From NCBI GenBank assembly GCA_903813345.2, contig CAIIXF020000001.1, positions 31,846,556 through 31,910,555 on the forward strand: a DNA stretch of 64,000 nucleotides, written 5' to 3'. This document shows positions 1 through 64,000 of the stretch, one piece after another (position 1 is the stretch's first letter; each line of letters opens with the position of its first letter). A model generated the notes under the pieces. It searched no databases and was not told where the DNA came from. It saw only the letters and a program-made list of their open reading frames with translations. Origin of the DNA: Owenia fusiformis (taxonomy: Eukaryota; Annelida; Polychaeta; Sabellida; Oweniidae). Position numbers and translations under genes: made by a program.

Positions 1-189
1 TAATGGTATCAAAATATTTTTAACTAAATTCTTGATTAGATAAGAAAATGTGTAACATTTATGAATTTGTGTTGTACTTTTTTTGTAATTTCCTTCTTTG
101 TCACTTAAATAACTTATCGAATGATATTCTGTAAAAGAGGACTTTTTAAGAAGAGCTTTTTAGATGAGTTTTACTCCCAACAAATGAAG

Positions 190-1150
190 TTCATTAGGGA
201 TATTATATAGTGAAGCCCTCTGTCCGTCTGTCAGTCCGTCTTTCCGTCTGGAAGATAACTCGAATACTAGCAGACAAATTTTGTTCATATTTGGTGGAAA
301 GATGTATATTGGTTAATAAAATAATTTCCAGGATGGCCACCAGTTTAAGAATGGTGGTAATTTTTTTTTTCATGAAAATCTTAAGTTTTTATTTTAAACC
401 AAAGTAATAAATATTATTTTTAAAAATTTGACAATATATTTACAACATCTATCTATTTTATTTTTATTCTGAGTTTTTCACCATGACCCCCAGGGGCCGT
501 GTTTCGGGAAAATAGTAATTTGCATTAATTTTGAGATCTTTCTGAAGTATAGCTTTTATACTCCAATGAAAGGCAGTTTAGAGTAGATTGCAAATATTGT
601 ATCGTTTTTGTAATTTGGGCCTCGTAAAATTCAAAATGGCCATTTTATGTCTGATGTCTTCAGAGTATGGCTATAATTACTCAAATTAAAGGAATTTTAG
701 GATAGATCATTATTATGGTATTGTTTTTCTGATATTTACCTCAGAAAATTCAAAATGGCTGCCAACAGGAATTTGCGTTAATTTTGAGATCTCTCTGAAG
801 TATAGCTTTATAATACTTAAATGAAAGGCAATCTAGAGTAGATTGCAAATATTGTATCATTTTTCTGATATGGGCCTCGTAAAATTCAAAAGATCTCTTC
901 AAAGTATGGCTATATTATTCTCAAATTGAAGGAAACTTGGGCAGATCACTGTTATGGTATTGTTTTCCTGATTTGCACCTCAGAAAATTCAAATTAACTT
1001 TATTATTTGTGCCTTTGAAACTCTTAAATGGTCACCCAAATGTTTAAATTGGTAGAAAGTCTGATATTTCTCTGAAGTTTGTATTTTTGTGACAAATATA
1101 GATTCATATATTCATTGAGATTTGCTACTCCATGGAGTTGCCGTTTTCTA
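190..1150 (+). repeat. CCGTC-headed element with ~130-150 bp internal tandem repeats
   Basis: It opens with a CCGTC/CCGTCTG-rich head near 214-250. Degenerate units of about 150 bp follow, containing AAAATGGC and 'ctgaagtat(a/g)gctat' motifs (for example near 545, 660, 790 and 900). The same family recurs near 20.9, 56.4 and, reversed, 58.5-59.1 kb. It looks like a non-autonomous element whose tandem core varies in copy number. The class is unknown to me. Confidence 0.5.
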
Positions 1151-1446
1151 GTTAATCATTTAAATCATCACTATGAAACAATATCGGTGATGAGGTGTAA
1201 TTTGTAATTTCTGAATTATCAAATTGAAAAAAATTATCTGACCAATAATGATGATCTGGCCATTATTTACTACAAATTTCTGATCATTATATGAATTCAA
1301 AACACTGAATTTATGGGGATGAAAATTTCAGACAAGGTCCTTTTATTTTAAAACAAAAAAAACAGGCAAATGATGTAATCATAATGCTATCAAATCAAAT
1401 GGATCAAATGGACCACATTACATAGTGTAAAGAAAATGGATCTTAC

Positions 1447-1705
1447 CAGTAAAATTAGTATTTGAAGGACAGTGTGAATAGGATGGGTCTGCCTCTTTAC
1501 AGTTATTTCCACTCCACCCAAGAAGACACACTTTAGCACCAACTTCATTACATTTGAAGTGCCCATTACATGTATCCTCTTCCTCACAGTACACATCACA
1601 CAGTGGTCCATAATAGTTATCAGCACAAGTACAATTTGGACTCCCATTGCTGTTTTCATGACACACACCTCCATTTTGACAGGGGTCACTGTTGCATCCC
1701 AATGG
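1447..1705 (-). CDS. Exon 53: EGF fused to DSL domain
   Basis: Phase 0 acceptor (AG at 1706-1707 on the minus strand) and phase 1 donor (GT, 1445-1446). It encodes one EGF starting GCNSDPCQNGG whose last two cysteines are also the first two of a DSL domain (NYYGPLC-DVY-C). The usual DDC-x-GHY motif appears as DTCNGHF, followed by VCLLGWSGNNC. It is the last exon I can place; the phase 1 donor shows the gene continues past the left edge, presumably into another slot exon. Confidence 0.82.
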
Positions 1706-2480
1706 CTAGAACATGCAGTAATCCCATTAAAGCCATAATATTTACTGTTCATGAAGAGAGATTTACAAGTAATAATAAAAAAGATATAATGCATGCGCGC
1801 ATGTATTATGAAATATGCACAATTTGACACATTTATATTTAGTTTGTCATATCCTCATTTTAATTGTACTTGGAATGATAGTAATGTACATATTTTTCAA
1901 GGTATGATTTAAACTGCCATTTTAATGTCAATTTTACAGTATTTTCGTCACAATATATAGAACTGTGTTATTAATATTTTAGAAATAATACAGAATTTAA
2001 AAGAAATATGGTTGTCATCTTGAATGCTGGTCATAACATACTATTTTATGATTTTTGCTATACCTCAAAAAGTAGTAGAGCAATATTGTTATTGTGAATA
2101 CTTAGAAGCATGGTGCACTGTCTTGTGTGTGGGAAGAAGGTGACCATTTAAACAATTTGTCCAATTTTAACTTTGCTATTTTATATGTGAATACTTGGAA
2201 GTAAAGTAAACTTTGTAACGGTAATTTGGTTAATACCTCTTTTTGTTTGATATATTTTGGCCAGTTTGAGACATGATTTCTAGCTTTATTGTCTGACATT
2301 AATTATTATATATATTGCGTACATAGTGTACTTCATTCTATATCATGAATCCAAATTTAATAATGACTGTTAACTAAGTACCATGTGCACATGATATCCA
2401 CACATGCACATTTTCTGTAACCACTGTATAGGGTGTAGATAGTTGTTAGGGTTTGCTTGGTCTTGGCGTTGCTGTAATCT
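1706..2480. other. Intron, nothing recognised
   Basis: AT-rich intron sequence between exon 53 and a TA-flanked element. I see no coding frame or repeat structure that I can name. Confidence 0.5.
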
Positions 2481-2481
2481 A

Positions 2482-3728
2482 CAGGGTGACCCAAAAACAG
2501 AACCCTCTAAAAATGTAATAATTTCTTATCTATCCTATCAACCCAATTTTTATGTGCATAAATTAGAATCTGTGGATGATAATGTGATACTAAGATTGTT
2601 ACAAAAAATTGACTATTTGTAATTTCATGGATGACCTTAGAATGTGTCTAATTTTGGGAAAATCAACATTGAGACAAAATCATATCTTGAGATTTTCAGA
2701 AGGAAATTCTAAAGAAGACTTGAAATCAATGTCTCATATTAATATTTTAATAGACTAGATGCAAGTTGAAATAATCTTGATTTACATCTAAAAATATGGT
2801 TTCGAAAATTGTTTATCAACTTTGAAAATGTGACTTCTAGCTTGGGTTGATTCCCCATAGACCCCATGTTACAAAATCACAAAAGGTGAAATATCTTTTC
2901 TTGTATTGGGCAGATAACATTTTTTTTACTGGACATGTTTTAATTTGCATAACTATTAGATGTAAATTTAGTTGAAGGGAACCTTCTACTATACCCGCCA
3001 TGCTATCTGGCCTGAACGAGCCACCTGGTGGTGAAATTGGTAACTACCTACTTGCATCTGCGTTATTGAAAAATGAAGAATAGGCAATGGTAAAACACCT
3101 AATAAAATCAGATGACTGGAAATTTTGGCCTCTGAGCAAGAACACCTCAAACGCTTTACAAAATTCCATTGGATGAATTCTTAAGAAATCATAAGACAGC
3201 AGAATGATCAGTCAAGACCATTGAATGACATGTGATATCGAGTAATTAAAATTGAGTTGGAAGAGGAAAAAGGGAAAATGTTACTCGATGGAAAAAATGA
3301 TCAGGTTACCTATTTAGGGAGGTTTCTTAAAATGTGGGTATGAGAACATCGGAAAGCATTGTGCGTGATTGCATTGGAGGTATTTCAAAAATATCAATCA
3401 GAAAGTGCAGCCACACCTAAATTTAAGATGGCTTAAAGGTTGCTGGGACACTTCCTCATTAATGATCGCAACCTCTACACTCACCAAATGCAGCTTAACA
3501 AGAAGCCAAATAATGTGGCGAGTTCAAACAAAAGATGACACAAAAAATCTTACATTTTCTTTTCTTTCACATTGTTGGCACATTTTTATTGACCATAACA
3601 GGAAGAATATTCAATGCTATGTCAAGAATTTGGTCACACATTGTCATCCATAGATGGTTGTTTCGCTACGTGAAAATGATTATATACATATTTAGAAGTT
3701 ATTTCATTTTTGGTTTTTGGTCACCCTG
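2482..3728. mobile_element. Tc1/mariner-like non-autonomous element (CAGGGTGACC ends)
   Basis: Left end CAGGGTGACCCAAAAAC follows TA. The right end, read in reverse, is CAGGGTGACCAAAAACC. The length is about 1.25 kb. Inverted CAGGGTG ends at a TA are typical of IS630/Tc1/mariner relatives. No transposase frame is intact; short open stretches inside are not convincing. Confidence 0.55.
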
Positions 3729-3804
3729 TGGATATTTATTTTATATATTCCTTATACATGTATTGCCATTCTTATTTATGTTGAACACATATGTTAACAC
3801 TTAC

Positions 3805-3908
3805 AGTTTCACAGAAGCGTCCAGAAAAATTGTTGGGACAGCAACATTCAAAATCTCCATATTCAGAAGATTCTCCACGTATGCAAGAACCATTGTTAAG
3901 GCATTGGT
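3805..3908 (-). CDS. Exon 52: complete CCC-EGF domain
   Basis: Starts in phase 1 and ends in phase 0 (GAA ACT before GTAAGT). It encodes DQCLNNGSC, then ECCC, then FSGRFCET. In the other 12 modules the intron falls just after the CCC-x-x-G, splitting the domain; here the whole domain, including its last cysteine, is in one exon that joins directly to exon 53. An intron was either lost here or gained in the others. Confidence 0.82.
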
Positions 3909-4099
3909 CTAAACAAAATGAATACGTTAGCATAAAAAAATTGCAAGGTAAATAACTTAACGGGCAAAATCAATGCTCTTCACAAAAAATGGTTATAAAG
4001 ACTAATTACTCTTTGAAACATGATCTAAGACATATAAACAACCAAAAATACATGTTAACAAATAATCCAATCAATCACAGTAAATACACATCTATTTAC

Positions 4100-4426
4100 C
4101 TTGAAGTCTTTCTGCAAACCCATTGACATGATTATTAGGGTTACACTCATCATCATACACACTGACTGTCAGATTAGCAAACTTAGAATCTGAAGACGCT
4201 GATATTGAAAACTTATTACTGCCTTCATTGATCCACTCCCCAGGTGATGCAATCAGGGATGTTTCACTGACAAATCCCTCCACAAAATGTGAACCTTCTT
4301 GTGTTGATGACATGAACTCCATTCTTCCATTTAAACTACTTAGTTCATCCTGATAGAGTGTGAGTTTAAAGGTGAAGTTTACTCCATTGTCACATTGGTA
4401 GGAACCCTGCCATATACCACTGAAAT
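4100..4426 (-). CDS. Exon 51: domain X, divergent copy
   Basis: A symmetrical 1-1 phase exon. It begins DFSGIWQGSYQC, the X signature (G-x-W-x-G-x-x-x-C), and keeps the second conserved cysteine near the end (YDDECNPNN). The middle (EFMSSTQEGSHFVEGF) is less like the other copies. About 109 residues, predicted mostly beta by its alternating hydrophobic pattern. The function is unknown. Confidence 0.78.
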
Positions 4427-4450
4427 CTATAAAATGATGGTAAAGGATAG

Positions 4451-6845
4451 GGTATTGATACGGTGAACTGAATTCAACAATGTTTTTTCTCTTAAATCAA
4501 TTATTGAAAACATTTTGTAAAAAACACGGTCCTTTATGTAATCACAGGCTGGTATCGAAATATTTGTCCGCTGTGACGGAGCAATCTATTTTTCATAAAA
4601 ACACTAAGAATACTTCACGATTTATTTTTTAACTCATATGTTTCGTTACACCATACAAAATTACTTACTCCATGCAATGGATATATCAGTTGCGGGTAAC
4701 TTTCACTTCTGTTTGAAGTCCAATTACGCTGGGAAGAAAAGCTATTGAAAATGGCGCCGGAGTATCATACTTCAAAATGTACCATTTCTTGTTTAACTTT
4801 CTAATGGCACGATATAGTGACACGATAATATTTACACATGGTTTCAGCATAACTATGAAGGTATAAATGAGATGTTGATGTATTTGGTCTTTTTAATTCT
4901 TTTATAAAAAATAATGTTTAATTTTTTTGTCCGCTGTGACGGAGCAGTTGCAAATGTGAACTGTGAAAATGCACCGTCACAGCGGACAAAATCTATTAAT
5001 ATTATTTTTTATTAAAAAAATTAAAAAGACCCAATGCATTAATATCTCATTAATACATTCAGAGTTATGCTTAAAACATATGTTAATATTATCGTGTCAC
5101 TATATCATGTCATTAAAAAGTTAAAAAAGAAATGGTACATTTTAGAGTTTGATACTCTGGCGCCGTTTTCAATAGATTTTACTCCTAGCGTTATTGGACT
5201 TCAAACAGAAGTGAAGGTTACACGCAAATGATATATCCATTGCCTGGAGTAAGTAATTATCTTTGATATAACGAAACATACGAGTTAAAAAATAAATCGT
5301 GAAGCATTCTTAGTGTTTTTTTATGAAAAATAGCATGCTCCGTCACAGCGGACAAATCTTTCGATACCAGCCTGTGGTAATGTTGACTGATTGACAAAAA
5401 TTTGATGTGAAAATTATTTAATATATATATTTTATATATTTACTGTTTTTGTTAACATTTTTCGTTTTTTAGTGAAATTGTTTTTTTGTTCCTTTCTACC
5501 AATTCTTGAGAATGAAATAAAATGTCTTTCCGACCTTGTTGAAACAAAATAGCATATACACCATTTTGTTAGACCTCTCAATATTATAGTTATACAAAGG
5601 AAATTTTGGTTGATTTAACAAAAAGTATTCAAAAAATTAAAACAAAACTCCCCAAAATAGATCAAAATTAAAGGCCCCATATAAAGTTTAAACCACTTTG
5701 GCCTATATTGTAGTCTTACCCAATGTTATCAAAGTGTGATATGTGAAACTTTTTTTTTTAATTTCAAAAAGTGGTTTTTGATAGACTTTCTGTTCCAAAA
5801 TTTGTGAATTTATATCAAACCAACTTTTAGAGGTCACCCATATCTTCTAATTAGCCACAATTCATACCGATGCATAGCATTCATCCTCCCATGTTTTTGT
5901 CGAAAAAATTAAGTAAATCGGTTCATAAATAAGCGAGAAATGAACTTATCAGTGCATGAAAATTGTTCTGAGAAAAATGCATTTCAAAATTTTAGTTCTC
6001 ATAGAAACCAATGGTACAATGATATCTAAAACATAATTTATTCTTCCTTTTAACCTGGTTAGACAATCAACATTGTTTTTTTTATAAAATTCTAACATAT
6101 TTAGAAAAGATTGACATTGAAAAGTTTTCAAAAAGTTTTTGGTACCTTAGTGACATCACTAATGTTTCAAAATATTTTTGATATGTTAAAACATTGAAGT
6201 GGCCCATTAAATATGGCATTTTATTATTGAAATAGTGTGTCCTTTGTTCAACCTTTGCATTGGTGTTAAAAAGATAATCTTTTTTGAAATGCATTAAGAA
6301 ATATTTGATGATTAGGCCTAAGAAATTTCAACTTTTTTGAAAAATGGCGGGAAATTTGAATATTTGAGAAATGAAATGTTCACAACTTTTTTTTCAAAAT
6401 TTTTTTTTGTTCAAAAATCTCTAAAATCACTTTTTAAGTCCTGACAAATAGTAAATGAATGATAAAAAAATATTTTCAAACTTTAGACGGGGACTTTAAG
6501 ATAAACCTTTTATTTCATTAACAAGATACTTTTTTAAAATCAACCAAACTTTCTTTTGTACAATTACAATGTTGAGAGACCTAAACACATTGTATTTATG
6601 TCGTTTTGTTCCAATAAGGTTCAGATAGATGTTTCATTTCATTCCGAACATATGATACCAAGAACAAAAGAAGTGTCTGATGTGTTTTCTAAAACAATAT
6701 AGAGAAAAGTATGTATATTTTTTTAAAATTATATTGTTACCATTCAAAAGATGACCATTAAATTGATGATATGTAGAATTTTCAGAATTTTTTGATAACT
6801 GATTTAAGAGAAACTTGTGTTCAAAGAGTTCTCCATATCGATACC
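4451..6845. mobile_element. Element with GGTATCGATATGG inverted ends, carrying a nested foldback
   Basis: The left end reads GGTATTGATACGGTGAACTG and the right end, reversed, GGTATCGATATGGAGAACT. The two halves are themselves imperfect inverted copies (the segment around 5570-5615 matches the reverse of 6540-6590), so the element is foldback-like. Copies lie at 42.3-43.3 kb and, truncated, at 23.75-24.3 kb. The nested foldback at 4543-5376 interrupts it. No protein is encoded. Ends could extend a few bases outward (AAGGAT). Confidence 0.65.
4543..5376. mobile_element. Perfect-style foldback element, ~834 bp, GTAAT target duplication
   Basis: Two arms of about 410 bp are inverted around position ~4960. 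Outer ends are CACAGGCTGGTATCGAA, and TCCGCTGTGACGGAGCA lies near both the outer and inner ends of each arm. The host element is uninterrupted at 42.40 kb (tttatgtaatgttgactg); here the same sequence has GTAAT on both sides of the insert, a 5-bp target duplication. A single arm occurs at 12.23-12.66 kb. Confidence 0.75.
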
Positions 6846-6963
6846 AACCCTTTATTGTCATTAGGGCAATGGAAATCCAAAGAATAAGTTTAAAATTGAT
6901 AATTTCATATCAGTGCATGAATATGGTAGCATGAATATCACACAAAGAACACAAATTACATAC

Positions 6964-8664
6964 CATTTGCAGTTGCATTAACAGGAGGGGGGCATGTGCT
7001 CAGATCAACCATGGGTTGGACACACAATTCACCACCATAGTCAGGTATACATATCTTTGATCCATCAGTTGTATTGCATATGTAGTGCCCAGTACAGTCA
7101 TCTTTTGCTCTGCAGTAAATTTCACAAGCATCACCATAGAAATCATCAGGACACAAACAGCTATAATTTCCAAGGTTCGAATTCCCAGTGCAAGTCGCAT
7201 TGTTTGGACATGGTTCACTCAAACATGGATCAGCAATGCTTCGCTCACAGAAGTCACCAGAAAATCCATCTGCACATGTGCAGTTTATTTCTCCATTGGA
7301 GCTGTCCTCACAGGTGCCATTATTTTGGCATGGTGAGCTATCACATCCTGGTAAAACCTTGGTTGAACAGTTCACATCAGTATATCCATCTGTGCAGTTA
7401 CATTCATATCCCCCAAGGATGTCAGTGTTTATACATGTTGCATTGTTCAGGCATGGTGTCAGATCACAGCCTAACATGATATTTGTCTCACAACGTTCAC
7501 CTGTGAATGATTCAGTGCATAAACATGTAAAATTACCATCATAAGTTGAGTTAAAGCATGTACCATTGTTCAGGCAAGGTGTATTTAATATACATGTATC
7601 ATATAATTCACAATTTATACCCGAATATCCAGTCAAACATGAGCAATTATATCCACCATCAAAATCTGTTATATTGCATGTTCCATTATGTAAGCATGGC
7701 TTTATGCTGCATCCATCTACGTTTTGGCAAAATTCACCTGTGAACCCATCTGAGCATAAGCAAGTCACATTACCAGCGTCTGTCAAATTACAAGTTGAAT
7801 TGTTCAGGCATGGGCTATTTAAAATGCAAGCATTTTCTTGATCACAAAATTCACCAAAATATCCATTTTTGCATGTGCAGTTGAACCCACCACCATCATC
7901 TGTATTATTGCATGTTGCATTGTTAAAACATGGCATCTTTGCACAACCAAGCTCTATCTCACAAAACTCTCCTCTAAACCCATCTAAGCAAGAACATTCT
8001 GCATCACCAGTATCATTGGATTCACAAGTCCCATTATTCTGGCATGGGTTATTGAAAATACACTCATCTTCTAGATCACATAGGTCTCCAAGGTATCCCA
8101 TCAGGCATGTACAGTTGAACCCACCACCATCATCTGTATTATTGCATGTTGCATTGTTAAAGCATGGCATCTTTGCACAACCAAGCTCTATCTCACAAAA
8201 CTCTCCTCTAAACCCATCTAAGCAAGAACATTCTGCATCACCAGTATCATTGGATTCACAAGTCCCATTATTCTGGCATGGGTTATTGAAAATACACTCA
8301 TCTTCTAGATCACATAGGTCTCCAAGGTATCCCATCAGGCATGTACAGTTGAACCCACCACCATCATCTGTATTATTGCATGTTGCATTGTTAAAGCATG
8401 GCATCTTTGCACAACCAAGCTCTATCTCACAAAACTCTCCTCTAAACCCATCTAAGCAAAAGCATTCTGCATCACCAGTATCATTGGATTTGCAAGTCCC
8501 ATTGTTAAAGCATGGTTCAGAAAAGCATGGAAGTGATGTCTCGCATGTTCTACCTGTGAATTGTTCTGCACAGTAACACTCAAACCCAGCATCTGTTCCA
8601 TTACAAGTCCCTCCATTCTTGCATGGATCCTCAGCACACCCAATTGGAATCTCACAAAATTCAC
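6964..8664 (-). CDS. Exon 50: 13 EGF domains plus DSL
   Basis: Phase 1 at both ends. It completes the EGF begun in exon 49 (GEFCEIPIG), then encodes 13 EGFs and a DSL (FYGDACEIYC, KDDCTGHYIC, then PDYGG with Tyr where W is usual). A two-EGF unit of 234 bp (GCAKMPCFNNATC plus ECIFNNPCQNNGTC) is repeated almost unchanged, a recent tandem duplication. Nearly every EGF has NNGTC or NNATC between its second and third cysteines. It ends CPPPVNATANG, leading to X exon 51. Confidence 0.85.
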
Positions 8665-8729
8665 CTACAAAATAGTTTGTCACACTGAAATAAATTGATC
8701 AAAATCAAAATTTACACACAAACAATCTA

Positions 8730-9059
8730 CAGGGTGGGCCAAAAAACACCCCCCCTAGCCAATATTCCTGATAAATATTCATTTTTTACATGTTCACCAA
8801 AAAAGATATATCATTTTAAAGATAATTTAATTTGCAACAAAATGATATAAAATAGAACAATTTTCAACAACCCTGGCTCGAGATATAATCATTTATGTGA
8901 CATGGGGGTCAAAAAACACCTTTTCAACTGTGTTTTGAGCAGTAAAGAACTTCAACATTCAAAAACATTCAGCTAAAACATTTGAGAAAATTAGCTCATT
9001 AATGCAAGTAATAAATGAGATATAGCTTGTTGCAAGGGATAACTTTTTGGACTACCCTG
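8730..9059. mobile_element. Short TA-flanked element, CAGGGTGGGCC ends
   Basis: TA occurs on both sides. Left end CAGGGTGGGCCAAAAAACAC; right end reversed CAGGGTAGTCCAAAAAGTT. 330 bp, no coding capacity. Its right half resembles the element at 29.9-30.2 kb (aatgcaagtaataaatgaga), so they are one family. Confidence 0.72.
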
Positions 9060-9334
9060 TACAACTTCAAATTTGTCAAAACAAAGCAGATGCAGTATGT
9101 AAGAATGTATGATTATTTTGTCAACTGGCAAGAGTAGGATTTAGTGAAAAAGAAAAAAAGTTTGGATTGGAGTGAAGCTTTTAATGCAACCTCTACGTGG
9201 ATTAAAGAAGTAATGGATGGATTGCATCAGGTGACATCGAGGAAGCATGGTGGGTAAACTGTTCAATAAAACATAAAGAAATTGCAAAGCTTGTGAGCCA
9301 GAATTAGATAAATAGCCCTAACTAATCAACTTAC

Positions 9335-9463
9335 CCTCATATTGGTCAGTACAATTGCAGTAGAAACTTCCAACAGTGTTGACACATGTGCCATTGTTCA
9401 TACAGAGTGTCTCGTTCTTGTCACATTCATTTATATCCTCTTCACACCGCTCACCCTCAAACC
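9335..9463 (-). CDS. Exon 49: calcium-binding-type EGF
   Basis: Phase 1-1 exon of 129 bp. It begins [10 protein letters not shown], giving the last cysteine of the CCC-EGF in exon 48, then [18 protein letters not shown], a calcium-binding EGF pattern (D-I-N-E-C). That EGF is completed by the start of exon 50, so the intron lies between its fifth and sixth cysteines. Confidence 0.84.
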
Positions 9464-9722
9464 CTAATAGATATAGTGGTAAGTCATTAAAAAAAGTATA
9501 CTTTTTTCTATTGTAATGACCTTGATATCTATATGCTCAATAACTGTTTTGTGAATGATTACATCACATATACTATAATGATTGCATATTACCCTCATTC
9601 AAAGAAAGAAATCAAAAAGCATTCAAAAAATTAAAAAGCAATTTTTTCTGGAATGGTACTATTTACAATTTGGCAAAATGGAGATTGTAGACATATTTTT
9701 TTCAGAATGTAAAATAACATAC

Positions 9723-9806
9723 CTGATTGACAACAGCAATAGAAATCTCCAAGGCCAGTTCCATTTCGAACACATGTTGCATTATTCTTACACGCTGATA
9801 TACGTT
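9723..9806 (-). CDS. Exon 48: first part of CCC-EGF
   Basis: 84 bp, phase 1-1. Encodes ACKNNATC, then GDFYCCCQSG. It lies between X exon 47 and EGF exon 49. The sixth cysteine comes from exon 49. Confidence 0.85.
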
Positions 9807-9877
9807 CTGTAAGTGCATAAAATGATTTAGATAATAGTATACGTAAGAAAAGACAAGGCATTAACATGACAAAATGT

Positions 9878-11060
9878 CACCACCTAGTTGCTCATGACAT
9901 TCATAATGAGTTCAATCTTAGTCACATTTGAACTTCTGAGAACTTGTAGTTGATTTTGATAAAAATTGGTCAATTTGAAGTAAGTTGGAAAAACCTTTTT
10001 GACCTTTTTGCCTTGAGAAGGTCAAGTTTTAAATCTAAAAATTAGATTTGAATTTCTGAGATCTTGTAGATGATTTTGAAAAAAATGTGGTCAATTTGAA
10101 GCAAGTTGAAAAAAGACCTTTTGACCTGTTTTGACCTTGAGAAGGTCATTGGAGATCAAATATCAAATCTAAAGTAAGATTTGAAATTCTGAGAACTAGT
10201 GGATGGTTTTGAAAAAAACAAATTTGATCAATTTGAAGCAAGTTGAAAAAATACTTTTTTGACCTTTTTAACCTTGAGAGGGTCATTGAAGATCAAATCT
10301 CAAAACTTAAGTCATATTTGAACTTTTGAGAACTTGTGGATGATTTTAAAAAAAGAATTTGGTCAATTTGAAGGCAGTCGAAAAAATATCTTTCTGACCG
10401 TTTTTGACCTTGAGAAGGTCATTGAGGTCAAATCTCAAATCTAATGTCAGATTTGAACTTCTTAGAGCTTATAGATGGGTTTAGAAAAATTTGAAGTCTG
10501 TCTTAACTGTATTTGTTAAGGTACTTTTAAAACAAAACATTTTTGAAAAACTTGCAATACTTGCACATGTTATTTTCTGGTACAAAATAAAGTATGAAGG
10601 CATGTGTGTATTTCTTTGCTTTTTTCAGGAAAGTATCTTTACATTGTCTTCTTTTAGTAAACCTGGTAACAATTCAATGGCAAATCCAGGATGTTCTGAT
10701 ATTTCAAGAAAAATCATTTAAAAGCCAATTACGTCATATTCTGAGGCGAGAATTTTTCAAGAAATCAGATGGCCGGTGAACATTGAAGCAATCGAAGGAA
10801 CATTCATGATAATGACACATTTATAGTGAGTATTTGTACAAAATTTTTGCCCCATTTGATCATCATTGTATATCCTCTCATTTTAACTCAAAATATCACC
10901 AGGGATATCGAAACAACCCATGATTGCTTTTTAGCGACTGATGCAGGTTTAAGTTATTGGAAGTTTTTGGGATTTGTTACAGATGCTGGATGCCAAGCAC
11001 CAACCTGCCAACCATCGTCACAAAAAACGGAGATCATAACAGTAGTCATGGTGGTGACAT
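9878..11060 (+). repeat. Element with TGTCACCACC ends and ~125 bp tandem repeats
   Basis: Left end TGTCACCACCTAG near 9880; right end ggtggtgaca near 11050. Between about 9920 and 10480 lie four to five units of about 125 bp containing 'ggtcaatttgaag', 'gaccttgagaaggtca' and 'gaacttgt(a/g)gatg'. The same tandem family, reversed, is next to the same end sequence at 55.43-55.88 kb. The segment 10490-11040 is unrecognised. Confidence 0.5.
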
Positions 11061-11130
11061 AATAAAAAATTTTACTTGAAAAAAGGATTCAAAAAAGTAT
11101 ATTTGAACTTTTAAAAGACACATATTTTAC

Positions 11131-11460
11131 CAAAGATTCTTGAGCCAGTTAGTTTGCAGGTGTTTCCAATGTCTCTAGTCATTATTCCTGTTAAGTTTTG
11201 TCCATCAGAGCTTACTGTTCCATCAAGTCCACTGGGAACAAATCCAACAGCGGGGTGGCTACCATTACTACTAATAAGAATCGAAGTGAAACCTCGGGTC
11301 GATGCTGCATATGTGCCTTTTACCATGTACTCGTGTTCTTGATCTCTGTAGATGAAGTCAAATGTCCCCTCCATGGGATTAGTGGTGTTGACAACCAACG
11401 CAAATTCATAAATGTTTGCCAAGTCACAGTGAAGAGTACCTCTCCATTCACCACCAATAT
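11131..11460 (-). CDS. Exon 47: domain X
   Basis: Phase 1-1, 330 bp. It starts DIGGEWRGTLHC and ends TCKLTGSRIFG, carrying both conserved cysteines. The core includes PMEGTFDFIYRD and VKGTYA, matching the X pattern of a P-x-G-x-F strand and a G-T-Y turn. It follows the two beta-sandwich exons 45-46, so this slot holds two domains. Confidence 0.83.
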
Positions 11461-11781
11461 CTGTAATAAATGGGTTAAAATAGCAACTCATCTCTCAAAA
11501 ATGGTTCAAACAACTTGTAACTTTTGCTGTAATGTTTTCTCAAATGATTACTAAATATGTTTTTTGAAGTTTCTTTAGTGTAGCTCTTCAAAAGAATATT
11601 TCCTTTCTTTGTAGGAAAGATGGTATTAACATTTCATTTTATGTATTATTATTCATAATGACCATAAACATTCATTTGTAAATTGATACATATAAACCTA
11701 CATTTGAATATGTTTTAATTTTAACACATTTGATTGTGTTATTTAATAAACTGTTCATCAGTAAATCACAATACAATCATA

Positions 11782-13200
11782 CAGGGTGTTCCAAAAGTAA
11801 CAGGACTGGTGCTGGCATTTTGTCAATTCTGCACTGGGTGGCTTCAAATTTTCACAAATTCTACATTAAAGTATTGGAACTATAATTGTAAAGTTTCAGA
11901 AAAAACAATATAATGCGGGTAGAGTTATTGTTTCTATAGTAACATGACATCACAATACCCAGGGCAACTTTTTCATGAAAATATAATATCTCTAACATTT
12001 TTATATTACTGACTAGAAAGTATCTAATTCACCTATAAAAATACAACATTTCTTGTTTGCTTTATTAGTTGCTTTGTTGTAATGGTGTTGCTATGTATTT
12101 CAGATTCAAGTATGATTTCACAAGAATAATATTCCTTCAATCTCCTGGAATATCACTATGTATAACAGTCTGCACAATTCATGCTTGAGTTTTTGAAAAA
12201 CCCAATTTGAAGTCAGTCATCGACTTAGATAACATTTTCACAGTTCACATTTGCAACTGCTCCGTCAGAGCGGACAAAAAAATTAAACATTATTTTTTAT
12301 AAAAGAATTTAAAAGACCAAACACATCAACATCTCATTTATACCTTCATAGTTATGCTGAAACCATGTGTAAATATTATCGTGTCACTATATCGTGCCAT
12401 TAGAAAGTTAAACAAGAAAGGGTTCATTTTGAAGTATGATACTCCAGCACCATTTTCAATAGCTTTTCTTCCCAGCGTAATTGGACTTCAAACAGAAGTG
12501 AAAGTTACCCGCAAATGATATATCCATTGCATGGAGTAAGTAATTCTGTATGGTATAACGAAACATATGAGTTAAAAAATAAATCGTGAAGTATTCTTAG
12601 TGTTTTTATGAAAAATAGCATGCTCCGTCACAGCGGACAAATATTTCGATACCAGCCTGTGGCTATAGAGGATCTAGGTCTTGAGGTCTCAGACCATGCA
12701 CTGTACTCTTCTGATCATATATCTAATTTTTACTTAAATGGAGAACGGAATGCTAATTAGTGTGGTAAGACCTTTAAAGATGAGAATTACCTTCTCCAAG
12801 TTGTCCAATTGACCAATGGGTTCACTCATATATTTGAGTCATGGATACAGAGCGCTTCTCTTGTCCTGACCAAAGATGGGCCTATTTTTTAAAGTAGAGG
12901 ATCGGGGAATATTAAATGATGTAAATCAAATGTAATTCTCACCAGTTGTTGCATTTCAACTTTGATATTGGATGTACAAAATGCTTTAAGTCTCTGTAAC
13001 TTTCTATGTGGAATGCTGCCCCGGGTATTGTGATGTCATGTTACCATAGCAACCATAACTCTACCCGATTTTCATAATTTTGGTCAAAATGTTGCAGTTT
13101 TAGTGAAAATACATGAAAGTACATTATGTAAAATTTTGAAGACGATTGGTGCATATTTGAAAAATACCAGCACCAGTCCTGTTACTTTTGAAACACCCTG
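11782..13200. mobile_element. TA-flanked element, ~34 bp inverted ends, with nested foldback arm
   Basis: TA on both sides. The left end CAGGGTGTTCCAAAAGTAAC continues into AGGACTGGTGCTGG, and the right end carries the reverse complement with few changes. 1.42 kb, no transposase frame. A foldback arm (12.23-12.66 kb) sits inside it, so the host element is older than that insertion. Confidence 0.72.
12234..12661. mobile_element. Single arm of the CACAGG foldback family
   Basis: Matches one arm of 4543-5376: inner end cagttcacatttgcaactg, then CTCCGTCAGAGCGGACAAA, and outer end cgataccagcctgtg. Only one arm is present, so either this is a solo form or the partner was deleted. Confidence 0.65.
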
Positions 13201-13383
13201 TATTATAATTAAAGAACCTAAAGATTCGTAAGATTCTGGTAGAATTTAACACTGATGAAATATTTAGATAATAATCAATATCAATCAGAAGGAAGCACAT
13301 ACTAAAAGAAGAAAAATCCATTAGTTCTACAATGTTAGTACAGAATGTAAGATGTAAACTCCTCGTACAGTAGCATCTTAATA

Positions 13384-13570
13384 GATAGATAACAGGTAGG
13401 CAGTAGATGTCCTCAAGTCGAACTCTTATTGACTCCCAAATCAAATAGCATGTAATGAAATAGATAGATAGCATGTAATGAAATAGATAGATAACAGGTA
13501 GGCAGTAGATGTCCTCAAGTTGAACTCTAATTTACTCCCAAATCAAATAGCATGTAATGAAATAATAAAG
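13384..13570 (+). repeat. 102-bp direct duplication
   Basis: The sequence gatagataacaggtaggcag at 13384 recurs at 13486, and the following bases (agatgtcctcaagt, tcaaatagcatgtaatgaaa) repeat with few changes. A short GATA-type microsatellite lies at the join and probably seeded the duplication. Confidence 0.7.
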
Positions 13571-13916
13571 ACAGAGGCAAAAGAAGAATTTAGCACAGTC
13601 TGCACACTAGGAGAAGGTCAGTGTCTGGAACACAAATTCATATAGATAAAGAATAACACATCAAAAGCAAAAAGACCTAATGCATATTAGTGTACATGTA
13701 CAATACAAGTGTACAGTAATTGTACCAGTCTATGCCAACATACAAGTAGTATGTTCTACAGTATCTGAAATGCCCAAGACCCCTGGCTAAATTGCATATA
13801 TGACAATATACTTTTTTGAGTACAAAGTTTTTAACATAAGTACCATTTCATATTTTATATATTTACACAGTCATATATACTTATGTGTATAGTATTTATA
13901 TAAACCACAAGAATAC

Positions 13917-14139
13917 CTTGTTGGTAATATGCGCCAAGTGAGAAATAGTTTGGGATCTCCAGATTGTCAAAGGTACTTTCTGTGCCAATTGACAATGAAG
14001 TTAGGCCTTCAGGAAGAACATACTTATGTAAGTCTACCTGTAGAGCCAATTCATAACTTATGGCAATGGTATCATTAATATTTAAAAATCCTATCCTGTC
14101 ACCAGGCCTAACTCGAATTTTCCCATACTGAATGTCAAC
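13917..14139 (-). CDS. Exon 46: second half of a beta-sandwich-like domain
   Basis: Phase 0 in, phase 1 out. Begins VDIQYGKIRVRPGDRIGFLN and ends NYFSLGAYYQQG. 'Vqy-g--I-V-pGD-iGf' is typical of extracellular jelly-roll modules found in invertebrate surface proteins; I recognise the style, not a named family. It is cysteine-free, unlike the rest of the protein. It joins to X exon 47. Confidence 0.75.
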
Positions 14140-14371
14140 CTAAAAGAAAGGAAAAATGCTCAATGTGTTTTAGTCTATAATGGTTTTTATATTATATACT
14201 GTTTATTATTATGGTATGAATATGATTGAACAAGTGAGGCAGTATGTTGTGAGGTATTATTTCCTTTCTTCAAATTGCTTCTCAATCTAGATTTTAGTGA
14301 ACTTTTTATTTCTCCAGACAAGATGTTTAAAGACTTTATTAGACAATTTTCGAAATATCAAATTGACTAAC

Positions 14372-14634
14372 AGTATGTTTTCCAGGGCCACTTGGATTAT
14401 AGTATTGTTGAGCAACAAGTGTCAATTCAAGTTGCGCCTCTGTTGCTAACGTGTTCATTTGACGCCATATTTGGAACCATACAGGATTGGCTCTGATGAA
14501 ATAAGCTGTGAACTGAACAATGGTGCCATCAACTTCCACTTTGTTATCATCTAAGATAAAAACGGTATAGCCAGCCCCAGGTAGATTCTCACCTCCTGGT
14601 ACTCCATTTATTGGATGACCTACAAAGCCCAACC
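14372..14634 (-). CDS. Exon 45: first half of a beta-sandwich-like domain
   Basis: Phase 1 in, phase 0 out. Starts GLGFVGHPINGVPGG and includes VDGTIVQFTAYFIRANPVW and FQIWRQ, then NPSGPGKHT. Together with exon 46 it gives about 160 residues of alternating hydrophobic strands. It occurs only once in the window. What it binds is unknown. Confidence 0.75.
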
Positions 14635-14989
14635 CTAAAGAAAAATGTAAAATGTTGTTTTAGAATGTATAAACCTCATTTTCTCAGACTGAAAATTAAG
14701 TAGACATTAGTTTGTAAACCCTGGAAAGTAAATTGTAAAATGAATGTAACCCACTGTTATTACCACCTTCTGATTTTAATCAATTTTAAATATAACACTT
14801 GTATTCATGCAACGCTTTCTGAACTTATCTGCAACAGACAAAAAATGGAGATTAAACATAAAAGACATGGTCTGACATATGAATTGCTAATGTACAGCAC
14901 TATTATACCTTCTGTCAGAACCGATGTTCAAATATAGCTGTACTATATTATATAGCTTCAATACTTTGGGTCTGATCAACTTAATAATA

Positions 14990-15350
14990 ACATATTTTTT
15001 ATTGATTTAATTTTTGGATGATGTTACTTCTGATCAAAAGGGTATTCGGAAGAATAGAGCTTTACTCATTCAAATTAAGTATGCTTATACCTAATGGAGA
15101 AAATAGGATCTCTGCTCAAAAAGGAATTTTCAATTTAGCCACTCATTTCTAGTCCTCTTTTTCATAAGAAATGTAAAGCTGATGGTTTAGTTAAAATACC
15201 CTATGCCGATAAATTTTCAAGATAGCCAATGAATTCAAAACTGGCCACCATTTTCAGAAAAAAATGTAAATTTAATATTCAAATCTAAATTTTCACTCTA
15301 AATTTTAATTCAGATGGCTGCCACTTCTTATGAAGGACTATTTTTTGAAA
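14990..15350 (+). repeat. Decayed copy of the CCGTC-headed tandem family
   Basis: Motifs shared with 20.9-21.8 kb can be read, such as 'ctctgctcaaaaaggaattttca', 'aaaactggccaccattttcag' and 'gctgatgg'. The head is absent. The rest of the intron (14635-14990) shows nothing recognisable. Confidence 0.4.
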
Positions 15351-15420
15351 ACTGTAAAACCAGATATCAATATGCAAAACTTGAATAAATAATTAGCATG
15401 GTTTGTTGACACTATCTTAC

Positions 15421-15717
15421 CTTCTGGGGGAATGCTGTCCTCCACAATGCAGCCTTGATCCTCTGTTTGGTTTGTACACATTTCACCTTCCCAGCCAGGA
15501 AGACATATGATGCTGCCATCACTTTCATCGCACATATAATGGCCCCCACAATCATCTTTAGGTTCACAATACACATCACATGTATCATTGAAGAAATTAT
15601 CCTCACATTCACATGTAAAGTTGTTATCTTCTCCATCGATGCATGTAGCATTATTCTGGCATGGATTTGGATCACACATATTAATGTTGGTTTCATTGCA
15701 TGCTTTTCCTTCAAAAC
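15421..15717 (-). CDS. Exon 44: EGF fused to DSL
   Basis: Phase 1-1, 297 bp. Opens GFEGKAC (closing the CCC-EGF of exon 43), then MCDPNPCQNNATC, then the DSL (NFFNDTCDVYC, KDDCGGHYMC, CLPGWEGEMC). Ends VEDSIPPEG and joins to the beta-sandwich slot of exons 45-46. Confidence 0.86.
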
Positions 15718-16116
15718 CTAAACAAAATACAATATTTGATATTAAGGACAATGTATTTTCTTATGACATGCAAAGTATATTAATTAACCTCTTGAATTCT
15801 AGGCTCTAAAATTGGTTGAAACCAGAGAATTTTTCATTTTTGCCACCTTGTGATATTTTGCTACATACCTATACAACCTTAGATGCTCAACTTAGTAAAA
15901 TTAGACAGCAGAGATCATTTCTACACATTTAAAACAATTTTTGTGTAAATTGGAAAACATTTGTTCAAATAAGAGCAGTTTTAGTGAAAAATGTTTGAAA
16001 AGTTTTTTTCTTTATGGTGAAAAGTGTTTAAAATAATGAAAACTAACATGAGGAGCGATTTGTCTACATGTAGTCTACCTTTTATTGCAAAGATTTTATG
16101 TAAACAATGCACTCAC
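15718..16116. other. Intron, nothing recognised
   Basis: About 400 bp of AT-rich sequence with no frame, repeat or terminal structure I can identify. Confidence 0.5.
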
Positions 16117-16200
16117 CATCTGCACAGCAGCAGTAAAAGTCATCCGACTCAGATCCATTCCTTACACATGTTGCATTGTTCAAGCAAGCATCAACATTTA
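16117..16200 (-). CDS. Exon 43: first part of CCC-EGF
   Basis: 84 bp, phase 1-1. Encodes VNVDACLNNATC, then DDFYCCCADG. It lies directly after the lectin-type exon 42, in the position that follows X in other modules, showing that X and lectin-like domains occupy the same slot. Confidence 0.86.
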
Positions 16201-16424
16201 CTGTAATTAGTCAGAAAAATTAGTTATTTGTTTTACTTCATGTTAGAGTTTTTATTGTTTTGTACCATGATATTGTTAAATGTTATTCTATGTTGTTTTT
16301 GTTCGGTTATTGTTAAATCGATTCAAACTTCAAATACATGTAATATATATAATATATTGATGGTCACAGATTTTTATCCAGATATCTTTTGTGCAATAGT
16401 TGGAAGTAATTTACTTATTAATAC

Positions 16425-16652
16425 CTCTCTGCCAGTAACTAGCAATAGGAAACTCCTTAAAGTCCCTGACTGTGTCATTAAATTTTGCCAGTTCAAGTCC
16501 CAGTTGTTCCATCTCAAATGGTGTTTCAATGTGTGCGAAAGATGCATTGAAAGAGGCACATGTCGCATTGGCATTTGCATGTGAGGTTTGCCAATCCAAA
16601 TTCATGAAGTAGCAACTCTGCCCAACTGTAATAGTGAAACCACTTGGGCATT
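16425..16652 (-). CDS. Exon 42: N-terminal half of a C-type-lectin-like domain
   Basis: 228 bp, phase 1-1. Starts ECPSGFTITVGQSCYFMN and contains the lectin-type helix pattern W-x-x-S-H-x-x-A-x-x-x-C (WQTSHANANATC) followed by AHIETPFEMEQLG. It ends SYWQRG, before the part of a C-type lectin domain that would carry the long loop. The matching C-terminal half is upstream (exon 41), not downstream. Only 224 bp separate this exon from exon 43, with no room for the missing half. Confidence 0.82.
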
Positions 16653-16798
16653 CTGAAAAGTAAATTGGATTTTTAAATATATGTACACACTGCAAATTAA
16701 TTGAATGATTAATTTAATACTTGCCTATTATTACTATTCTAAATAAAAGTAATAAAAAATTGTTGGTCAGAGACAAATACAACATGGCCACACATTAC

Positions 16799-16918
16799 CT
16801 GATCCCTCCTTCGGTACTTCACATAATGTCTGGGTTGTACCGGTACATCCTTCAAATTTATGGATGAAGGTAGATCGTGATTCGCCACGGAAACGCCAGT
16901 TTGTGACTATCAAACACT
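16799..16918 (-). CDS. Exon 41: C-terminal half of a C-type-lectin-like domain, placed first
   Basis: 120 bp, phase 1-1. Encodes ECLIVTNWRFRGES, then GCTGTTQTLCEVPKEGSG. C-x7-C-E at the end is the classic closing motif of a C-type lectin domain. In transcription order it precedes exon 42, so the two halves are swapped. No EPN or QPD sugar-binding triplet is visible. Confidence 0.78.
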
Positions 16919-17619
16919 CTGTAATGAAGAATGTAAACTTTATTACACAATGTACAAATAATGTTGTAATAGTTTAGAGTATATTTATATTTGTTATTCA
17001 TAAAAAAAATTAGAGTATATCTCGTATATTTGTTATTTATAAAAAAATCAAAGTTTAATGTTTCTTAACAGGTTTCCATTTTCATAATATGGTCAGCGGC
17101 GTGCGTCTATGCGGTAGCTAGGCGTCGTCGGCAGTCAAAAAACAATGAGTGTTTATTTTTAAAAAGTGATCTTTTTCTTTTTTTCCAATTCTACATTTAC
17201 ATAATTTTTATACATGTATCACATTTTTGTTTTCTTATTAGCAAATATAATTTTATCAACGTTTTTCCATGCACATACATTCATAAATGTGATGTTCAAC
17301 ATTGTCTAATACATTAAAAATTACCAAAATAGAAAATTCTTTGATTTTAAAACAATTTAAAATCGCATTGCAAGGATACATATTTGTAATGTAATGTTTT
17401 ATTACTTAATACCAGTTGTTGGATTTTGGTTTTACATGTTGTCCCTAACCTGCTCCAAAAATAGTGAAGTGTCATTGTTAGGTACTCGACAACAAGGACT
17501 AAACATACCATTTCAAAGTACTAACTTCCCTTTTGAAAATATATTTCATTTTGATTGTAACAGGGGCTTTTGCCTCTAATATGGGGTCACACATTGTTGC
17601 CTTAAAAAAACTTATTGTA

Positions 17620-18234
17620 CAGGGAGGGCCAAAAAACGCCACTTTTTTTCAAGACACTATAACTTTTTTATTTTCCAACCTACATACCCCAAATTTTGCA
17701 GTTATATAGTGCCAAGGATTCTTAGTAATAATATAATGTAACAAGTCCTTCAACTGGGATTATATTTGATCTAAAAAGAGGAGTTCAATTGGTCCGCCAC
17801 CCCATTTGATGATAGATTTTAGTCGCCTTGCTGATATAGCAGTATTAATGAAATGCTAGCTATATTTTTTTCAACGTGTCTTGATTGCCAGCTTTAGTTA
17901 AGCAATTTTTTAGATTGGGTGCCTTCATACCATCTCCTGGAGACCTCCCCATACTCTATACTCACTTGGGTTTGAATTAGGGCTATTAGCTGGCGGTCAT
18001 CAGGGCGTATCAGTTTAGGAACATTTTGCAAATTATGCTTATTTCTCATTGCACACCACATGTTTAAGTGAGACGCTGGTGACATATTTTATTCAAGTAA
18101 AAGTGTATAATTCATGATCAATGGCTAGATAACAACCTCAAGTCTCATTTGGTATGTAAATTATGATTTTGTATCAAAAATTAAAAAAGTTATAGCATTT
18201 TGAAAAAAAGCGGCGGTTTTTTTGGCCCACCCTG
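17620..18234. mobile_element. TA-flanked element, CAGGGAGGGCC ends
   Basis: TA on both sides. The left end CAGGGAGGGCCAAAAAACGC continues CACTTTTTTTC and the right end is its reverse complement with few changes. 615 bp, no coding frame. It lies in the intron between exons 40 and 41. Confidence 0.72.
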
Positions 18235-18443
18235 TATATATTTTAACTTTTTCCAAATAACTGCATTTCAAGGATGATATCAATTGGTTCCCACAGGATA
18301 CAAATGTCTGCAACAGTAAAAAATCTGTAAAACGCGATGTTTTGGTGAGGATAGTCTTGATGAAATTGAATTTGTTGCCATAACTTTCAATTTTAAACAT
18401 AGGCAAGGCAATGTTACATTTATTAAATTTTATAAATACCAAC

Positions 18444-18872
18444 CTTCTATATCTACATTTGATGTAATAGACTTTGGTATAATTTCTTCAACAGTACACA
18501 ATGGCTCTTCAGATTGAATGTTACACGCATCACCTGTCCATCCACTTAAGCAATCAAAACTGCCATCAGTTTCATCACAAGTGTAGTGGCCACCACAATC
18601 ATCTCTTGGTTCACAATATGTGCCACATGTTTTATTAAAAAAGTTATCCGTACAATTACAATTGAAGGTGTTACCCTCAGTGAAACATTGAGCATTGTTT
18701 TGGCATGGATTTGGATTACACATGTCAATGATATCTTCACAATTTGTTCCACTATATCCTAGTGTGCAGTTGCAAGTGTAAGAATCTGCTGTATCAATAC
18801 ATGTTCCATTGTTCTGACAGGGATCAAATGCACACTCATCCTTCTCAATCTGGCATCTATCTCCCTCAAAGC
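18444..18872 (-). CDS. Exon 40: two EGFs with DSL
   Basis: Phase 1-1, 429 bp. Opens GFEGDRC, then ECAFDPCQNNGTC, then MCNPNPCQNNAQC running into the DSL (NFFNKTCGTYC, RDDCGGHYTC, CLSGWTGDAC). Ends SNVDIEG; the donor (GTTGGT) is weak but in frame. Upstream of lectin-type exons 41-42. Confidence 0.84.
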
Positions 18873-19707
18873 CTAAAACATCATAATATATCATGAAATG
18901 AAATAACAATACATGTATACAATAATTTATTCACTTTTGCAGGTTAAATGACCCAATTCACTTTTCTTGTTATAAATGGTCTGAATATATATGACTTTTC
19001 AGGAATATATTAAAGTTGTACTAAAACACAGCTTGTGATATTTCCCCACGCAGCATGATTTATTAAGATAAGACTATCAACCTCTGAAATGTTGTTATTT
19101 TCGCGCACTTTTTGAGGTCACCTGACCATGACGTACTGTGTGCCAAGTTATTCTGGCGCTAAATCGAAAAGTTGTTGATGCAAACTACTACGAAGGCTGA
19201 ACCAAAGTAGAAATATACATTAGTTCCACATTCGCAAGCACTCCAATAGCCAAATAAATATTTTTAGTTGATTTCTCAAAAATAAATTCTTGAGGCAATA
19301 TTATTCATTACCATATATAGATAGAAAATGTTAACCAGATAATTATATTTTGGCCTTAAAGCATTATATTCAGGTTAAAATGTTTTAACACTGGCAATGT
19401 TTGCTGTTACATAAATTACTTGCTTTCAATAGCATTTCAGCTCGATTGATTCTGCACTCAATTGCAAGTGATATTATACCCTTTGCAAAATTGATGAGAA
19501 TAGCCTCTATCATGCAATAATTGGCTCAACGTAAGAGCAAATAACTCGATTTTGAAAGCCATGGTTTCATTTTTATCTACAAAATCGTAATTCGTGGCAA
19601 ATTGTTTCAACCACACACATCAACTCTCTGCTCTGGAAAGAAATCAGTTTTGCCGCGAAAAAAGACACCTGCTGACTTTATATCCCCGATATCATGATAA
19701 AAAGAAC
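18873..19707. other. Intron, nothing recognised
   Basis: Less AT-rich in parts (19.1-19.2 kb) but without an open frame or repeat that I can assign. Confidence 0.45.
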
Positions 19708-19793
19708 TTTTGGAATTGTTTTTTTTATTAAGATTTTATTTCATTACAAGATATGACATTATACATCCCTTCAATCGCCATTTTGGAATTGTT
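19708..19793 (-). mobile_element. 60-bp retroposed insert with 13-bp target duplication
   Basis: TTTTGGAATTGTT occurs at 19708-19720 and again at 19781-19793. Between them is a 60-bp insert that, read on the minus strand, ends in AATAAAATCTTAATAAAAAA, a short A-rich tail. This is a severely 5'-truncated LINE or SINE copy. The source family cannot be named from so short a piece. Confidence 0.65.
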
Positions 19794-19917
19794 GATGGCT
19801 CACCATCATAAAGTGTTGCCTTCATACGTTAAGATAGCATGAATATATCTAAATCAAGTAAATTGGGTAGAGTACAACTTTAATCAACCATCTACATGTA
19901 GTATGAAGTATACCTAC

Positions 19918-20001
19918 CTTGGGCACAGCAGCAGTATGTGTCATTTGCACTTGTGCCATTATGTACACATGTTCCATTGTTTAAACAAATATCAACTTGT
20001 A
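19918..20001 (-). CDS. Exon 39: first part of CCC-EGF
   Basis: 84 bp, phase 1-1. Encodes VQVDICLNNGTC, then NDTYCCCAQG. Lies between lectin-type exon 38 and EGF-DSL exon 40. The upstream intron is 4.8 kb and repeat-rich. Confidence 0.85.
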
Positions 20002-20120
20002 CTGAAAATATATTAAACAAAAATAAACAAAATGAAGTATTTTTAATTTATTTTAAATCTGAGCAATCTTGCACAGTTCTTTCACACATACAATAGAATT
20101 TCCAATGAAACCCTTTTATT

Positions 20121-20915
20121 TAATTTCATTTCATTTATTTATTTTCAAACATCTGGTGAAACATACAGATAAGGCGGATGACACCCTAATGGGCATATTA
20201 TCCGCACAGAGAAGATGAACATGACAAGCAGTGTTGTGTAAATTATGTATCTCCAGCCTCACACTCCCCACCCCCATCCCCCACCCGTCAGCATGGTCTT
20301 AACAATATGGAAAGTAAACTGGGTTGCCAGTTACAGTCTCTGCAGTCTGAGCAGTATATTCGAATAAGGTTAAGTGCTTTGAAAAATGATAGGTGATGAT
20401 ATATGTTGGCTTTGCCAATTAGATGATGGAATAAAAACAATGAGCAAAAAAAAGAAAGAACGATAACAATAGCTACTAGGTAGACAGCATAAGTGAATAG
20501 CTAATTGGAGATTGTTATCATTGATTGATCAAAAATGACTTGATCTTTTTCTTGAAAAGAGGTATAGAGTTGCACTTAGTAACTTCATCAGGTAATATAT
20601 TCCATAAATCTGGTCCCTGCTTACTGATGGAATATTTGCCAATGTTTGTTCTAAAAGTTGCTGATCTGAGTTTGAATTGTTGTCTAGTCTCATGTCTATG
20701 AATAATATTGTTTGGAGTGAAGTAATAACTGAATTGGTTTTTGGATGTTGGGTCAGTGCCTTTGATACATTTGAAAAGATATGTCAGGATACTGTCTTTA
20801 AAAATTCTAAATATATTAAGAATGTTAGCATTTTTGAAGAATGGTGCTGTGTGATCTCTTAATTTACAATTTATATCGTATATTATATACATCATGTTTA
20901 TTGCATTAATTATCC
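20121..20915 (-). mobile_element. LINE fragment, C-terminal end of reverse transcriptase ORF (CR1/L2-like)
   Basis: A minus-strand frame (20518 to about 20915) encodes KLRDHTAPFFKNANILNIF, then YYFTPNNIIHRHETRQ, RTNIGKYSISKQGPDLWN and PLFKKKIKSFL. This is the usual tail of CR1/L2-type non-LTR reverse transcriptases. The 3' untranslated part runs to about 20121, where the minus strand has an AAATGAAAT-type tail. It is 5'-truncated at about 20915, next to another repeat. Only about 130 codons remain of a normally ~900-codon ORF. Confidence 0.75.
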
Positions 20916-21780
20916 CTCCAAGCGAAATTTGTGGGGGATATATGAAAGCTGTGGCCATCCGTTCGTCCATCTATCTGTGACCAATCATGACTTAATATTA
21001 ATATGGATATTTCCCATTAATTAATATGATACTGGATTTAAAAAAATGATATTAATATTGGTTAAAACCTATGATTAATTAAAAAGCGGATATGACAAAT
21101 AGATAAAATCAAAAACTATAATCTACCTACATGGTGTAGATGCAAATGAATTTATCTATATGTAAAGATTGTTGCTTCTGTTGCTCTCTAACAAAAAATG
21201 TGGGACAGTGTAAATTACAAGATGTCCATCCGTAAGTACGTTTGTCTGTCCCACCGATTTGATTCAAATTTCATAGGCTTATGCCTTATGGGTGTTGGAC
21301 CTCTGCTCAAGAGGGAATTTTAATATGGCTGCTCACTTCAAAATGGCCACCATTTTTTCATAAAAAATGTAACCTTTGATTACTCAAGCTCTAGTGGATT
21401 GATTTAGTTCAAATTTTATATGCTGATGGTTAAAGACAATGGGGCTTTGCTAAAGAAGAGATTTTAAAGATGGTCGCTATATTTTAAAATGACCGCCTTT
21501 TTTGTAAAAAACATTATCTTTGATTCAAATTTTAGATGCTGATGGTCAACGTAGCTCTGTTCGAAAAAGTATTTTCAGGATGGCGGCTGAATTTCAAAAT
21601 GGCCACATGTAAAAAATGTAATCTTTGTAAATTCAAATGCCAATTGACAGATTTGGTTCAAATTTTATATGTTGATCCCAAGGGACAATGAAGCTCTAAT
21701 TGAGAAGTCGATTTCAAGATGGCCACTGAATTTCAAAATGGCCACCATTTAAAAAAAAAATCTTCCATGAATATTTTCCG
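20916..21780 (+). repeat. CCGTC-headed tandem-repeat element
   Basis: The head near 20920-20980 (ccaagcgaaatttg, then atccgttcgtccatc) is followed from about 21240 by four units of roughly 130-150 bp with 'gatt(t/g)ggttcaaatttta(t)atgctgatgg' and 'caaaatggccacc'. Same family as 56.4-57.4 kb. Confidence 0.6.
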
Positions 21781-22899
21781 TGGTAATTGGTGGTTTGGTA
21801 ATTGTTTTTTCATGAACATGCCATGTTTTTATCATTACACTTGAGTTGTAAAATCAACAATTTTGGCAGGTTTTGTTTTTACCAAAATCTTCAAAATTGA
21901 ATCAATATTTTAACGAATGAATCCAAGCTGGATTGAGAATTAGTCTCATTAATCATAGATAAAAGAATATGACACCCCCCCCCCACCCCAAAATCTTTGA
22001 GAAAGTCAACCTTCTTGACAAAAGCTGGTTTCAGGCCTGAAATACAACCATGTTTTTACAATCTGAATATATGTTTAGTACATTCTGTACATAGTGTCAT
22101 ATGACAAAGAACTGTTTACTTAATATTTTTTTAATTGATGATTTGACCCCACAATTAAAAGTAATAATTTGTTTGCTGGGATTTGCTATCATTTAACTTT
22201 GGCACTTATGTAAAAAAGACAAAATAAGTGATAAAATCAGCTCACTGGATTCCCTTATTGCAGACTGAATAAACATTTTTACTTGGAGTAAATCCTATTT
22301 GGTTTTATTTGATCAACAATGAGTTTTTGACTTGCACTGTCTACACTCACAGACAATAATAATTACCGAAGAGGGAGCATTAGAAAGAGTAAGATTATCA
22401 TATATAATAACAATTAAGATCAGAATATTTAAGAATTGTGCAAATGAACTCTTATAATCTGTTGTAAAGAGATTAATCTTTTGACATTAATTTGAGACTT
22501 AAGACACCCAATTAACATAGAATAATGGCAACCAAATATTAAAAGATTATGCAAATGATTATTTATTCCTATTCAAAGACAAATCAATTTTAATTACTTA
22601 TACTATGTTTCATGTTTTAAGCCAAATGGTGTTGTTAACCCCCTCCCCTTCCTTCATGCAACTTCTTTTTAAATATAATATTCTTACATAGACAAATTGA
22701 ATTTTTATCACTTAGGTATAACATTTCAGTTTGCAGCCATAGGCTTGTGTTTAATCCCCCATCTCAATTTCAAGTCAAAATTCTGTAAAAGTATATACTT
22801 TTCTGTGGATTGTTTCAGATAATATGCTTATAAAAGTTGAATGGGACTTAATTTGGAGAACTTCATTTAGAAACATAATGTATTATTCATTTTTCTGCT
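21781..22899. other. Intron, nothing recognised
   Basis: AT-rich sequence with a C-run near 21970. No frame or named repeat seen. Confidence 0.4.
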
Positions 22900-23745
22900 T
22901 CCAAAAGACCAAACAAATAGCCCATGGAAAACCATGGACTTTCAAAAGATCAAAAGAATAATCATGGAAAACCATGGCTTTTGATTGCACTTTCCAAAAC
23001 ATCAAAGAAATAACCATGGAAAAGCATGGCTTTCGATTGCAATCAACCGTCTTCCATGGCTTTTGATTGCAGTTTTCTCAACTTCAAAGAAAGAAACCAT
23101 GGTTTTTGATTGTATTCTCAAATGTACGAAATGTAATTTAAGAAAATGAGTTATTTATTTCTTAAATTACTTCATATTGATTTTTAAAACTGAAAATTAA
23201 AGTATTGAAATAAAACAGAGCTTGGGCTAGTTTGACTTAATCTTTTTCAAAGGAAAGAAGTGTTTGGCCTAAAAAATAAGCAATCTCTATCTAGTCTTGA
23301 TCTACACAAAAGACCTTTGCACAATTGTTTTTGAAATCTTGTGGCCTACTCTCTGCTCTGCTGTTTCACATATTTTCTCATTTGTAAGCTGAGTCTAACA
23401 TTCAATGAATGTTCATGCTATACCTTCAAAATGAAATGTCCACCCTTTTTTCTCAATGATAAGTCTCAGTCTAACTGGGATATATCATCAAAACATTCAT
23501 TTTGGAGATTTTGGTAAATACAAATCCTACCAAAATTGTTGATTTTACATCTCCATGACACATCCATTAAAAACCAATTACCAAACCAACAATTACCACG
23601 GAAAATCATGGTAAATATCCATGGAAGATTACCATGGGCATCCATGAATTTCCATGGAAAATAACATGGAAAACCATGAATTTCCATGGAAAACCATGGA
23701 TTACCATGGGCGCACCATGGAATACCATGGTTACCATGGCTTTTT
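22900..23745. repeat. CCATGG-rich palindromic repeat region
   Basis: Two dense patches, 22920-23110 and 23600-23745, consist of variants of 'ttccatggaaaaccatgg'. The second patch has about seven CCATGG palindromes in 110 bp. The patches flank a less repetitive stretch (23120-23590). No coding sense was found. Confidence 0.6.
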
Positions 23746-23750
23746 TCTTA

Positions 23751-24295
23751 AGGGTATATATACTTTTCTCTATATTGTTTAAGTCACTTCTTTTGTTCTT
23801 GGTATCATATGTCCCGAATGAAATGAAACATCTATCCGAACCTCATTTGAACAAAATGACATAAACACAATATTGTAATTGTACAAAAGAAATTTAGGTT
23901 GATTTAAATAAAAAAAGTATCTTGTTAATGAAATAAGAGGTTTATCTTAATTTTTATCTATTTTGGGGGGTATTTGTTTTAATTTTTTGAACCAAACCAG
24001 CCAAATTTTCCGTTGTATAACTATAATATTGAGAGGTTTAAGAAAATGTTGTATATGCTATTTTGTTCCAACAAGGTTTGGAAAGATATTTTATTTCATT
24101 CTCAAGAATGCACTAAAAAACAAAATTTTTTAACAAAAACAGATATATAAAATATATATAGATACTTTTTGCATTAAATTGTTGTCAATGAGTCAAAATT
24201 ACATAAAGGACAGTGTTTTTTTTAATGTTTTCAATAATTGGTTTATGAGAAAAACATTGTTGAATTCAGTTCACCATATCGATACCAATCCTGTA
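23751..24295. mobile_element. Truncated copy of the GGTATCGATATGG-ended element
   Basis: Matches 42.3-43.3 kb in reverse order: ccgaatgaaatgaaacatct, then a middle part, then agttcaccatatcgatacc near 24272-24290. The left terminus is missing; the copy starts right after the CCATGG region. Confidence 0.6.
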
Positions 24296-24514
24296 ATCAT
24301 TTTCTATCTTAATCGAGTAAACGAGTAAGTGCAACATCAAAAATAAGGGTCAGATGATGACTAGGGCAAATCAACTAGATCAACACCATTTTGGGGTAAC
24401 TTCGACTTGTGGGGTAACATTGACACCTTCTTGTTTATTTTGCTCTAATTTTTGATCTAGGGGGAGCCATTGTTTTTCTCGCATTGATAAAGATCTCGCG
24501 AGATTTTAATTTTT

Positions 24515-24780
24515 CCCGAAAATGGAAATTCTACTTCTAATAAGTAAGCGTGGAAGTTACCCTGTCTCTTATGTTGACATTACCCCACACGTCGACGTGA
24601 CACCCCTTTGCACTATCATACCCTTGGATATGTTGTTGTAAACTTATCGCAAGACAAATTCATTGTTTCTGTGGTCTGGGCCGGGATATGTTTTTGTAAA
24701 TTTGCAAAAATTCATTGTTACCATATTGGGGGATATGTTGTTGTGAATTGTTATCACAACAAATTCATTCATAATTTCAA
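24515..24780. repeat. Dispersed repeat plus short tandem (x3)
   Basis: 24520-24615 (attctacttctaataagtaag, then gttgacattacccc) matches 41.33-41.43 kb at good similarity. Immediately after it, about 60-bp units with 'gggatatgttgttgtaa' and 'caaattcattg' are repeated three times (24630-24780). Confidence 0.5.
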
Positions 24781-24839
24781 AAATGTATAATCTGGTTGTT
24801 CCATAATATTTTAATACTGTACACTACTGAAATACATAC

Positions 24840-25067
24840 CTCTCTGCCAGTAACTAGCAATAGGAAATTCCTTAAAATCCCTAACTAAGTCTTCCAACTT
24901 TTCGAATTCAAGTCCTAGTTGTTCCATCTCAAATGGTGTTTCAATGTGTGCAATAGATGCATTGACAGAGGAGCAGATCTCATCAACATCTGCATGTGAA
25001 GTTTGCCAATCCAAATTCATGAAGTAGCAACTTTGCCCAACTGTAATATTGAAACCTATGGGGCATT
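24840..25067 (-). CDS. Exon 38: N-terminal half of a C-type-lectin-like domain
   Basis: 228 bp, phase 1-1, close to exon 42: ECPIGFNITVGQSCYFMN, WQTSHADVDEIC, AHIETPFEMEQLG, ending SYWQRG. The preceding exon 37 carries the C-terminal half, so the swapped order occurs twice. The next exon is CCC-EGF exon 39. Confidence 0.82.
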
Positions 25068-25227
25068 CTGAAATGTAAATTGCACTTTCAAATGTATGTA
25101 AGCCATGCAGATTGCTAGATAACTAATTTGATGCTTGCCTATTATAATTACTTAAAGGAATTTTGGCGACTTTATAGAAAAACTAAATACTGTAGCCATT
25201 TATTTTTACATTTGTAACATACATTAC

Positions 25228-25347
25228 CTGATCCCTCCTTTGGCAGTTCACATAATGTCTGAGTTGTACCAGTACAAGCTTCAGTTTGCTGGATGAAGGT
25301 AGATCGTGATATGTTACGGAAACGCCAGTTTGTGATTATCATACAAT
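25228..25347 (-). CDS. Exon 37: C-terminal half of a C-type-lectin-like domain, placed first
   Basis: 120 bp, phase 1-1. Encodes DCMIITNWRFRNIS, then ACTGTTQTLCELPKEGSG. Nearly the same as exon 41, and short flanking intron segments are also similar, so the two lectin-type modules arose by a fairly recent duplication of the whole C-half/N-half pair. Confidence 0.78.
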
Positions 25348-25584
25348 CTACAATGAAGAATACTGGCATTAAAGGGACATTCCTTGCCAGACCTGATATG
25401 TTAGCTATATATATACCTTCCATATTCAGCAAAACACGGGGAAATGTTTTGATATATTGATCATTTCAAAAATGTAGTACTCATTTCCAGTAACCTTGTG
25501 TTTTACAATGGAGGAAAGTAGCACAAAATCACTTTGAGAAGAGAAGTCCTTTCTTTCTTTGCATTAAAGAGTAGATCATCAGAA

Positions 25585-25700
25585 GGATTTGAACTATAAA
25601 AACAGCAACTCCAAAAAGTAGCAAATCCCAACGAACAAAACACATTTTGATAAATTGTAGTGGCCATCTTGAAAATTTCTTCTTCCTGAGACGAGCTCCT
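25585..25700 (+). repeat. Short dispersed repeat (aacagcaactcc family)
   Basis: aaacagcaactccaaaaag, then gcaaatcccaacgaacaaaa and acattttgataaa. Related stretches lie at about 40640-40720, 58418-58460 and 60145-60215, all in introns of this gene. Confidence 0.5.
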
Positions 25701-25841
25701 AAGGCATCAGCATGTAAAAACCGAATCCATCCTCTGGTAATTGAGTTATCAAAGATTATGTTTTTAAACAAAAAATTGCAGCCATGTTGAAATACAGCTG
25801 CCATTTTGAAAATCTTGTAATTCTTAATAGCTCCTTACCTA

Positions 25842-26540
25842 CAGGGTGGGGCAGTTAAAATTGGAACATTTTTTTATTTATCAATTTTCATTATTATTGC
25901 AGGTCACTCCACAAAAATTCAGATAATCGTAAAATGATTATTTGTGAAAATGTTAAAGATAAAAAATATGAATGTATAATTGCTAAAAAATACAGTACCT
26001 TTCTTACCATACAACCTTTCAAATCGTCTTTACGTAATTTCCATCAATTAAAACATATGTAGTTAACTCTAGAAGAAGCTAAACATGTCTCCCTTGGATA
26101 ATATAGCTTAATTGACCTCAGCTGTTTTTCAGATCTGGCACAATACATCTTAAAACCTATCATTTAACCCATTATATGACTGCGAAATACAGCTCAGACT
26201 GATTGTTCAGAGGGGTGGAGGACATGCCCAGGAACATTTTTCCATCCATTGTAACTTTTTTTGTTAGTCATGTATTATCGTTTTATACTATGGCTAATTT
26301 AAGAACAATTCATTGTCAATAGTTTGTGTAAATATGGGTACACAAGCTCAACATTTAATTACTCAATGCAAGGGTTTCTTGAACATTCCTTCACCCACCT
26401 GAACAATCAGTCTTGGTTGAATTTGACAGTCAGTCATACATGGCTTAAATGGTCTGAGGTTAATTAACCTATATTATCCAAGGGAGACATGTGCTTATCC
26501 TAGAGATAACTACATATGTTTTAATTGATCATTGCCTCCG
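25842..26540. mobile_element. CAGGGTGGGGC end followed by a foldback of ~490 bp
   Basis: A TA-flanked CAGGGTGGGGCAGTTAAAAT starts at 25842; no matching right end was found. From 26042 to 26530 two arms are inverted copies, sharing acatgtctcccttggataat and gactgattgttcag, with the centre near 26330. The arms have diverged. The foldback may be the element body or a separate insertion. Confidence 0.5.
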
Positions 26541-28073
26541 GAGTGAAATCATAAAAGATAGCAGTCTACTGGATTTGAGTACTACATTTTTAGTAATCAA
26601 TATGGACTATATCAAAACATGTGTCCATGTTTTGCTAATCATGGAAAGAATATCATAGTACTATGGCTTTAGCTACCATATTAAGAAAGAGATGGTCTGG
26701 CAAGGAATATACCTTTAAAACACAATTTAGTATGAGTGTTGTTCAATAAATACTGATTCAAATGGTCACATTTTCTTATTTGTAAAGGAATAAAGATAAA
26801 TTTGACCAAATATTATACATTTAACTTGTTATTTTTAAAGTTACATCAAAATGCATGGATGAGGATGCCCGGAGCAGTTTTATATTTTTAATCACTTTAT
26901 TTTAGTTCAAATCTTGACAAGACTGACACTTTAGTTCTAGAAGGGATCATATGATGCAAGAAAATGATTTAATATAAGAAGTGAATAAGAGAACTTAAAG
27001 GCTAACTTTGCATATTTTCAACATTTTGTGGGAAATAAAGTCTTACTTTGAATTTCATTGTATTTCCAATGGATTGATAAGTACTTTATCTTTCATTTGA
27101 CACCAAAAACAGCTCAAACGGGCCACATCAAAGCTTGCAATATGTTATCAATTTTTTTTGATCTGTCAAGCTTTATACAAGGGTCGCTCAAAAAGTTTTG
27201 CACTAATGCTTCTCAAGAGAAGAGATATTTCCTATGGGTATAGTTTCACCTATCTTACATTCATATCTGAAATTTCAGGACCATACACACTATACTTCTT
27301 GAGATACATTGACTTTAAAATGTGAACCAATGGTCCCATGGTCTATATGGCATCATTAAATTGAATTAATTTTGTGAATGCCTTGAAAGGCTGAAATTGT
27401 TTGGCCAATCTGTATTCTTTGAACAGTGAGTTAGTCGGGTTATGTTATATACTCCTCAAAAAAAAAATAAGGACCAGTGGTTTTCCTCATAGGTTTACAT
27501 GTTAACCCCCATATTTGTTTGAACGACTATTTTCTAAGCGTGGAACAAAAGAAAACCTGATAAAGTAAATAAATCTGTATCTTGATTCCATCCTCTATTA
27601 AGTCTGCAAAATTCAATGTTATATCTCCATTACAATGGGTCAAAATTTGATGTCCACATTGATGAATTTCATGAAATTGTTTTGAGAATATAGAATTGAA
27701 GATATAAGTCAAAGACATAATTTCCGAATCCAATCATCATGATTCTGAAAGTTTAAAATTGGAAATCTTATTTAAGAATAAGCCAAATATGACATATTGA
27801 AATTAAACAATCAAATTGATGAATAATTGATGATGAATGATTGATGAATAATTCAGACTTACTCCCTCATAAACAAGAAAATGAGAGCAGGTGTATAAGT
27901 ATTTATTGAACAACATTTGTATATGCACAGATATGACGAAGCCCAAAAGGTCCACCAAATGTATAGAACTTTGAAGGTTTGAACAGAATAATTGATTATT
28001 ATTCATTACTATTTAAATAAGGAAAATAAGATCTGCCATGAAAAATTGATTAATTCTCTTCTCTTTTACTTAC
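26541..28073. other. Intron, little recognised
   Basis: One possible mariner-type end lies near 27178 (caagggtcgctcaaaaagtt), without a visible partner. Otherwise no frame or repeat that I can support. Confidence 0.35.
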
Positions 28074-28379
28074 CCTTATCAGTAAACTTTGGAACTATTT
28101 CTTCTACTTTACACTCTAGCTCTTCAATTTGATTGTTGCATGTTTCACCTGTCCAGCCATCAAGACATTCAATTTTCCCATCAATTTTACTGCAAGTGTA
28201 GTGACCACTACAATTGTCTCGTGGCTCACAATATGTGCTGCATGTTTTACCAAAGTAGTTATCTTCACATGTACAATTGAATGTATCATTTTCACTGTAG
28301 CATGTACCATTATTCTGGCACGGATTGGGGTCACACATGTCAACATCTGTTTCAATCTCACACCTATCTCCTTTAAAGC
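28074..28379 (-). CDS. Exon 36: EGF fused to DSL
   Basis: Phase 1-1, 306 bp. GFKGDRC closes CCC-EGF exon 35, then MCDPNPCQNNGTC runs into the DSL (NYFGKTCSTYC, RDNCSGHYTC, CLDGWTGETC). Asn replaces the second Asp of the usual DDC. Ends KFTDKG before lectin-type exon 37. Confidence 0.86.
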
Positions 28380-28541
28380 CTAAATACACAGTAAATATGA
28401 TAGAGTTTATGTTAATAATGACTAAGATTACTTTGATAACTAAGATTATAAGGTGATGCATATTCAAGTAACTTGTTGTTGATGAACCATAAGATGATTT
28501 TAATAAAAATTCAAATCAGCGTGTCCAAGTCAAGAATTTAC

Positions 28542-28625
28542 CATCAGGACAACAGCAGTAAAACTCGTCTGCCTCAGTGCCATTTTGTACACATGTTGCA
28601 TTGTTCAGACATGCCTTTGTGGTTT
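28542..28625 (-). CDS. Exon 35: first part of CCC-EGF
   Basis: 84 bp, phase 1-1. Encodes ETTKACLNNATC, then DEFYCCCPDG. Between X exon 34 and EGF-DSL exon 36. Confidence 0.86.
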
Positions 28626-28907
28626 CTGCAACAGATCAGATAATGCTGTAAAGTAGTCTTCCTTGCTTTTAATTCTTCCCGATCAATTCTGATTAATCCA
28701 ATTTGATTTATAGTTTGGAAATGACTTTTCTCATTTGACTTCACGAATATGGCATATACATAATGTATAGAACCTCTTACCAGGTATCCTTTTGCATTAT
28801 TATTACACTGACCATAGATTTATAATGGAATAATACTTGGTGACTCATATTATATTAATTTTGCTGAAAATCAATTGTTTGAATGGTGAAAGGGTATTAA
28901 CTGTTAC

Positions 28908-29258
28908 CTGTGGGCCGTATCATGTCAAATGCTCTTTCAAAGCATGGTCCACCTCTTGCTGGAGTAAAGGTTAAAACCTGGCTTGAATTATTTAGCTCAA
29001 TCTGTCCATTCATTGAGTTGTACTCAGACATATTATCACTACTCATTCTCATAAATAGAACTGTGCCTTTGTTTTCGATTACAGTTCCCATGAATTGTTG
29101 TGTGTTATTTATTGAGTAATCATCTAGCCAGTAAATCAATTGTCCTGTTGGTTTAGTGTTTAATAAATTCATGCTCTCAATGTTCCATTGGACATTGAAG
29201 TTTTGTCCATCACAGTCATAGCTAGCAACCCATGGTCCGAGCCACCCTGTAAAACCTC
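28908..29258 (-). CDS. Exon 34: domain X, divergent copy
   Basis: Phase 1-1, 351 bp. Starts GGFTGWLGPWVASYDC, a variant of the X opening with a longer first loop, and keeps the closing cysteine (GGPCFERAFDMIRPTG). The middle (GQLIYW, FMGTVIENKG, NGQIELNN) follows the strand order of X. With exon 51 it is the most diverged X copy in the window. Confidence 0.78.
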
Positions 29259-29415
29259 CTGTAAAGCATAAATAACTTATTAAAATAATTCAAAGGATTG
29301 ATATAATACATGTTTTTTGTTTTTCATACATTTTACCCATAAATGTGGCACATCATATGCATCATACCTAAATTTAGGAACTAATGGTTGCCAGATGCAA
29401 ACCACCTCATACTAC

Positions 29416-29826
29416 CTGCTGGAGCAGGAACCAAACATAGAGGTTCTTCATCCTGCCATGCTGTGCAATCTTCACCTGTCCAGTTTGATTTGCAAAGTTT
29501 TTCACCTGTGATTTCATCACATTCGTAATGTCCTGTACAGTCATCTGTACTTTGGCAATATATTGAGCAGTCATAAGAATAAAAGTTCTCAGCACAAGAA
29601 CATGTATAGTCTGTCCCATTTACAACACATGCTCCATCATTTAAACATGGGTCTGGATTACAGGCAGATGTTTTGTAAGCTAATTCAGTTTCACAAACTG
29701 TCCCATTGAAGTTTTCTGGACATATACAGCTGAATGTATCAAGTTCATCTACACATGTTCCATTATTCAAACAGGGTATGCTTTCACAATCATCTAGTTT
29801 TGTCTCACACCTTTCACCAGTATAAC
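29416..29826 (-). CDS. Exon 33: two EGFs with DSL
   Basis: Phase 1-1, 411 bp. GYTGERC, then DCESIPCLNNGTC, then ACNPDPCLNDGAC running into the DSL (NFYSYDCSIYC, TDDCTGHYEC, CKSNWTGEDC). Ends VPAPAG before X exon 34. Confidence 0.86.
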
Positions 29827-29886
29827 CTGTAACCAAAAGGTGATGAAATTATTTTGCAATATATCCTGGAAATTATAAGTAAGTAT

Positions 29887-30206
29887 ACAGGGTGGTCCAA
29901 AAAAGTGATCCCTCGCAACACGCCACATCTTACTTGCATTAATGGGCTAATATTCGCACATGTATTAGAGGAAGGTCTTAAGTGTGAAATATATAGAACC
30001 ATGGAGCATGGATTGAGCACTTCATCCTTTAATCAGGCATGTCTATTGATGCCATGTAACTTCTGCAAGATTTAAGACTACGTAACCTTTATGGTACCTC
30101 CAAAAACTTTAGACCTGCCCCTAAAACATGTGAGAATATTTGCCCATTAATGTGGGTAATAACTGAGATGAATCTTGTTGTAAGGATCACTTTTTGGACC
30201 ACCTTG
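29887..30206. mobile_element. Short TA-type element, CAGGGTGGTCC ends
   Basis: Left end CAGGGTGGTCCAAAAAAGTG follows TA; right end reversed CAAGGTGGTCCAAAAAGTG. 320 bp. Subterminal parts (cattaatgggc and gcccattaatg) are inverted too. Same family as 8730-9059. The right flank has lost a clear TA. Confidence 0.68.
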
Positions 30207-30369
30207 TTTATTTTGAGAATTAAATTGACAATAACATCCCAATTTTTTATGGTGAGCCATGACTGATTTTTGGATATTTTAATTTCTTACTTTATTTTCT
30301 TAATTCTACATGTATTAATGTGTTTGCAATGTATTTGACAAAGGCTAGATTATTTATTTTTGCATTTAC

Positions 30370-30456
30370 CTGCTGTACAACAACAGTAGAAATCAAATCC
30401 ATCTTTAGTTTTGATGCATGTTGCATTGTTAAGACATCCAACAAGTTCAGTTTCTT
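30370..30456 (-). CDS. Exon 32: first part of CCC-EGF
   Basis: 87 bp, phase 1-1, one codon longer than most. Encodes ETELVGCLNNATC, then FDFYCCCTAG. Between X exon 31 and exon 33. Confidence 0.85.
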
Positions 30457-30743
30457 CTGGATATAAAGTAAAGAATTATACCGTGACATTGTTCATAGTA
30501 TATGATACATATATGGAGACGCTTTTTCTATTGCACATGTATACTATAGAATATTATTATTACTTTAAATCACTATTATGATTTTGGATTTTGATGAACT
30601 TATCAATTGATCTTGTAAAAACAAATTGTGATAATAGATTCTCCTAGTAAATGAACTTACAATGCTTTTGTAATTTACTTTGCACACCTATTGTTTTGGT
30701 AATTGAATAATATGAATATGAAAATAACAGTAGCTATACTCAC

Positions 30744-31103
30744 TTATTACAGTCAGATTCTTCACTATTACACTTCTTTCTCTTTTTCCAAGCATTTCAC
30801 AAAAATTTTCCTTAGTCAGGAATTTAACTTCTATTGTTACATTATCATCTTTTAGAGAACCAAGCATTCCAACTGTCATGTCGAATATGACTGATTCAGT
30901 CTGAGAGAAAAGTGTAAAAGATCTTCCTCTTTGTGAATATGTTCCTGTCAATTCATGTTTGTCTTCTGCTTTTGTAGAATTCCAGTATTTTAGCCAAAAA
31001 TCACCATTTGGTATAGATATGTCTGATGTGTTTCTGATAGTCATGCTGAATTTATAATTTGTTGTTTGGCATGTTATGTTGCCTAGCCAACTACCACGGA
31101 GAT
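30744..31103 (-). CDS. Exon 31: domain X with short C-terminal extension
   Basis: Phase 1-1, 360 bp. Starts DLRGSWLGNITC; the core has LTGTYSQRGRSFTLFSQ and the closing cysteine is in ENFCEMLGKRERS. About eight extra residues (VIVKNLTVI) follow, up to a strong donor (GTGAGT). The core resembles the X part of exon 27, which continues into a VWA domain after the same KRERS/GERER position, so this copy may have lost a VWA. Confidence 0.82.
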
Positions 31104-31578
31104 CTATAGAGGAAAGGGAGAACACAAAATATACTATTTTTAATCTGATCAACATCATGTTGATCTGGTGTCACTACTTTAAATACTAATAGATCCCCTT
31201 GGATGTACGATCAAGGTGTGTACTGTACACATGATTGTAAATTAATTGCTTCAAGCTTTGGGATGATGATTGCTGAAGATGTTCTTTCAAGCTTAACAAT
31301 TCCAATCCTTTTTGTTCCTTTATATGCACTGAGTATTAGGATAATGCACAGGGCAAAAATATGTTATTTTCATGATAAACGTCTCAGGTTTAGATAAATA
31401 GGGACTCCGAATGAAATAGGATTAAAGGTAAATGTCCATCTTTTGTTTTTTCATTTATTTTGGTAAACAACTCTTTTGATTCCAAATAAATGTTGTCTCA
31501 TGTCCTCTCAGTATTTGAACTAATATCTAGCTATATATAACAGAAGTTTATCGATCTTTTATAATTTATTCAACCTAC
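31104..31578. other. Intron, nothing recognised
   Basis: About 470 bp without a supported frame or repeat. Confidence 0.45.
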
Positions 31579-31810
31579 CTTCAAACTCAAATGATTCAAA
31601 GGCAGTATAGTTTGTTACACCATTCTTGGCAACTTGAATACCAATGCCACATTCCTGAGGTTCACCAAACCAAATGTTGCAATCTTCTCCGCCCCAGTTG
31701 TCAATGCAAACTTTAGATCCATCAACTTCACTGCAGTTGTAATGACCAGAACAGTCATCTGTTGCAACACAAAATGTGCAGTCCTCACCATACTCATTTT
31801 CATTACACAC
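31579..31810 (-). CDS. Exon 30: DSL alone
   Basis: Phase 0 in, phase 1 out, 232 bp. VCNENEYGEDCTFC, TDDCSGHYNC, KVCIDNWGGEDC, then IWFGEPQEC. The first DSL cysteine is here (VCNEN), not shared with an EGF. Two residues, not three, separate the second and third cysteines, as in exons 1, 5 and 9. Ends FESFEFEG. Confidence 0.84.
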
Positions 31811-31887
31811 CTGAAATGTCATTTTTGTATGTACTACATGATTTATTGACTAATAATTAGATTATTTTATATGTTAGATACACTCAC

Positions 31888-32960
31888 TTGATTTTTATCT
31901 TCACAAAGAGTTCCATTGAAACCTTCTGGACAAATGCATTCAAATCCTTCTGTAGAATTGTTTTCCAAACATGTCGCATTGTTGAAACATGGTTCAAAGT
32001 TGCATACTGATGTAATGTTCAAGAGTTCATCTTCACATAGTGTTCCATTGAAACCTTCTGGACAAATGCATTTAAATCCTTCTGTAGAATTGTTTTCTAA
32101 ACATGTCGCATTGTTGAAACATGGTTCAAAGTTGCATACTGATGTAATGTTCAAGAGTTCATCTTCACATAGTGTTCCATTGAAACCTTCTGGACAAATG
32201 CATTCAAATCCTTCTGTAGAATTGTTTTCCAAACATGTCGCATTGTTGAAACATGGTTCAAAGTTACATACTGATGTAATGTTCAAGAGTTCATCTTCAC
32301 ATAGTGTTCCATTGAAACCTTCTGGACAAATGCATTCAAATCCTTCTGTAGAATTGTTTTCCAAACATGTCGCATTGTTGAAACATGGTTCAAAGTTACA
32401 TACTGATGTAATGTTCAAGAGTTCATCTTCACATAGTGTTCCATTGAAACCTTCTGGACAAATGCATTCAAATCCTTCTGTAGAATTGTTTTCTAAACAT
32501 GTCGCATTGTTGGAACATGGTTCAAAGTTGCATACTGATGTAATGTTCAAGAGTTCATCTTCACATAGTGTTCCATTGAAACCTTCTGGACAAATGCATT
32601 CAAATCCTTCTGTAGAATTGTTTTCCAAACATGTTGCATTGTTGAAACATGGTTCAAAGTTGCATACTGATGTAATGTTCAAGAGTTCATCTTCACATAG
32701 TGTTCCATTGAAACCTTCTGGACAAATGCATTCAAATCCTTCTGTAGAATTGTTTTCCAAACATGTTGCATTGTTGAAACATGGTTCAAAGTAACATACA
32801 GATGTGGTGTTTCTAAAGTCAGTTTCACAACTTATCCCATGGAAGTGTTCAGTGCAAATGCACCTAAACTTATCAACCTCGTCAACACATGTTCCATTAT
32901 TCAAACAGGGTTGGCTTCCACACTCATCCAATTCTGTCTCACACATCTCACCAGTGTATC
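31888..32960 (-). CDS. Exon 29: eight EGFs, six from a 132-bp tandem unit
   Basis: Phase 1 in, phase 0 out. GYTGEMC, then a first EGF (DECGSQPCLNNGTC), a variant (SVCYFEPC), and six near-identical EGFs of 44 residues (LLNITSVCNFEPCFNNATC, then GFECICPEGFNGTLCEDE). The repeats differ by only a few bases each, many silent, so the array was made or homogenised recently. One copy has CSNNATC for CFNNATC and another FKC for FEC. Joins to DSL exon 30. Confidence 0.86.
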
Positions 32961-33068
32961 CTTTAATAGAAGTTAAAATGTTTACTGTTAATGTATGTCA
33001 AAGTTGCCATGATATGTACATCTCTATAGTTATTTTTAATTTTTGAAGGTATGGCTAAATAATCAAAC

Positions 33069-33152
33069 CTGGGCTACAACAGCAATAGAAGTCACCAATA
33101 TCATCTCCAGTCTGTACACATGAGGCATTATTTTCACAGGCTTGAACAATCT
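33069..33152 (-). CDS. Exon 28: first part of CCC-EGF
   Basis: 84 bp, phase 1-1. Encodes EIVQACENNASC, then GDFYCCCSPG. Follows the X-VWA exon 27. Confidence 0.86.
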
Positions 33153-33294
33153 CTAGGTAAGCAGAAAACAAATGTTTAACAATGTTTATAGTTATTACAA
33201 TATAGATTGTATTCAAATTCAGTACGATCATTTTAAATATCCAAAACATATGTTAGAGAAGAATTTTTTAAAATAGGGGACAAAACAAAGCATA

Positions 33295-33499
33295 CAGGGT
33301 GATTCCTAAACAAATAATTTTCCCTGATTGACATGACATCACTTTGACATAGTAACCATGAAGCTGACCAATCAAATTGTATGAGTTTTATACCCTCAGG
33401 AATTAACTCAAAAATTTTTGGGAGACACACCTTTCAAGTTTCAAGAAGATTTGTCCAATAGTATTGAAATGGCATTTACATTACTTCTGGATCACCCTG
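33295..33499. mobile_element. Short TA-flanked element, CAGGGTGAT ends
   Basis: TA on both sides, CAGGGTGATTCCTAAAC at the left and, reversed, CAGGGTGATCCAGAAG at the right; 205 bp. It ends only 40 bp from exon 27's donor. Confidence 0.7.
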
Positions 33500-33539
33500 T
33501 ATACTCTCATGATTATTAGAACAACTCTGTCTTACTTAC

Positions 33540-34445
33540 TTGTACTTTTACATATATCTTTGTTCTTCTCTATTTCATAAGAAAGTGCAGGAATAGAATT
33601 AAAATCCTCTGCTATGATAAGATGGGAGGCATCTGGATCTGAAGCTATGAATGACAATTCAGTCATGTTGAGTTCAGAAGTGGAAACTGCCACTACATAA
33701 AACTCGATCCCTGCTGCCACAGAAGTGGTAACTGCTGTGGATACATCCCCAGTCTTTGAGGCACCATCTGTTAGCAATACAGCTATGTCTGGTGCTTCTG
33801 GACGGTTGCCAATCACAAGCAGATCTGACGTAAGTGATTCAATAGCTTCTTTTGTAGCAGTTGAGCCTTTATCATGTTTAACCATATCTAATATATCTAA
33901 CAATTCTGTAACAACTGAAAATTCACCAAGTCGAAAGTATGGTGTTACATCACTGCTAAATGTTGCCATTGAGAAGAAGAAATCACCTTTCAGATTTTGG
34001 ATAAGAGATTTCGCAAAATCTATAACCTTTGGGAAGTTTTCATCTGAAATGCTTCCAGAGGAGTCCAAAAGTAGAGCAATATCTGCCCTTGAAGTACAAT
34101 TACGTTGCTTGAACCTTTCTCTCTCACCAGAAATGAAACAAAATCCACCTTGAGATGCAAGGAATCTAGCATTAAAAGTAACATTGTCATCATTTATATT
34201 TCCAAACAGTCCAAATGTGGCTATTCCTAATGTATTAGACCCTGATGTTGTAAACAATGTAAACGACCTGCCATCTTGTGAAAATGTGCCGGACACTTTG
34301 TGTTCTCCTGATTCACTCATATTCTTGTATCTTATTGTGAATGTTCCTTTGGGGTTTGATACCTTTGAACCCCTTTCAATATCCATATTGAAAATTAGAG
34401 AGGATGATGTGCATGATATATTCCCAATCCAATTTCCCGTCATGT
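33540..34445 (-). CDS. Exon 27: domain X fused to a VWA domain
   Basis: Phase 1-1, 906 bp. Residues 1 to about 115 are an X domain (DMTGNWIGNISC to FCFISGERERFKQ). They are followed by a full VWA (von Willebrand A) domain of about 175 residues starting RADIALLLDSSGSISDENF. The metal-site motif DSSGS, the Thr in KGSTATKEAI and the Asp in VLLTDGASKTGD are all present, so metal-dependent ligand binding is plausible. It is the only VWA in the window. One uninterrupted exon encodes both domains. Ends KDICKSTS, then CCC-EGF exon 28. Confidence 0.88.
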
Positions 34446-34564
34446 CTGTAATGATAAACCACAAGGGCATATTAAAAAGTCAATCTAGCTATCAATGTGA
34501 CTGAATTCACTACACCATGTGGGCCCAGAACTATTTATTTTTTTGCTAAACATGATATACTTAC

Positions 34565-34760
34565 CATCACTTAAATATCCATATTTTGGATTTGCAGTCA
34601 CATTCTGATCAACCACTCTTGGGATTGGGATTTCCTTTAGACATGTTTGAGGCTCACCTAGCCATGTATTGCATTCATCCCCTCCCCACTTTTCATGACA
34701 TATTCTATAACCTGTTTTGTTGCATGTGTAATGACCATTGCAGTCATCTCGTGGTATACA
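34565..34760 (-). CDS. Exon 26: second part of a DSL domain
   Basis: Phase 0 in, phase 1 out, 196 bp. CIPRDDCNGHYTC, RICHEKWGGDEC, TWLGEPQTC. The first two DSL cysteines come from the EGF at the end of exon 25 (NYTGSLCEIPIPE), so an intron splits this DSL between its second and third cysteines and lengthens that spacer. Ends KYGYLSDG. Confidence 0.82.
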
Positions 34761-35010
34761 CTAGAAATAATTATCCAAGTAAATTATTTTAAGTGAAGAA
34801 ATACATACAAATTTGAGGCAATTAGAATCTACATGAATTTGTCTAAACATACTCAATGTTATATTGATGATTTGATATATGATTATTCAAATAAATTTCA
34901 ATATTGTCAAAGAAAATCAAATGCAATGAAATAGTATGTGGTGTTCTCAACTTGTCAATCCCTTTATTATATATCAAACTATCAGAACTGATATAAAATG
35001 TATACAGTAC

Positions 35011-35615
35011 CTCGGGAATAGGTATTTCACAAAGAGAGCCAGTATAGTTTTCTGCACAGAAACATTCAAAGTTGTTATAGCTAGGAAAGCAGACACCATC
35101 ATTTTTGCATGGGTTCCTTACACATGGACCAACAATCTCACAATTTGTACCATTGTAGCCTTCTTCACATTCACATTGGTATTCACCCTCCATATCAAGG
35201 CATGTTCCATTGTTCAAGCATGGTTCTTCCTCACATTCATCAATGTCAAATTCACAATCCGTCCCCTCGAAGCCATTGCTACAATCGCATCTGTAATTTC
35301 CAATCATATCAACACATGTTGCATTATTCATACATGGTTCCCCTGCACATTCATCTATGTCCTCTTCACACTGAGTTCCATTGTAACCTAATATGCAGTC
35401 ACATTCATAAGTTGCAACCAAATCCCTGCATGTGGCATTGTTCCTACAAGGCTTTTCTTTACAGTCATCAATGTTTTCCTCACAATTCTCCCCCATAAAG
35501 CCATCTGTGCAGGCACAGCTGTATGCATTGATTTCATCTTTACAGGATGCACCATTCTGACACGGGTTACTATCACATTCATTAGTTTCAATCTGACATT
35601 GCTCTCCTTTATAGC
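35011..35615 (-). CDS. Exon 25: five EGFs, several calcium-binding type
   Basis: Phase 1 in, phase 0 out. GYKGEQC, then ECDSNPCQNGASC, DDCKEKPCRNNATC, DECAGEPCMNNATC, DECEEEPCLNNGTC and PCVRNPCKNDGVC. The D-x-D-E-C / D-D-C starts and aromatic residues between cysteines 3 and 4 fit calcium-binding EGFs. These EGFs are diverse, unlike the homogenised arrays elsewhere. They are the copies most like those of canonical Notch ligands. Confidence 0.87.
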
Positions 35616-35808
35616 CTAATAAAATAAAAAATAAATAAAAAATACACTTCAAGTATCTTATAAGTTCTATACATAATGCTTTTAAAAATATGCAACTAAA
35701 TACATTTATATCAGTATCCGAAAATTAGACATTCAAGCCCCATGAGTATTTTCAATCAACACCAAAATAGTGATAATTGACAATATGTTTATTATAGTGG
35801 TTGGTTAC

Positions 35809-35892
35809 CTGGAGAACAACAACAATAGAAAGCATCACTCTCATTGCCAGTTCTTACACAAGACGCACCATTGAAGCAAAGGTCCTCAAGTG
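35809..35892 (-). CDS. Exon 24: first part of CCC-EGF
   Basis: 84 bp, phase 1-1. Encodes ALEDLCFNGASC, then DAFYCCCSPG. Between X exon 23 and EGF exon 25; a LINE fragment sits in the upstream intron. Confidence 0.85.
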
Positions 35893-36239
35893 CTGAAAGC
35901 AAACCATGTGCTTGTGATATCCATGTATGCAAAAGTTAAATAAAAATCAATAACAATATTATAACATCATATAACATCATCATAACATGGTATGATTAAA
36001 TGATATTGAGTATCATAAAAATAAAATGCCATATGAAGTAATAAATGTAAAATGTTTCCACACTTAAAATACTGCTGAATGTTTTGATTTCGTTGTGATT
36101 CACCAAAAATGCTTCTGATTGACAAGCCAATTAAAATAAAAAAGTTCTGTTCTGAACAAAGAAAACAGATGCCCAGTTACATAAGATGGGGAATGGAAGA
36201 ATCTTAAGTTTAAATCCACTATATCAAATAAATCCAAGT

Positions 36240-36995
36240 TACAGTATATCACATTTTCTTGATACTTAAAAAGATCCTTCCTTGTCTGAAAGAATCCATA
36301 AGGACTAGCAGTTTGTTTCAATATAAAACTGATATCTCTGATAGACCATATGAACGCTCTCTGAAGTCTACCCTTACTTATAATACCAAAGTCACTTTCA
36401 AAACCAATTTACGTAAATATTCAGGGACAATGAAGCATTTAACAACCACAAACCTGGATCTTACAAGAAAAGAAGAAATTTTACTGAATAGAACAAGATG
36501 TGATTTCATTTTTACTGGTCATCTTTTTCAACATAATTTTCAAGGTATTGACAGTCCCAAATGCATCTGTGGTTTTAAACAACAAACTACAAAGCATCTA
36601 ATCTTCAAATGCCCTCTGTTGAATGTTATAAGAGAGAAACTTTGGGGGGAACTCAGGAACATGCCAGAAATGAACATTTTCTTTACAGGATGCTCTATAG
36701 AGCAAAAGCTGAATATCTTAATGTATGGCAGAGATGGAGTTAGCATAACATGCAATTCTTCAATATTGAAGCATTTTACATCCTTTTTGTGTGAATGCAT
36801 TGATATAATTATATAGTTTTAACACATTCCTGCCATGCATACATATATGTTGGTAGTCATTTTGTTGTTATTTTGTAAATTTGAATAAACTTTGTATTAA
36901 CAGGGCCAATAATGCTGATTTCAGCCTCGGCCCTGTCATTTGTAGATAATTTTGTAAAGTAAAATAAAGAAACCATAAAAACTAAAAAAAAACTA
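36240..36995 (+). mobile_element. LINE fragment, C-terminal zinc-knuckle end, with A-rich tail
   Basis: A plus-strand frame (about 36259-36816) encodes LTRKEEILLNRTRCDFIFTG, then SPKCICGFKQQTTKHLIFKC, the C-x-C-x7-H-x4-C motif at the end of many non-LTR reverse transcriptase proteins. About 150 nt of 3' sequence end in an A-rich tail near 36995. It is 5'-truncated, missing the catalytic parts. It lies antisense to the host gene within an intron. Confidence 0.72.
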
Positions 36996-37076
36996 AAAAC
37001 CCTTGAGAATTGTTATTAACCTATGCTAGATAATATATACACAGTATATGCATGAATCAGATTGAAAATATCTTAC

Positions 37077-37412
37077 TTGGTTGTCTTTTGCCTATAAGTG
37101 TGCAAAAGCCTGGTTGTGACTGTGCTAGGAGATTTCCAGTGATGGATAATTTGTCAGCACTAAGGTCTCCTAAAGCCGATATTGAGTCTAGACCAAACTG
37201 GTCACTGCCATCTTTTGCAAATAGCGCAAATCTACTAGTATTCTGAGAATAGACACCATTTATGATATATTCTCCAGCATTGCTGTTGTTCAAATAACGC
37301 AGTCTGAATAGTCCTTCTGGGCTTCTTACTAGGGATGTTATTTCAATGTCCATTATGAATGGATATATAGTTCCCTGGCAGTCAAATGAACCTGCCCATA
37401 CACCTCTCATAT
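37077..37412 (-). CDS. Exon 23: domain X
   Basis: Phase 1-1, 336 bp. Starts DMRGVWAGSFDC; core PEGLFRLRYLNNSNAG, INGVYSQNTSRFALF; closing cysteine in GFCTLIGKRQPS. One of the eleven X copies, with the standard length. Confidence 0.85.
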
Positions 37413-37546
37413 CTGTTCAAAAACAATTTACAATCATTTGTGATGCCAATGAATTTTGCATGGACCCTTCCCTTAATACACATCTCATATCTATTAAACA
37501 CACAATTTACAATCATACGTGATGCCAATGAATTCTGCATGGAGCA
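37400..37546. repeat. ~77-bp direct duplication including a splice acceptor
   Basis: The first bases of exon 23, its acceptor and upstream polypyrimidine stretch (ctcatatctgttc, then caatttacaatcat) are repeated about 77 bp further upstream (ctcatatctatta, then acaatttacaatcat). The second copy also has AG at the equivalent position but would run into a stop, so it should be a decoy. Confidence 0.6.
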
Positions 37547-37711
37547 TAATGATAATGTAATAATGATACAGTATACAATATGATACAGTATTCAGTTCTT
37601 TGAAATGAAGGATAATGTTAAATTATAAGACTATTCAAACTCTAATTGATTTGTCAATTTCCAAGGAATTTACATATAAGGAAGATGACTTTAAAAGAAT
37701 AAACCACATAC

Positions 37712-37973
37712 CATCAATTGATGGAAATCCTTTGTTAATAGCACATTGGAAAGGCTCTCCAACCCATGTTGTGCAACCAGGATCAGTCCAGTTTGTGAGG
37801 CATATTTTGGTTCCATCTTCATCACAAATGTAATGACCTTCACAGTCATCATTTGGTAGACACATTATAGAACAGTTTTCTCCATAATAGTTCTCGAGAC
37901 ATTTGCATTGAAAGTCCTCACCATCGGAAAGACAATAAGCCATATCTGGACATGGTTCAATGTCACATGGGTC
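37712..37973 (-). CDS. Exon 22: EGF fused to DSL
   Basis: Phase 0 in, phase 1 out, 262 bp. DPCDIEPCPDMAYC, CKCLENYYGENCSIMC, NDDCEGHYIC, KICLTNWTDPGC, TTWVGEPFQC. Length and borders equal exons 18 and 13. Ends NKGFPSIDG. Confidence 0.87.
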
Positions 37974-38156
37974 CTTTAGATATAAAAATACATGTTACAT
38001 TATTTATTATAAAGTGTATTTAATTGTGCACTATGTTTTACTTTCAAATATGTTTTGAAATCTCTTCTGGCAATTTTTACAATAAATTATGTTATTTTTA
38101 TGTTTATACTTCTCAACATTTTACATTCATAATTGACACAAAAAACTATTACTCAC

Positions 38157-40582
38157 CATGATGATTGTTTCCTCACAATATGTCCCATTGAATCCTCCAA
38201 GACACTCACAAATATATCCATCTTTACTATTGTTGAATTCCTCACAGGTTGCATTATTTTCACATAGGTTGAACTCGCATATTGAGGTCTCATTGTCAGT
38301 AATCCCACAAAATTCTCCATTAAATCCATCTGGACATTTGCAAATGTAGCCTTTTTGTGTTTTATTAAGTTCCACACATGTTGAATTATTTTCACACAAG
38401 TTGAAATCACAGGTTTTGTTGTCTGCATTTTCACAATATTGTCCACCAAATCCATCTGGGCATTCACAAATGTAGCCATCAGATGTTGTATTGGACTCCA
38501 CACATGTTGAGTTATTTTCACAAAGGTTGAAATCACAGGTTACATTGTCTGCATTTTCACAATATTGTCCACTAAATCCATCTGGGCATTCACAAATGTA
38601 GCCATCAGATGTTGTATTGGACTCCACACATGTTGAGTTATTTTCACAAATGTTGAAATCACAGGTTTGGTTGTCTGCATTTTCACAATACTGTCCACTG
38701 AATCCATCTGGGCATTCACAAATGTAGCCATCAGATGTTGTATTGGACTCCACACATGTTGAGTTATTTTCACAAATGTTGAAATCACAGGTTTGGTTGT
38801 CTGCATTTTCACAATATTGTCCACTAAATCCATCTGGGCATTCACAAATGTAGCCATCAGATGTTGTATTGGATTCTACACATGTTGAGTTATTTTCACA
38901 AATGTTGAAATCACAGGTTTGGTTGTCTGCATTTTCACAATACTGTCCACTAAATCCATCTAAACATTCACAAATGTAGCCATCAGATGTTGTATTGGAC
39001 TCCACACATGTTGAGTTATTTTCACAAAGGTTGAAATCACAGGTTTGGTTGTCTGCATTTTCACAATACTGTCCACTAAATCCATCTAAACATTCACAAA
39101 TGTAGCCATCAGATGTTGTATTGGACTCCACACATGTTGAGTTATTTTCACAAATGTTGAAATCACAGGTTACATTGTCTGCATTTTCACAATACTGTCC
39201 ACTAAATCCATCTAAACATTCACAAATGTAGCCATCAGATGTTGTATTGGACTCCACACATGTTGAGTTATTGTCACAAAGGTTGAAATCACAGGTTACA
39301 TTGTCTGCATTTTCACAATACTGTCCACTGAATCCATCTAAACATTCACAAATATAGCCATCATACGTTGTATTGGATTCCACACATGTTGAGTTATTGT
39401 CACAAAGGTTGAAATCACATGTTACATTGTCTGCATTTTCACAATACTGCCCACTGAATCCATTTTGGCATTTACAAATGTAGCGATCATATGTTGTATT
39501 GGTTTCTACACATGTTGAGTTATTTTCACAAAGGTTGAAATCACAGGTTTTGTTGTCTGCATTTTCACAATATTGTCCACTGAATCCATCTGGGCATTCA
39601 CAAATGTAGCCATCAGATGTTGTATTAGATTCCACACATGTTGAGTTATTATCACAAAGGTTGAAATCACAGGTTTTGTTGTCTGCATTTTCACAATACT
39701 GTCCACTAAATCCATCTAAACATTCACAAATGTAGCCATCAGATGTTGTATTGGACTCCACACATGTTGAGTTATTGTCACAAAGGTTGAAATCACATGT
39801 TTGGTTGTCAGCATTTTCACAATAATGTCCACTGAATCCATCTGGGCATTCACAAATGTAGCCATCAGATGTTGTATTGGATTCCACACATGTTGAGTTA
39901 TTTTCACAAAGGTTGAAATCACAGGTTACATTGTCTGCATTTTCACAATACTGTCCACTGAATCCATCTGGGCATTCACAAATGTAGCCATCAGATGTTG
40001 TATTGGACTCCACACATGTTGAGTTATTTTCACAAATGTTGAAATCACAGGTTTGGTTGTCTGCATTTTCACAATACTGTCCACTAAATCCATCTAAACA
40101 TTCACAAATGTAGCCATCAGATGTTGTATTGGATTTCACACATGTTGAGTTATTTTCACAAAGGTTGAAATCACAGGTTTGGTTTTCTGCATTTTCACAG
40201 TTCTGTCCATTGAATCCATCTGGGCATTTACAAATGTAGCCATCAGATGTTGTATTGGATTCCACACATGTTGAATTATTTTCACAAAGGTTGAAATCAC
40301 AGGTTTGGTTGTCTGCATTTTCACAATATTGTCCACTAAATCCATCTGGGCATTCACAAATGTAGCCATCAAATGTTGCATTAGATTCCTCACAATTTGA
40401 ATTATTTTCACAAAGGTTGAAATCACAGGTTTGGTTGTCTGCATTTTCACAACTATCCCCACTAAATCCATTTGGACACTGACATCTATATGCGTTGATA
40501 AGGTCTGTGCATGTGCCATTGTTTTGACATGGCCAACTTTCACATTCATTTACATTTATCTCACACTTTTCTCCTTCAAATC
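38157..40582 (-). CDS. Exon 21: 19 EGFs, mostly a 126-bp tandem unit
   Basis: One 2.4-kb exon, phase 1 in, phase 0 out. First a calcium-binding-type EGF (ECESWPCQNNGTC), then 18 EGFs of about 42 residues: NADN(Q/V/K)TCDFN(L/I)C, ENNSTC, ESNTTSDGYICEC, DGFSGQYC. The copies are almost identical in DNA, the outer ones less so, as expected for homogenised arrays. Each unit has up to four N-glycosylation sequons and the O-fucose pattern C-x4-T-C (CENNSTC). The same unit forms exon 1, 21 kb away. Confidence 0.88.
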
Positions 40583-40897
40583 CTACATCAAAAAATAAAA
40601 TAATCATGTATTTTGCATATCATGTTGAACTAAGGTAACAAGATAACAGCAACACCAATGTGTGGCAAATCCCATCGAGCAGGCAGCCTACCACTTTATC
40701 AAAATTTCAAAATGGCTGCTCATTAGTCAAATTGTCATTTGAAACTGTAATATGCTTCTAAGTATGCTTCCACAAAGAAATATTTGTAGATTTCTTTGAA
40801 AAACTAATAAATATTCATCACATATCAATTTTTTCAAAACAGAAAAAACATGTATAAATAGTACAGCATGTAGGTCGGATTCCCCCTGGTAGCATTA

Positions 40898-41056
40898 AAG
40901 CAAACAATGTGATTATTTGAGAATTCCCCAGAATTGTATGAATTATCTAATTTCATTTTTTATTTCACAGTTATGGAAAGCAAGCAACATGATTATTGGA
41001 TAATCCCCCTGAATCATGTGTATTATGTAATTTCATTTTTTTTATTTCACAGTTAT
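40898..41056. repeat. ~80-bp tandem duplication in intron
   Basis: Two units containing 'tttcattttttatttcacagttat' and 'gcaa(a/g)caa(t/c)(g/a)tgattatt' follow each other. Confidence 0.55.
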
Positions 41057-41099
41057 TTAAGGCTATTATAAGACTTGCTATATAATTGTTAATAATTAC

Positions 41100-41177
41100 C
41101 TGGCAAACAACAGCAATAGAAGTCTTTAGGTGTTGTTCCATTCTTTACACATGTAGCATTGTTGCTACATATCTCTT
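41100..41177 (-). CDS. Exon 20: first part of CCC-EGF (short form)
   Basis: 78 bp, phase 1-1, two codons shorter at the start than most. Encodes EEICSNNATC, then KDFYCCCLPG. Precedes the large EGF exon 21. Confidence 0.84.
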
Positions 41178-41329
41178 CTAAATCTTTTGCCAAAAAATAA
41201 AATGATAATAGTGTACAGGCAGTTCATTTGAATGTTATTACATGTATATGAAATAATTAAATTTAACAATAATTCTTTTCTCCCGAAAAAAATTGTATTA
41301 ATTTGTAATTTACACTTTCTATCGAACAT

Positions 41330-41430
41330 GGCGGAAAATAGAAATTCTAATTTCTAACAAGTTAGTGTCAAAGTTACCCCATTTCTCATGTCAACATTAC
41401 CCGACATGTCATTACACCCCTTTGCCCTAG
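41330..41430. repeat. Dispersed repeat shared with 24.5 kb
   Basis: tagaaattctaatttctaac, then gtcaacattacccgacatgtc; matches 24520-24615. Confidence 0.5.
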
Positions 41431-41559
41431 AGATTCACTCACTGTATAGACCTTGAAACTTCTCGTGTCATTTTCTTGGTGAAAAGATACTGCTATTAGC
41501 TAGCTTCTCATTTTTAAATCAATTCTAACAATCAACATAACAACAAAGATAAACCATAC

Positions 41560-41895
41560 CTGGATTTCTATGTCCAAAAAGCTGACAATCTCCAGCATAG
41601 ACAGTCATAAATGATCCCCTTATTTGTGTGCCATTGTCAAATACTTGTCCATTTAAACCGATGGCTTGAAGCCCAAAGATGTCTATTTCATTGGTAGTAG
41701 TTAATAAAGTAAAGGTTTGGCCATTTTGCTCATATGTTCCTTTAGCTGTATAATGTACTCCATCTGATGCGTTGTAACTCAGTTCAAATATTCCAGATGG
41801 GGTTGTTATATCTGATGTCACGGTGATGTTCAATGTGTAACTTAGAGGAATTTTACCTGTGCATTCCACGGAACCATCCCACATTCCTCTTAGAT
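41560..41895 (-). CDS. Exon 19: domain X
   Basis: Phase 1-1, 336 bp. DLRGMWDGSVEC, then TTPSGIFELSYNASDG, AKGTYEQNGQTFTLLT, GLNGQVFDNGTQIRGSF and GDCQLFGHRNPG. A clean representative of the X consensus. Confidence 0.87.
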
Positions 41896-42316
41896 CTGAA
41901 ATAAAGTAATGTTTAGTTGTAATATTGTCCAATGTAAGGAGAAAATTGTGTAGCTTTATTACTTTTTAGACATGTTTGTAGCAATATTATAAAAAGCATC
42001 TTATAATGTCCACATCAAATCATTTTGTTCTAGACTCAACCGATTTTTTCATCAATGTCTTTGAATCAGAGTTCAGGTAATTCTTCATTGAACATATGAC
42101 TTAATTTGATTAGCTTATTTCAGATATTAAGTGAACAGTATGTTTGATGTGCATCATGTTTGTCAATTTAATTCAGATTATCTTCTATAAGGAGACTGCT
42201 TGAAGCTTCCATGGAAGTATTTTTCATATACTTGACTTATAAAGAATTCTTGAACTTTCTTTCATTAGTTTCAAACTAATTGACCTTAGGAACTTTATGT
42301 TGAGATTTAAAGGATA

Positions 42317-43345
42317 GGTATCGATATGGTGAACTGAATTTAACAATGTTTTTTCTCTTAAACCAATTATTGAAAACATTCTGTAAACAACATGATCCTT
42401 TATGTAATGTTGACTGATTGGCAACAATTTGATGCAAAAATATAATATATATATTATATAACTGTTTTGTTTACATTTTGTTCCAGTTCCAGTTGTTCCA
42501 ATTTTGTTCCTTTCTACCAATTCTTGGGAATGAAATAAAATGTCTTTCCGAACCTTGTTGGAACATATACAACATTTTCTTAGACCTCTCAATATTATTG
42601 TTATACAAAGGGAATTTTAGTTGATTTAACAAAAAGTATGGAAAAACTTAAAACAAAACCCCCCAAAATAGATAAAAAATTAAGATAAACCTTTTAATTC
42701 ATTAACCCTTTCCCGACGTGAATATAAGAGGAAAATGTTGGCCCTGGTGACGGATAAGTAAGAGCAGTTTTTAGGGGAAAACTGAAAATTACCTATGCCC
42801 AGGGACCTATACCTTGAATTTTATCACTGAAATACATTTTTTAGTAAGGACTATCGTATTAGAACAACTTGTCAAAATTTGGTGTAAAAATACTGAATAG
42901 AACTGGAGATATTATCATTTCATCGATGTATATAAATAAAAATTATGGTGCCAAAAGGAGCCTAACGTCCTGAAAGGTATTACACAATAGGGCTCCATAT
43001 GGAGCCCATCGTCGTGAAAGGGTTAAGAAGATACTTTTTTAAAATCAACTAAACTTTCTTTTGTACAATTACAATATTGAGAGACCTAAACACGTTGTGT
43101 TTATGTCATTTTGTTCCAATGATGGTCTGATAGATGTTTCATTTCATTCCAAATATATGATACCAAGAACAAAAGAAGTATCTGATGTGCTTTTTAAAAC
43201 AATGTAGAGAAAAGTATAAATATATATTTCAAATTATAATGCTACCATCCAAAAGATGACCATTAAATTGACAATGTGTAAAATTTTCAGAATGTTGACT
43301 GGTTGAAGAGAAACGCGTGTTCATAAAGTTCACCATATCGATACC
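42317..43345. mobile_element. GGTATCGATATGG-ended element with nested TTAA element
   Basis: Left end GGTATCGATATGGTGAACTG; right end reversed GGTATCGATATGGTGAACTT. About 700 bp without the nested insert at 42706-43022. It lacks the foldback present in the 4.45-6.85 kb copy, so it shows that foldback's empty site at about 42402. Confidence 0.72.
42706..43022. mobile_element. piggyBac-like short element (CCCTTTC ends, TTAA target)
   Basis: TTAA on both sides (42702-42705 and 43023-43026). Left end CCCTTTCCCGACG; right end reversed CCCTTTCACGACG. 317 bp, no coding frame. The empty site is visible in the sister element near 6520 (tttcattaacaagatac). CCC ends and TTAA targets are typical of piggyBac-type non-autonomous elements. 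It contains a GGCTCCATATGGAGCC palindrome. Confidence 0.75.
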
Positions 43346-43718
43346 ACTGGATTCATTGTGGACTAATTATCATTCCTCAAAAGTGTACAGAATCACTTGA
43401 AAAGAAACTTTTGCAAGAGCTAAACTAGTAGGTCAATACTGACAGCAATTTCATCAACTTGACAACCATTCAACACTTACCATGTGACTTGCATAAGTAC
43501 TAAGCGTAATACTCTATGATACTATTTATTGATTTTTACTCAACTATGATATTGATCAGTTTTTCAGTTTCATTAGTTTCACTAGTACCTAAAAGTGACA
43601 TTGGGTGTGTTGGTTAAATAATGCACTGCAGTTAAATGAAATAATGTGTTCTGATTGGCTAGAATTAGACACACCTTGCCTAGCTAAGTGTGTGAATGGT
43701 CATTCAACAATTTCTTAC

Positions 43719-43980
43719 CATTATATATCTTATATCCTTTGTTTAAAACACATTCATATGGTTCCCCAACCCATGTTTTGCAACCATTATCAGTCCAATT
43801 AGCAAGGCATATTTTGCTTCCATCATCAGCACATGTGTAATGTCCTTCGCAGTCATCATGGGGCTCACACATAACAGAACAGTTAGCTCCAAAGTAGTTT
43901 TCAAGGCATTTACATTTAAAGTTTGTTCCATTGGACAAACACAAAGCAGTCTCAAGACAGGGATCTGGTTCACATGGATC
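43719..43980 (-). CDS. Exon 18: EGF fused to DSL
   Basis: 262 bp, phase 0 in, phase 1 out. DPCEPDPCLETALC, CKCLENYFGANCSVMC, HDDCEGHYTC, KICLANWTDNGC, TWVGEPYEC. Close paralog of exons 22 and 13. Confidence 0.87.
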
Positions 43981-44164
43981 CTAAAACATAAAGAAATGTA
44001 ATATATTTATAAGTAGCAAAAGAAACATCTGAAGAAGTCTAAAAAAATTTGTCATAATTGTACATGTAATAATATGGAAATAAAACCGAAGAGGAAATAT
44101 TTGTATAGAGTCAGGAAGCAGTGAACTTGGTGTGATGACTCATATTAATATTAAATTGACTCAC

Positions 44165-44413
44165 CTTTGGAATTTTATATTCACAATAAGTTCCATTGAA
44201 CCCATCCATACATTCACATAGATATTCATCTATTACATTGGACGTTTTACATGTTGAGTTGTTCTCACAAATATTGTCATCACATACATCAATGCTTTTG
44301 ATTTCGCAAAAAGTGCCAGTAAAGCCATCAAGACATACACATGAAAATGATGAACTATTTTCCCTGCATGTACCATTGTTTTGACATGGTTCACTTAGAC
44401 ATGGAGGTGGGAT
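44165..44413 (-). CDS. Exon 17: two EGFs
   Basis: Phase 0-0, 249 bp. IPPPCLSEPCQNNGTC, SFSCVCLDGFTGTFC, then DVCDDNICENNSTC and CECMDGFNGTYCEYKIPK. Between EGF exon 16 and EGF-DSL exon 18; the only 0-0 exon seen. Confidence 0.85.
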
Positions 44414-44602
44414 CTGAATTAACAAGAAAAGTAGATATATATATCACACATTGTAATAATGATGTTAAAAAACATCAATATTAAAAACACAATAAGCCAA
44501 TTTTTATTGTATATTCCTAGATATCTATTCAGTTATTTAAAAGAAGCAAAAACAATGGGTTAGCAGCACAATAGCAGATATACTAGAACAAAATCTACAT
44601 AC

Positions 44603-44739
44603 CTCACAGTTCATTCCACTAAAGCCTGGCTGGCATTTACACTCAAATGCATCAACAAATTCTTCACAAGTCCCATTGTTCTGGCAAGGATCACTTTCAC
44701 ACTCATTGATTTCTGTTTCACATCTTTCTCCTTTAAATC
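44603..44739 (-). CDS. Exon 16: EGF (closes CCC-EGF)
   Basis: 137 bp, phase 1 in, phase 0 out. GFKGERCETEINECESDPC, CQNNGTC, then CQPGFSGMNCE with a normal GT donor (GTATGT). Same length and phase as exon 4, where the equivalent donor is GC. Confidence 0.86.
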
Positions 44740-44993
44740 CTGAAGTATGTCAAATATTAAATATGAATGCATTTCCTATTGTATCTATTGCATCCTAGAG
44801 GGGCTGAGATGGAGAATGTGAGGCTTACCATGAAATACATTTTTTGCATATTTATTTGAAAACGGAAAGTGATCTTTGGTGTTATGTGGTTGAATTATTT
44901 GGAAGACAGACAACTAGTAAAACCCTATAAACCATAATAACTGAGCAAATAAATGTACATGTATATTCAAACCGAACCAAGTGGATTATTTAC

Positions 44994-45077
44994 CTGGTTG
45001 ACAACAGCAGTAGATGTCTTCTGGTTTTGTTCCATTTTTAACACATGTTGCATTATTCTTGCATACTTCCTTTAAAA
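44994..45077 (-). CDS. Exon 15: first part of CCC-EGF
   Basis: 84 bp, phase 1-1. Encodes VLKEVCKNNATC, then EDIYCCCQPG. Confidence 0.86.
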
Positions 45078-45246
45078 CTGGAAACAGATGAATGCACTCT
45101 AAATACTCTTTATTCACAAGTCATATTACATGCCTTATTATCATGTGTCAGTAATACTGTACGGGTAAAACTATCATTAATAAACCCCAACTGTAATTTC
45201 ATATTTTATCAATTAAGGTTGACTATAAAGAATTCTGCATTTTTAT

Positions 45247-45760
45247 CGTACCTAAAAAAAGGTACGATATTGTTGTTAACTTGACAGGCGAGTGGTCAGG
45301 CAGTGGGTGGGCGGTTGAAGGCGTCTCACTTTCTTGTCATCATGATTTCAGGAAACCACGAGACAGATTTACTTCAAATTTTCACACATGTTACATGGTA
45401 AGAGGTTCTAGAGCTGATTAACTTTTGGACGGCCATCTTGGAAGTTTTTAGTTAAACATTGTCATCGCGATTCCAGGAAAACCACTTAACGGATTTACTT
45501 CAAATTTTCACACATGTTACACGGTAAGAAGTTCTAGAGCTGATTAAATTTTCAGCGGCCTTTTTGCATTCTGGCCGCCATCTTGAAAGTTTTTAGATAA
45601 ATCTTGTCATCGCGATTCCAGGAAAACCATTTAACGGATTTGCTACAAATTTTTACACATGTTACATGCTAAGAAGTTCTAGAACTGATTAACTTTTAAT
45701 CTTGCTTTCTGGGTCATCAAGCCTACAATGCTATGTTTTAGGTACAATATTGTTCACCCT
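45247..45760 (+). repeat. Element with GTACC ends and ~130-bp tandem repeats
   Basis: A small palindrome (gtacctaaaaaaaggtac) starts it. Three units then begin 'gtcatc(a/g)(t/c)gattyc aggaaa', each with 'ttacttcaaattttcacacatg' and 'ggttctagagctgatta'. It ends ttttaggtacaatattg. Similar design (head plus tandem units) to the CCGTC-headed family but different sequence. Confidence 0.55.
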
Positions 45761-45994
45761 ATGCCTTGTTTCCAAAGGGCACTATTTTTTATATACCTTT
45801 GAACACATTATTCTTCTGAATTTTTTAAATCATATTTGAAGTATTAATTGTATATCAATCAGTTGCAATAGTGATACTTCAAATTGCGTGTATACTTTTA
45901 GAACTCAATACAACCATAAATATTCCTTGCGCAATTTACCATACAATTTTATATTTATCCTACTGCATTTGCTAAGATGTTAATTTGTTCTCAC

Positions 45995-46333
45995 CTGTCC
46001 TTCTGTACCCTACTAGAGCACAACTACCAGCAGAAAATGTCAGGAGACTTCCTTTTAATTCTGTGCCATTGATATTGACTTGTCCAGTAATTCCAATGAC
46101 TATAGCCTCAAATGCTCCAATGCTGCCAGTGCTTTTCATCAGTGTAAAGCCATTCTTATTTTTTGAATATGTTCCCGCTACTATATACCTATCAAGTGTG
46201 GATCCATTATTGTATTTCAGTTCAAATATTCCAAATGGTTTGGAAACACCATTTGTAACATTGATGATTAAGGTATAGAGCATAGTTGGCTCATTGTTGC
46301 ATTTTACATTGCCATCCCATAAACCTCTCAAAT
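45995..46333 (-). CDS. Exon 14: domain X
   Basis: Phase 1-1, 339 bp. DLRGLWDGNVKC, KPFGIFELKYNNGS, VAGTYSKNKNGFTLM, GITGQVNINGTELKGSL, GSCALVGYRRTG. Confidence 0.87.
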
Positions 46334-47970
46334 CTAAAATAAAGTAAAGTATGAAAATGTTTGGCAGGAAAATGTTGCAACTATAATTACTAGAAGGTAT
46401 CCAAGATTTGAGATTTTTTTTGAAATTTCAGTATTAGTAAAAAGATTAATGTATGACGCAATAATATTATGTATATTAGTTAGGTCATGCATGTATAGGT
46501 CATGCATAATTAGAACTACTATTATAGGATAGACAAAATTGTTACTCACATTACTATTTCAGAAAGTCATTTGTTAAGCAACATTGCTGGCACAGGTTAG
46601 CTTGCTGGCAGCATGGTTACAGCTGTATGTTTTTATTAATCATAACATACTATAAGATGTACATGCGAGACAAATCCAAGAGAATAAAATAAACCATGGA
46701 GTATATTAAAAATACACACAATATTAATAAAACTGAAGATTATGGAGTTCATCTTCTAATTATATACTGTAACCTGATGTATTGTGACTTGGAATGTGTT
46801 GGAAAATGCCTTCTGATTGTATGATTTAACAATCATAGTCCATATGAAAACAACTATGATTGAATGACAACTTGTGTATATTATTGCTCTTCCATTATTC
46901 TGTTAATATTTGTAGAACATTAATATATAAACATGCAAGGTAAGTACATCATGCAACATAATATAATAAGTGTAAGAATACGGTATATGCAAAGCATAAA
47001 GATGCATATGGTGTGCCAACCATTATGTTATACAATCATTCATATAATGTCTACATACATACATATCTACAGAAATACAAATTTGTGTACCACAAACGAA
47101 TATTACTGATTTAAATGATTTCCATCAAATGACAATTCTATATTACTGTATATATAGAACCGTCATAGATATTTGTTAATTAGTAGAATACGATTTGTAC
47201 AGGGTGGGCTAAACTGTCCATATTTTTCATAGATATTTGTTAATTAGTTGAATATGCTTTGGACATGGTGGGCCAAAATGTCCCTATTTTTCCTTTGGTG
47301 ATAAGCTTTTTAATATTGCATACATATATTTAAAACAAGTTTTTATTATAAAGATGTATCAATCACTTGCTATTGTTCCTAAGATGAGATAAAGAAAACA
47401 TAAATGTGGAGCCACTAGGAAGCATGGGTCATAAGACAAAAAAGGCGATTGAGAAAATGTGCCTATATTCTGAAATCTATTGAAAGCCATTTTGGTTGCT
47501 CAAAAATCATGTTATGAGTCATTTTGAGTAATTGTTCATGGCACTTGAAATGGTTATACTTCTTGAATAGGTTGTACTTCTTGAATATGTATATATAAAG
47601 TTTTCGATTGCTCCATCAGTGTCGTCTCAAAAGCTCACCTATTTTCAAAATACCTTCACTCTCATTGGTGAAAAATAATTTCAGTTCTTTTTGTCATAAC
47701 TCCACAAATGCTTCAATACTCAATATAAATGTAAATTACAATAAATTACTTCAATTGCTACATTCCCCTGTGAAAATATCCATGCATAAGTTATAGAAAA
47801 TGAAAAATATGGATTTTTGCCTCCCCTATATATTTGGATTTATACAGTAAAGCTTATTTTGAATCTGAATTTAAATCTATTTTACTGACTAAAGACCAAA
47901 TTACAGAGTATAAGTATACTGAGACACTTCAGTATGGTTGTTTACTGAAAATCATAAACACTTAACTTAC
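46334..47970. other. Intron; one ~66-bp direct repeat with CAGGGTGGGC motif
   Basis: catagatatttgttaattag at 47165 and again at 47228, each followed by a 'ggtgggcyaaa' motif, suggests a duplicated transposon end; no partner end was found. The rest shows nothing I can name. Confidence 0.4.
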
Positions 47971-48232
47971 CCTCTGGTATTTCAACCCCTGTATCTACCA
48001 GACATTCATATGGTTTTCCATTCCATGTCAAACAGTTTGGATCAGTCCAGTTGGCCAAACACAGTTTGCTTCCATCAACAGCACATGCATAATGTCCTTC
48101 ACAATCATCACGGGGCTCACACATTACAGAACAATTTAGTCCATAATAGCCATCAACACATTCACATTCAAAGTTACTTCCATTCACAATACAACGTGCA
48201 GCTTCTGGACAAGGGTTTGAGTAGCAAGGATC
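47971..48232 (-). CDS. Exon 13: EGF fused to DSL
   Basis: 262 bp, phase 0 in, phase 1 out. DPCYSNPCPEAARC, CECVDGYYGLNCSVMC, RDDCEGHYAC, KLCLANWTDPNC, TWNGKPYEC. Ends GVEIPEG before X exon 14. Confidence 0.87.
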
Positions 48233-48339
48233 CTAAAGAGAAATGATTAACAAAGTAAATCATGAAGACAATTTGAGGAGACAAAGTTTCAAATCATGCC
48301 AAAATATGATACAAAGCATCAATTAGATAACAAACTAAC

Positions 48340-49061
48340 CAAATTCTGACAGTATGTCCCATTATAACCTTCTAAGCAATCACATATATAACCATCATTA
48401 GTATCATTTGATGGCACACATGTAGCGTTGTTCTCACATAAATTGTTATCACAGACATCAACTGTAGTTGCATCAGTCATTGTTGTGACATCAACAGTAG
48501 TTATATCAGCCATTGTGACATCAGCAGTAGTTATATCAGGCATTTTTGTGACATCAGCAGTAGTTATATCAGCCATTGTGACATCAGCAGTAGTTATATC
48601 AGGCATTGTTGTGACATCAGCAGTGGTTATATCATCCATTGTGACATCAGCAGTTGTTATATCAGGCATTGTTGTAACATCAGCAGTAGTTATATCAGCC
48701 ATTGTTATGACATCAGCAGTAGTTATATCAGCCATTGTTGTGACATCAGCAGTAGTTATATCAGCCACTGTTGTGACATCAGCAGCAGTTTTATCAGCCA
48801 TTGTTGTGACATCAGCAGTTGTTATATCAGGCATTGTTGTGACATCAGCAGTAGTTATATCAGCCATTGTTATGACATCAGCAGTAGTTATATCAGCCAT
48901 TGTTGTGACATCAGCAGTAGTTATATCACCCACTGTTGTGACATCAGCAGCAGTTATATCAGTCACTGTTGTGACATCAGCAGTAGTTATATCAGGCACT
49001 GTTGTAACATCGGCAGTAGTTGTGACAGCTACCTCTTTCTCACATCTTAACCCTTCAAAAC
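48340..49061 (-). CDS. Exon 12: Thr/Asp-rich repeat stalk followed by one EGF
   Basis: Phase 1 in, phase 0 out, 240 codons. GFEGLRC closes the CCC-EGF of exon 11, then about 17 units of 10-11 residues (ADVTTMADITT type: 14 of 11, 3 of 10) form a cysteine-free Thr-rich stalk, then one EGF (VCDNNLCENNATC). The underlying 33-bp minisatellite is in frame. Thr-rich repeats are often O-glycosylated, so a rigid mucin-like spacer is likely. Exon 8 has the same start with a very short Thr-rich tail. The reverse strand is also open but only mirrors the repeat. Confidence 0.84.
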
Positions 49062-49194
49062 CTTTGAAAGAGGGGCATACAATCAATGCTTTTTATTCAT
49101 TCTCTGGTTAAATATAACACATTGTTTTAAACAAGGAAAATTGTTTTTGTTGGCCTTGTGAGTTTATAACATTGTTACCCTTATGCTTCCTCAC

Positions 49195-49278
49195 CTGGAG
49201 AACAACAGCAATAGAAGACCTCATCCTCAGTTCCATTTTTCACACATGTTGCATTATTTTTACATACATTTACAGATT
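49195..49278 (-). CDS. Exon 11: first part of CCC-EGF
   Basis: 84 bp, phase 1-1. Encodes ESVNVCKNNATC, then EVFYCCCSPG. Close twin of exon 7; flanking intron is also alike (gttggccttgtgagttta). Confidence 0.87.
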
Positions 49279-49433
49279 CTGAAAAAGTTTAGATAAACTA
49301 TACAGTTTTTGTTGTTAAACCTATAAAATAAACTACCACGCTTAATAATTCCTTGTTAACAGAAATGCACAAAATATTAATAACTGGATATAATAAGTAA
49401 GTTCCTATTAAAATATAAGTATTCAAGCCTTAC

Positions 49434-49769
49434 CTCTTCTCCTGTGTCCATTAAGGGAACATGTTCCAACAGCAAATGTAACAAAATTTCCAGTCATGTT
49501 GTTACCACTATTCAACACCTTTCCAAATATTCCCATTGCCGCTACCAAGTTATCGGGTGTGTTGCTAGTAGTGATAAGTGTGAATTCTTTGGCTGTTTGG
49601 GAATATGTTCCACTGACTGTATAGTCTTTTAGGTCTGTGCCATTGTGGTAGTTTAACTCAAATGTACCTGTAGGGTTGCTGGCCTTTGAGGTAACATTCA
49701 CAATGAGTGTGAATTTAAGATCTGGCTCACCATTGCATTCTATAGTACCATCCCATAACCCTTTTAGAT
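49434..49769 (-). CDS. Exon 10: domain X (twin of exon 6)
   Basis: Phase 1-1, 336 bp. DLKGLWDGTIEC, PTGTFELNYHNGTDLKDYTV, SGTYSQTAKEFTLIT, GNNMTGNF, GTCSLNGHRRRG. Differs from exon 6 at about 13 of 112 residues. Confidence 0.88.
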
Positions 49770-50327
49770 CTAAAATAAATGTGTTCTCGGCCTGTTATAA
49801 GTTGTTGATAAAAACACATCAGCACACCCCATTCTCATCACGTTGTAAAATCAAAAGTGTACGACGGGTTCTTGGTGAATATTTATATGAATACCTACAA
49901 ATTGGCCACCAATGTTTACCAATAATTTGTCGTATGCTTTCGGTTGTACAAATATTTTTTCCATGACATATATCTTTTCTTACACAGTTCTTACAACCAT
50001 GTTGACTTTCAGGATAGTCTTGGCATTCAGGCTCTGACAATTTCTGTCGGCCCAATTTGCTTGGAACACCATGCAAGCATTATAATTGTAAATGTGACTG
50101 AATTCATCAAAGATCTGTATTAACTAAATATCTGAAATTTATGTCAGCTATACCTAGAATTTGAAAATTTCAAAATCATGTTAATCATAATAATTTAAGT
50201 TTAAAACTAGTAAAAAGTATGAATACACAATGCAATATGTACTCTAGGCTAACTTCAAAATTATAATTATTTCAAATATATTTTAAGTAAAATATAACGA
50301 TTGTTTAATTGTTTAATTGATAAATAC

Positions 50328-51657
50328 CAGTATAATTTGTAGGTGTGTTTTCATAGCATTCATACTGTTCTCCAGTCCATTGGTTGCATTCAGTACCATT
50401 CCAGTTCTCAAGGCAAAGTTTCAATCCATTTCTGACATCACATGTATAATGACCAGTGCAGTCATCTGTAGGGAGGCAGAATGTGCATAATTCCCCAAAG
50501 TGATTCTCAGGACATATACACTCATATCCTTTCGAAGAATTTCTCTCAAAACATGTTGCCATATTAGCACAAGGGTTTGATAAACATGGAGGTGGTTCAA
50601 TCTCACAGTAAGTCCCATTGAAGCCATTAGGACACAAGCAAGTATAACCATCATCAGCTGCTATGTCTGTTTCACAGGTTGAATTGTTGTCACATAAATT
50701 ATTATCACATGGTTCAATCTCACAGTAAGTCCCACTGAAGCCATTAGGACACAAGCAAGTATAACCATCATCAGCTGCTATGTCTGTTTCACACGTTGAA
50801 TTGTTGTCACATAAATTATTATCACATGGTTCAATCTCACAGTAAGTCCCACTGAAGCCATTAGGACACAAGCAAGTATAACCATCATCAGCTGCTATGT
50901 CTGTTTCACACGTTGAATTGTTGTCACATAAATTATTATCACATGGTTCAATCTCACAGTAAGTCCCATTGAAGCCATTAGGACACAAGCAAGTATAACC
51001 ATCATCAGCTGCTATGTCTGTTTCACAGGTTGAATTGTTGTCACATAAATTATTATCACATGGTTCAATCTCACAGTAAGTCCCACTGAAGCCATTAGGA
51101 CACGAGCAAGTATAACCATCATCAGCTGCTATGTCTGTTTCACACGTTGAATTGTTGTCACATAAATTATTATCACATGGTTCAATCTCACAGTAAGTCC
51201 CACTGAAGCCATTAGGACACGAGCAAGTATAACCATCATCAGCTGCTATGTCTGTTTCACACGTTGAATTGTTGTCACATAAATTATTATCACATGGTTC
51301 AATCTCACAGTAAGTCCCACTGAAGCCATTAGGACACGAGCAAGTATAACCATCATCAGCTGCTATGTCTGTTTCACATGTTGAATTATTTTCACATATA
51401 TTACTTTCACATGGCTCATTCTCACAGTAAGTACCATTGAAGCCATTAATACACGAACAAGTATAACCATCATCAGCTGCTATGTCTGTTTCACATGTTG
51501 AATTATTTTCACATATATTACTATCACATGGCTCAAATTCACATGTTTCTCCAGAAAACCCGTTCAAACAAGTGCATTTGAATCCATTTCTAGCAGAACT
51601 GTTTTCTGCACATGTCCCATTGTTTTCACATGGACTACTCCAACATGGAGAGCTTAC
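50328..51657 (-). CDS. Exon 9: ten EGFs plus DSL (117-bp tandem unit)
   Basis: Phase 0 in, phase 1 out, 1,330 bp. VSSPCWSSPCENNGTC, then eight EGFs of 39 residues (EPCDNNLCDNNSTC, ETDIAADDGYTC, PNGFSGTYC), then CLSNPCANMATC merging into a DSL (HFGELCTFC, TDDCTGHYTC, CLENWNGTEC, WTGEQYEC). The homologous exon 5 has only one such EGF, so the array grew after duplication (or shrank in exon 5). Ends TPTNYTG. Confidence 0.88.
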
Positions 51658-53009
51658 CTGAAATGAGAAATGTGTCTGAATACCATTGAAAATTAAATCA
51701 ACATTCTATTTATTTATTTATTTGCTGTCACATACTTTCCTACTTCCTTGGTTTTAAGTCTATGACATTTATAGAGTGGTCCATGATGTATTGTAATATT
51801 AATTTTTTATTGTGTTTTCATCTTTATGTCACCACCAGAAGTGGTGACATATTGTTATAGTATCCAACTTTTTTGTGGACGGTGTTCAGCATCTGCCAGT
51901 TGACATCTGTAACAAATTCTTGGTTAATGGTTGGCATCTGTATTAGTGGAATCAATTGGTGCAAGGCCCCCATAGGGACCTTGCGTTTTCATACTAAAGT
52001 TCGTTTTGGAGTTTTTTCTTATTGTTCTATGTATTTCAAGACATTTTAGAGACAGGGCCCTTTTTCTAAAGCCCTTTTTAGAAAAATAATTGAGATTACA
52101 GAGGATACCCATTATTACTGCTTTTTAACACAATGTTAACAGAAAATTCAAATTTCAAACTCCTTATCTCACTATAATTCACCAATGGAGAATTGAAGTT
52201 GAGCAACCAAACTTGGCACAAAGTTGGACCCTAAGATAAGCTCTAATCTGAGGGGTTTGATCTTTTGTGAAATCATATATTTGCCTAGCAACCACATAGC
52301 AACCATCTAAAATAACATATTTTACAATATAAATCCACTTAATAAATGCTAGGATGCTATAAGACAATTACAAAAAGTCTTCTCTTCCTAAAATACAACA
52401 ATTCAAACATATTTACAGAAGTGACATCACCATGTTGCATAGCAACAACATGGCAACAGGTTACAATGCCCATTTTGACATTTGCACACCATATTCTATT
52501 ATATACTCACTTGTATGCTTTTGGATCCCTTCCACATTATTTCTTAACATACAGAAATTGTATTTAAGCATAAATGATGCAGTTATGCCTGACTATTTTC
52601 CCTAGCAACTTCCTAGCAATGGCTTGAAATAATGGTTAAATTTGCCTAGCAATGACCTAGCAACAGCTTAAAATAGCAATGTCATTAAAATCTCACTATA
52701 TATCCACTATTTTTTACTTGAAAAAAATTAATATGTATGTCTTTTAATTTATAAAGCTTTGTTTCTGCACACTTTATCAAATTGCAAAAGTCCTGCAATT
52801 CATGTTTCAGTTCTGAGATAAAGTAAACACAAAATATTCATCATATTTATCCTTGTTACATTTTCAGCATTGATACCCCTAAGATAATATACTTTATTTG
52901 GGTTAATTGCTACAATTTCCTTTGCAGTTGCATAGTTTTGGTGCAGTAGAATGCACCATGGCATTTGCAGTTCCCTTTGCAGTCACATTTGGTGCATCCA
53001 CATTTAATT

Positions 53010-53640
53010 ATGACTTTACATGCCTTGGATGCTTGCGACAGTATTGTCCATCTGGGTACGCACAATCCTGATACGCTCCCAAACCATCCCCAGGTTTGGT
53101 GAAGGAAGAACTGGATCCACTATATACCATTGCCCCCATACATGTGCTCCATGGAGAGCTGCTTGCATGACATGATAAGAGTGCTGCATCGCATGTTGGA
53201 GGTACTCTATCGGGATCAATCTGTCATGAGTGAACATGTGCCTACACATGGTATTGAGATTTGTCTCACTGTTTGTAGGCTGGTAAACCAGGATAATGAA
53301 CCTCTCAATTGTGCCCATAACTTCTGTTGTTACAGTTGATGGGCGATCTGCTAGAGTCAAAAGGACACCTGTTGGATCATTACATAAGTTCCATTGCTTG
53401 AAAACTGTCACCTTGCTATGATGGTAAAGTCCAGATGTGGTATCAGTTCCAGTATGGGTGTGGAATATTGGCAGCACACATGCTCAATCTGTAGCTCAGA
53501 GGCACAGGCTAAGGCTATCACAAGAACATTACTGTCTACTGATCTTATCATAAATGTCCTGCAACCTTTTCCGAGACCATGAGACACATGCAAAAACATC
53601 ATATGTATCTGCCTCATGACATTGTTAATTTTCCACATTT
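53010..53640 (-). pseudogene. Degraded transposon-type gene, left arm
   Basis: Minus-strand frames encode SHGLGKGCRTFMIRSVDSN, then THTGTDTTSGLYHHSK, FKQWNLCNDPTGVLL and HVWGQWYIVDPVLPSP. I recognise an uncharacterised family, scattered in animal genomes in many copies, with EEADT, VDxDVV and HAxTGxDT motifs (possibly a PIN-like nuclease fold, from memory). The left arm has at least one frame break between its two halves and lacks the N-terminal part. Confidence 0.6.
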
Positions 53641-53869
53641 GGATAGTAATATTCCACTGAACCCAGCATATGGGGTATCCCAGCAGGGTGTGTTCAAAAT
53701 ACTAGTATATAGATTTTAAATCAAGACACCATATTTTACTGATTAAATCGTTAGGTCAAGGTTATACTTGTTAAAAGCTTAAAATCCTATCTGGGCTTTG
53801 CTGAAACATACAAGTCATTAATTTCAAAGTTTCAAGTTTTACCACTTGAGATACTGAAGGATGTAGGAA

Positions 53870-54460
53870 TTGTGCAAAGAGCTCTATCTTTCAAGAAAGT
53901 CTTGCCAATTGCTTGGTAGTTTGGTGTTAGGATAGGATTTCTCAGAAACAATGACAACAAGATAGAGTTCTTTGCACTACTAGCAACTGTTACAAGACAT
54001 ATGGCAGATGATAGAATCTTTGACTCAACCATTGAAGGAGAGTGCATCAGTAATCCTATGCCATAAGAGTCCCTGCTACCAGGAAGAGGCAGATACTCAT
54101 ATGTTTTTGGATGTGTCTCATGGTGTCGGAAAAGGTTGCAGGACATTTATGGTAAGATCGGTGGACAGTAATGTTGTGATAGCCTGTGCCTCTGAGCTAC
54201 AGATTGAGAGCTATGTAGCATTTTCAAACGGCAAAACTAACACTACATTCCAATTTATGAATTTGCTTGAGCACTACGCTGGCAATGTTCCACGCCCTTA
54301 CTGGAACTGATACCACATCTGGATTTTACCATCATAGCAAGGTGACAGTTTTCAAGCAATGGAACTTATGTAATGATCTTACAGGTGCCCTTTTGACAAG
54401 AAGCACATGGGGGCAGTGGTATATAGTGGATCCAGTTTGTCCTTCACCCAGCCTATATCA
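53870..54460 (+). pseudogene. Degraded transposon-type gene, right arm
   Basis: Plus-strand frames encode IGFLRNNDNKIEFFALLA, EEADTHMFLDVSHGVGKG, VRSVDSNVVIACASELQ, then HALTGTDTTSGFYHHSK and WGQWYIVDPVCPSPS. Same family as the left-arm copy, in the opposite direction. It spans at least three frames and lacks part of the region between GALLT and WGQWY, so it is not functional. Confidence 0.6.
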
Positions 54461-55429
54461 AGTATCAAGTATCAATGTGATGAATATTTCGTGTTTACTT
54501 AATCTCAGAACTGAAACATGAATTGCAATTTGATATACATAAGACAAGAAATGTCCCATCATGCTTTACACAAGAGGCTAAAGATTTTTAATTGAGCAAC
54601 TATAAAGCTTTATAAATTACAAAAGACAAATATATTGATTTTCTTCAAGTACATATAGTCGATATATAGTGAAATTCTTACGAGAAACATTGCTATTTTA
54701 AGATGTTGCTAGGTCGTTGCTAGGCAAATTTAACCTTTATTTCAAGCCGTTGCTAGGGAAAATGGTCAGACATAACTGCATCAATACATTTACTATATGT
54801 GAAGAAATAATGTGGAAGAGATCCAAAAGCAGTGAACATATAATATTATATGGTCTGCAAATGTCAAAATGGGCATTGTAACCTGTTGCCATGTTGTTGC
54901 TATGTAACATGGTGATATCACTTCTGTAAATATGTTAAAATTGTTGTATTTTAGGATAAGAATACTGTTTTGTAATGGTCTCATAGCATTCTAGCATATA
55001 TTAAGTGGATTTATATTGTAAAATATGTTATTTAAGGAGGTTGCTATAAGGTTGCTAGGCAAATATATGATATCACAAAAAATCAAACCCCTAAGAGTAG
55101 AGTTTATCATAGGATCTAACTTTGTGCCAAGTTTGGTTCCTCAATTCCCATTCTCCATGGTGAATTATAGTGAGATAAGGAGTTTGGAATTTGAATTTTC
55201 TATTAAAATTGTGTTAAAAAGCAGAAATAACAGGTATCCTGTGTAATCTCAATTATTTTTCTAAAAAGGGCTTTAGAAAAAGGGCCCTGTCTCTTAAATA
55301 TCTTTAAATACATAAAGCTATAAGAAAAAACTCAAAAACAAACTTTAGTATGAAAACGCAAGATCATTCACCAATTGATTCCGCTATATCAAAATCCTAC
55401 AACTTCCAATTAGTTAACAAGTACTGTTT

Positions 55430-55870
55430 CCTAAGGTCAAAAAGGGTCTTTTTCAATGTGCATCAAATTGACCATCTCAAAATCATCTACAAGCTCTCAG
55501 AAGTTCAAATCTGACTTTAGATTTGAGATTTGACCTTCAGTGGCCTTCTTTAGGTCAAAAAAGGGCTTTTTCAACTTACTTCAAATTGACCAAATTATTT
55601 TTTTCAAAATCATCTAGAAGTTCAAATTTGACTTGAAATTTGACCTTCAATGACTTTCTCAAGGTAAAAAAAAAGTCAAAAAGGTATTTTTCAACTTCCT
55701 TTTACAACTTTTTCAAAATTATCCTGGAGTTCTTAGAGGTTGAAATCTGACTCTAGATTTGAGATTTGACCTTTGGTTGACCTTCAGTGACATTTGAAAG
55801 GTCAAACAAGTTGATTTTTCAAATTGATTATTCAGATCCAAATTTTTACACATTTCAAACCATTTGCAGG
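55430..55870 (-). repeat. ~125-bp tandem repeats (same family as 9.9-10.5 kb, reversed)
   Basis: Three to four units with 'gacttt(a)gatttgagatttgacctt', 'cttactt caaattgacca' and 'aaaatcatctacaag'. They end near a TGTCACCACC-type terminus at 55870-55881, as at 9.88 kb. Confidence 0.6.
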
Positions 55871-55908
55871 TGGTGACATTTTGGCATTACCAATGCTGTG
55901 GCACTAAC

Positions 55909-55985
55909 CGTAGTTAATTCAGTTGTCGTAGCTTCAGCTGTTGTTGTGTAAGTTACCTCTTGGTCACATCTTAACCCTTCAAAAC
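55909..55985 (-). CDS. Exon 8: end of CCC-EGF plus short Thr-rich linker
   Basis: 77 bp, phase 1 in, phase 0 out. GFEGLRCDQEVTYTTTAEAT, then TTELTT, leading into VSSPCW of exon 9. Homologous to the start of exon 12, whose linker has expanded. The donor is taken as GTTAGT; an alternative in-frame donor (GTAATG) would extend the exon to 55891. The downstream intron is 4.25 kb, mostly the inverted-repeat element. Confidence 0.65.
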
Positions 55986-56157
55986 CTAAGAAAGAAGGAC
56001 ATACAATCAATGCTTTTTATTATTAGTACACTGGTTAGTACAGAATTTTATTTTACTTGCTTACCAAAACAATGGTAAACATTGTTTTAGATGAGGATGT
56101 TTTTGTTGGCCTTGTGAGTTTATCCAATATCATTGTTACCCTTATATGCTTCCTCAC

Positions 56158-56241
56158 CTGGAGAGCAACAGCAATAGAAGTCCTCATCCTCAGTTCCATT
56201 TTTCACACATGTGGCATTATTTTTACATGCATTTACAGATT
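56158..56241 (-). CDS. Exon 7: first part of CCC-EGF
   Basis: 84 bp, phase 1-1. Encodes ESVNACKNNATC, then EDFYCCCSPG. Twin of exon 11. Confidence 0.87.
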
Positions 56242-56391
56242 CTAAAAAAGAGTAAATACAGTTTTTGGTGTTGAGCCTATAAAATAAACTATCATACTAA
56301 TAATTCCTATAGCCAAATAGAAGGTAAATGCTGGTTCACAGAAATGCACAAAATATTAATAACTATCAAAATAAGTAAGTTCCTATTATTA

Positions 56392-57410
56392 TCCAAGCGA
56401 ACGAAGTATATAGGAAAGCCGTCCGTCCATCCGTTCGTCTGTCCATCCATCCCTCCCTTCGTCTGTCCGTCCATCTATCCTTCCGTCCATTCGTCTGTCC
56501 GGGCAATTACTCAAATACTGGTTTTATAGGCTTATGTTTCATGGGTGTAGGACCTCTGCTCAAGAAGGAATTTTCAAGATGGCCACTAAATTTTAAAATG
56601 GCGGCCATTTTTTGTAAAAACCTGTAATCTTTGATAACTCAAATACCAGTGAATGGATTTGGTTCAAATTTTACACACTGATGACTAGGGACATAGGAGC
56701 TTTGCTCGAGAAGGGATTTTTAAGATGGCAGTTAAATTTCAAAATGGCCATCATTTTTCATAAAAGAACGTAATTTTTGATAACTCAGATAATAGTCGAC
56801 AGATTTGGTTCAAATTTTATATGCTGTTGCCTAGGGACAAAGGAGCCTTGCTCAAGAAGACATTTTCAAAAGAATGCTGAACTTTGAAATGGCGCCCATT
56901 TTTTGTAAAAGCGTAATCGTTGATACTCAAATACCAGTGGATGGATTTGGTTCCAATTTTATATGCTGATGTCCGTGGAAGAAAGAGATCTGTTCAGAAG
57001 AAATTTCAAAGGTGTCAGCTGAATTTCAAAATGGCCGCCATTTTTCATTAAAAAATCGTTGATAACTCAAATACCAGTGGACATATTTAGTTCAAATTTT
57101 ATATACTGATACCTAGAGATTAAGGGCTCGGGAATTTTTTTTCAAGATGCCCGCAATTTATCGAAATCTCTGCCATTTTTCATAAAAAATATTGTAATAT
57201 TTGATAACTCAAGTACCAGTTGACGAATTTGGATCACATTTGATATGCTGATACCTAGGGACATAGGAGCTCTGCTCAAGAAAAAATTTTAAAGGTGGCA
57301 GCTGAATTTCAAAATGGCCACCATGTTTCATAAAAAAACGTAATCTTTGATAACTCAAATACCAGTGAATGGATTTGGTTTAAATTTTTATATGGCCACT
57401 ATTTCTCAAA
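56392..57410 (+). repeat. CCGTC-headed tandem-repeat element
   Basis: Head ccaagcgaacgaagtatata followed by CCGTCCGTCCATCCG-type repeats to 56500, then about six units of 130-150 bp with 'gataactcaaataccagtg', 'gatttggttcaaattttatatg' and 'caaaatggccaccat'. It ends about 30 bp from exon 6's donor. Best-preserved copy in the window. Confidence 0.68.
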
Positions 57411-57441
57411 ACATGTTTTGTTGGGTGGGATCAGGCCTTAC

Positions 57442-57777
57442 CTCTTCTCCTGTGTCCATTAAGGGAACATGTTCCAACAGCAAGAGTAACAAAATTTCCA
57501 GTCATGTTGTTACCACTATTCAATACTTCTCCAAATATTCCTATAGCTGATACCAAGTCATCGGGTGTGTTGCTTGAAGTGATAAGTGTGAATTCTTTAG
57601 CTGTTTGGGAATATGTTCCACTGACTGTGTAGTCTTTTAAATCTGTGCCATTGTGGTAGTTTAGCTCAAATGTACCCTCAGGGTTGCTGGTTTCTGATGT
57701 AACATTTACAATGAGTGTGAATATAAATGCTGGTTCACCACTGCATTCTATAGTGCCATCCCATAATCCTTTCAGAT
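57442..57777 (-). CDS. Exon 6: domain X (twin of exon 10)
   Basis: Phase 1-1, 336 bp. DLKGLWDGTIEC, PEGTFELNYHNGTDLKDYTV, SGTYSQTAKEFTLIT, GTCSLNGHRRRG. About 88% identical to exon 10 in protein. Confidence 0.88.
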
Positions 57778-58544
57778 CTAAAATGAATGTGTTTTTGGAC
57801 ATATTATAAGTTGTTGAACACATTAAACACACAAAAATGTTACATTGTCTTGCAAAGTCTTACATGATCAATATTTTATAAATCATAGTATTAGATAATC
57901 ACATGAACTGTGTTTAGCAATAATTGCAGAGATAGGTCATTATATTAGTTTCATATTTTTGTTTTAGATTCTATGTTGAGGATCTTCATATGATGAAATG
58001 ATGCATTTAATTGTACTTTATAAACTCAAATTCAATTCCCGATAGCATAGATCAACCTTACCATACATATATAGTCTTATATGATAAAACAATATATATA
58101 ACAACATAGTGCTAGGCAGCGCTACATGTATTTATATTGCTTTGAATAATTTTATTAATTTTTGCTTCGAATAAATATTAATAATAACAAAACATTGGTA
58201 TGGAGAACTCATTAAGTGATGTGATGAACAGTTTGCTATTTTATCTATGTAGGTGTGCATTCAACTACAAGCATTCTAATTCTAAATGTGAATTCATGCA
58301 AAATCTGTAACTACATATCTACAGTGTGTATAAATGTAGAATCTGAAAATTTCAAAATCATATAAATCATAATAATTAAGAAAAGTTTAGTATAAATACA
58401 CAATGCAACTCTACTGAGTGGTGATTCCCACCAAACAAAACATATTTAATTAAATACCTCATCATTTGGACATGATAGTAACCAGGAAATAGTAGAATAA
58501 TATTGTCTCTTTTGGTAAAATCTACACCCCTGATGTTACATGAT
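57778..58544. other. Intron, nothing recognised apart from a short dispersed repeat
   Basis: 58418-58460 carries an aacagcaactcc-family fragment (gtgattcccaccaaacaaaac). No frame is supported elsewhere. Confidence 0.4.
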
Positions 58545-59062
58545 GCCATATATTAAATTCTTTGTGGAGCAGAGATCTTATGACTATAAAGCATCATTGT
58601 ATAAAATTTGGACCAAATGATATTTCAGTTACCAAAGACTACATTTTATAACAAAAGGTTTTTATGAAATAGATTCATTTGCCAAGAAGATATTAGTCTC
58701 TAAAATTTGGACCAAATTCCATAATTTGCACCATAGATGTATTTATTTATCAAAGTTACATTTTTCACGATAAATGGCGGCTATTCTGAAATTCATCTTT
58801 AAAATATCTTCTTGAGCATAGTTATTTTGTCCCTTGGCATCAGCATTGCAAATTCATTAACTGATTAAATTTTTTACACAAAAATGGTGGCCATTTTGAA
58901 TTGAGCTGCCATATTGAAAATTCCTTCTCAAGCCGAAGTTCTACACCCATAAATGTATAAATTCTGAACCAAATCAATCAGCTGGTATTTTGAGTTATTC
59001 CTTGGAAACACTAATGAATGGATTGATGGATGGTTTCTCTGTATCCCTACAAACTTTGTTCA
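58545..59062 (-). repeat. CCGTC-headed family, reversed and decayed
   Basis: Reversed units (accaaatcaatcagctggtat, atggtggccattttgaattg) lead to a reversed head at about 59000-59060 (gaatggattgatggatgg, gttcagtgggataatta). Fewer and more diverged units than at 56.4 kb. Confidence 0.55.
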
Positions 59063-59167
59063 GTGGGATAATTAATAATGTTAATAATTTTAGGTTAATT
59101 TTCAAAATAATTATTTTTAATTATCTTTTTAGAAAAATTATAACAAAAATGTTTAATTGATAAATAC

Positions 59168-59675
59168 CAGTATAAATTGGTGTGATTTCAAGGCATTCAT
59201 ACTGTTCTCCAGTCCATTGGTTGCATTCAGAACCATTCCAGTTCTCAAGACAAAGTTTCAATCCATTTCTGACATCACAAGTATAATGACCAGTGCAGTC
59301 ATCTGTGGGGAGGCAGAATGTGCATAATTCCCCATAGTGGTCCACAGGACATATACACTCATATCCTTTCAAAGTATTTCTCTCAAAACATGTTGCCATA
59401 TTAGAACAAGGGTTTGATAAACATTGAGGTGGTGCAATCTCACAGTAAGTCCCATTGAAGCTTTCAAGACACAAGCAAATATACCCATCATCAGCTGTCA
59501 TGTCTGTTTTACATGTTGAATTATTTTCACATATATTACTATCACATGGCTCAAATTCACAGGTTTCTCCAGAAAACCCGTTCAAACAAGTGCATTTGAA
59601 TCCATTATTAGCAGTACTGTTAACTTTACATGTCCCATTGTTTTCACATGGACTACTCCAACATGGAGAGCTTAC
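59168..59675 (-). CDS. Exon 5: three EGFs with DSL (short twin of exon 9)
   Basis: Phase 0 in, phase 1 out, 508 bp. VSSPCWSSPCENNGTC, EPCDSNICENNSTC, CLSNPCSNMATC merging into the DSL (HYGELCTFC, TDDCTGHYTC, CLENWNGSEC, WTGEQYEC). Same ends and sequence as exon 9 but without the seven additional EGFs. Ends TPIYTG. Confidence 0.87.
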
Positions 59676-59801
59676 CTGAAATGAGAAATGCGTCTAGCAT
59701 TAAAAATAAGTTAATCAACATTCCATCTAGTTATTTGCTGTCACACACTTTCCTACTCCCTGCCTTTTTATAAATAGTTTTTAATAGTTTATGACAATTT
59801 A

Positions 59802-59999
<198 letters not shown>

Positions 60000-60442
60000 T
60001 CACATTGTAATCTAGGATCATTTCCTTGCTCATCCCTGACAATACATAAATCTCAGGTTATAATATTAACATATCATAAATATTGCTTTCAATAAGACCG
60101 CAATATATTACCTTTTGTAAATTTTCAATACATCAAAAGGACAAGAAAAACAGCAACTCCACGGTGTAGCGAATCCAACCAAACAAAACATATTTTATTA
60201 AATAACTCCTCACTTTGAACATTTTATAATTGAAATAACCAAGTGCCAGTAATATATCTTTTTGGCAAGAACAATTTGGGAAATTGTCTCTTGAACAGAG
60301 ATTATAAAGCAGATGTTTTAATTATCTTATGAAGCAGATTTCTTTTTAGTAAAGATGCATTGATTAAGATCCCTCCACTCATATTTCACAAGATTACTTT
60401 ACAGAAAAGTCTTAAACTATTAAACTACATAGTAAACATTAC

Positions 60443-60526
60443 CTGGCTCACAGCAGCAGTAGAAGTCATCAATATTTTCCCCAGTTCTAACACATGAAGC
60501 ATTATTCTGGCATGCATCAATAAATG
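60443..60526 (-). CDS. Exon 3: first part of CCC-EGF
   Basis: 84 bp, phase 1-1. Encodes AFIDACQNNASC, then DDFYCCCEPG. Confidence 0.87.
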
Positions 60527-60886
60527 CTGAAATGTTCAACAATAATGGTAAATAAAAACGTGTGAGTCACTTTATTTCACTATACAATATAGATAAACAA
60601 ATCATGCATTTTACATGGTTATAAAGTTTTTATGTAAAATGTTGATGTGCTGTTTTAAGCTGTGGAAATAGATTATTTTAGGGAAATGTGGTATACTTTA
60701 AATGTTTTCAAACAACTCATACTTAGTCAATATTATTGAAATCTCTAAATAAAGAAAGTCAAGTGCCACAAATTTCACAAGCCAAATTCTGATAGATATT
60801 TTTCTACAGAGCATCGAAGTATGCAACAAAAACTTATATGGGAAATTATGATACCAAGTAGAGGTCATTATAAAATATGTTTTAAC

Positions 60887-61213
60887 CTGTTCTTCTAGAA
60901 CCATCAAGTTTGCATCTGGATCCCCTTGAATATATTTCAGCACTCATATTGTCTGCATCATCATCTATTTGGCCAATGATACCATTAATAGGCAATATTA
61001 TTGAAGAACCATATACGGGAATTAAAGTAAATGACATCCTGGATAGTGAATATGTTCCATTCACTCCAAAAGATGTAATGTTTGTTCCATTTAAATACAT
61101 CAACTGGAAATACCCTTCTACCCTGGTAGCTCTTGGACTAAGAAGACCCAATGTGAAAACAAATGGACCCCCAGATGGGCATGTAATTGTACCATCCCAA
61201 AGTCCTCTGACAT
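60887..61213 (-). CDS. Exon 2: domain X
   Basis: Phase 1-1, 327 bp. DVRGLWDGTITC, VEGYFQLMYLNGTN, VNGTYSLSRMSFTLI, GSRCKLDGSRRTG. Its strand pattern matches the other X copies, though the second half is less conserved. Confidence 0.86.
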
Positions 61214-61414
61214 CTGAAGATACATATGTATAGCAACAATTTAACAAATGGCAATTGTTATAAGTGCAGTCAACTTCAGATAGTCATTTCTAGTACTGCA
61301 ATATAGAAGATATTAAACTAAACAATATATGACTATCTGAATATGGCCTTTATAATGTTTGAGAAATGTTTGGTCCAAATAATTCAGTTGACAAATGACT
61401 TAATTTAAACCCAC

Positions 61415-64000
61415 CATCTGTCTTTGTAGAGCCTGTAAAATGAAGACACGTGTATGCCTGCCCAGTCCAAATGTTACAATCTGTTCCATTCCAGTTGCTC
61501 ATGCATATCTTACTTCCATCGGAAAAATTACAAGTATAGTGACCAGTGCAGTCATCACTTTCTAAACAGAAGTTGCAAGCTTCACCATAATGATTTTCTA
61601 AACAGCTGCAATTGTATCCTGTGATGGAATCATTATCCACAACACACACAGCATTATCAACACAAGGATTAGGATCACAAACTAATGCCATGTTACAGTA
61701 TGGTCCACTAAAGTCTTTGAGACATTCACAGATGTATCCATCAGATGTAGCATTTGATTCCACACATGTGGAGTTGTTTTCACACATGTTAAATTCACAT
61801 GCTAATGTTTCGTTGTCTGTCTTGTTACAATATTGTCCAAAAAAACCATCCTCACATTCACAAATGTAGCCATCAAATATTGTGTTATTTTCAACACATG
61901 TTGAGTTATTTTCACACAGGTTGAAATCACAGGTTTGGTTGTCTGCATTTTCACAATACTGTCCACTGAATCCATCTGGGCATTCACAAATGTAGCCATC
62001 AGATGTTGTATTGGACTCCACACATGTTGAGTTATTGTCACAAAGGTTGAAATCACAGGTTACATTGTCTGCATTTTCACAATACTGTCCACTGAATCCA
62101 TCTGGGCATTCACAAATGTAGCCATCAGATGTATTGGTCTCTACACATGTTGAGTTATTTTCACAAATGTTGAAATCACAGGTTTGGTTGTCTGCATTTT
62201 CACAATATTGTCCACTAAATCCATCTGCACATTCACAAATGTAGCCATCAGATGTTGTATTGGATTCCACACATGTTGAGTTATTTTCACACAGGTTGAA
62301 ATCACAGGTTTGATTGTCTGCATTTTCACAATACTGTCCACTAAATCCATCTAAACATTCACAAATGTAGCCATCAGATGTTGTATTGGACTCCACACAT
62401 GTTGAGTTATTGTCACAAAGGTTGAAATCACAGGTTTGGTTGTCTGCATTTTCACAATACTGTCCACTGAATCCATCTAAACATTCACAAATGTAGCCAT
62501 CAGATGTTGTATTGGACTCCACACATGTTGAGTTATTGTCACAAAGGTTGAAATCACATGTTTGGTTGTCTGCATTTTCACAATATTGTCCACTAAATCC
62601 ATCTGGGCATTCACAAATGTAGCCATCAGATGTTGTATTGGACTCCACACATGTTGAGTTATTTTCACAAATGTTGAAATCACAGGTTTGGTTGTCTGCA
62701 TTTTCACAATACTGTCCACTAAATCCATCTGAGCATTCACAAATGTAGCCATCAGATGTCTTGGTCTCTACACATGTTGAGTTATTTTCACAAAGGTTGA
62801 AATCACAGGTTACATTGTCTGCATTTTCACAATACTGTCCACTGAATCCATCTGGGCATTCACAAATGTAGCCATCAGATGTTGTATTGGATTCCACACA
62901 TGTTGAGTTATTTTCACAAAGGTTGAAATCACAGGTTACATTGTCTGCATTTTCACAATACTGTCCACTGAATCCATCTGGGCATTCACAAATGTAGCCA
63001 TCAGATGTTGTATTGGATTCCACACATGTTGAGTTATTTTCACATAGGTTGAAATCACAGGTTACATTGTCTGCATTTTCACAATAATGTCCACTAAATC
63101 CATCTAGGCATTCACAAATGTAGCCATCAGATGTTGTATTGGATTCCACACATGTTGAGTTATTTTCACATAGGTTGAAATCACAGGTTACATTGTCTGC
63201 ATTTTCACAATACTGCCCACTGAATCCATCTTGGCATTCACAAATGTAGCCATCAGATGTTGTATTGGATTCCACACATGTTGAGTTATTTTCACAGAGG
63301 TTGAAATCACAGGTTACATTGTCTGCATTTTCACAATACTGTCCACTGAATCCATCTGGGCATTCACAAATGTAGCCATCAGATGTTGTATTGGATTCCA
63401 CACATGTTGAGTTATTTTCACAAAGGTTGAAATCACATGTTTGGTTGTCTGCATTTTCACAATATTGTCCACTGAATCCATCTGGGCATTCACAAATGTA
63501 GCCATCAGATGTTGTATTGGATTCCACACATGTTGAGTTATTTTCACAAAAGTTGAAATCACAGGTTTGGTTGTCTGCATTTTCACAATACTGTCCACTA
63601 AATCCATCTGGGCATTCACAAATGTAGTCATCAGATGTTGTATTGGACTCCACACATGTTGAGTTATTTTCACAAAGGTTGAAATCACAGGTTACATTGT
63701 CTGCATTTTCACAATACTGTCCACTGAATCCATCTGGGCATTCACAAATGTAGCCATCAGATGTATTGGTCTCTACACATGTTGAGTTATTTTCACAAAT
63801 GTTGAAATCACAGGTTTGGTTGTCTGCATTTTCACAATACTGTCCACTGAATCCATCTGGGCATTCACAAATGTAGCCATCAGATGTTGTATTGGACTCC
63901 ACACATGTTGAGTTATTTTCACAAAGGTTGAAATCACAGGTTACATTGTCTGCATTTTCACAATACTGTCCACTGAATCCATCTGGGCATTCACAAATGT
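61415..64000 (-). CDS. Exon 1 (partial): at least 18 EGFs plus DSL
   Basis: Open at the right edge; phase 1 donor at 61413-61414. It encodes at least 17 EGFs of 41-42 residues of the same unit as exon 21 (NADNQTCDFNLC, ENNSTC, SDGYICEC), then a slightly different EGF (CDPNPCVDNAVC) merging into the DSL (HYGEACNFC, SDDCTGHYTC, CMSNWNGTDC, WTGQAYTC). Unlike exon 21, the DSL is in the same exon. Many units are identical to units of exon 21 even at silent sites. 41-residue units lack one Thr codon. Confidence 0.88.

What the first reader, a model, noticed from the sequence alone, without database searches (positions are those of the whole stretch)
1447..64000. A single chain with at least 14 DSL domains
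DSL is the hallmark of Notch ligands, which carry one near the N terminus. Here 14 DSL-like domains alternate with other modules in what reads as one protein of over 7,000 residues. The cysteine spacing (C-x8-C-x2/3-C-x5-[C]-x5-C-x6/9-C-x8-C) and the (R/K)DDCxGHYxC ... CLxxWxG motifs match Delta/Jagged DSLs apart from one extra cysteine. A serial DSL protein could compete for, or cluster, Notch-type receptors, or show the DSL fold used outside Notch signalling. I know of no described family with this design.
Basis: partly seen in the sequence, partly recalled or inferred. Interest (0 to 1): 0.9.

Follow-up and report, generated by a model that had tools for sequence, protein, structure and literature searches.

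The report
Giant animal protein with 14 DSLs
A gene in an unnamed animal appears to encode a giant extracellular protein that repeats, 14 times or more, the small DSL domain known mainly from Notch ligands, but in a form that has lost the key Notch-contact residue and looks fused to, and partly still built like, an ordinary EGF domain.

Summary
On the minus strand, 53 predicted exons join into one chain of 7,040 codons without a stop, open at both window ends. It carries 14 DSL domains; 14 of 14 exceed Pfam's DSL cut-off. The 24 best PDB matches of a predicted EGF-DSL model are Notch ligands. The repeating unit is EGFs, EGF-DSL, usually an eight-stranded barrel (11 of 13 complete units), and an atypical EGF. 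In 12 units that EGF is closed only by the next unit's first exon, with C-x8-C spacing in 12 of 12, which argues for one gene.

Notch binding is unlikely: the Jagged1 Phe207 position is Phe in 0 of 14 copies and residue 206 is Cys in 14 of 14. An EGF precedes each copy, where Notch ligands have C2/MNNL.

More interesting: in 13 of 14 copies the first DSL loop is the last loop of a complete EGF, and the extra cysteine sits at EGF cysteine 2. This fits a published proposal that DSL arose from truncated tandem EGFs. Multi-DSL genes are already reported from cnidarians and bivalves, so I call this a new variant, most likely a structural or adhesive extracellular protein.

The parts
61415..63998 (-). 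U1 exon: 19 EGFs (tandem 126-nt units), last one fused to DSL 1 (DSL 61446-61604); open at window edge
60887..61213 (-). U1 barrel exon
   Evidence: model of U2 copy
60443..60526 (-). U1 CCC-EGF exon, closed by next unit
59841..59977 (-). U2 EGF-closing exon plus EGF; GC donor
59168..59675 (-). U2 EGFs and EGF-DSL 2
57442..57777 (-). U2 barrel exon (modelled copy)
56158..56241 (-). U2 CCC-EGF exon
55957..55985 (-). U3 29-nt exon that closes the U2 CCC-EGF; searched for because the model required it
   Evidence: (weak match, E 0.3-1.5)
50328..51657 (-). U3 EGFs and EGF-DSL 3
49434..49769 (-). U3 barrel exon
49195..49278 (-). U3 CCC-EGF exon
48340..49061 (-). U4 EGF-closing exon with Thr-rich 33-nt repeat array (48454-49021) and one EGF
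47971..48232 (-). U4 EGF-DSL 4
45995..46333 (-). U4 barrel exon
44994..45077 (-). U4 CCC-EGF exon
44603..44739 (-). U5 EGF-closing exon plus EGF
44165..44413 (-). U5 EGF exon
43719..43980 (-). U5 EGF-DSL 5 (modelled copy)
41560..41895 (-). U5 barrel exon
41100..41183 (-). U5 CCC-EGF exon
38157..40582 (-). U6 EGF exon (tandem 126-nt array)
37712..37973 (-). U6 EGF-DSL 6
37077..37412 (-). U6 barrel exon
35809..35892 (-). U6 CCC-EGF exon
35011..35615 (-). U7 EGF exon
34565..34760 (-). U7 DSL 7 (from third DSL cysteine; first loop in previous exon)
33540..34445 (-). U7 barrel fused to VWA domain in one exon
   Evidence: VWA PF00092 107 bits; sequence printed
33069..33152 (-). U7 CCC-EGF exon
31888..32960 (-). 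U8 EGF exon (132-nt repeats)
31579..31810 (-). U8 DSL 8, the one copy not fused to an EGF
30774..31103 (-). U8 barrel exon (donor uncertain)
30370..30456 (-). U8 CCC-EGF exon
29392..29826 (-). U9 EGFs and EGF-DSL 9; GC donor, uncertain
28908..29258 (-). U9 barrel exon (divergent)
28542..28625 (-). U9 CCC-EGF exon
28074..28379 (-). U10 EGF-DSL 10
25228..25347 (-). U10 exon of unknown family, C-type-lectin-like to the eye only
   Evidence: no Pfam hit
24840..25067 (-). U10 second exon of the same unknown module
   Evidence: no Pfam hit
19918..20001 (-). U10 CCC-EGF exon
18444..18872 (-). U11 EGFs and EGF-DSL 11
16799..16918 (-). U11 copy of the unknown exon
16425..16652 (-). U11 second unknown exon
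16117..16200 (-). U11 CCC-EGF exon
15421..15717 (-). U12 EGF-DSL 12
14372..14634 (-). U12 unknown exon Xa (donor uncertain)
   Evidence: no Pfam hit
13917..14139 (-). U12 unknown exon Xb
   Evidence: no Pfam hit
11131..11460 (-). U12 barrel exon
9723..9806 (-). U12 CCC-EGF exon
9335..9463 (-). U13 EGF-closing exon plus most of an EGF
6964..8664 (-). U13 EGFs and EGF-DSL 13
4100..4426 (-). U13 barrel exon (divergent)
3805..3908 (-). U13 CCC-EGF exon, closed within itself
1447..1705 (-). U14 EGF-DSL 14; donor at 1447, so the gene probably continues beyond the window

Best explanation
One giant animal gene encodes a secreted or cell-surface protein (7,040 codons in the window, open at both ends) built from at least 14 repeats of a unit: EGF spacers, an EGF-DSL pair, usually a calycin-like eight-stranded barrel, and an atypical EGF that in most units runs into the next unit. 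Shown here by computation: the predicted chain is open and in phase, the DSL domains match the DSL family, the DSL and barrel models are confident, and paralogous units show dN/dS below 1. Inferred: the protein works as a multivalent extracellular scaffold or adhesive glycoprotein. EGF runs of different length act as spacers, the barrels, VWA domain and other inserted modules act as binding heads, and dense N-glycans coat it. The DSL is a structural joint between EGF and barrel and is not a Notch-binding site. In 13 of 14 copies its first loop is the last loop of a complete EGF, and its extra cysteine occupies the EGF cysteine 2 position, probably bonded to the extra cysteine after the domain.
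For: 53 exons, 7,040 codons, no stop. 12 of 12 EGFs split between units close with C-x8-C, and a small exon that the model demanded in unit 3 was found when looked for. DSL above cut-off in 14 of 14. DSL model pLDDT 87.8; its 24 best PDB matches are Notch ligands (TM 0.54-0.58 by query length), and the Jagged1 DSL-EGF structure 2vj2_A, rank 36, fits over 47 columns at 0.9 A, E 1.4e-3. Position 207 Phe in 0 of 14 and Cys206 in 14 of 14, with F207A reducing Notch1 binding to background (PMC3888931, passages). EGF-DSL fused in 13 of 14. Profile alignment puts DSL C4, C5, C6 on EGF C3, C5, C6. Barrel model pLDDT 87.6, pTM 0.81. dN/dS below 1 in 10 of 10 pairs computed. 366 N-glycosylation sequons against a mean of 114 and a maximum of 141 in 500 shuffles.
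Against: No RNA, no N or C terminus, no signal peptide or membrane anchor in view, so secretion is inferred from the domains. Two introns need GC donors and some donors are weak (U8 barrel, U9, U12 Xa). 33 of 53 exons are phase 1-1 and so interchangeable: isoforms could differ. The proposed disulphide between the two extra cysteines was not measured: the tools gave no coordinates. The EGF reading of the tail is imperfect: its first cysteine gap is x5, whereas EGF C1-C2 is x4 in 88 of 93. The barrel has no significant PDB relative, so its binding role is a guess. A different surface could still bind Notch.
Confidence: 0.66

Rival explanations
1. A tandem array of separate genes, each with one or a few DSL domains, that only looks like one gene.
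For: Units duplicate as blocks (Mantel r 0.72, p 0.0005 over 10 of 14 units) and no RNA is available. Multi-kilobase introns occur between and within units.
Against: 12 of 12 unit-spanning EGFs are completed only by the next unit's exon, with exact spacing. No unit ends in a stop codon in the joined frame.
Confidence: 0.12
2. A Notch ligand decoy or clusterer: the serial DSLs bind Notch receptors and block or cluster them.
For: DSL fold by sequence and model. D204, G208 and H209 kept in 14 of 14, Y210 in 13 of 14, D205 in 12 of 14.
Against: Phe207 position is Phe in 0 of 14, R201 kept in 1 of 14, R203 in 4 of 14, F199 in 4 of 13. No copy sits next to a C2/MNNL domain in the chain: an EGF lies before each one (13 fused, 1 separate).
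Confidence: 0.08
3. The extra cysteine and the EGF fusion are late, lineage-specific changes to an ordinary DSL and say nothing about DSL origins.
For: The 14 copies look like descendants of one unit, so the features may reflect one event. No outgroup could be examined. Canonical DSLs also resemble EGF models at the tail without the extra cysteine (a PDB Delta-like DSL scores 21.2 bits with EGF_Teneurin).
Against: The extra cysteine falls at the EGF C2 position relative to the next cysteine (x5 in 14 of 14 tails and in 93 of 93 EGFs), which a random gain would not be expected to do.
Confidence: 0.45

Closest known systems
Delta/Serrate/Jagged Notch ligands (DSL domain PF01414)
   Same: DSL fold, six core cysteines, DD-x-x-GHY motif, EGF repeats
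   Different: They carry one DSL near the N terminus behind a C2/MNNL domain, and Phe207 is present in the 5 ligand alignments printed (of 12 hits). Here 14 copies, each preceded by an EGF, Phe207 lost, two extra cysteines
Cnidarian genes with 1 to 11 DSL repeats (Gazave 2009, PMC2770060, passages read)
   Same: Serial DSL domains in one gene
   Different: Described as composed only of DSL domains (one with MNLL and 3 DSLs), and as possibly misassembled; no EGF, barrel or VWA mentioned in the passage
Bivalve DSL tandem-repeat genes (PMC8166818, passages read)
   Same: DSL expansion by tandem repeats
   Different: That branch is said to lack EGF domains; a second branch with DSL, EGF and other domains is mentioned without architectures and could include relatives
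Capsaspora Delta-like receptor tyrosine kinase with two DSLs and EGFs (PMC4810162, passages read)
   Same: More than one DSL plus EGFs outside a Notch ligand
   Different: Two copies, receptor kinase
Annelid erythrocruorin linker chain (PDB 2gtl_N, 5m3l_N)
   Same: Aligned part has a similar overall shape to the barrel model, TM 0.66-0.67 by query length
   Different: Foldseek E about 3e-3, 11-13% identity, and no profile match by sequence, so relationship unproven; that chain N is a linker is recalled

Membership tests
DSL domain (PF01414) | Profile match above gathering score | tested here: met
   14 of 14, 31.6-54.8 bits against 24.2
DSL domain (PF01414) | DSL fold | tested here: met
   Predicted model of one copy (U5; best of five, mean pLDDT 48.1-87.8); 24 best PDB matches Notch ligands; 2vj2_A 47 columns at 0.9 A. 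Prediction, not experiment
DSL domain (PF01414) | Six cysteines bonded in consecutive pairs (PMC3415683) | tested here: inconclusive
   All six positions present (U7's first two in the previous exon), plus two extra; bonding could not be measured
Notch ligands | Notch-contact Phe207 (Jagged1 numbering) | tested here: not met
   0 of 14
Notch ligands | C2/MNNL domain directly before the DSL | tested here: not met
   In 13 of 14 the DSL is fused to a complete EGF, in U8 it follows an EGF; the whole chain was not scanned for MNNL and its N terminus is outside the window
Notch ligands | Short EGF1-2 after the DSL | tested here: not met
   The exon after the DSL is a barrel (10), the unknown exon pair (2) or the X exons (1) in 13 of 13 units whose next exon is in the window
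Notch ligands | Transmembrane segment | not testable with these tools
   C terminus outside the window
Calycin-like barrels | Eight-stranded antiparallel barrel | tested here: met
   Model of one copy (U2) with eight strands, pLDDT 87.6; listed PDB matches are mostly barrels, none at E<=0.001 by the tool's count
Erythrocruorin linker barrel | Recognisable sequence homology | tested here: not met
   Not among the 2 profile matches at E<=10
von Willebrand factor A domain | Profile match and MIDAS residues | tested here: met
   PF00092 107 bits; DSSGS, downstream Thr and LTDG in the sequence printed (MIDAS motif recalled)
C-type lectin domain | Profile match | tested here: not met
   U10 halves and the U11 second exon alone, and U10 halves joined in both orders: no Pfam hit; joined in normal order: no PDB hit. 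The U11 first exon was not scanned

The most novel reading that the evidence does not exclude
These 14 copies preserve a missing link in the origin of the DSL domain: a complete EGF followed by a second, truncated EGF that still keeps its cysteine 2, the step before Notch ligands lost that disulphide and put the Notch-contact Phe next to the vacated position. The ancestral DSL would then have been an EGF-derived structural or adhesive module, later recruited for Notch binding.
Probability: 0.27. Interest if true: 0.82.

Novelty: new variant of a known kind. Interest (0 to 1): 0.62.

Why it matters
PMC2725086 (passages) reports the proposal that DSL evolved by truncation of tandem EGFs, asks whether DSL and the Jagged1 EGF1-2 unit share an ancestor with loss of one disulphide in DSL, and concludes that the data gave no strong evidence. 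The precursor it looked for was a protein lacking one of the two, which is not what is found here. But DSL copies with a complete EGF fused in front and a cysteine at the EGF C2 position are a new kind of sequence to test the tandem-EGF proposal with. The gene is also a case of the DSL fold used in bulk without the Notch-contact residue, a caution for counting DSL genes as Notch ligands, and it carries an abundant barrel module with no Pfam match.

Tried and rejected
Rejected: C-type lectin for the U10 and U11 exon pairs. The exons look like the two halves of such a domain in swapped order, but the U10 halves and the U11 second exon match no Pfam family, nor do the U10 halves joined in either order, and the normal order matches no PDB sequence. 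Not accepted: kinship of the barrel with annelid linker chains (similar shape only); by Foldseek E-value nitrobindins rank first (about 1e-3) but with TM only 0.37-0.44. The viral structure library gave one match at E<=0.001, an uncharacterised giant-virus protein (E 6.2e-4), not followed up. The DSL profile found no confirmed relative in viral contigs (9 pattern matches, none confirmed); the barrel profile could not be searched there. No eukaryote genome collection was at hand. No tRNA, and no Rfam family at gathering score, in the window. The species was not identified. Dropped rows: unit 7 was left out of the DSL-only profile A5 (13 of 14 used); units 7, 10, 11 and 14 were out of the Mantel test (10 of 14 used).

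Evidence limits: the phase check is partly circular, since exon ends were chosen among splice candidates by phase. Several dS values are above 1 (saturated), some counts are small and pairs share units, so dN/dS is indicative. The profile link of DSL tail to EGF is modest (probability 61, E 8e-5, 20 columns) and used 12 EGFs that I picked from 93. The EGF_Teneurin model passes its cut-off (24.3) on the isolated tail in 1 of 3 window copies tried (U10 25.8, U12 22.6, U5 not listed), and of two canonical DSLs tried one scores 21.2 and one 10.0, so that test does not separate window from canonical DSLs well.


Full report
What is there. The window is intron-rich animal DNA (32-36% G+C in 4-kb steps). 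All coding signal of interest lies on the minus strand. The reading-frame list, splice candidates and two corrections gave 53 exons joined into 7,040 codons without a stop. The chain starts inside an EGF array at 63998 and ends at a splice donor at 1447, so the gene is probably longer than the window at both ends.

The unit. Fourteen units follow one plan with variations: an exon (or exon start) that closes the previous unit's EGF, a run of EGFs, an EGF fused to a DSL, a barrel exon, and a small exon with an atypical EGF written ...CCC (84 nt in 11 of 13, 87 in U8, 104 in U13). By pattern the chain holds 93 ordinary EGFs, 13 CCC-EGFs and 14 DSLs. EGF number per unit ranges from 1 to 20, with tandem arrays of 126-, 132-, 117- and 234-nt repeats. 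Eleven barrels are present. Units 10 and 11 carry an unknown exon pair instead, unit 12 has two further unknown exons as well as a barrel, unit 7 fuses a VWA domain to its barrel (PF00092, 107 bits), and unit 14's next exon is outside the window.

Is it one gene? In 12 of 13 cases the CCC-EGF exon lacks the last EGF cysteine. The first exon of the next unit supplies it, and the joined spacing is C-x8-C in 12 of 12; the 13th closes inside its own exon with the same spacing. Unit 3 at first lacked this exon; a search for it found a 29-nt exon at 55985-55957 in the required phases (the search match itself was weak, E 0.3 to 1.5). Two donors are GC rather than GT (U2 59841, U9 29392). This is strong but not RNA evidence.

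Are they DSL domains? Yes. 14 of 14 pass the Pfam cut-off. A DSL-only profile finds 12 PDB sequences at E<=0.001, all Notch ligands. The predicted structure of the U5 EGF-DSL (pLDDT 87.8) has Notch ligands as its 24 best PDB matches (TM 0.54-0.58), followed by Notch EGF fragments, and fits the DSL of the Jagged1 DSL-EGF1-3 structure 2vj2_A over 47 columns at 0.9 A (rank 36, E 1.4e-3). Paralogous exons show dN/dS of 0.13 to 0.68 in 10 of 10 comparisons made, which suggests they are maintained.

Can they bind Notch? Probably not in the known way. In Jagged1, F207A reduces Notch1 binding to background (PMC3888931, passages). The motif D204-D-x-F-G-H is anchored without gaps: D204, G208 and H209 are kept in 14 of 14. 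Residue 207 is E, T, N, S or G and never F (0 of 14); residue 206 is Cys in 14 of 14; R201 is kept in 1 of 14, R203 in 4 of 14, D205 in 12 of 14, F199 in 4 of 13. In the five ligand alignments printed (of 12 hits), position 207 is F. An EGF, not a C2/MNNL domain, lies before each copy.

What the extra cysteines mean. DSL disulphides pair consecutively, and the C1-C2 loop superimposes on an EGF C5-C6 loop, which led to the proposal that DSL is a truncation of tandem EGFs (PMC3415683, passages; repeated in PMC2725086, passages). In 13 of 14 copies here the DSL C1-C2 loop is the C5-C6 loop of a complete EGF, giving a 12-cysteine EGF-DSL. Profile comparison of the remaining DSL tail with 12 of the window's own EGFs aligns DSL C4, C5, C6 with EGF C3, C5, C6. 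The extra cysteine has five residues between it and DSL C4 in 14 of 14, the EGF C2-to-C3 spacing seen in 93 of 93 EGFs. On the other side the gap is five residues in 14 of 14, one more than the usual EGF C1-C2 gap (four in 88 of 93, five in 4). I therefore read the extra cysteine as EGF cysteine 2. Its partner EGF C4 is missing, and the other invariant extra cysteine, after the domain, is the likely bond partner. That bond is inferred.

The barrel. Eleven copies share G-x-W near the start, a cysteine after the first strand and one in the last strand. No Pfam match is better than E 0.029 in any of the 11. The model of one copy is an eight-stranded antiparallel barrel (pLDDT 87.6, pTM 0.81; strand count from the tool, barrel shape inferred from its matches). 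The tool counts no PDB match at E<=0.001. Nitrobindins rank first by E-value with poor superposition (TM 0.37-0.44); by shape GID4 (0.71), designed barrels (0.55-0.71), annelid linker chains (0.66-0.67) and nitrophorins (about 0.6) are closest among the 50 listed. I call it calycin-like and claim no kinship.

How the units arose. DSL and barrel similarities between units agree (Mantel r 0.72, p 0.0005, 10 of 14 units), so whole units probably duplicated. 33 of 53 exons are phase 1-1, which lets modules be swapped, as units 7, 10, 11 and 12 suggest.

Most likely role. The chain has 366 N-glycosylation sequons against a mean of 114 in 500 shuffles. The pattern C2-x4-S/T-C3, which I recall as the O-fucose motif, matches 83 times against 93 EGFs. 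With 761 cysteines, spacer-like EGF runs, barrels and a VWA domain with metal-site residues, an extracellular scaffold or adhesive glycoprotein is the best-supported reading. Tissue and species are unknown.

What is in print. My searches covered open-access PMC papers only. They led to cnidarian DSL-only genes with 1 to 11 repeats (PMC2770060, passages), bivalve tandem DSL genes without EGF (PMC8166818, passages), DSL in choanoflagellates and ichthyosporeans (PMC6040629, passages) and a Capsaspora receptor with two DSLs (PMC4810162, passages). I found no description of this EGF-DSL-barrel unit in the listings and passages seen, but most subscription papers are not in that library and I read no paper in full.

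Noticed in passing
25347-24840 and 16918-16425, minus strand: Units 10 and 11 share a two-exon module that looks like the two halves of a C-type lectin domain in swapped order (a circular permutation would explain it), but no profile supports this.
   Followed up: partly
14634-13917, minus strand: Two exons in unit 12 encode about 160 residues with no Pfam match or credible PDB match.
   Followed up: partly
48454-49021, minus strand: A 33-nt repeat array (17.5 copies) encodes a Thr-rich, mucin-like stretch inserted into a unit 4 exon.
   Followed up: partly
13 CCC-EGF exons, e.g. 60526-60443: An EGF variant that seems to lack the first cysteine but has an extra one between C4 and C5, matching one pattern in 13 of 13 copies.
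   Followed up: no
53016-54310 and 20518-20970: Open frames that resemble mobile-element proteins to the eye, inside introns of the gene model.
   Followed up: no
22897-23730: Tandem repeats around CCATGG palindromes in an intron.
   Followed up: no
Barrel model against viral structures: One uncharacterised giant-virus protein (A0A3G4ZPG9) matches the barrel model at E 6.2e-4.
   Followed up: no
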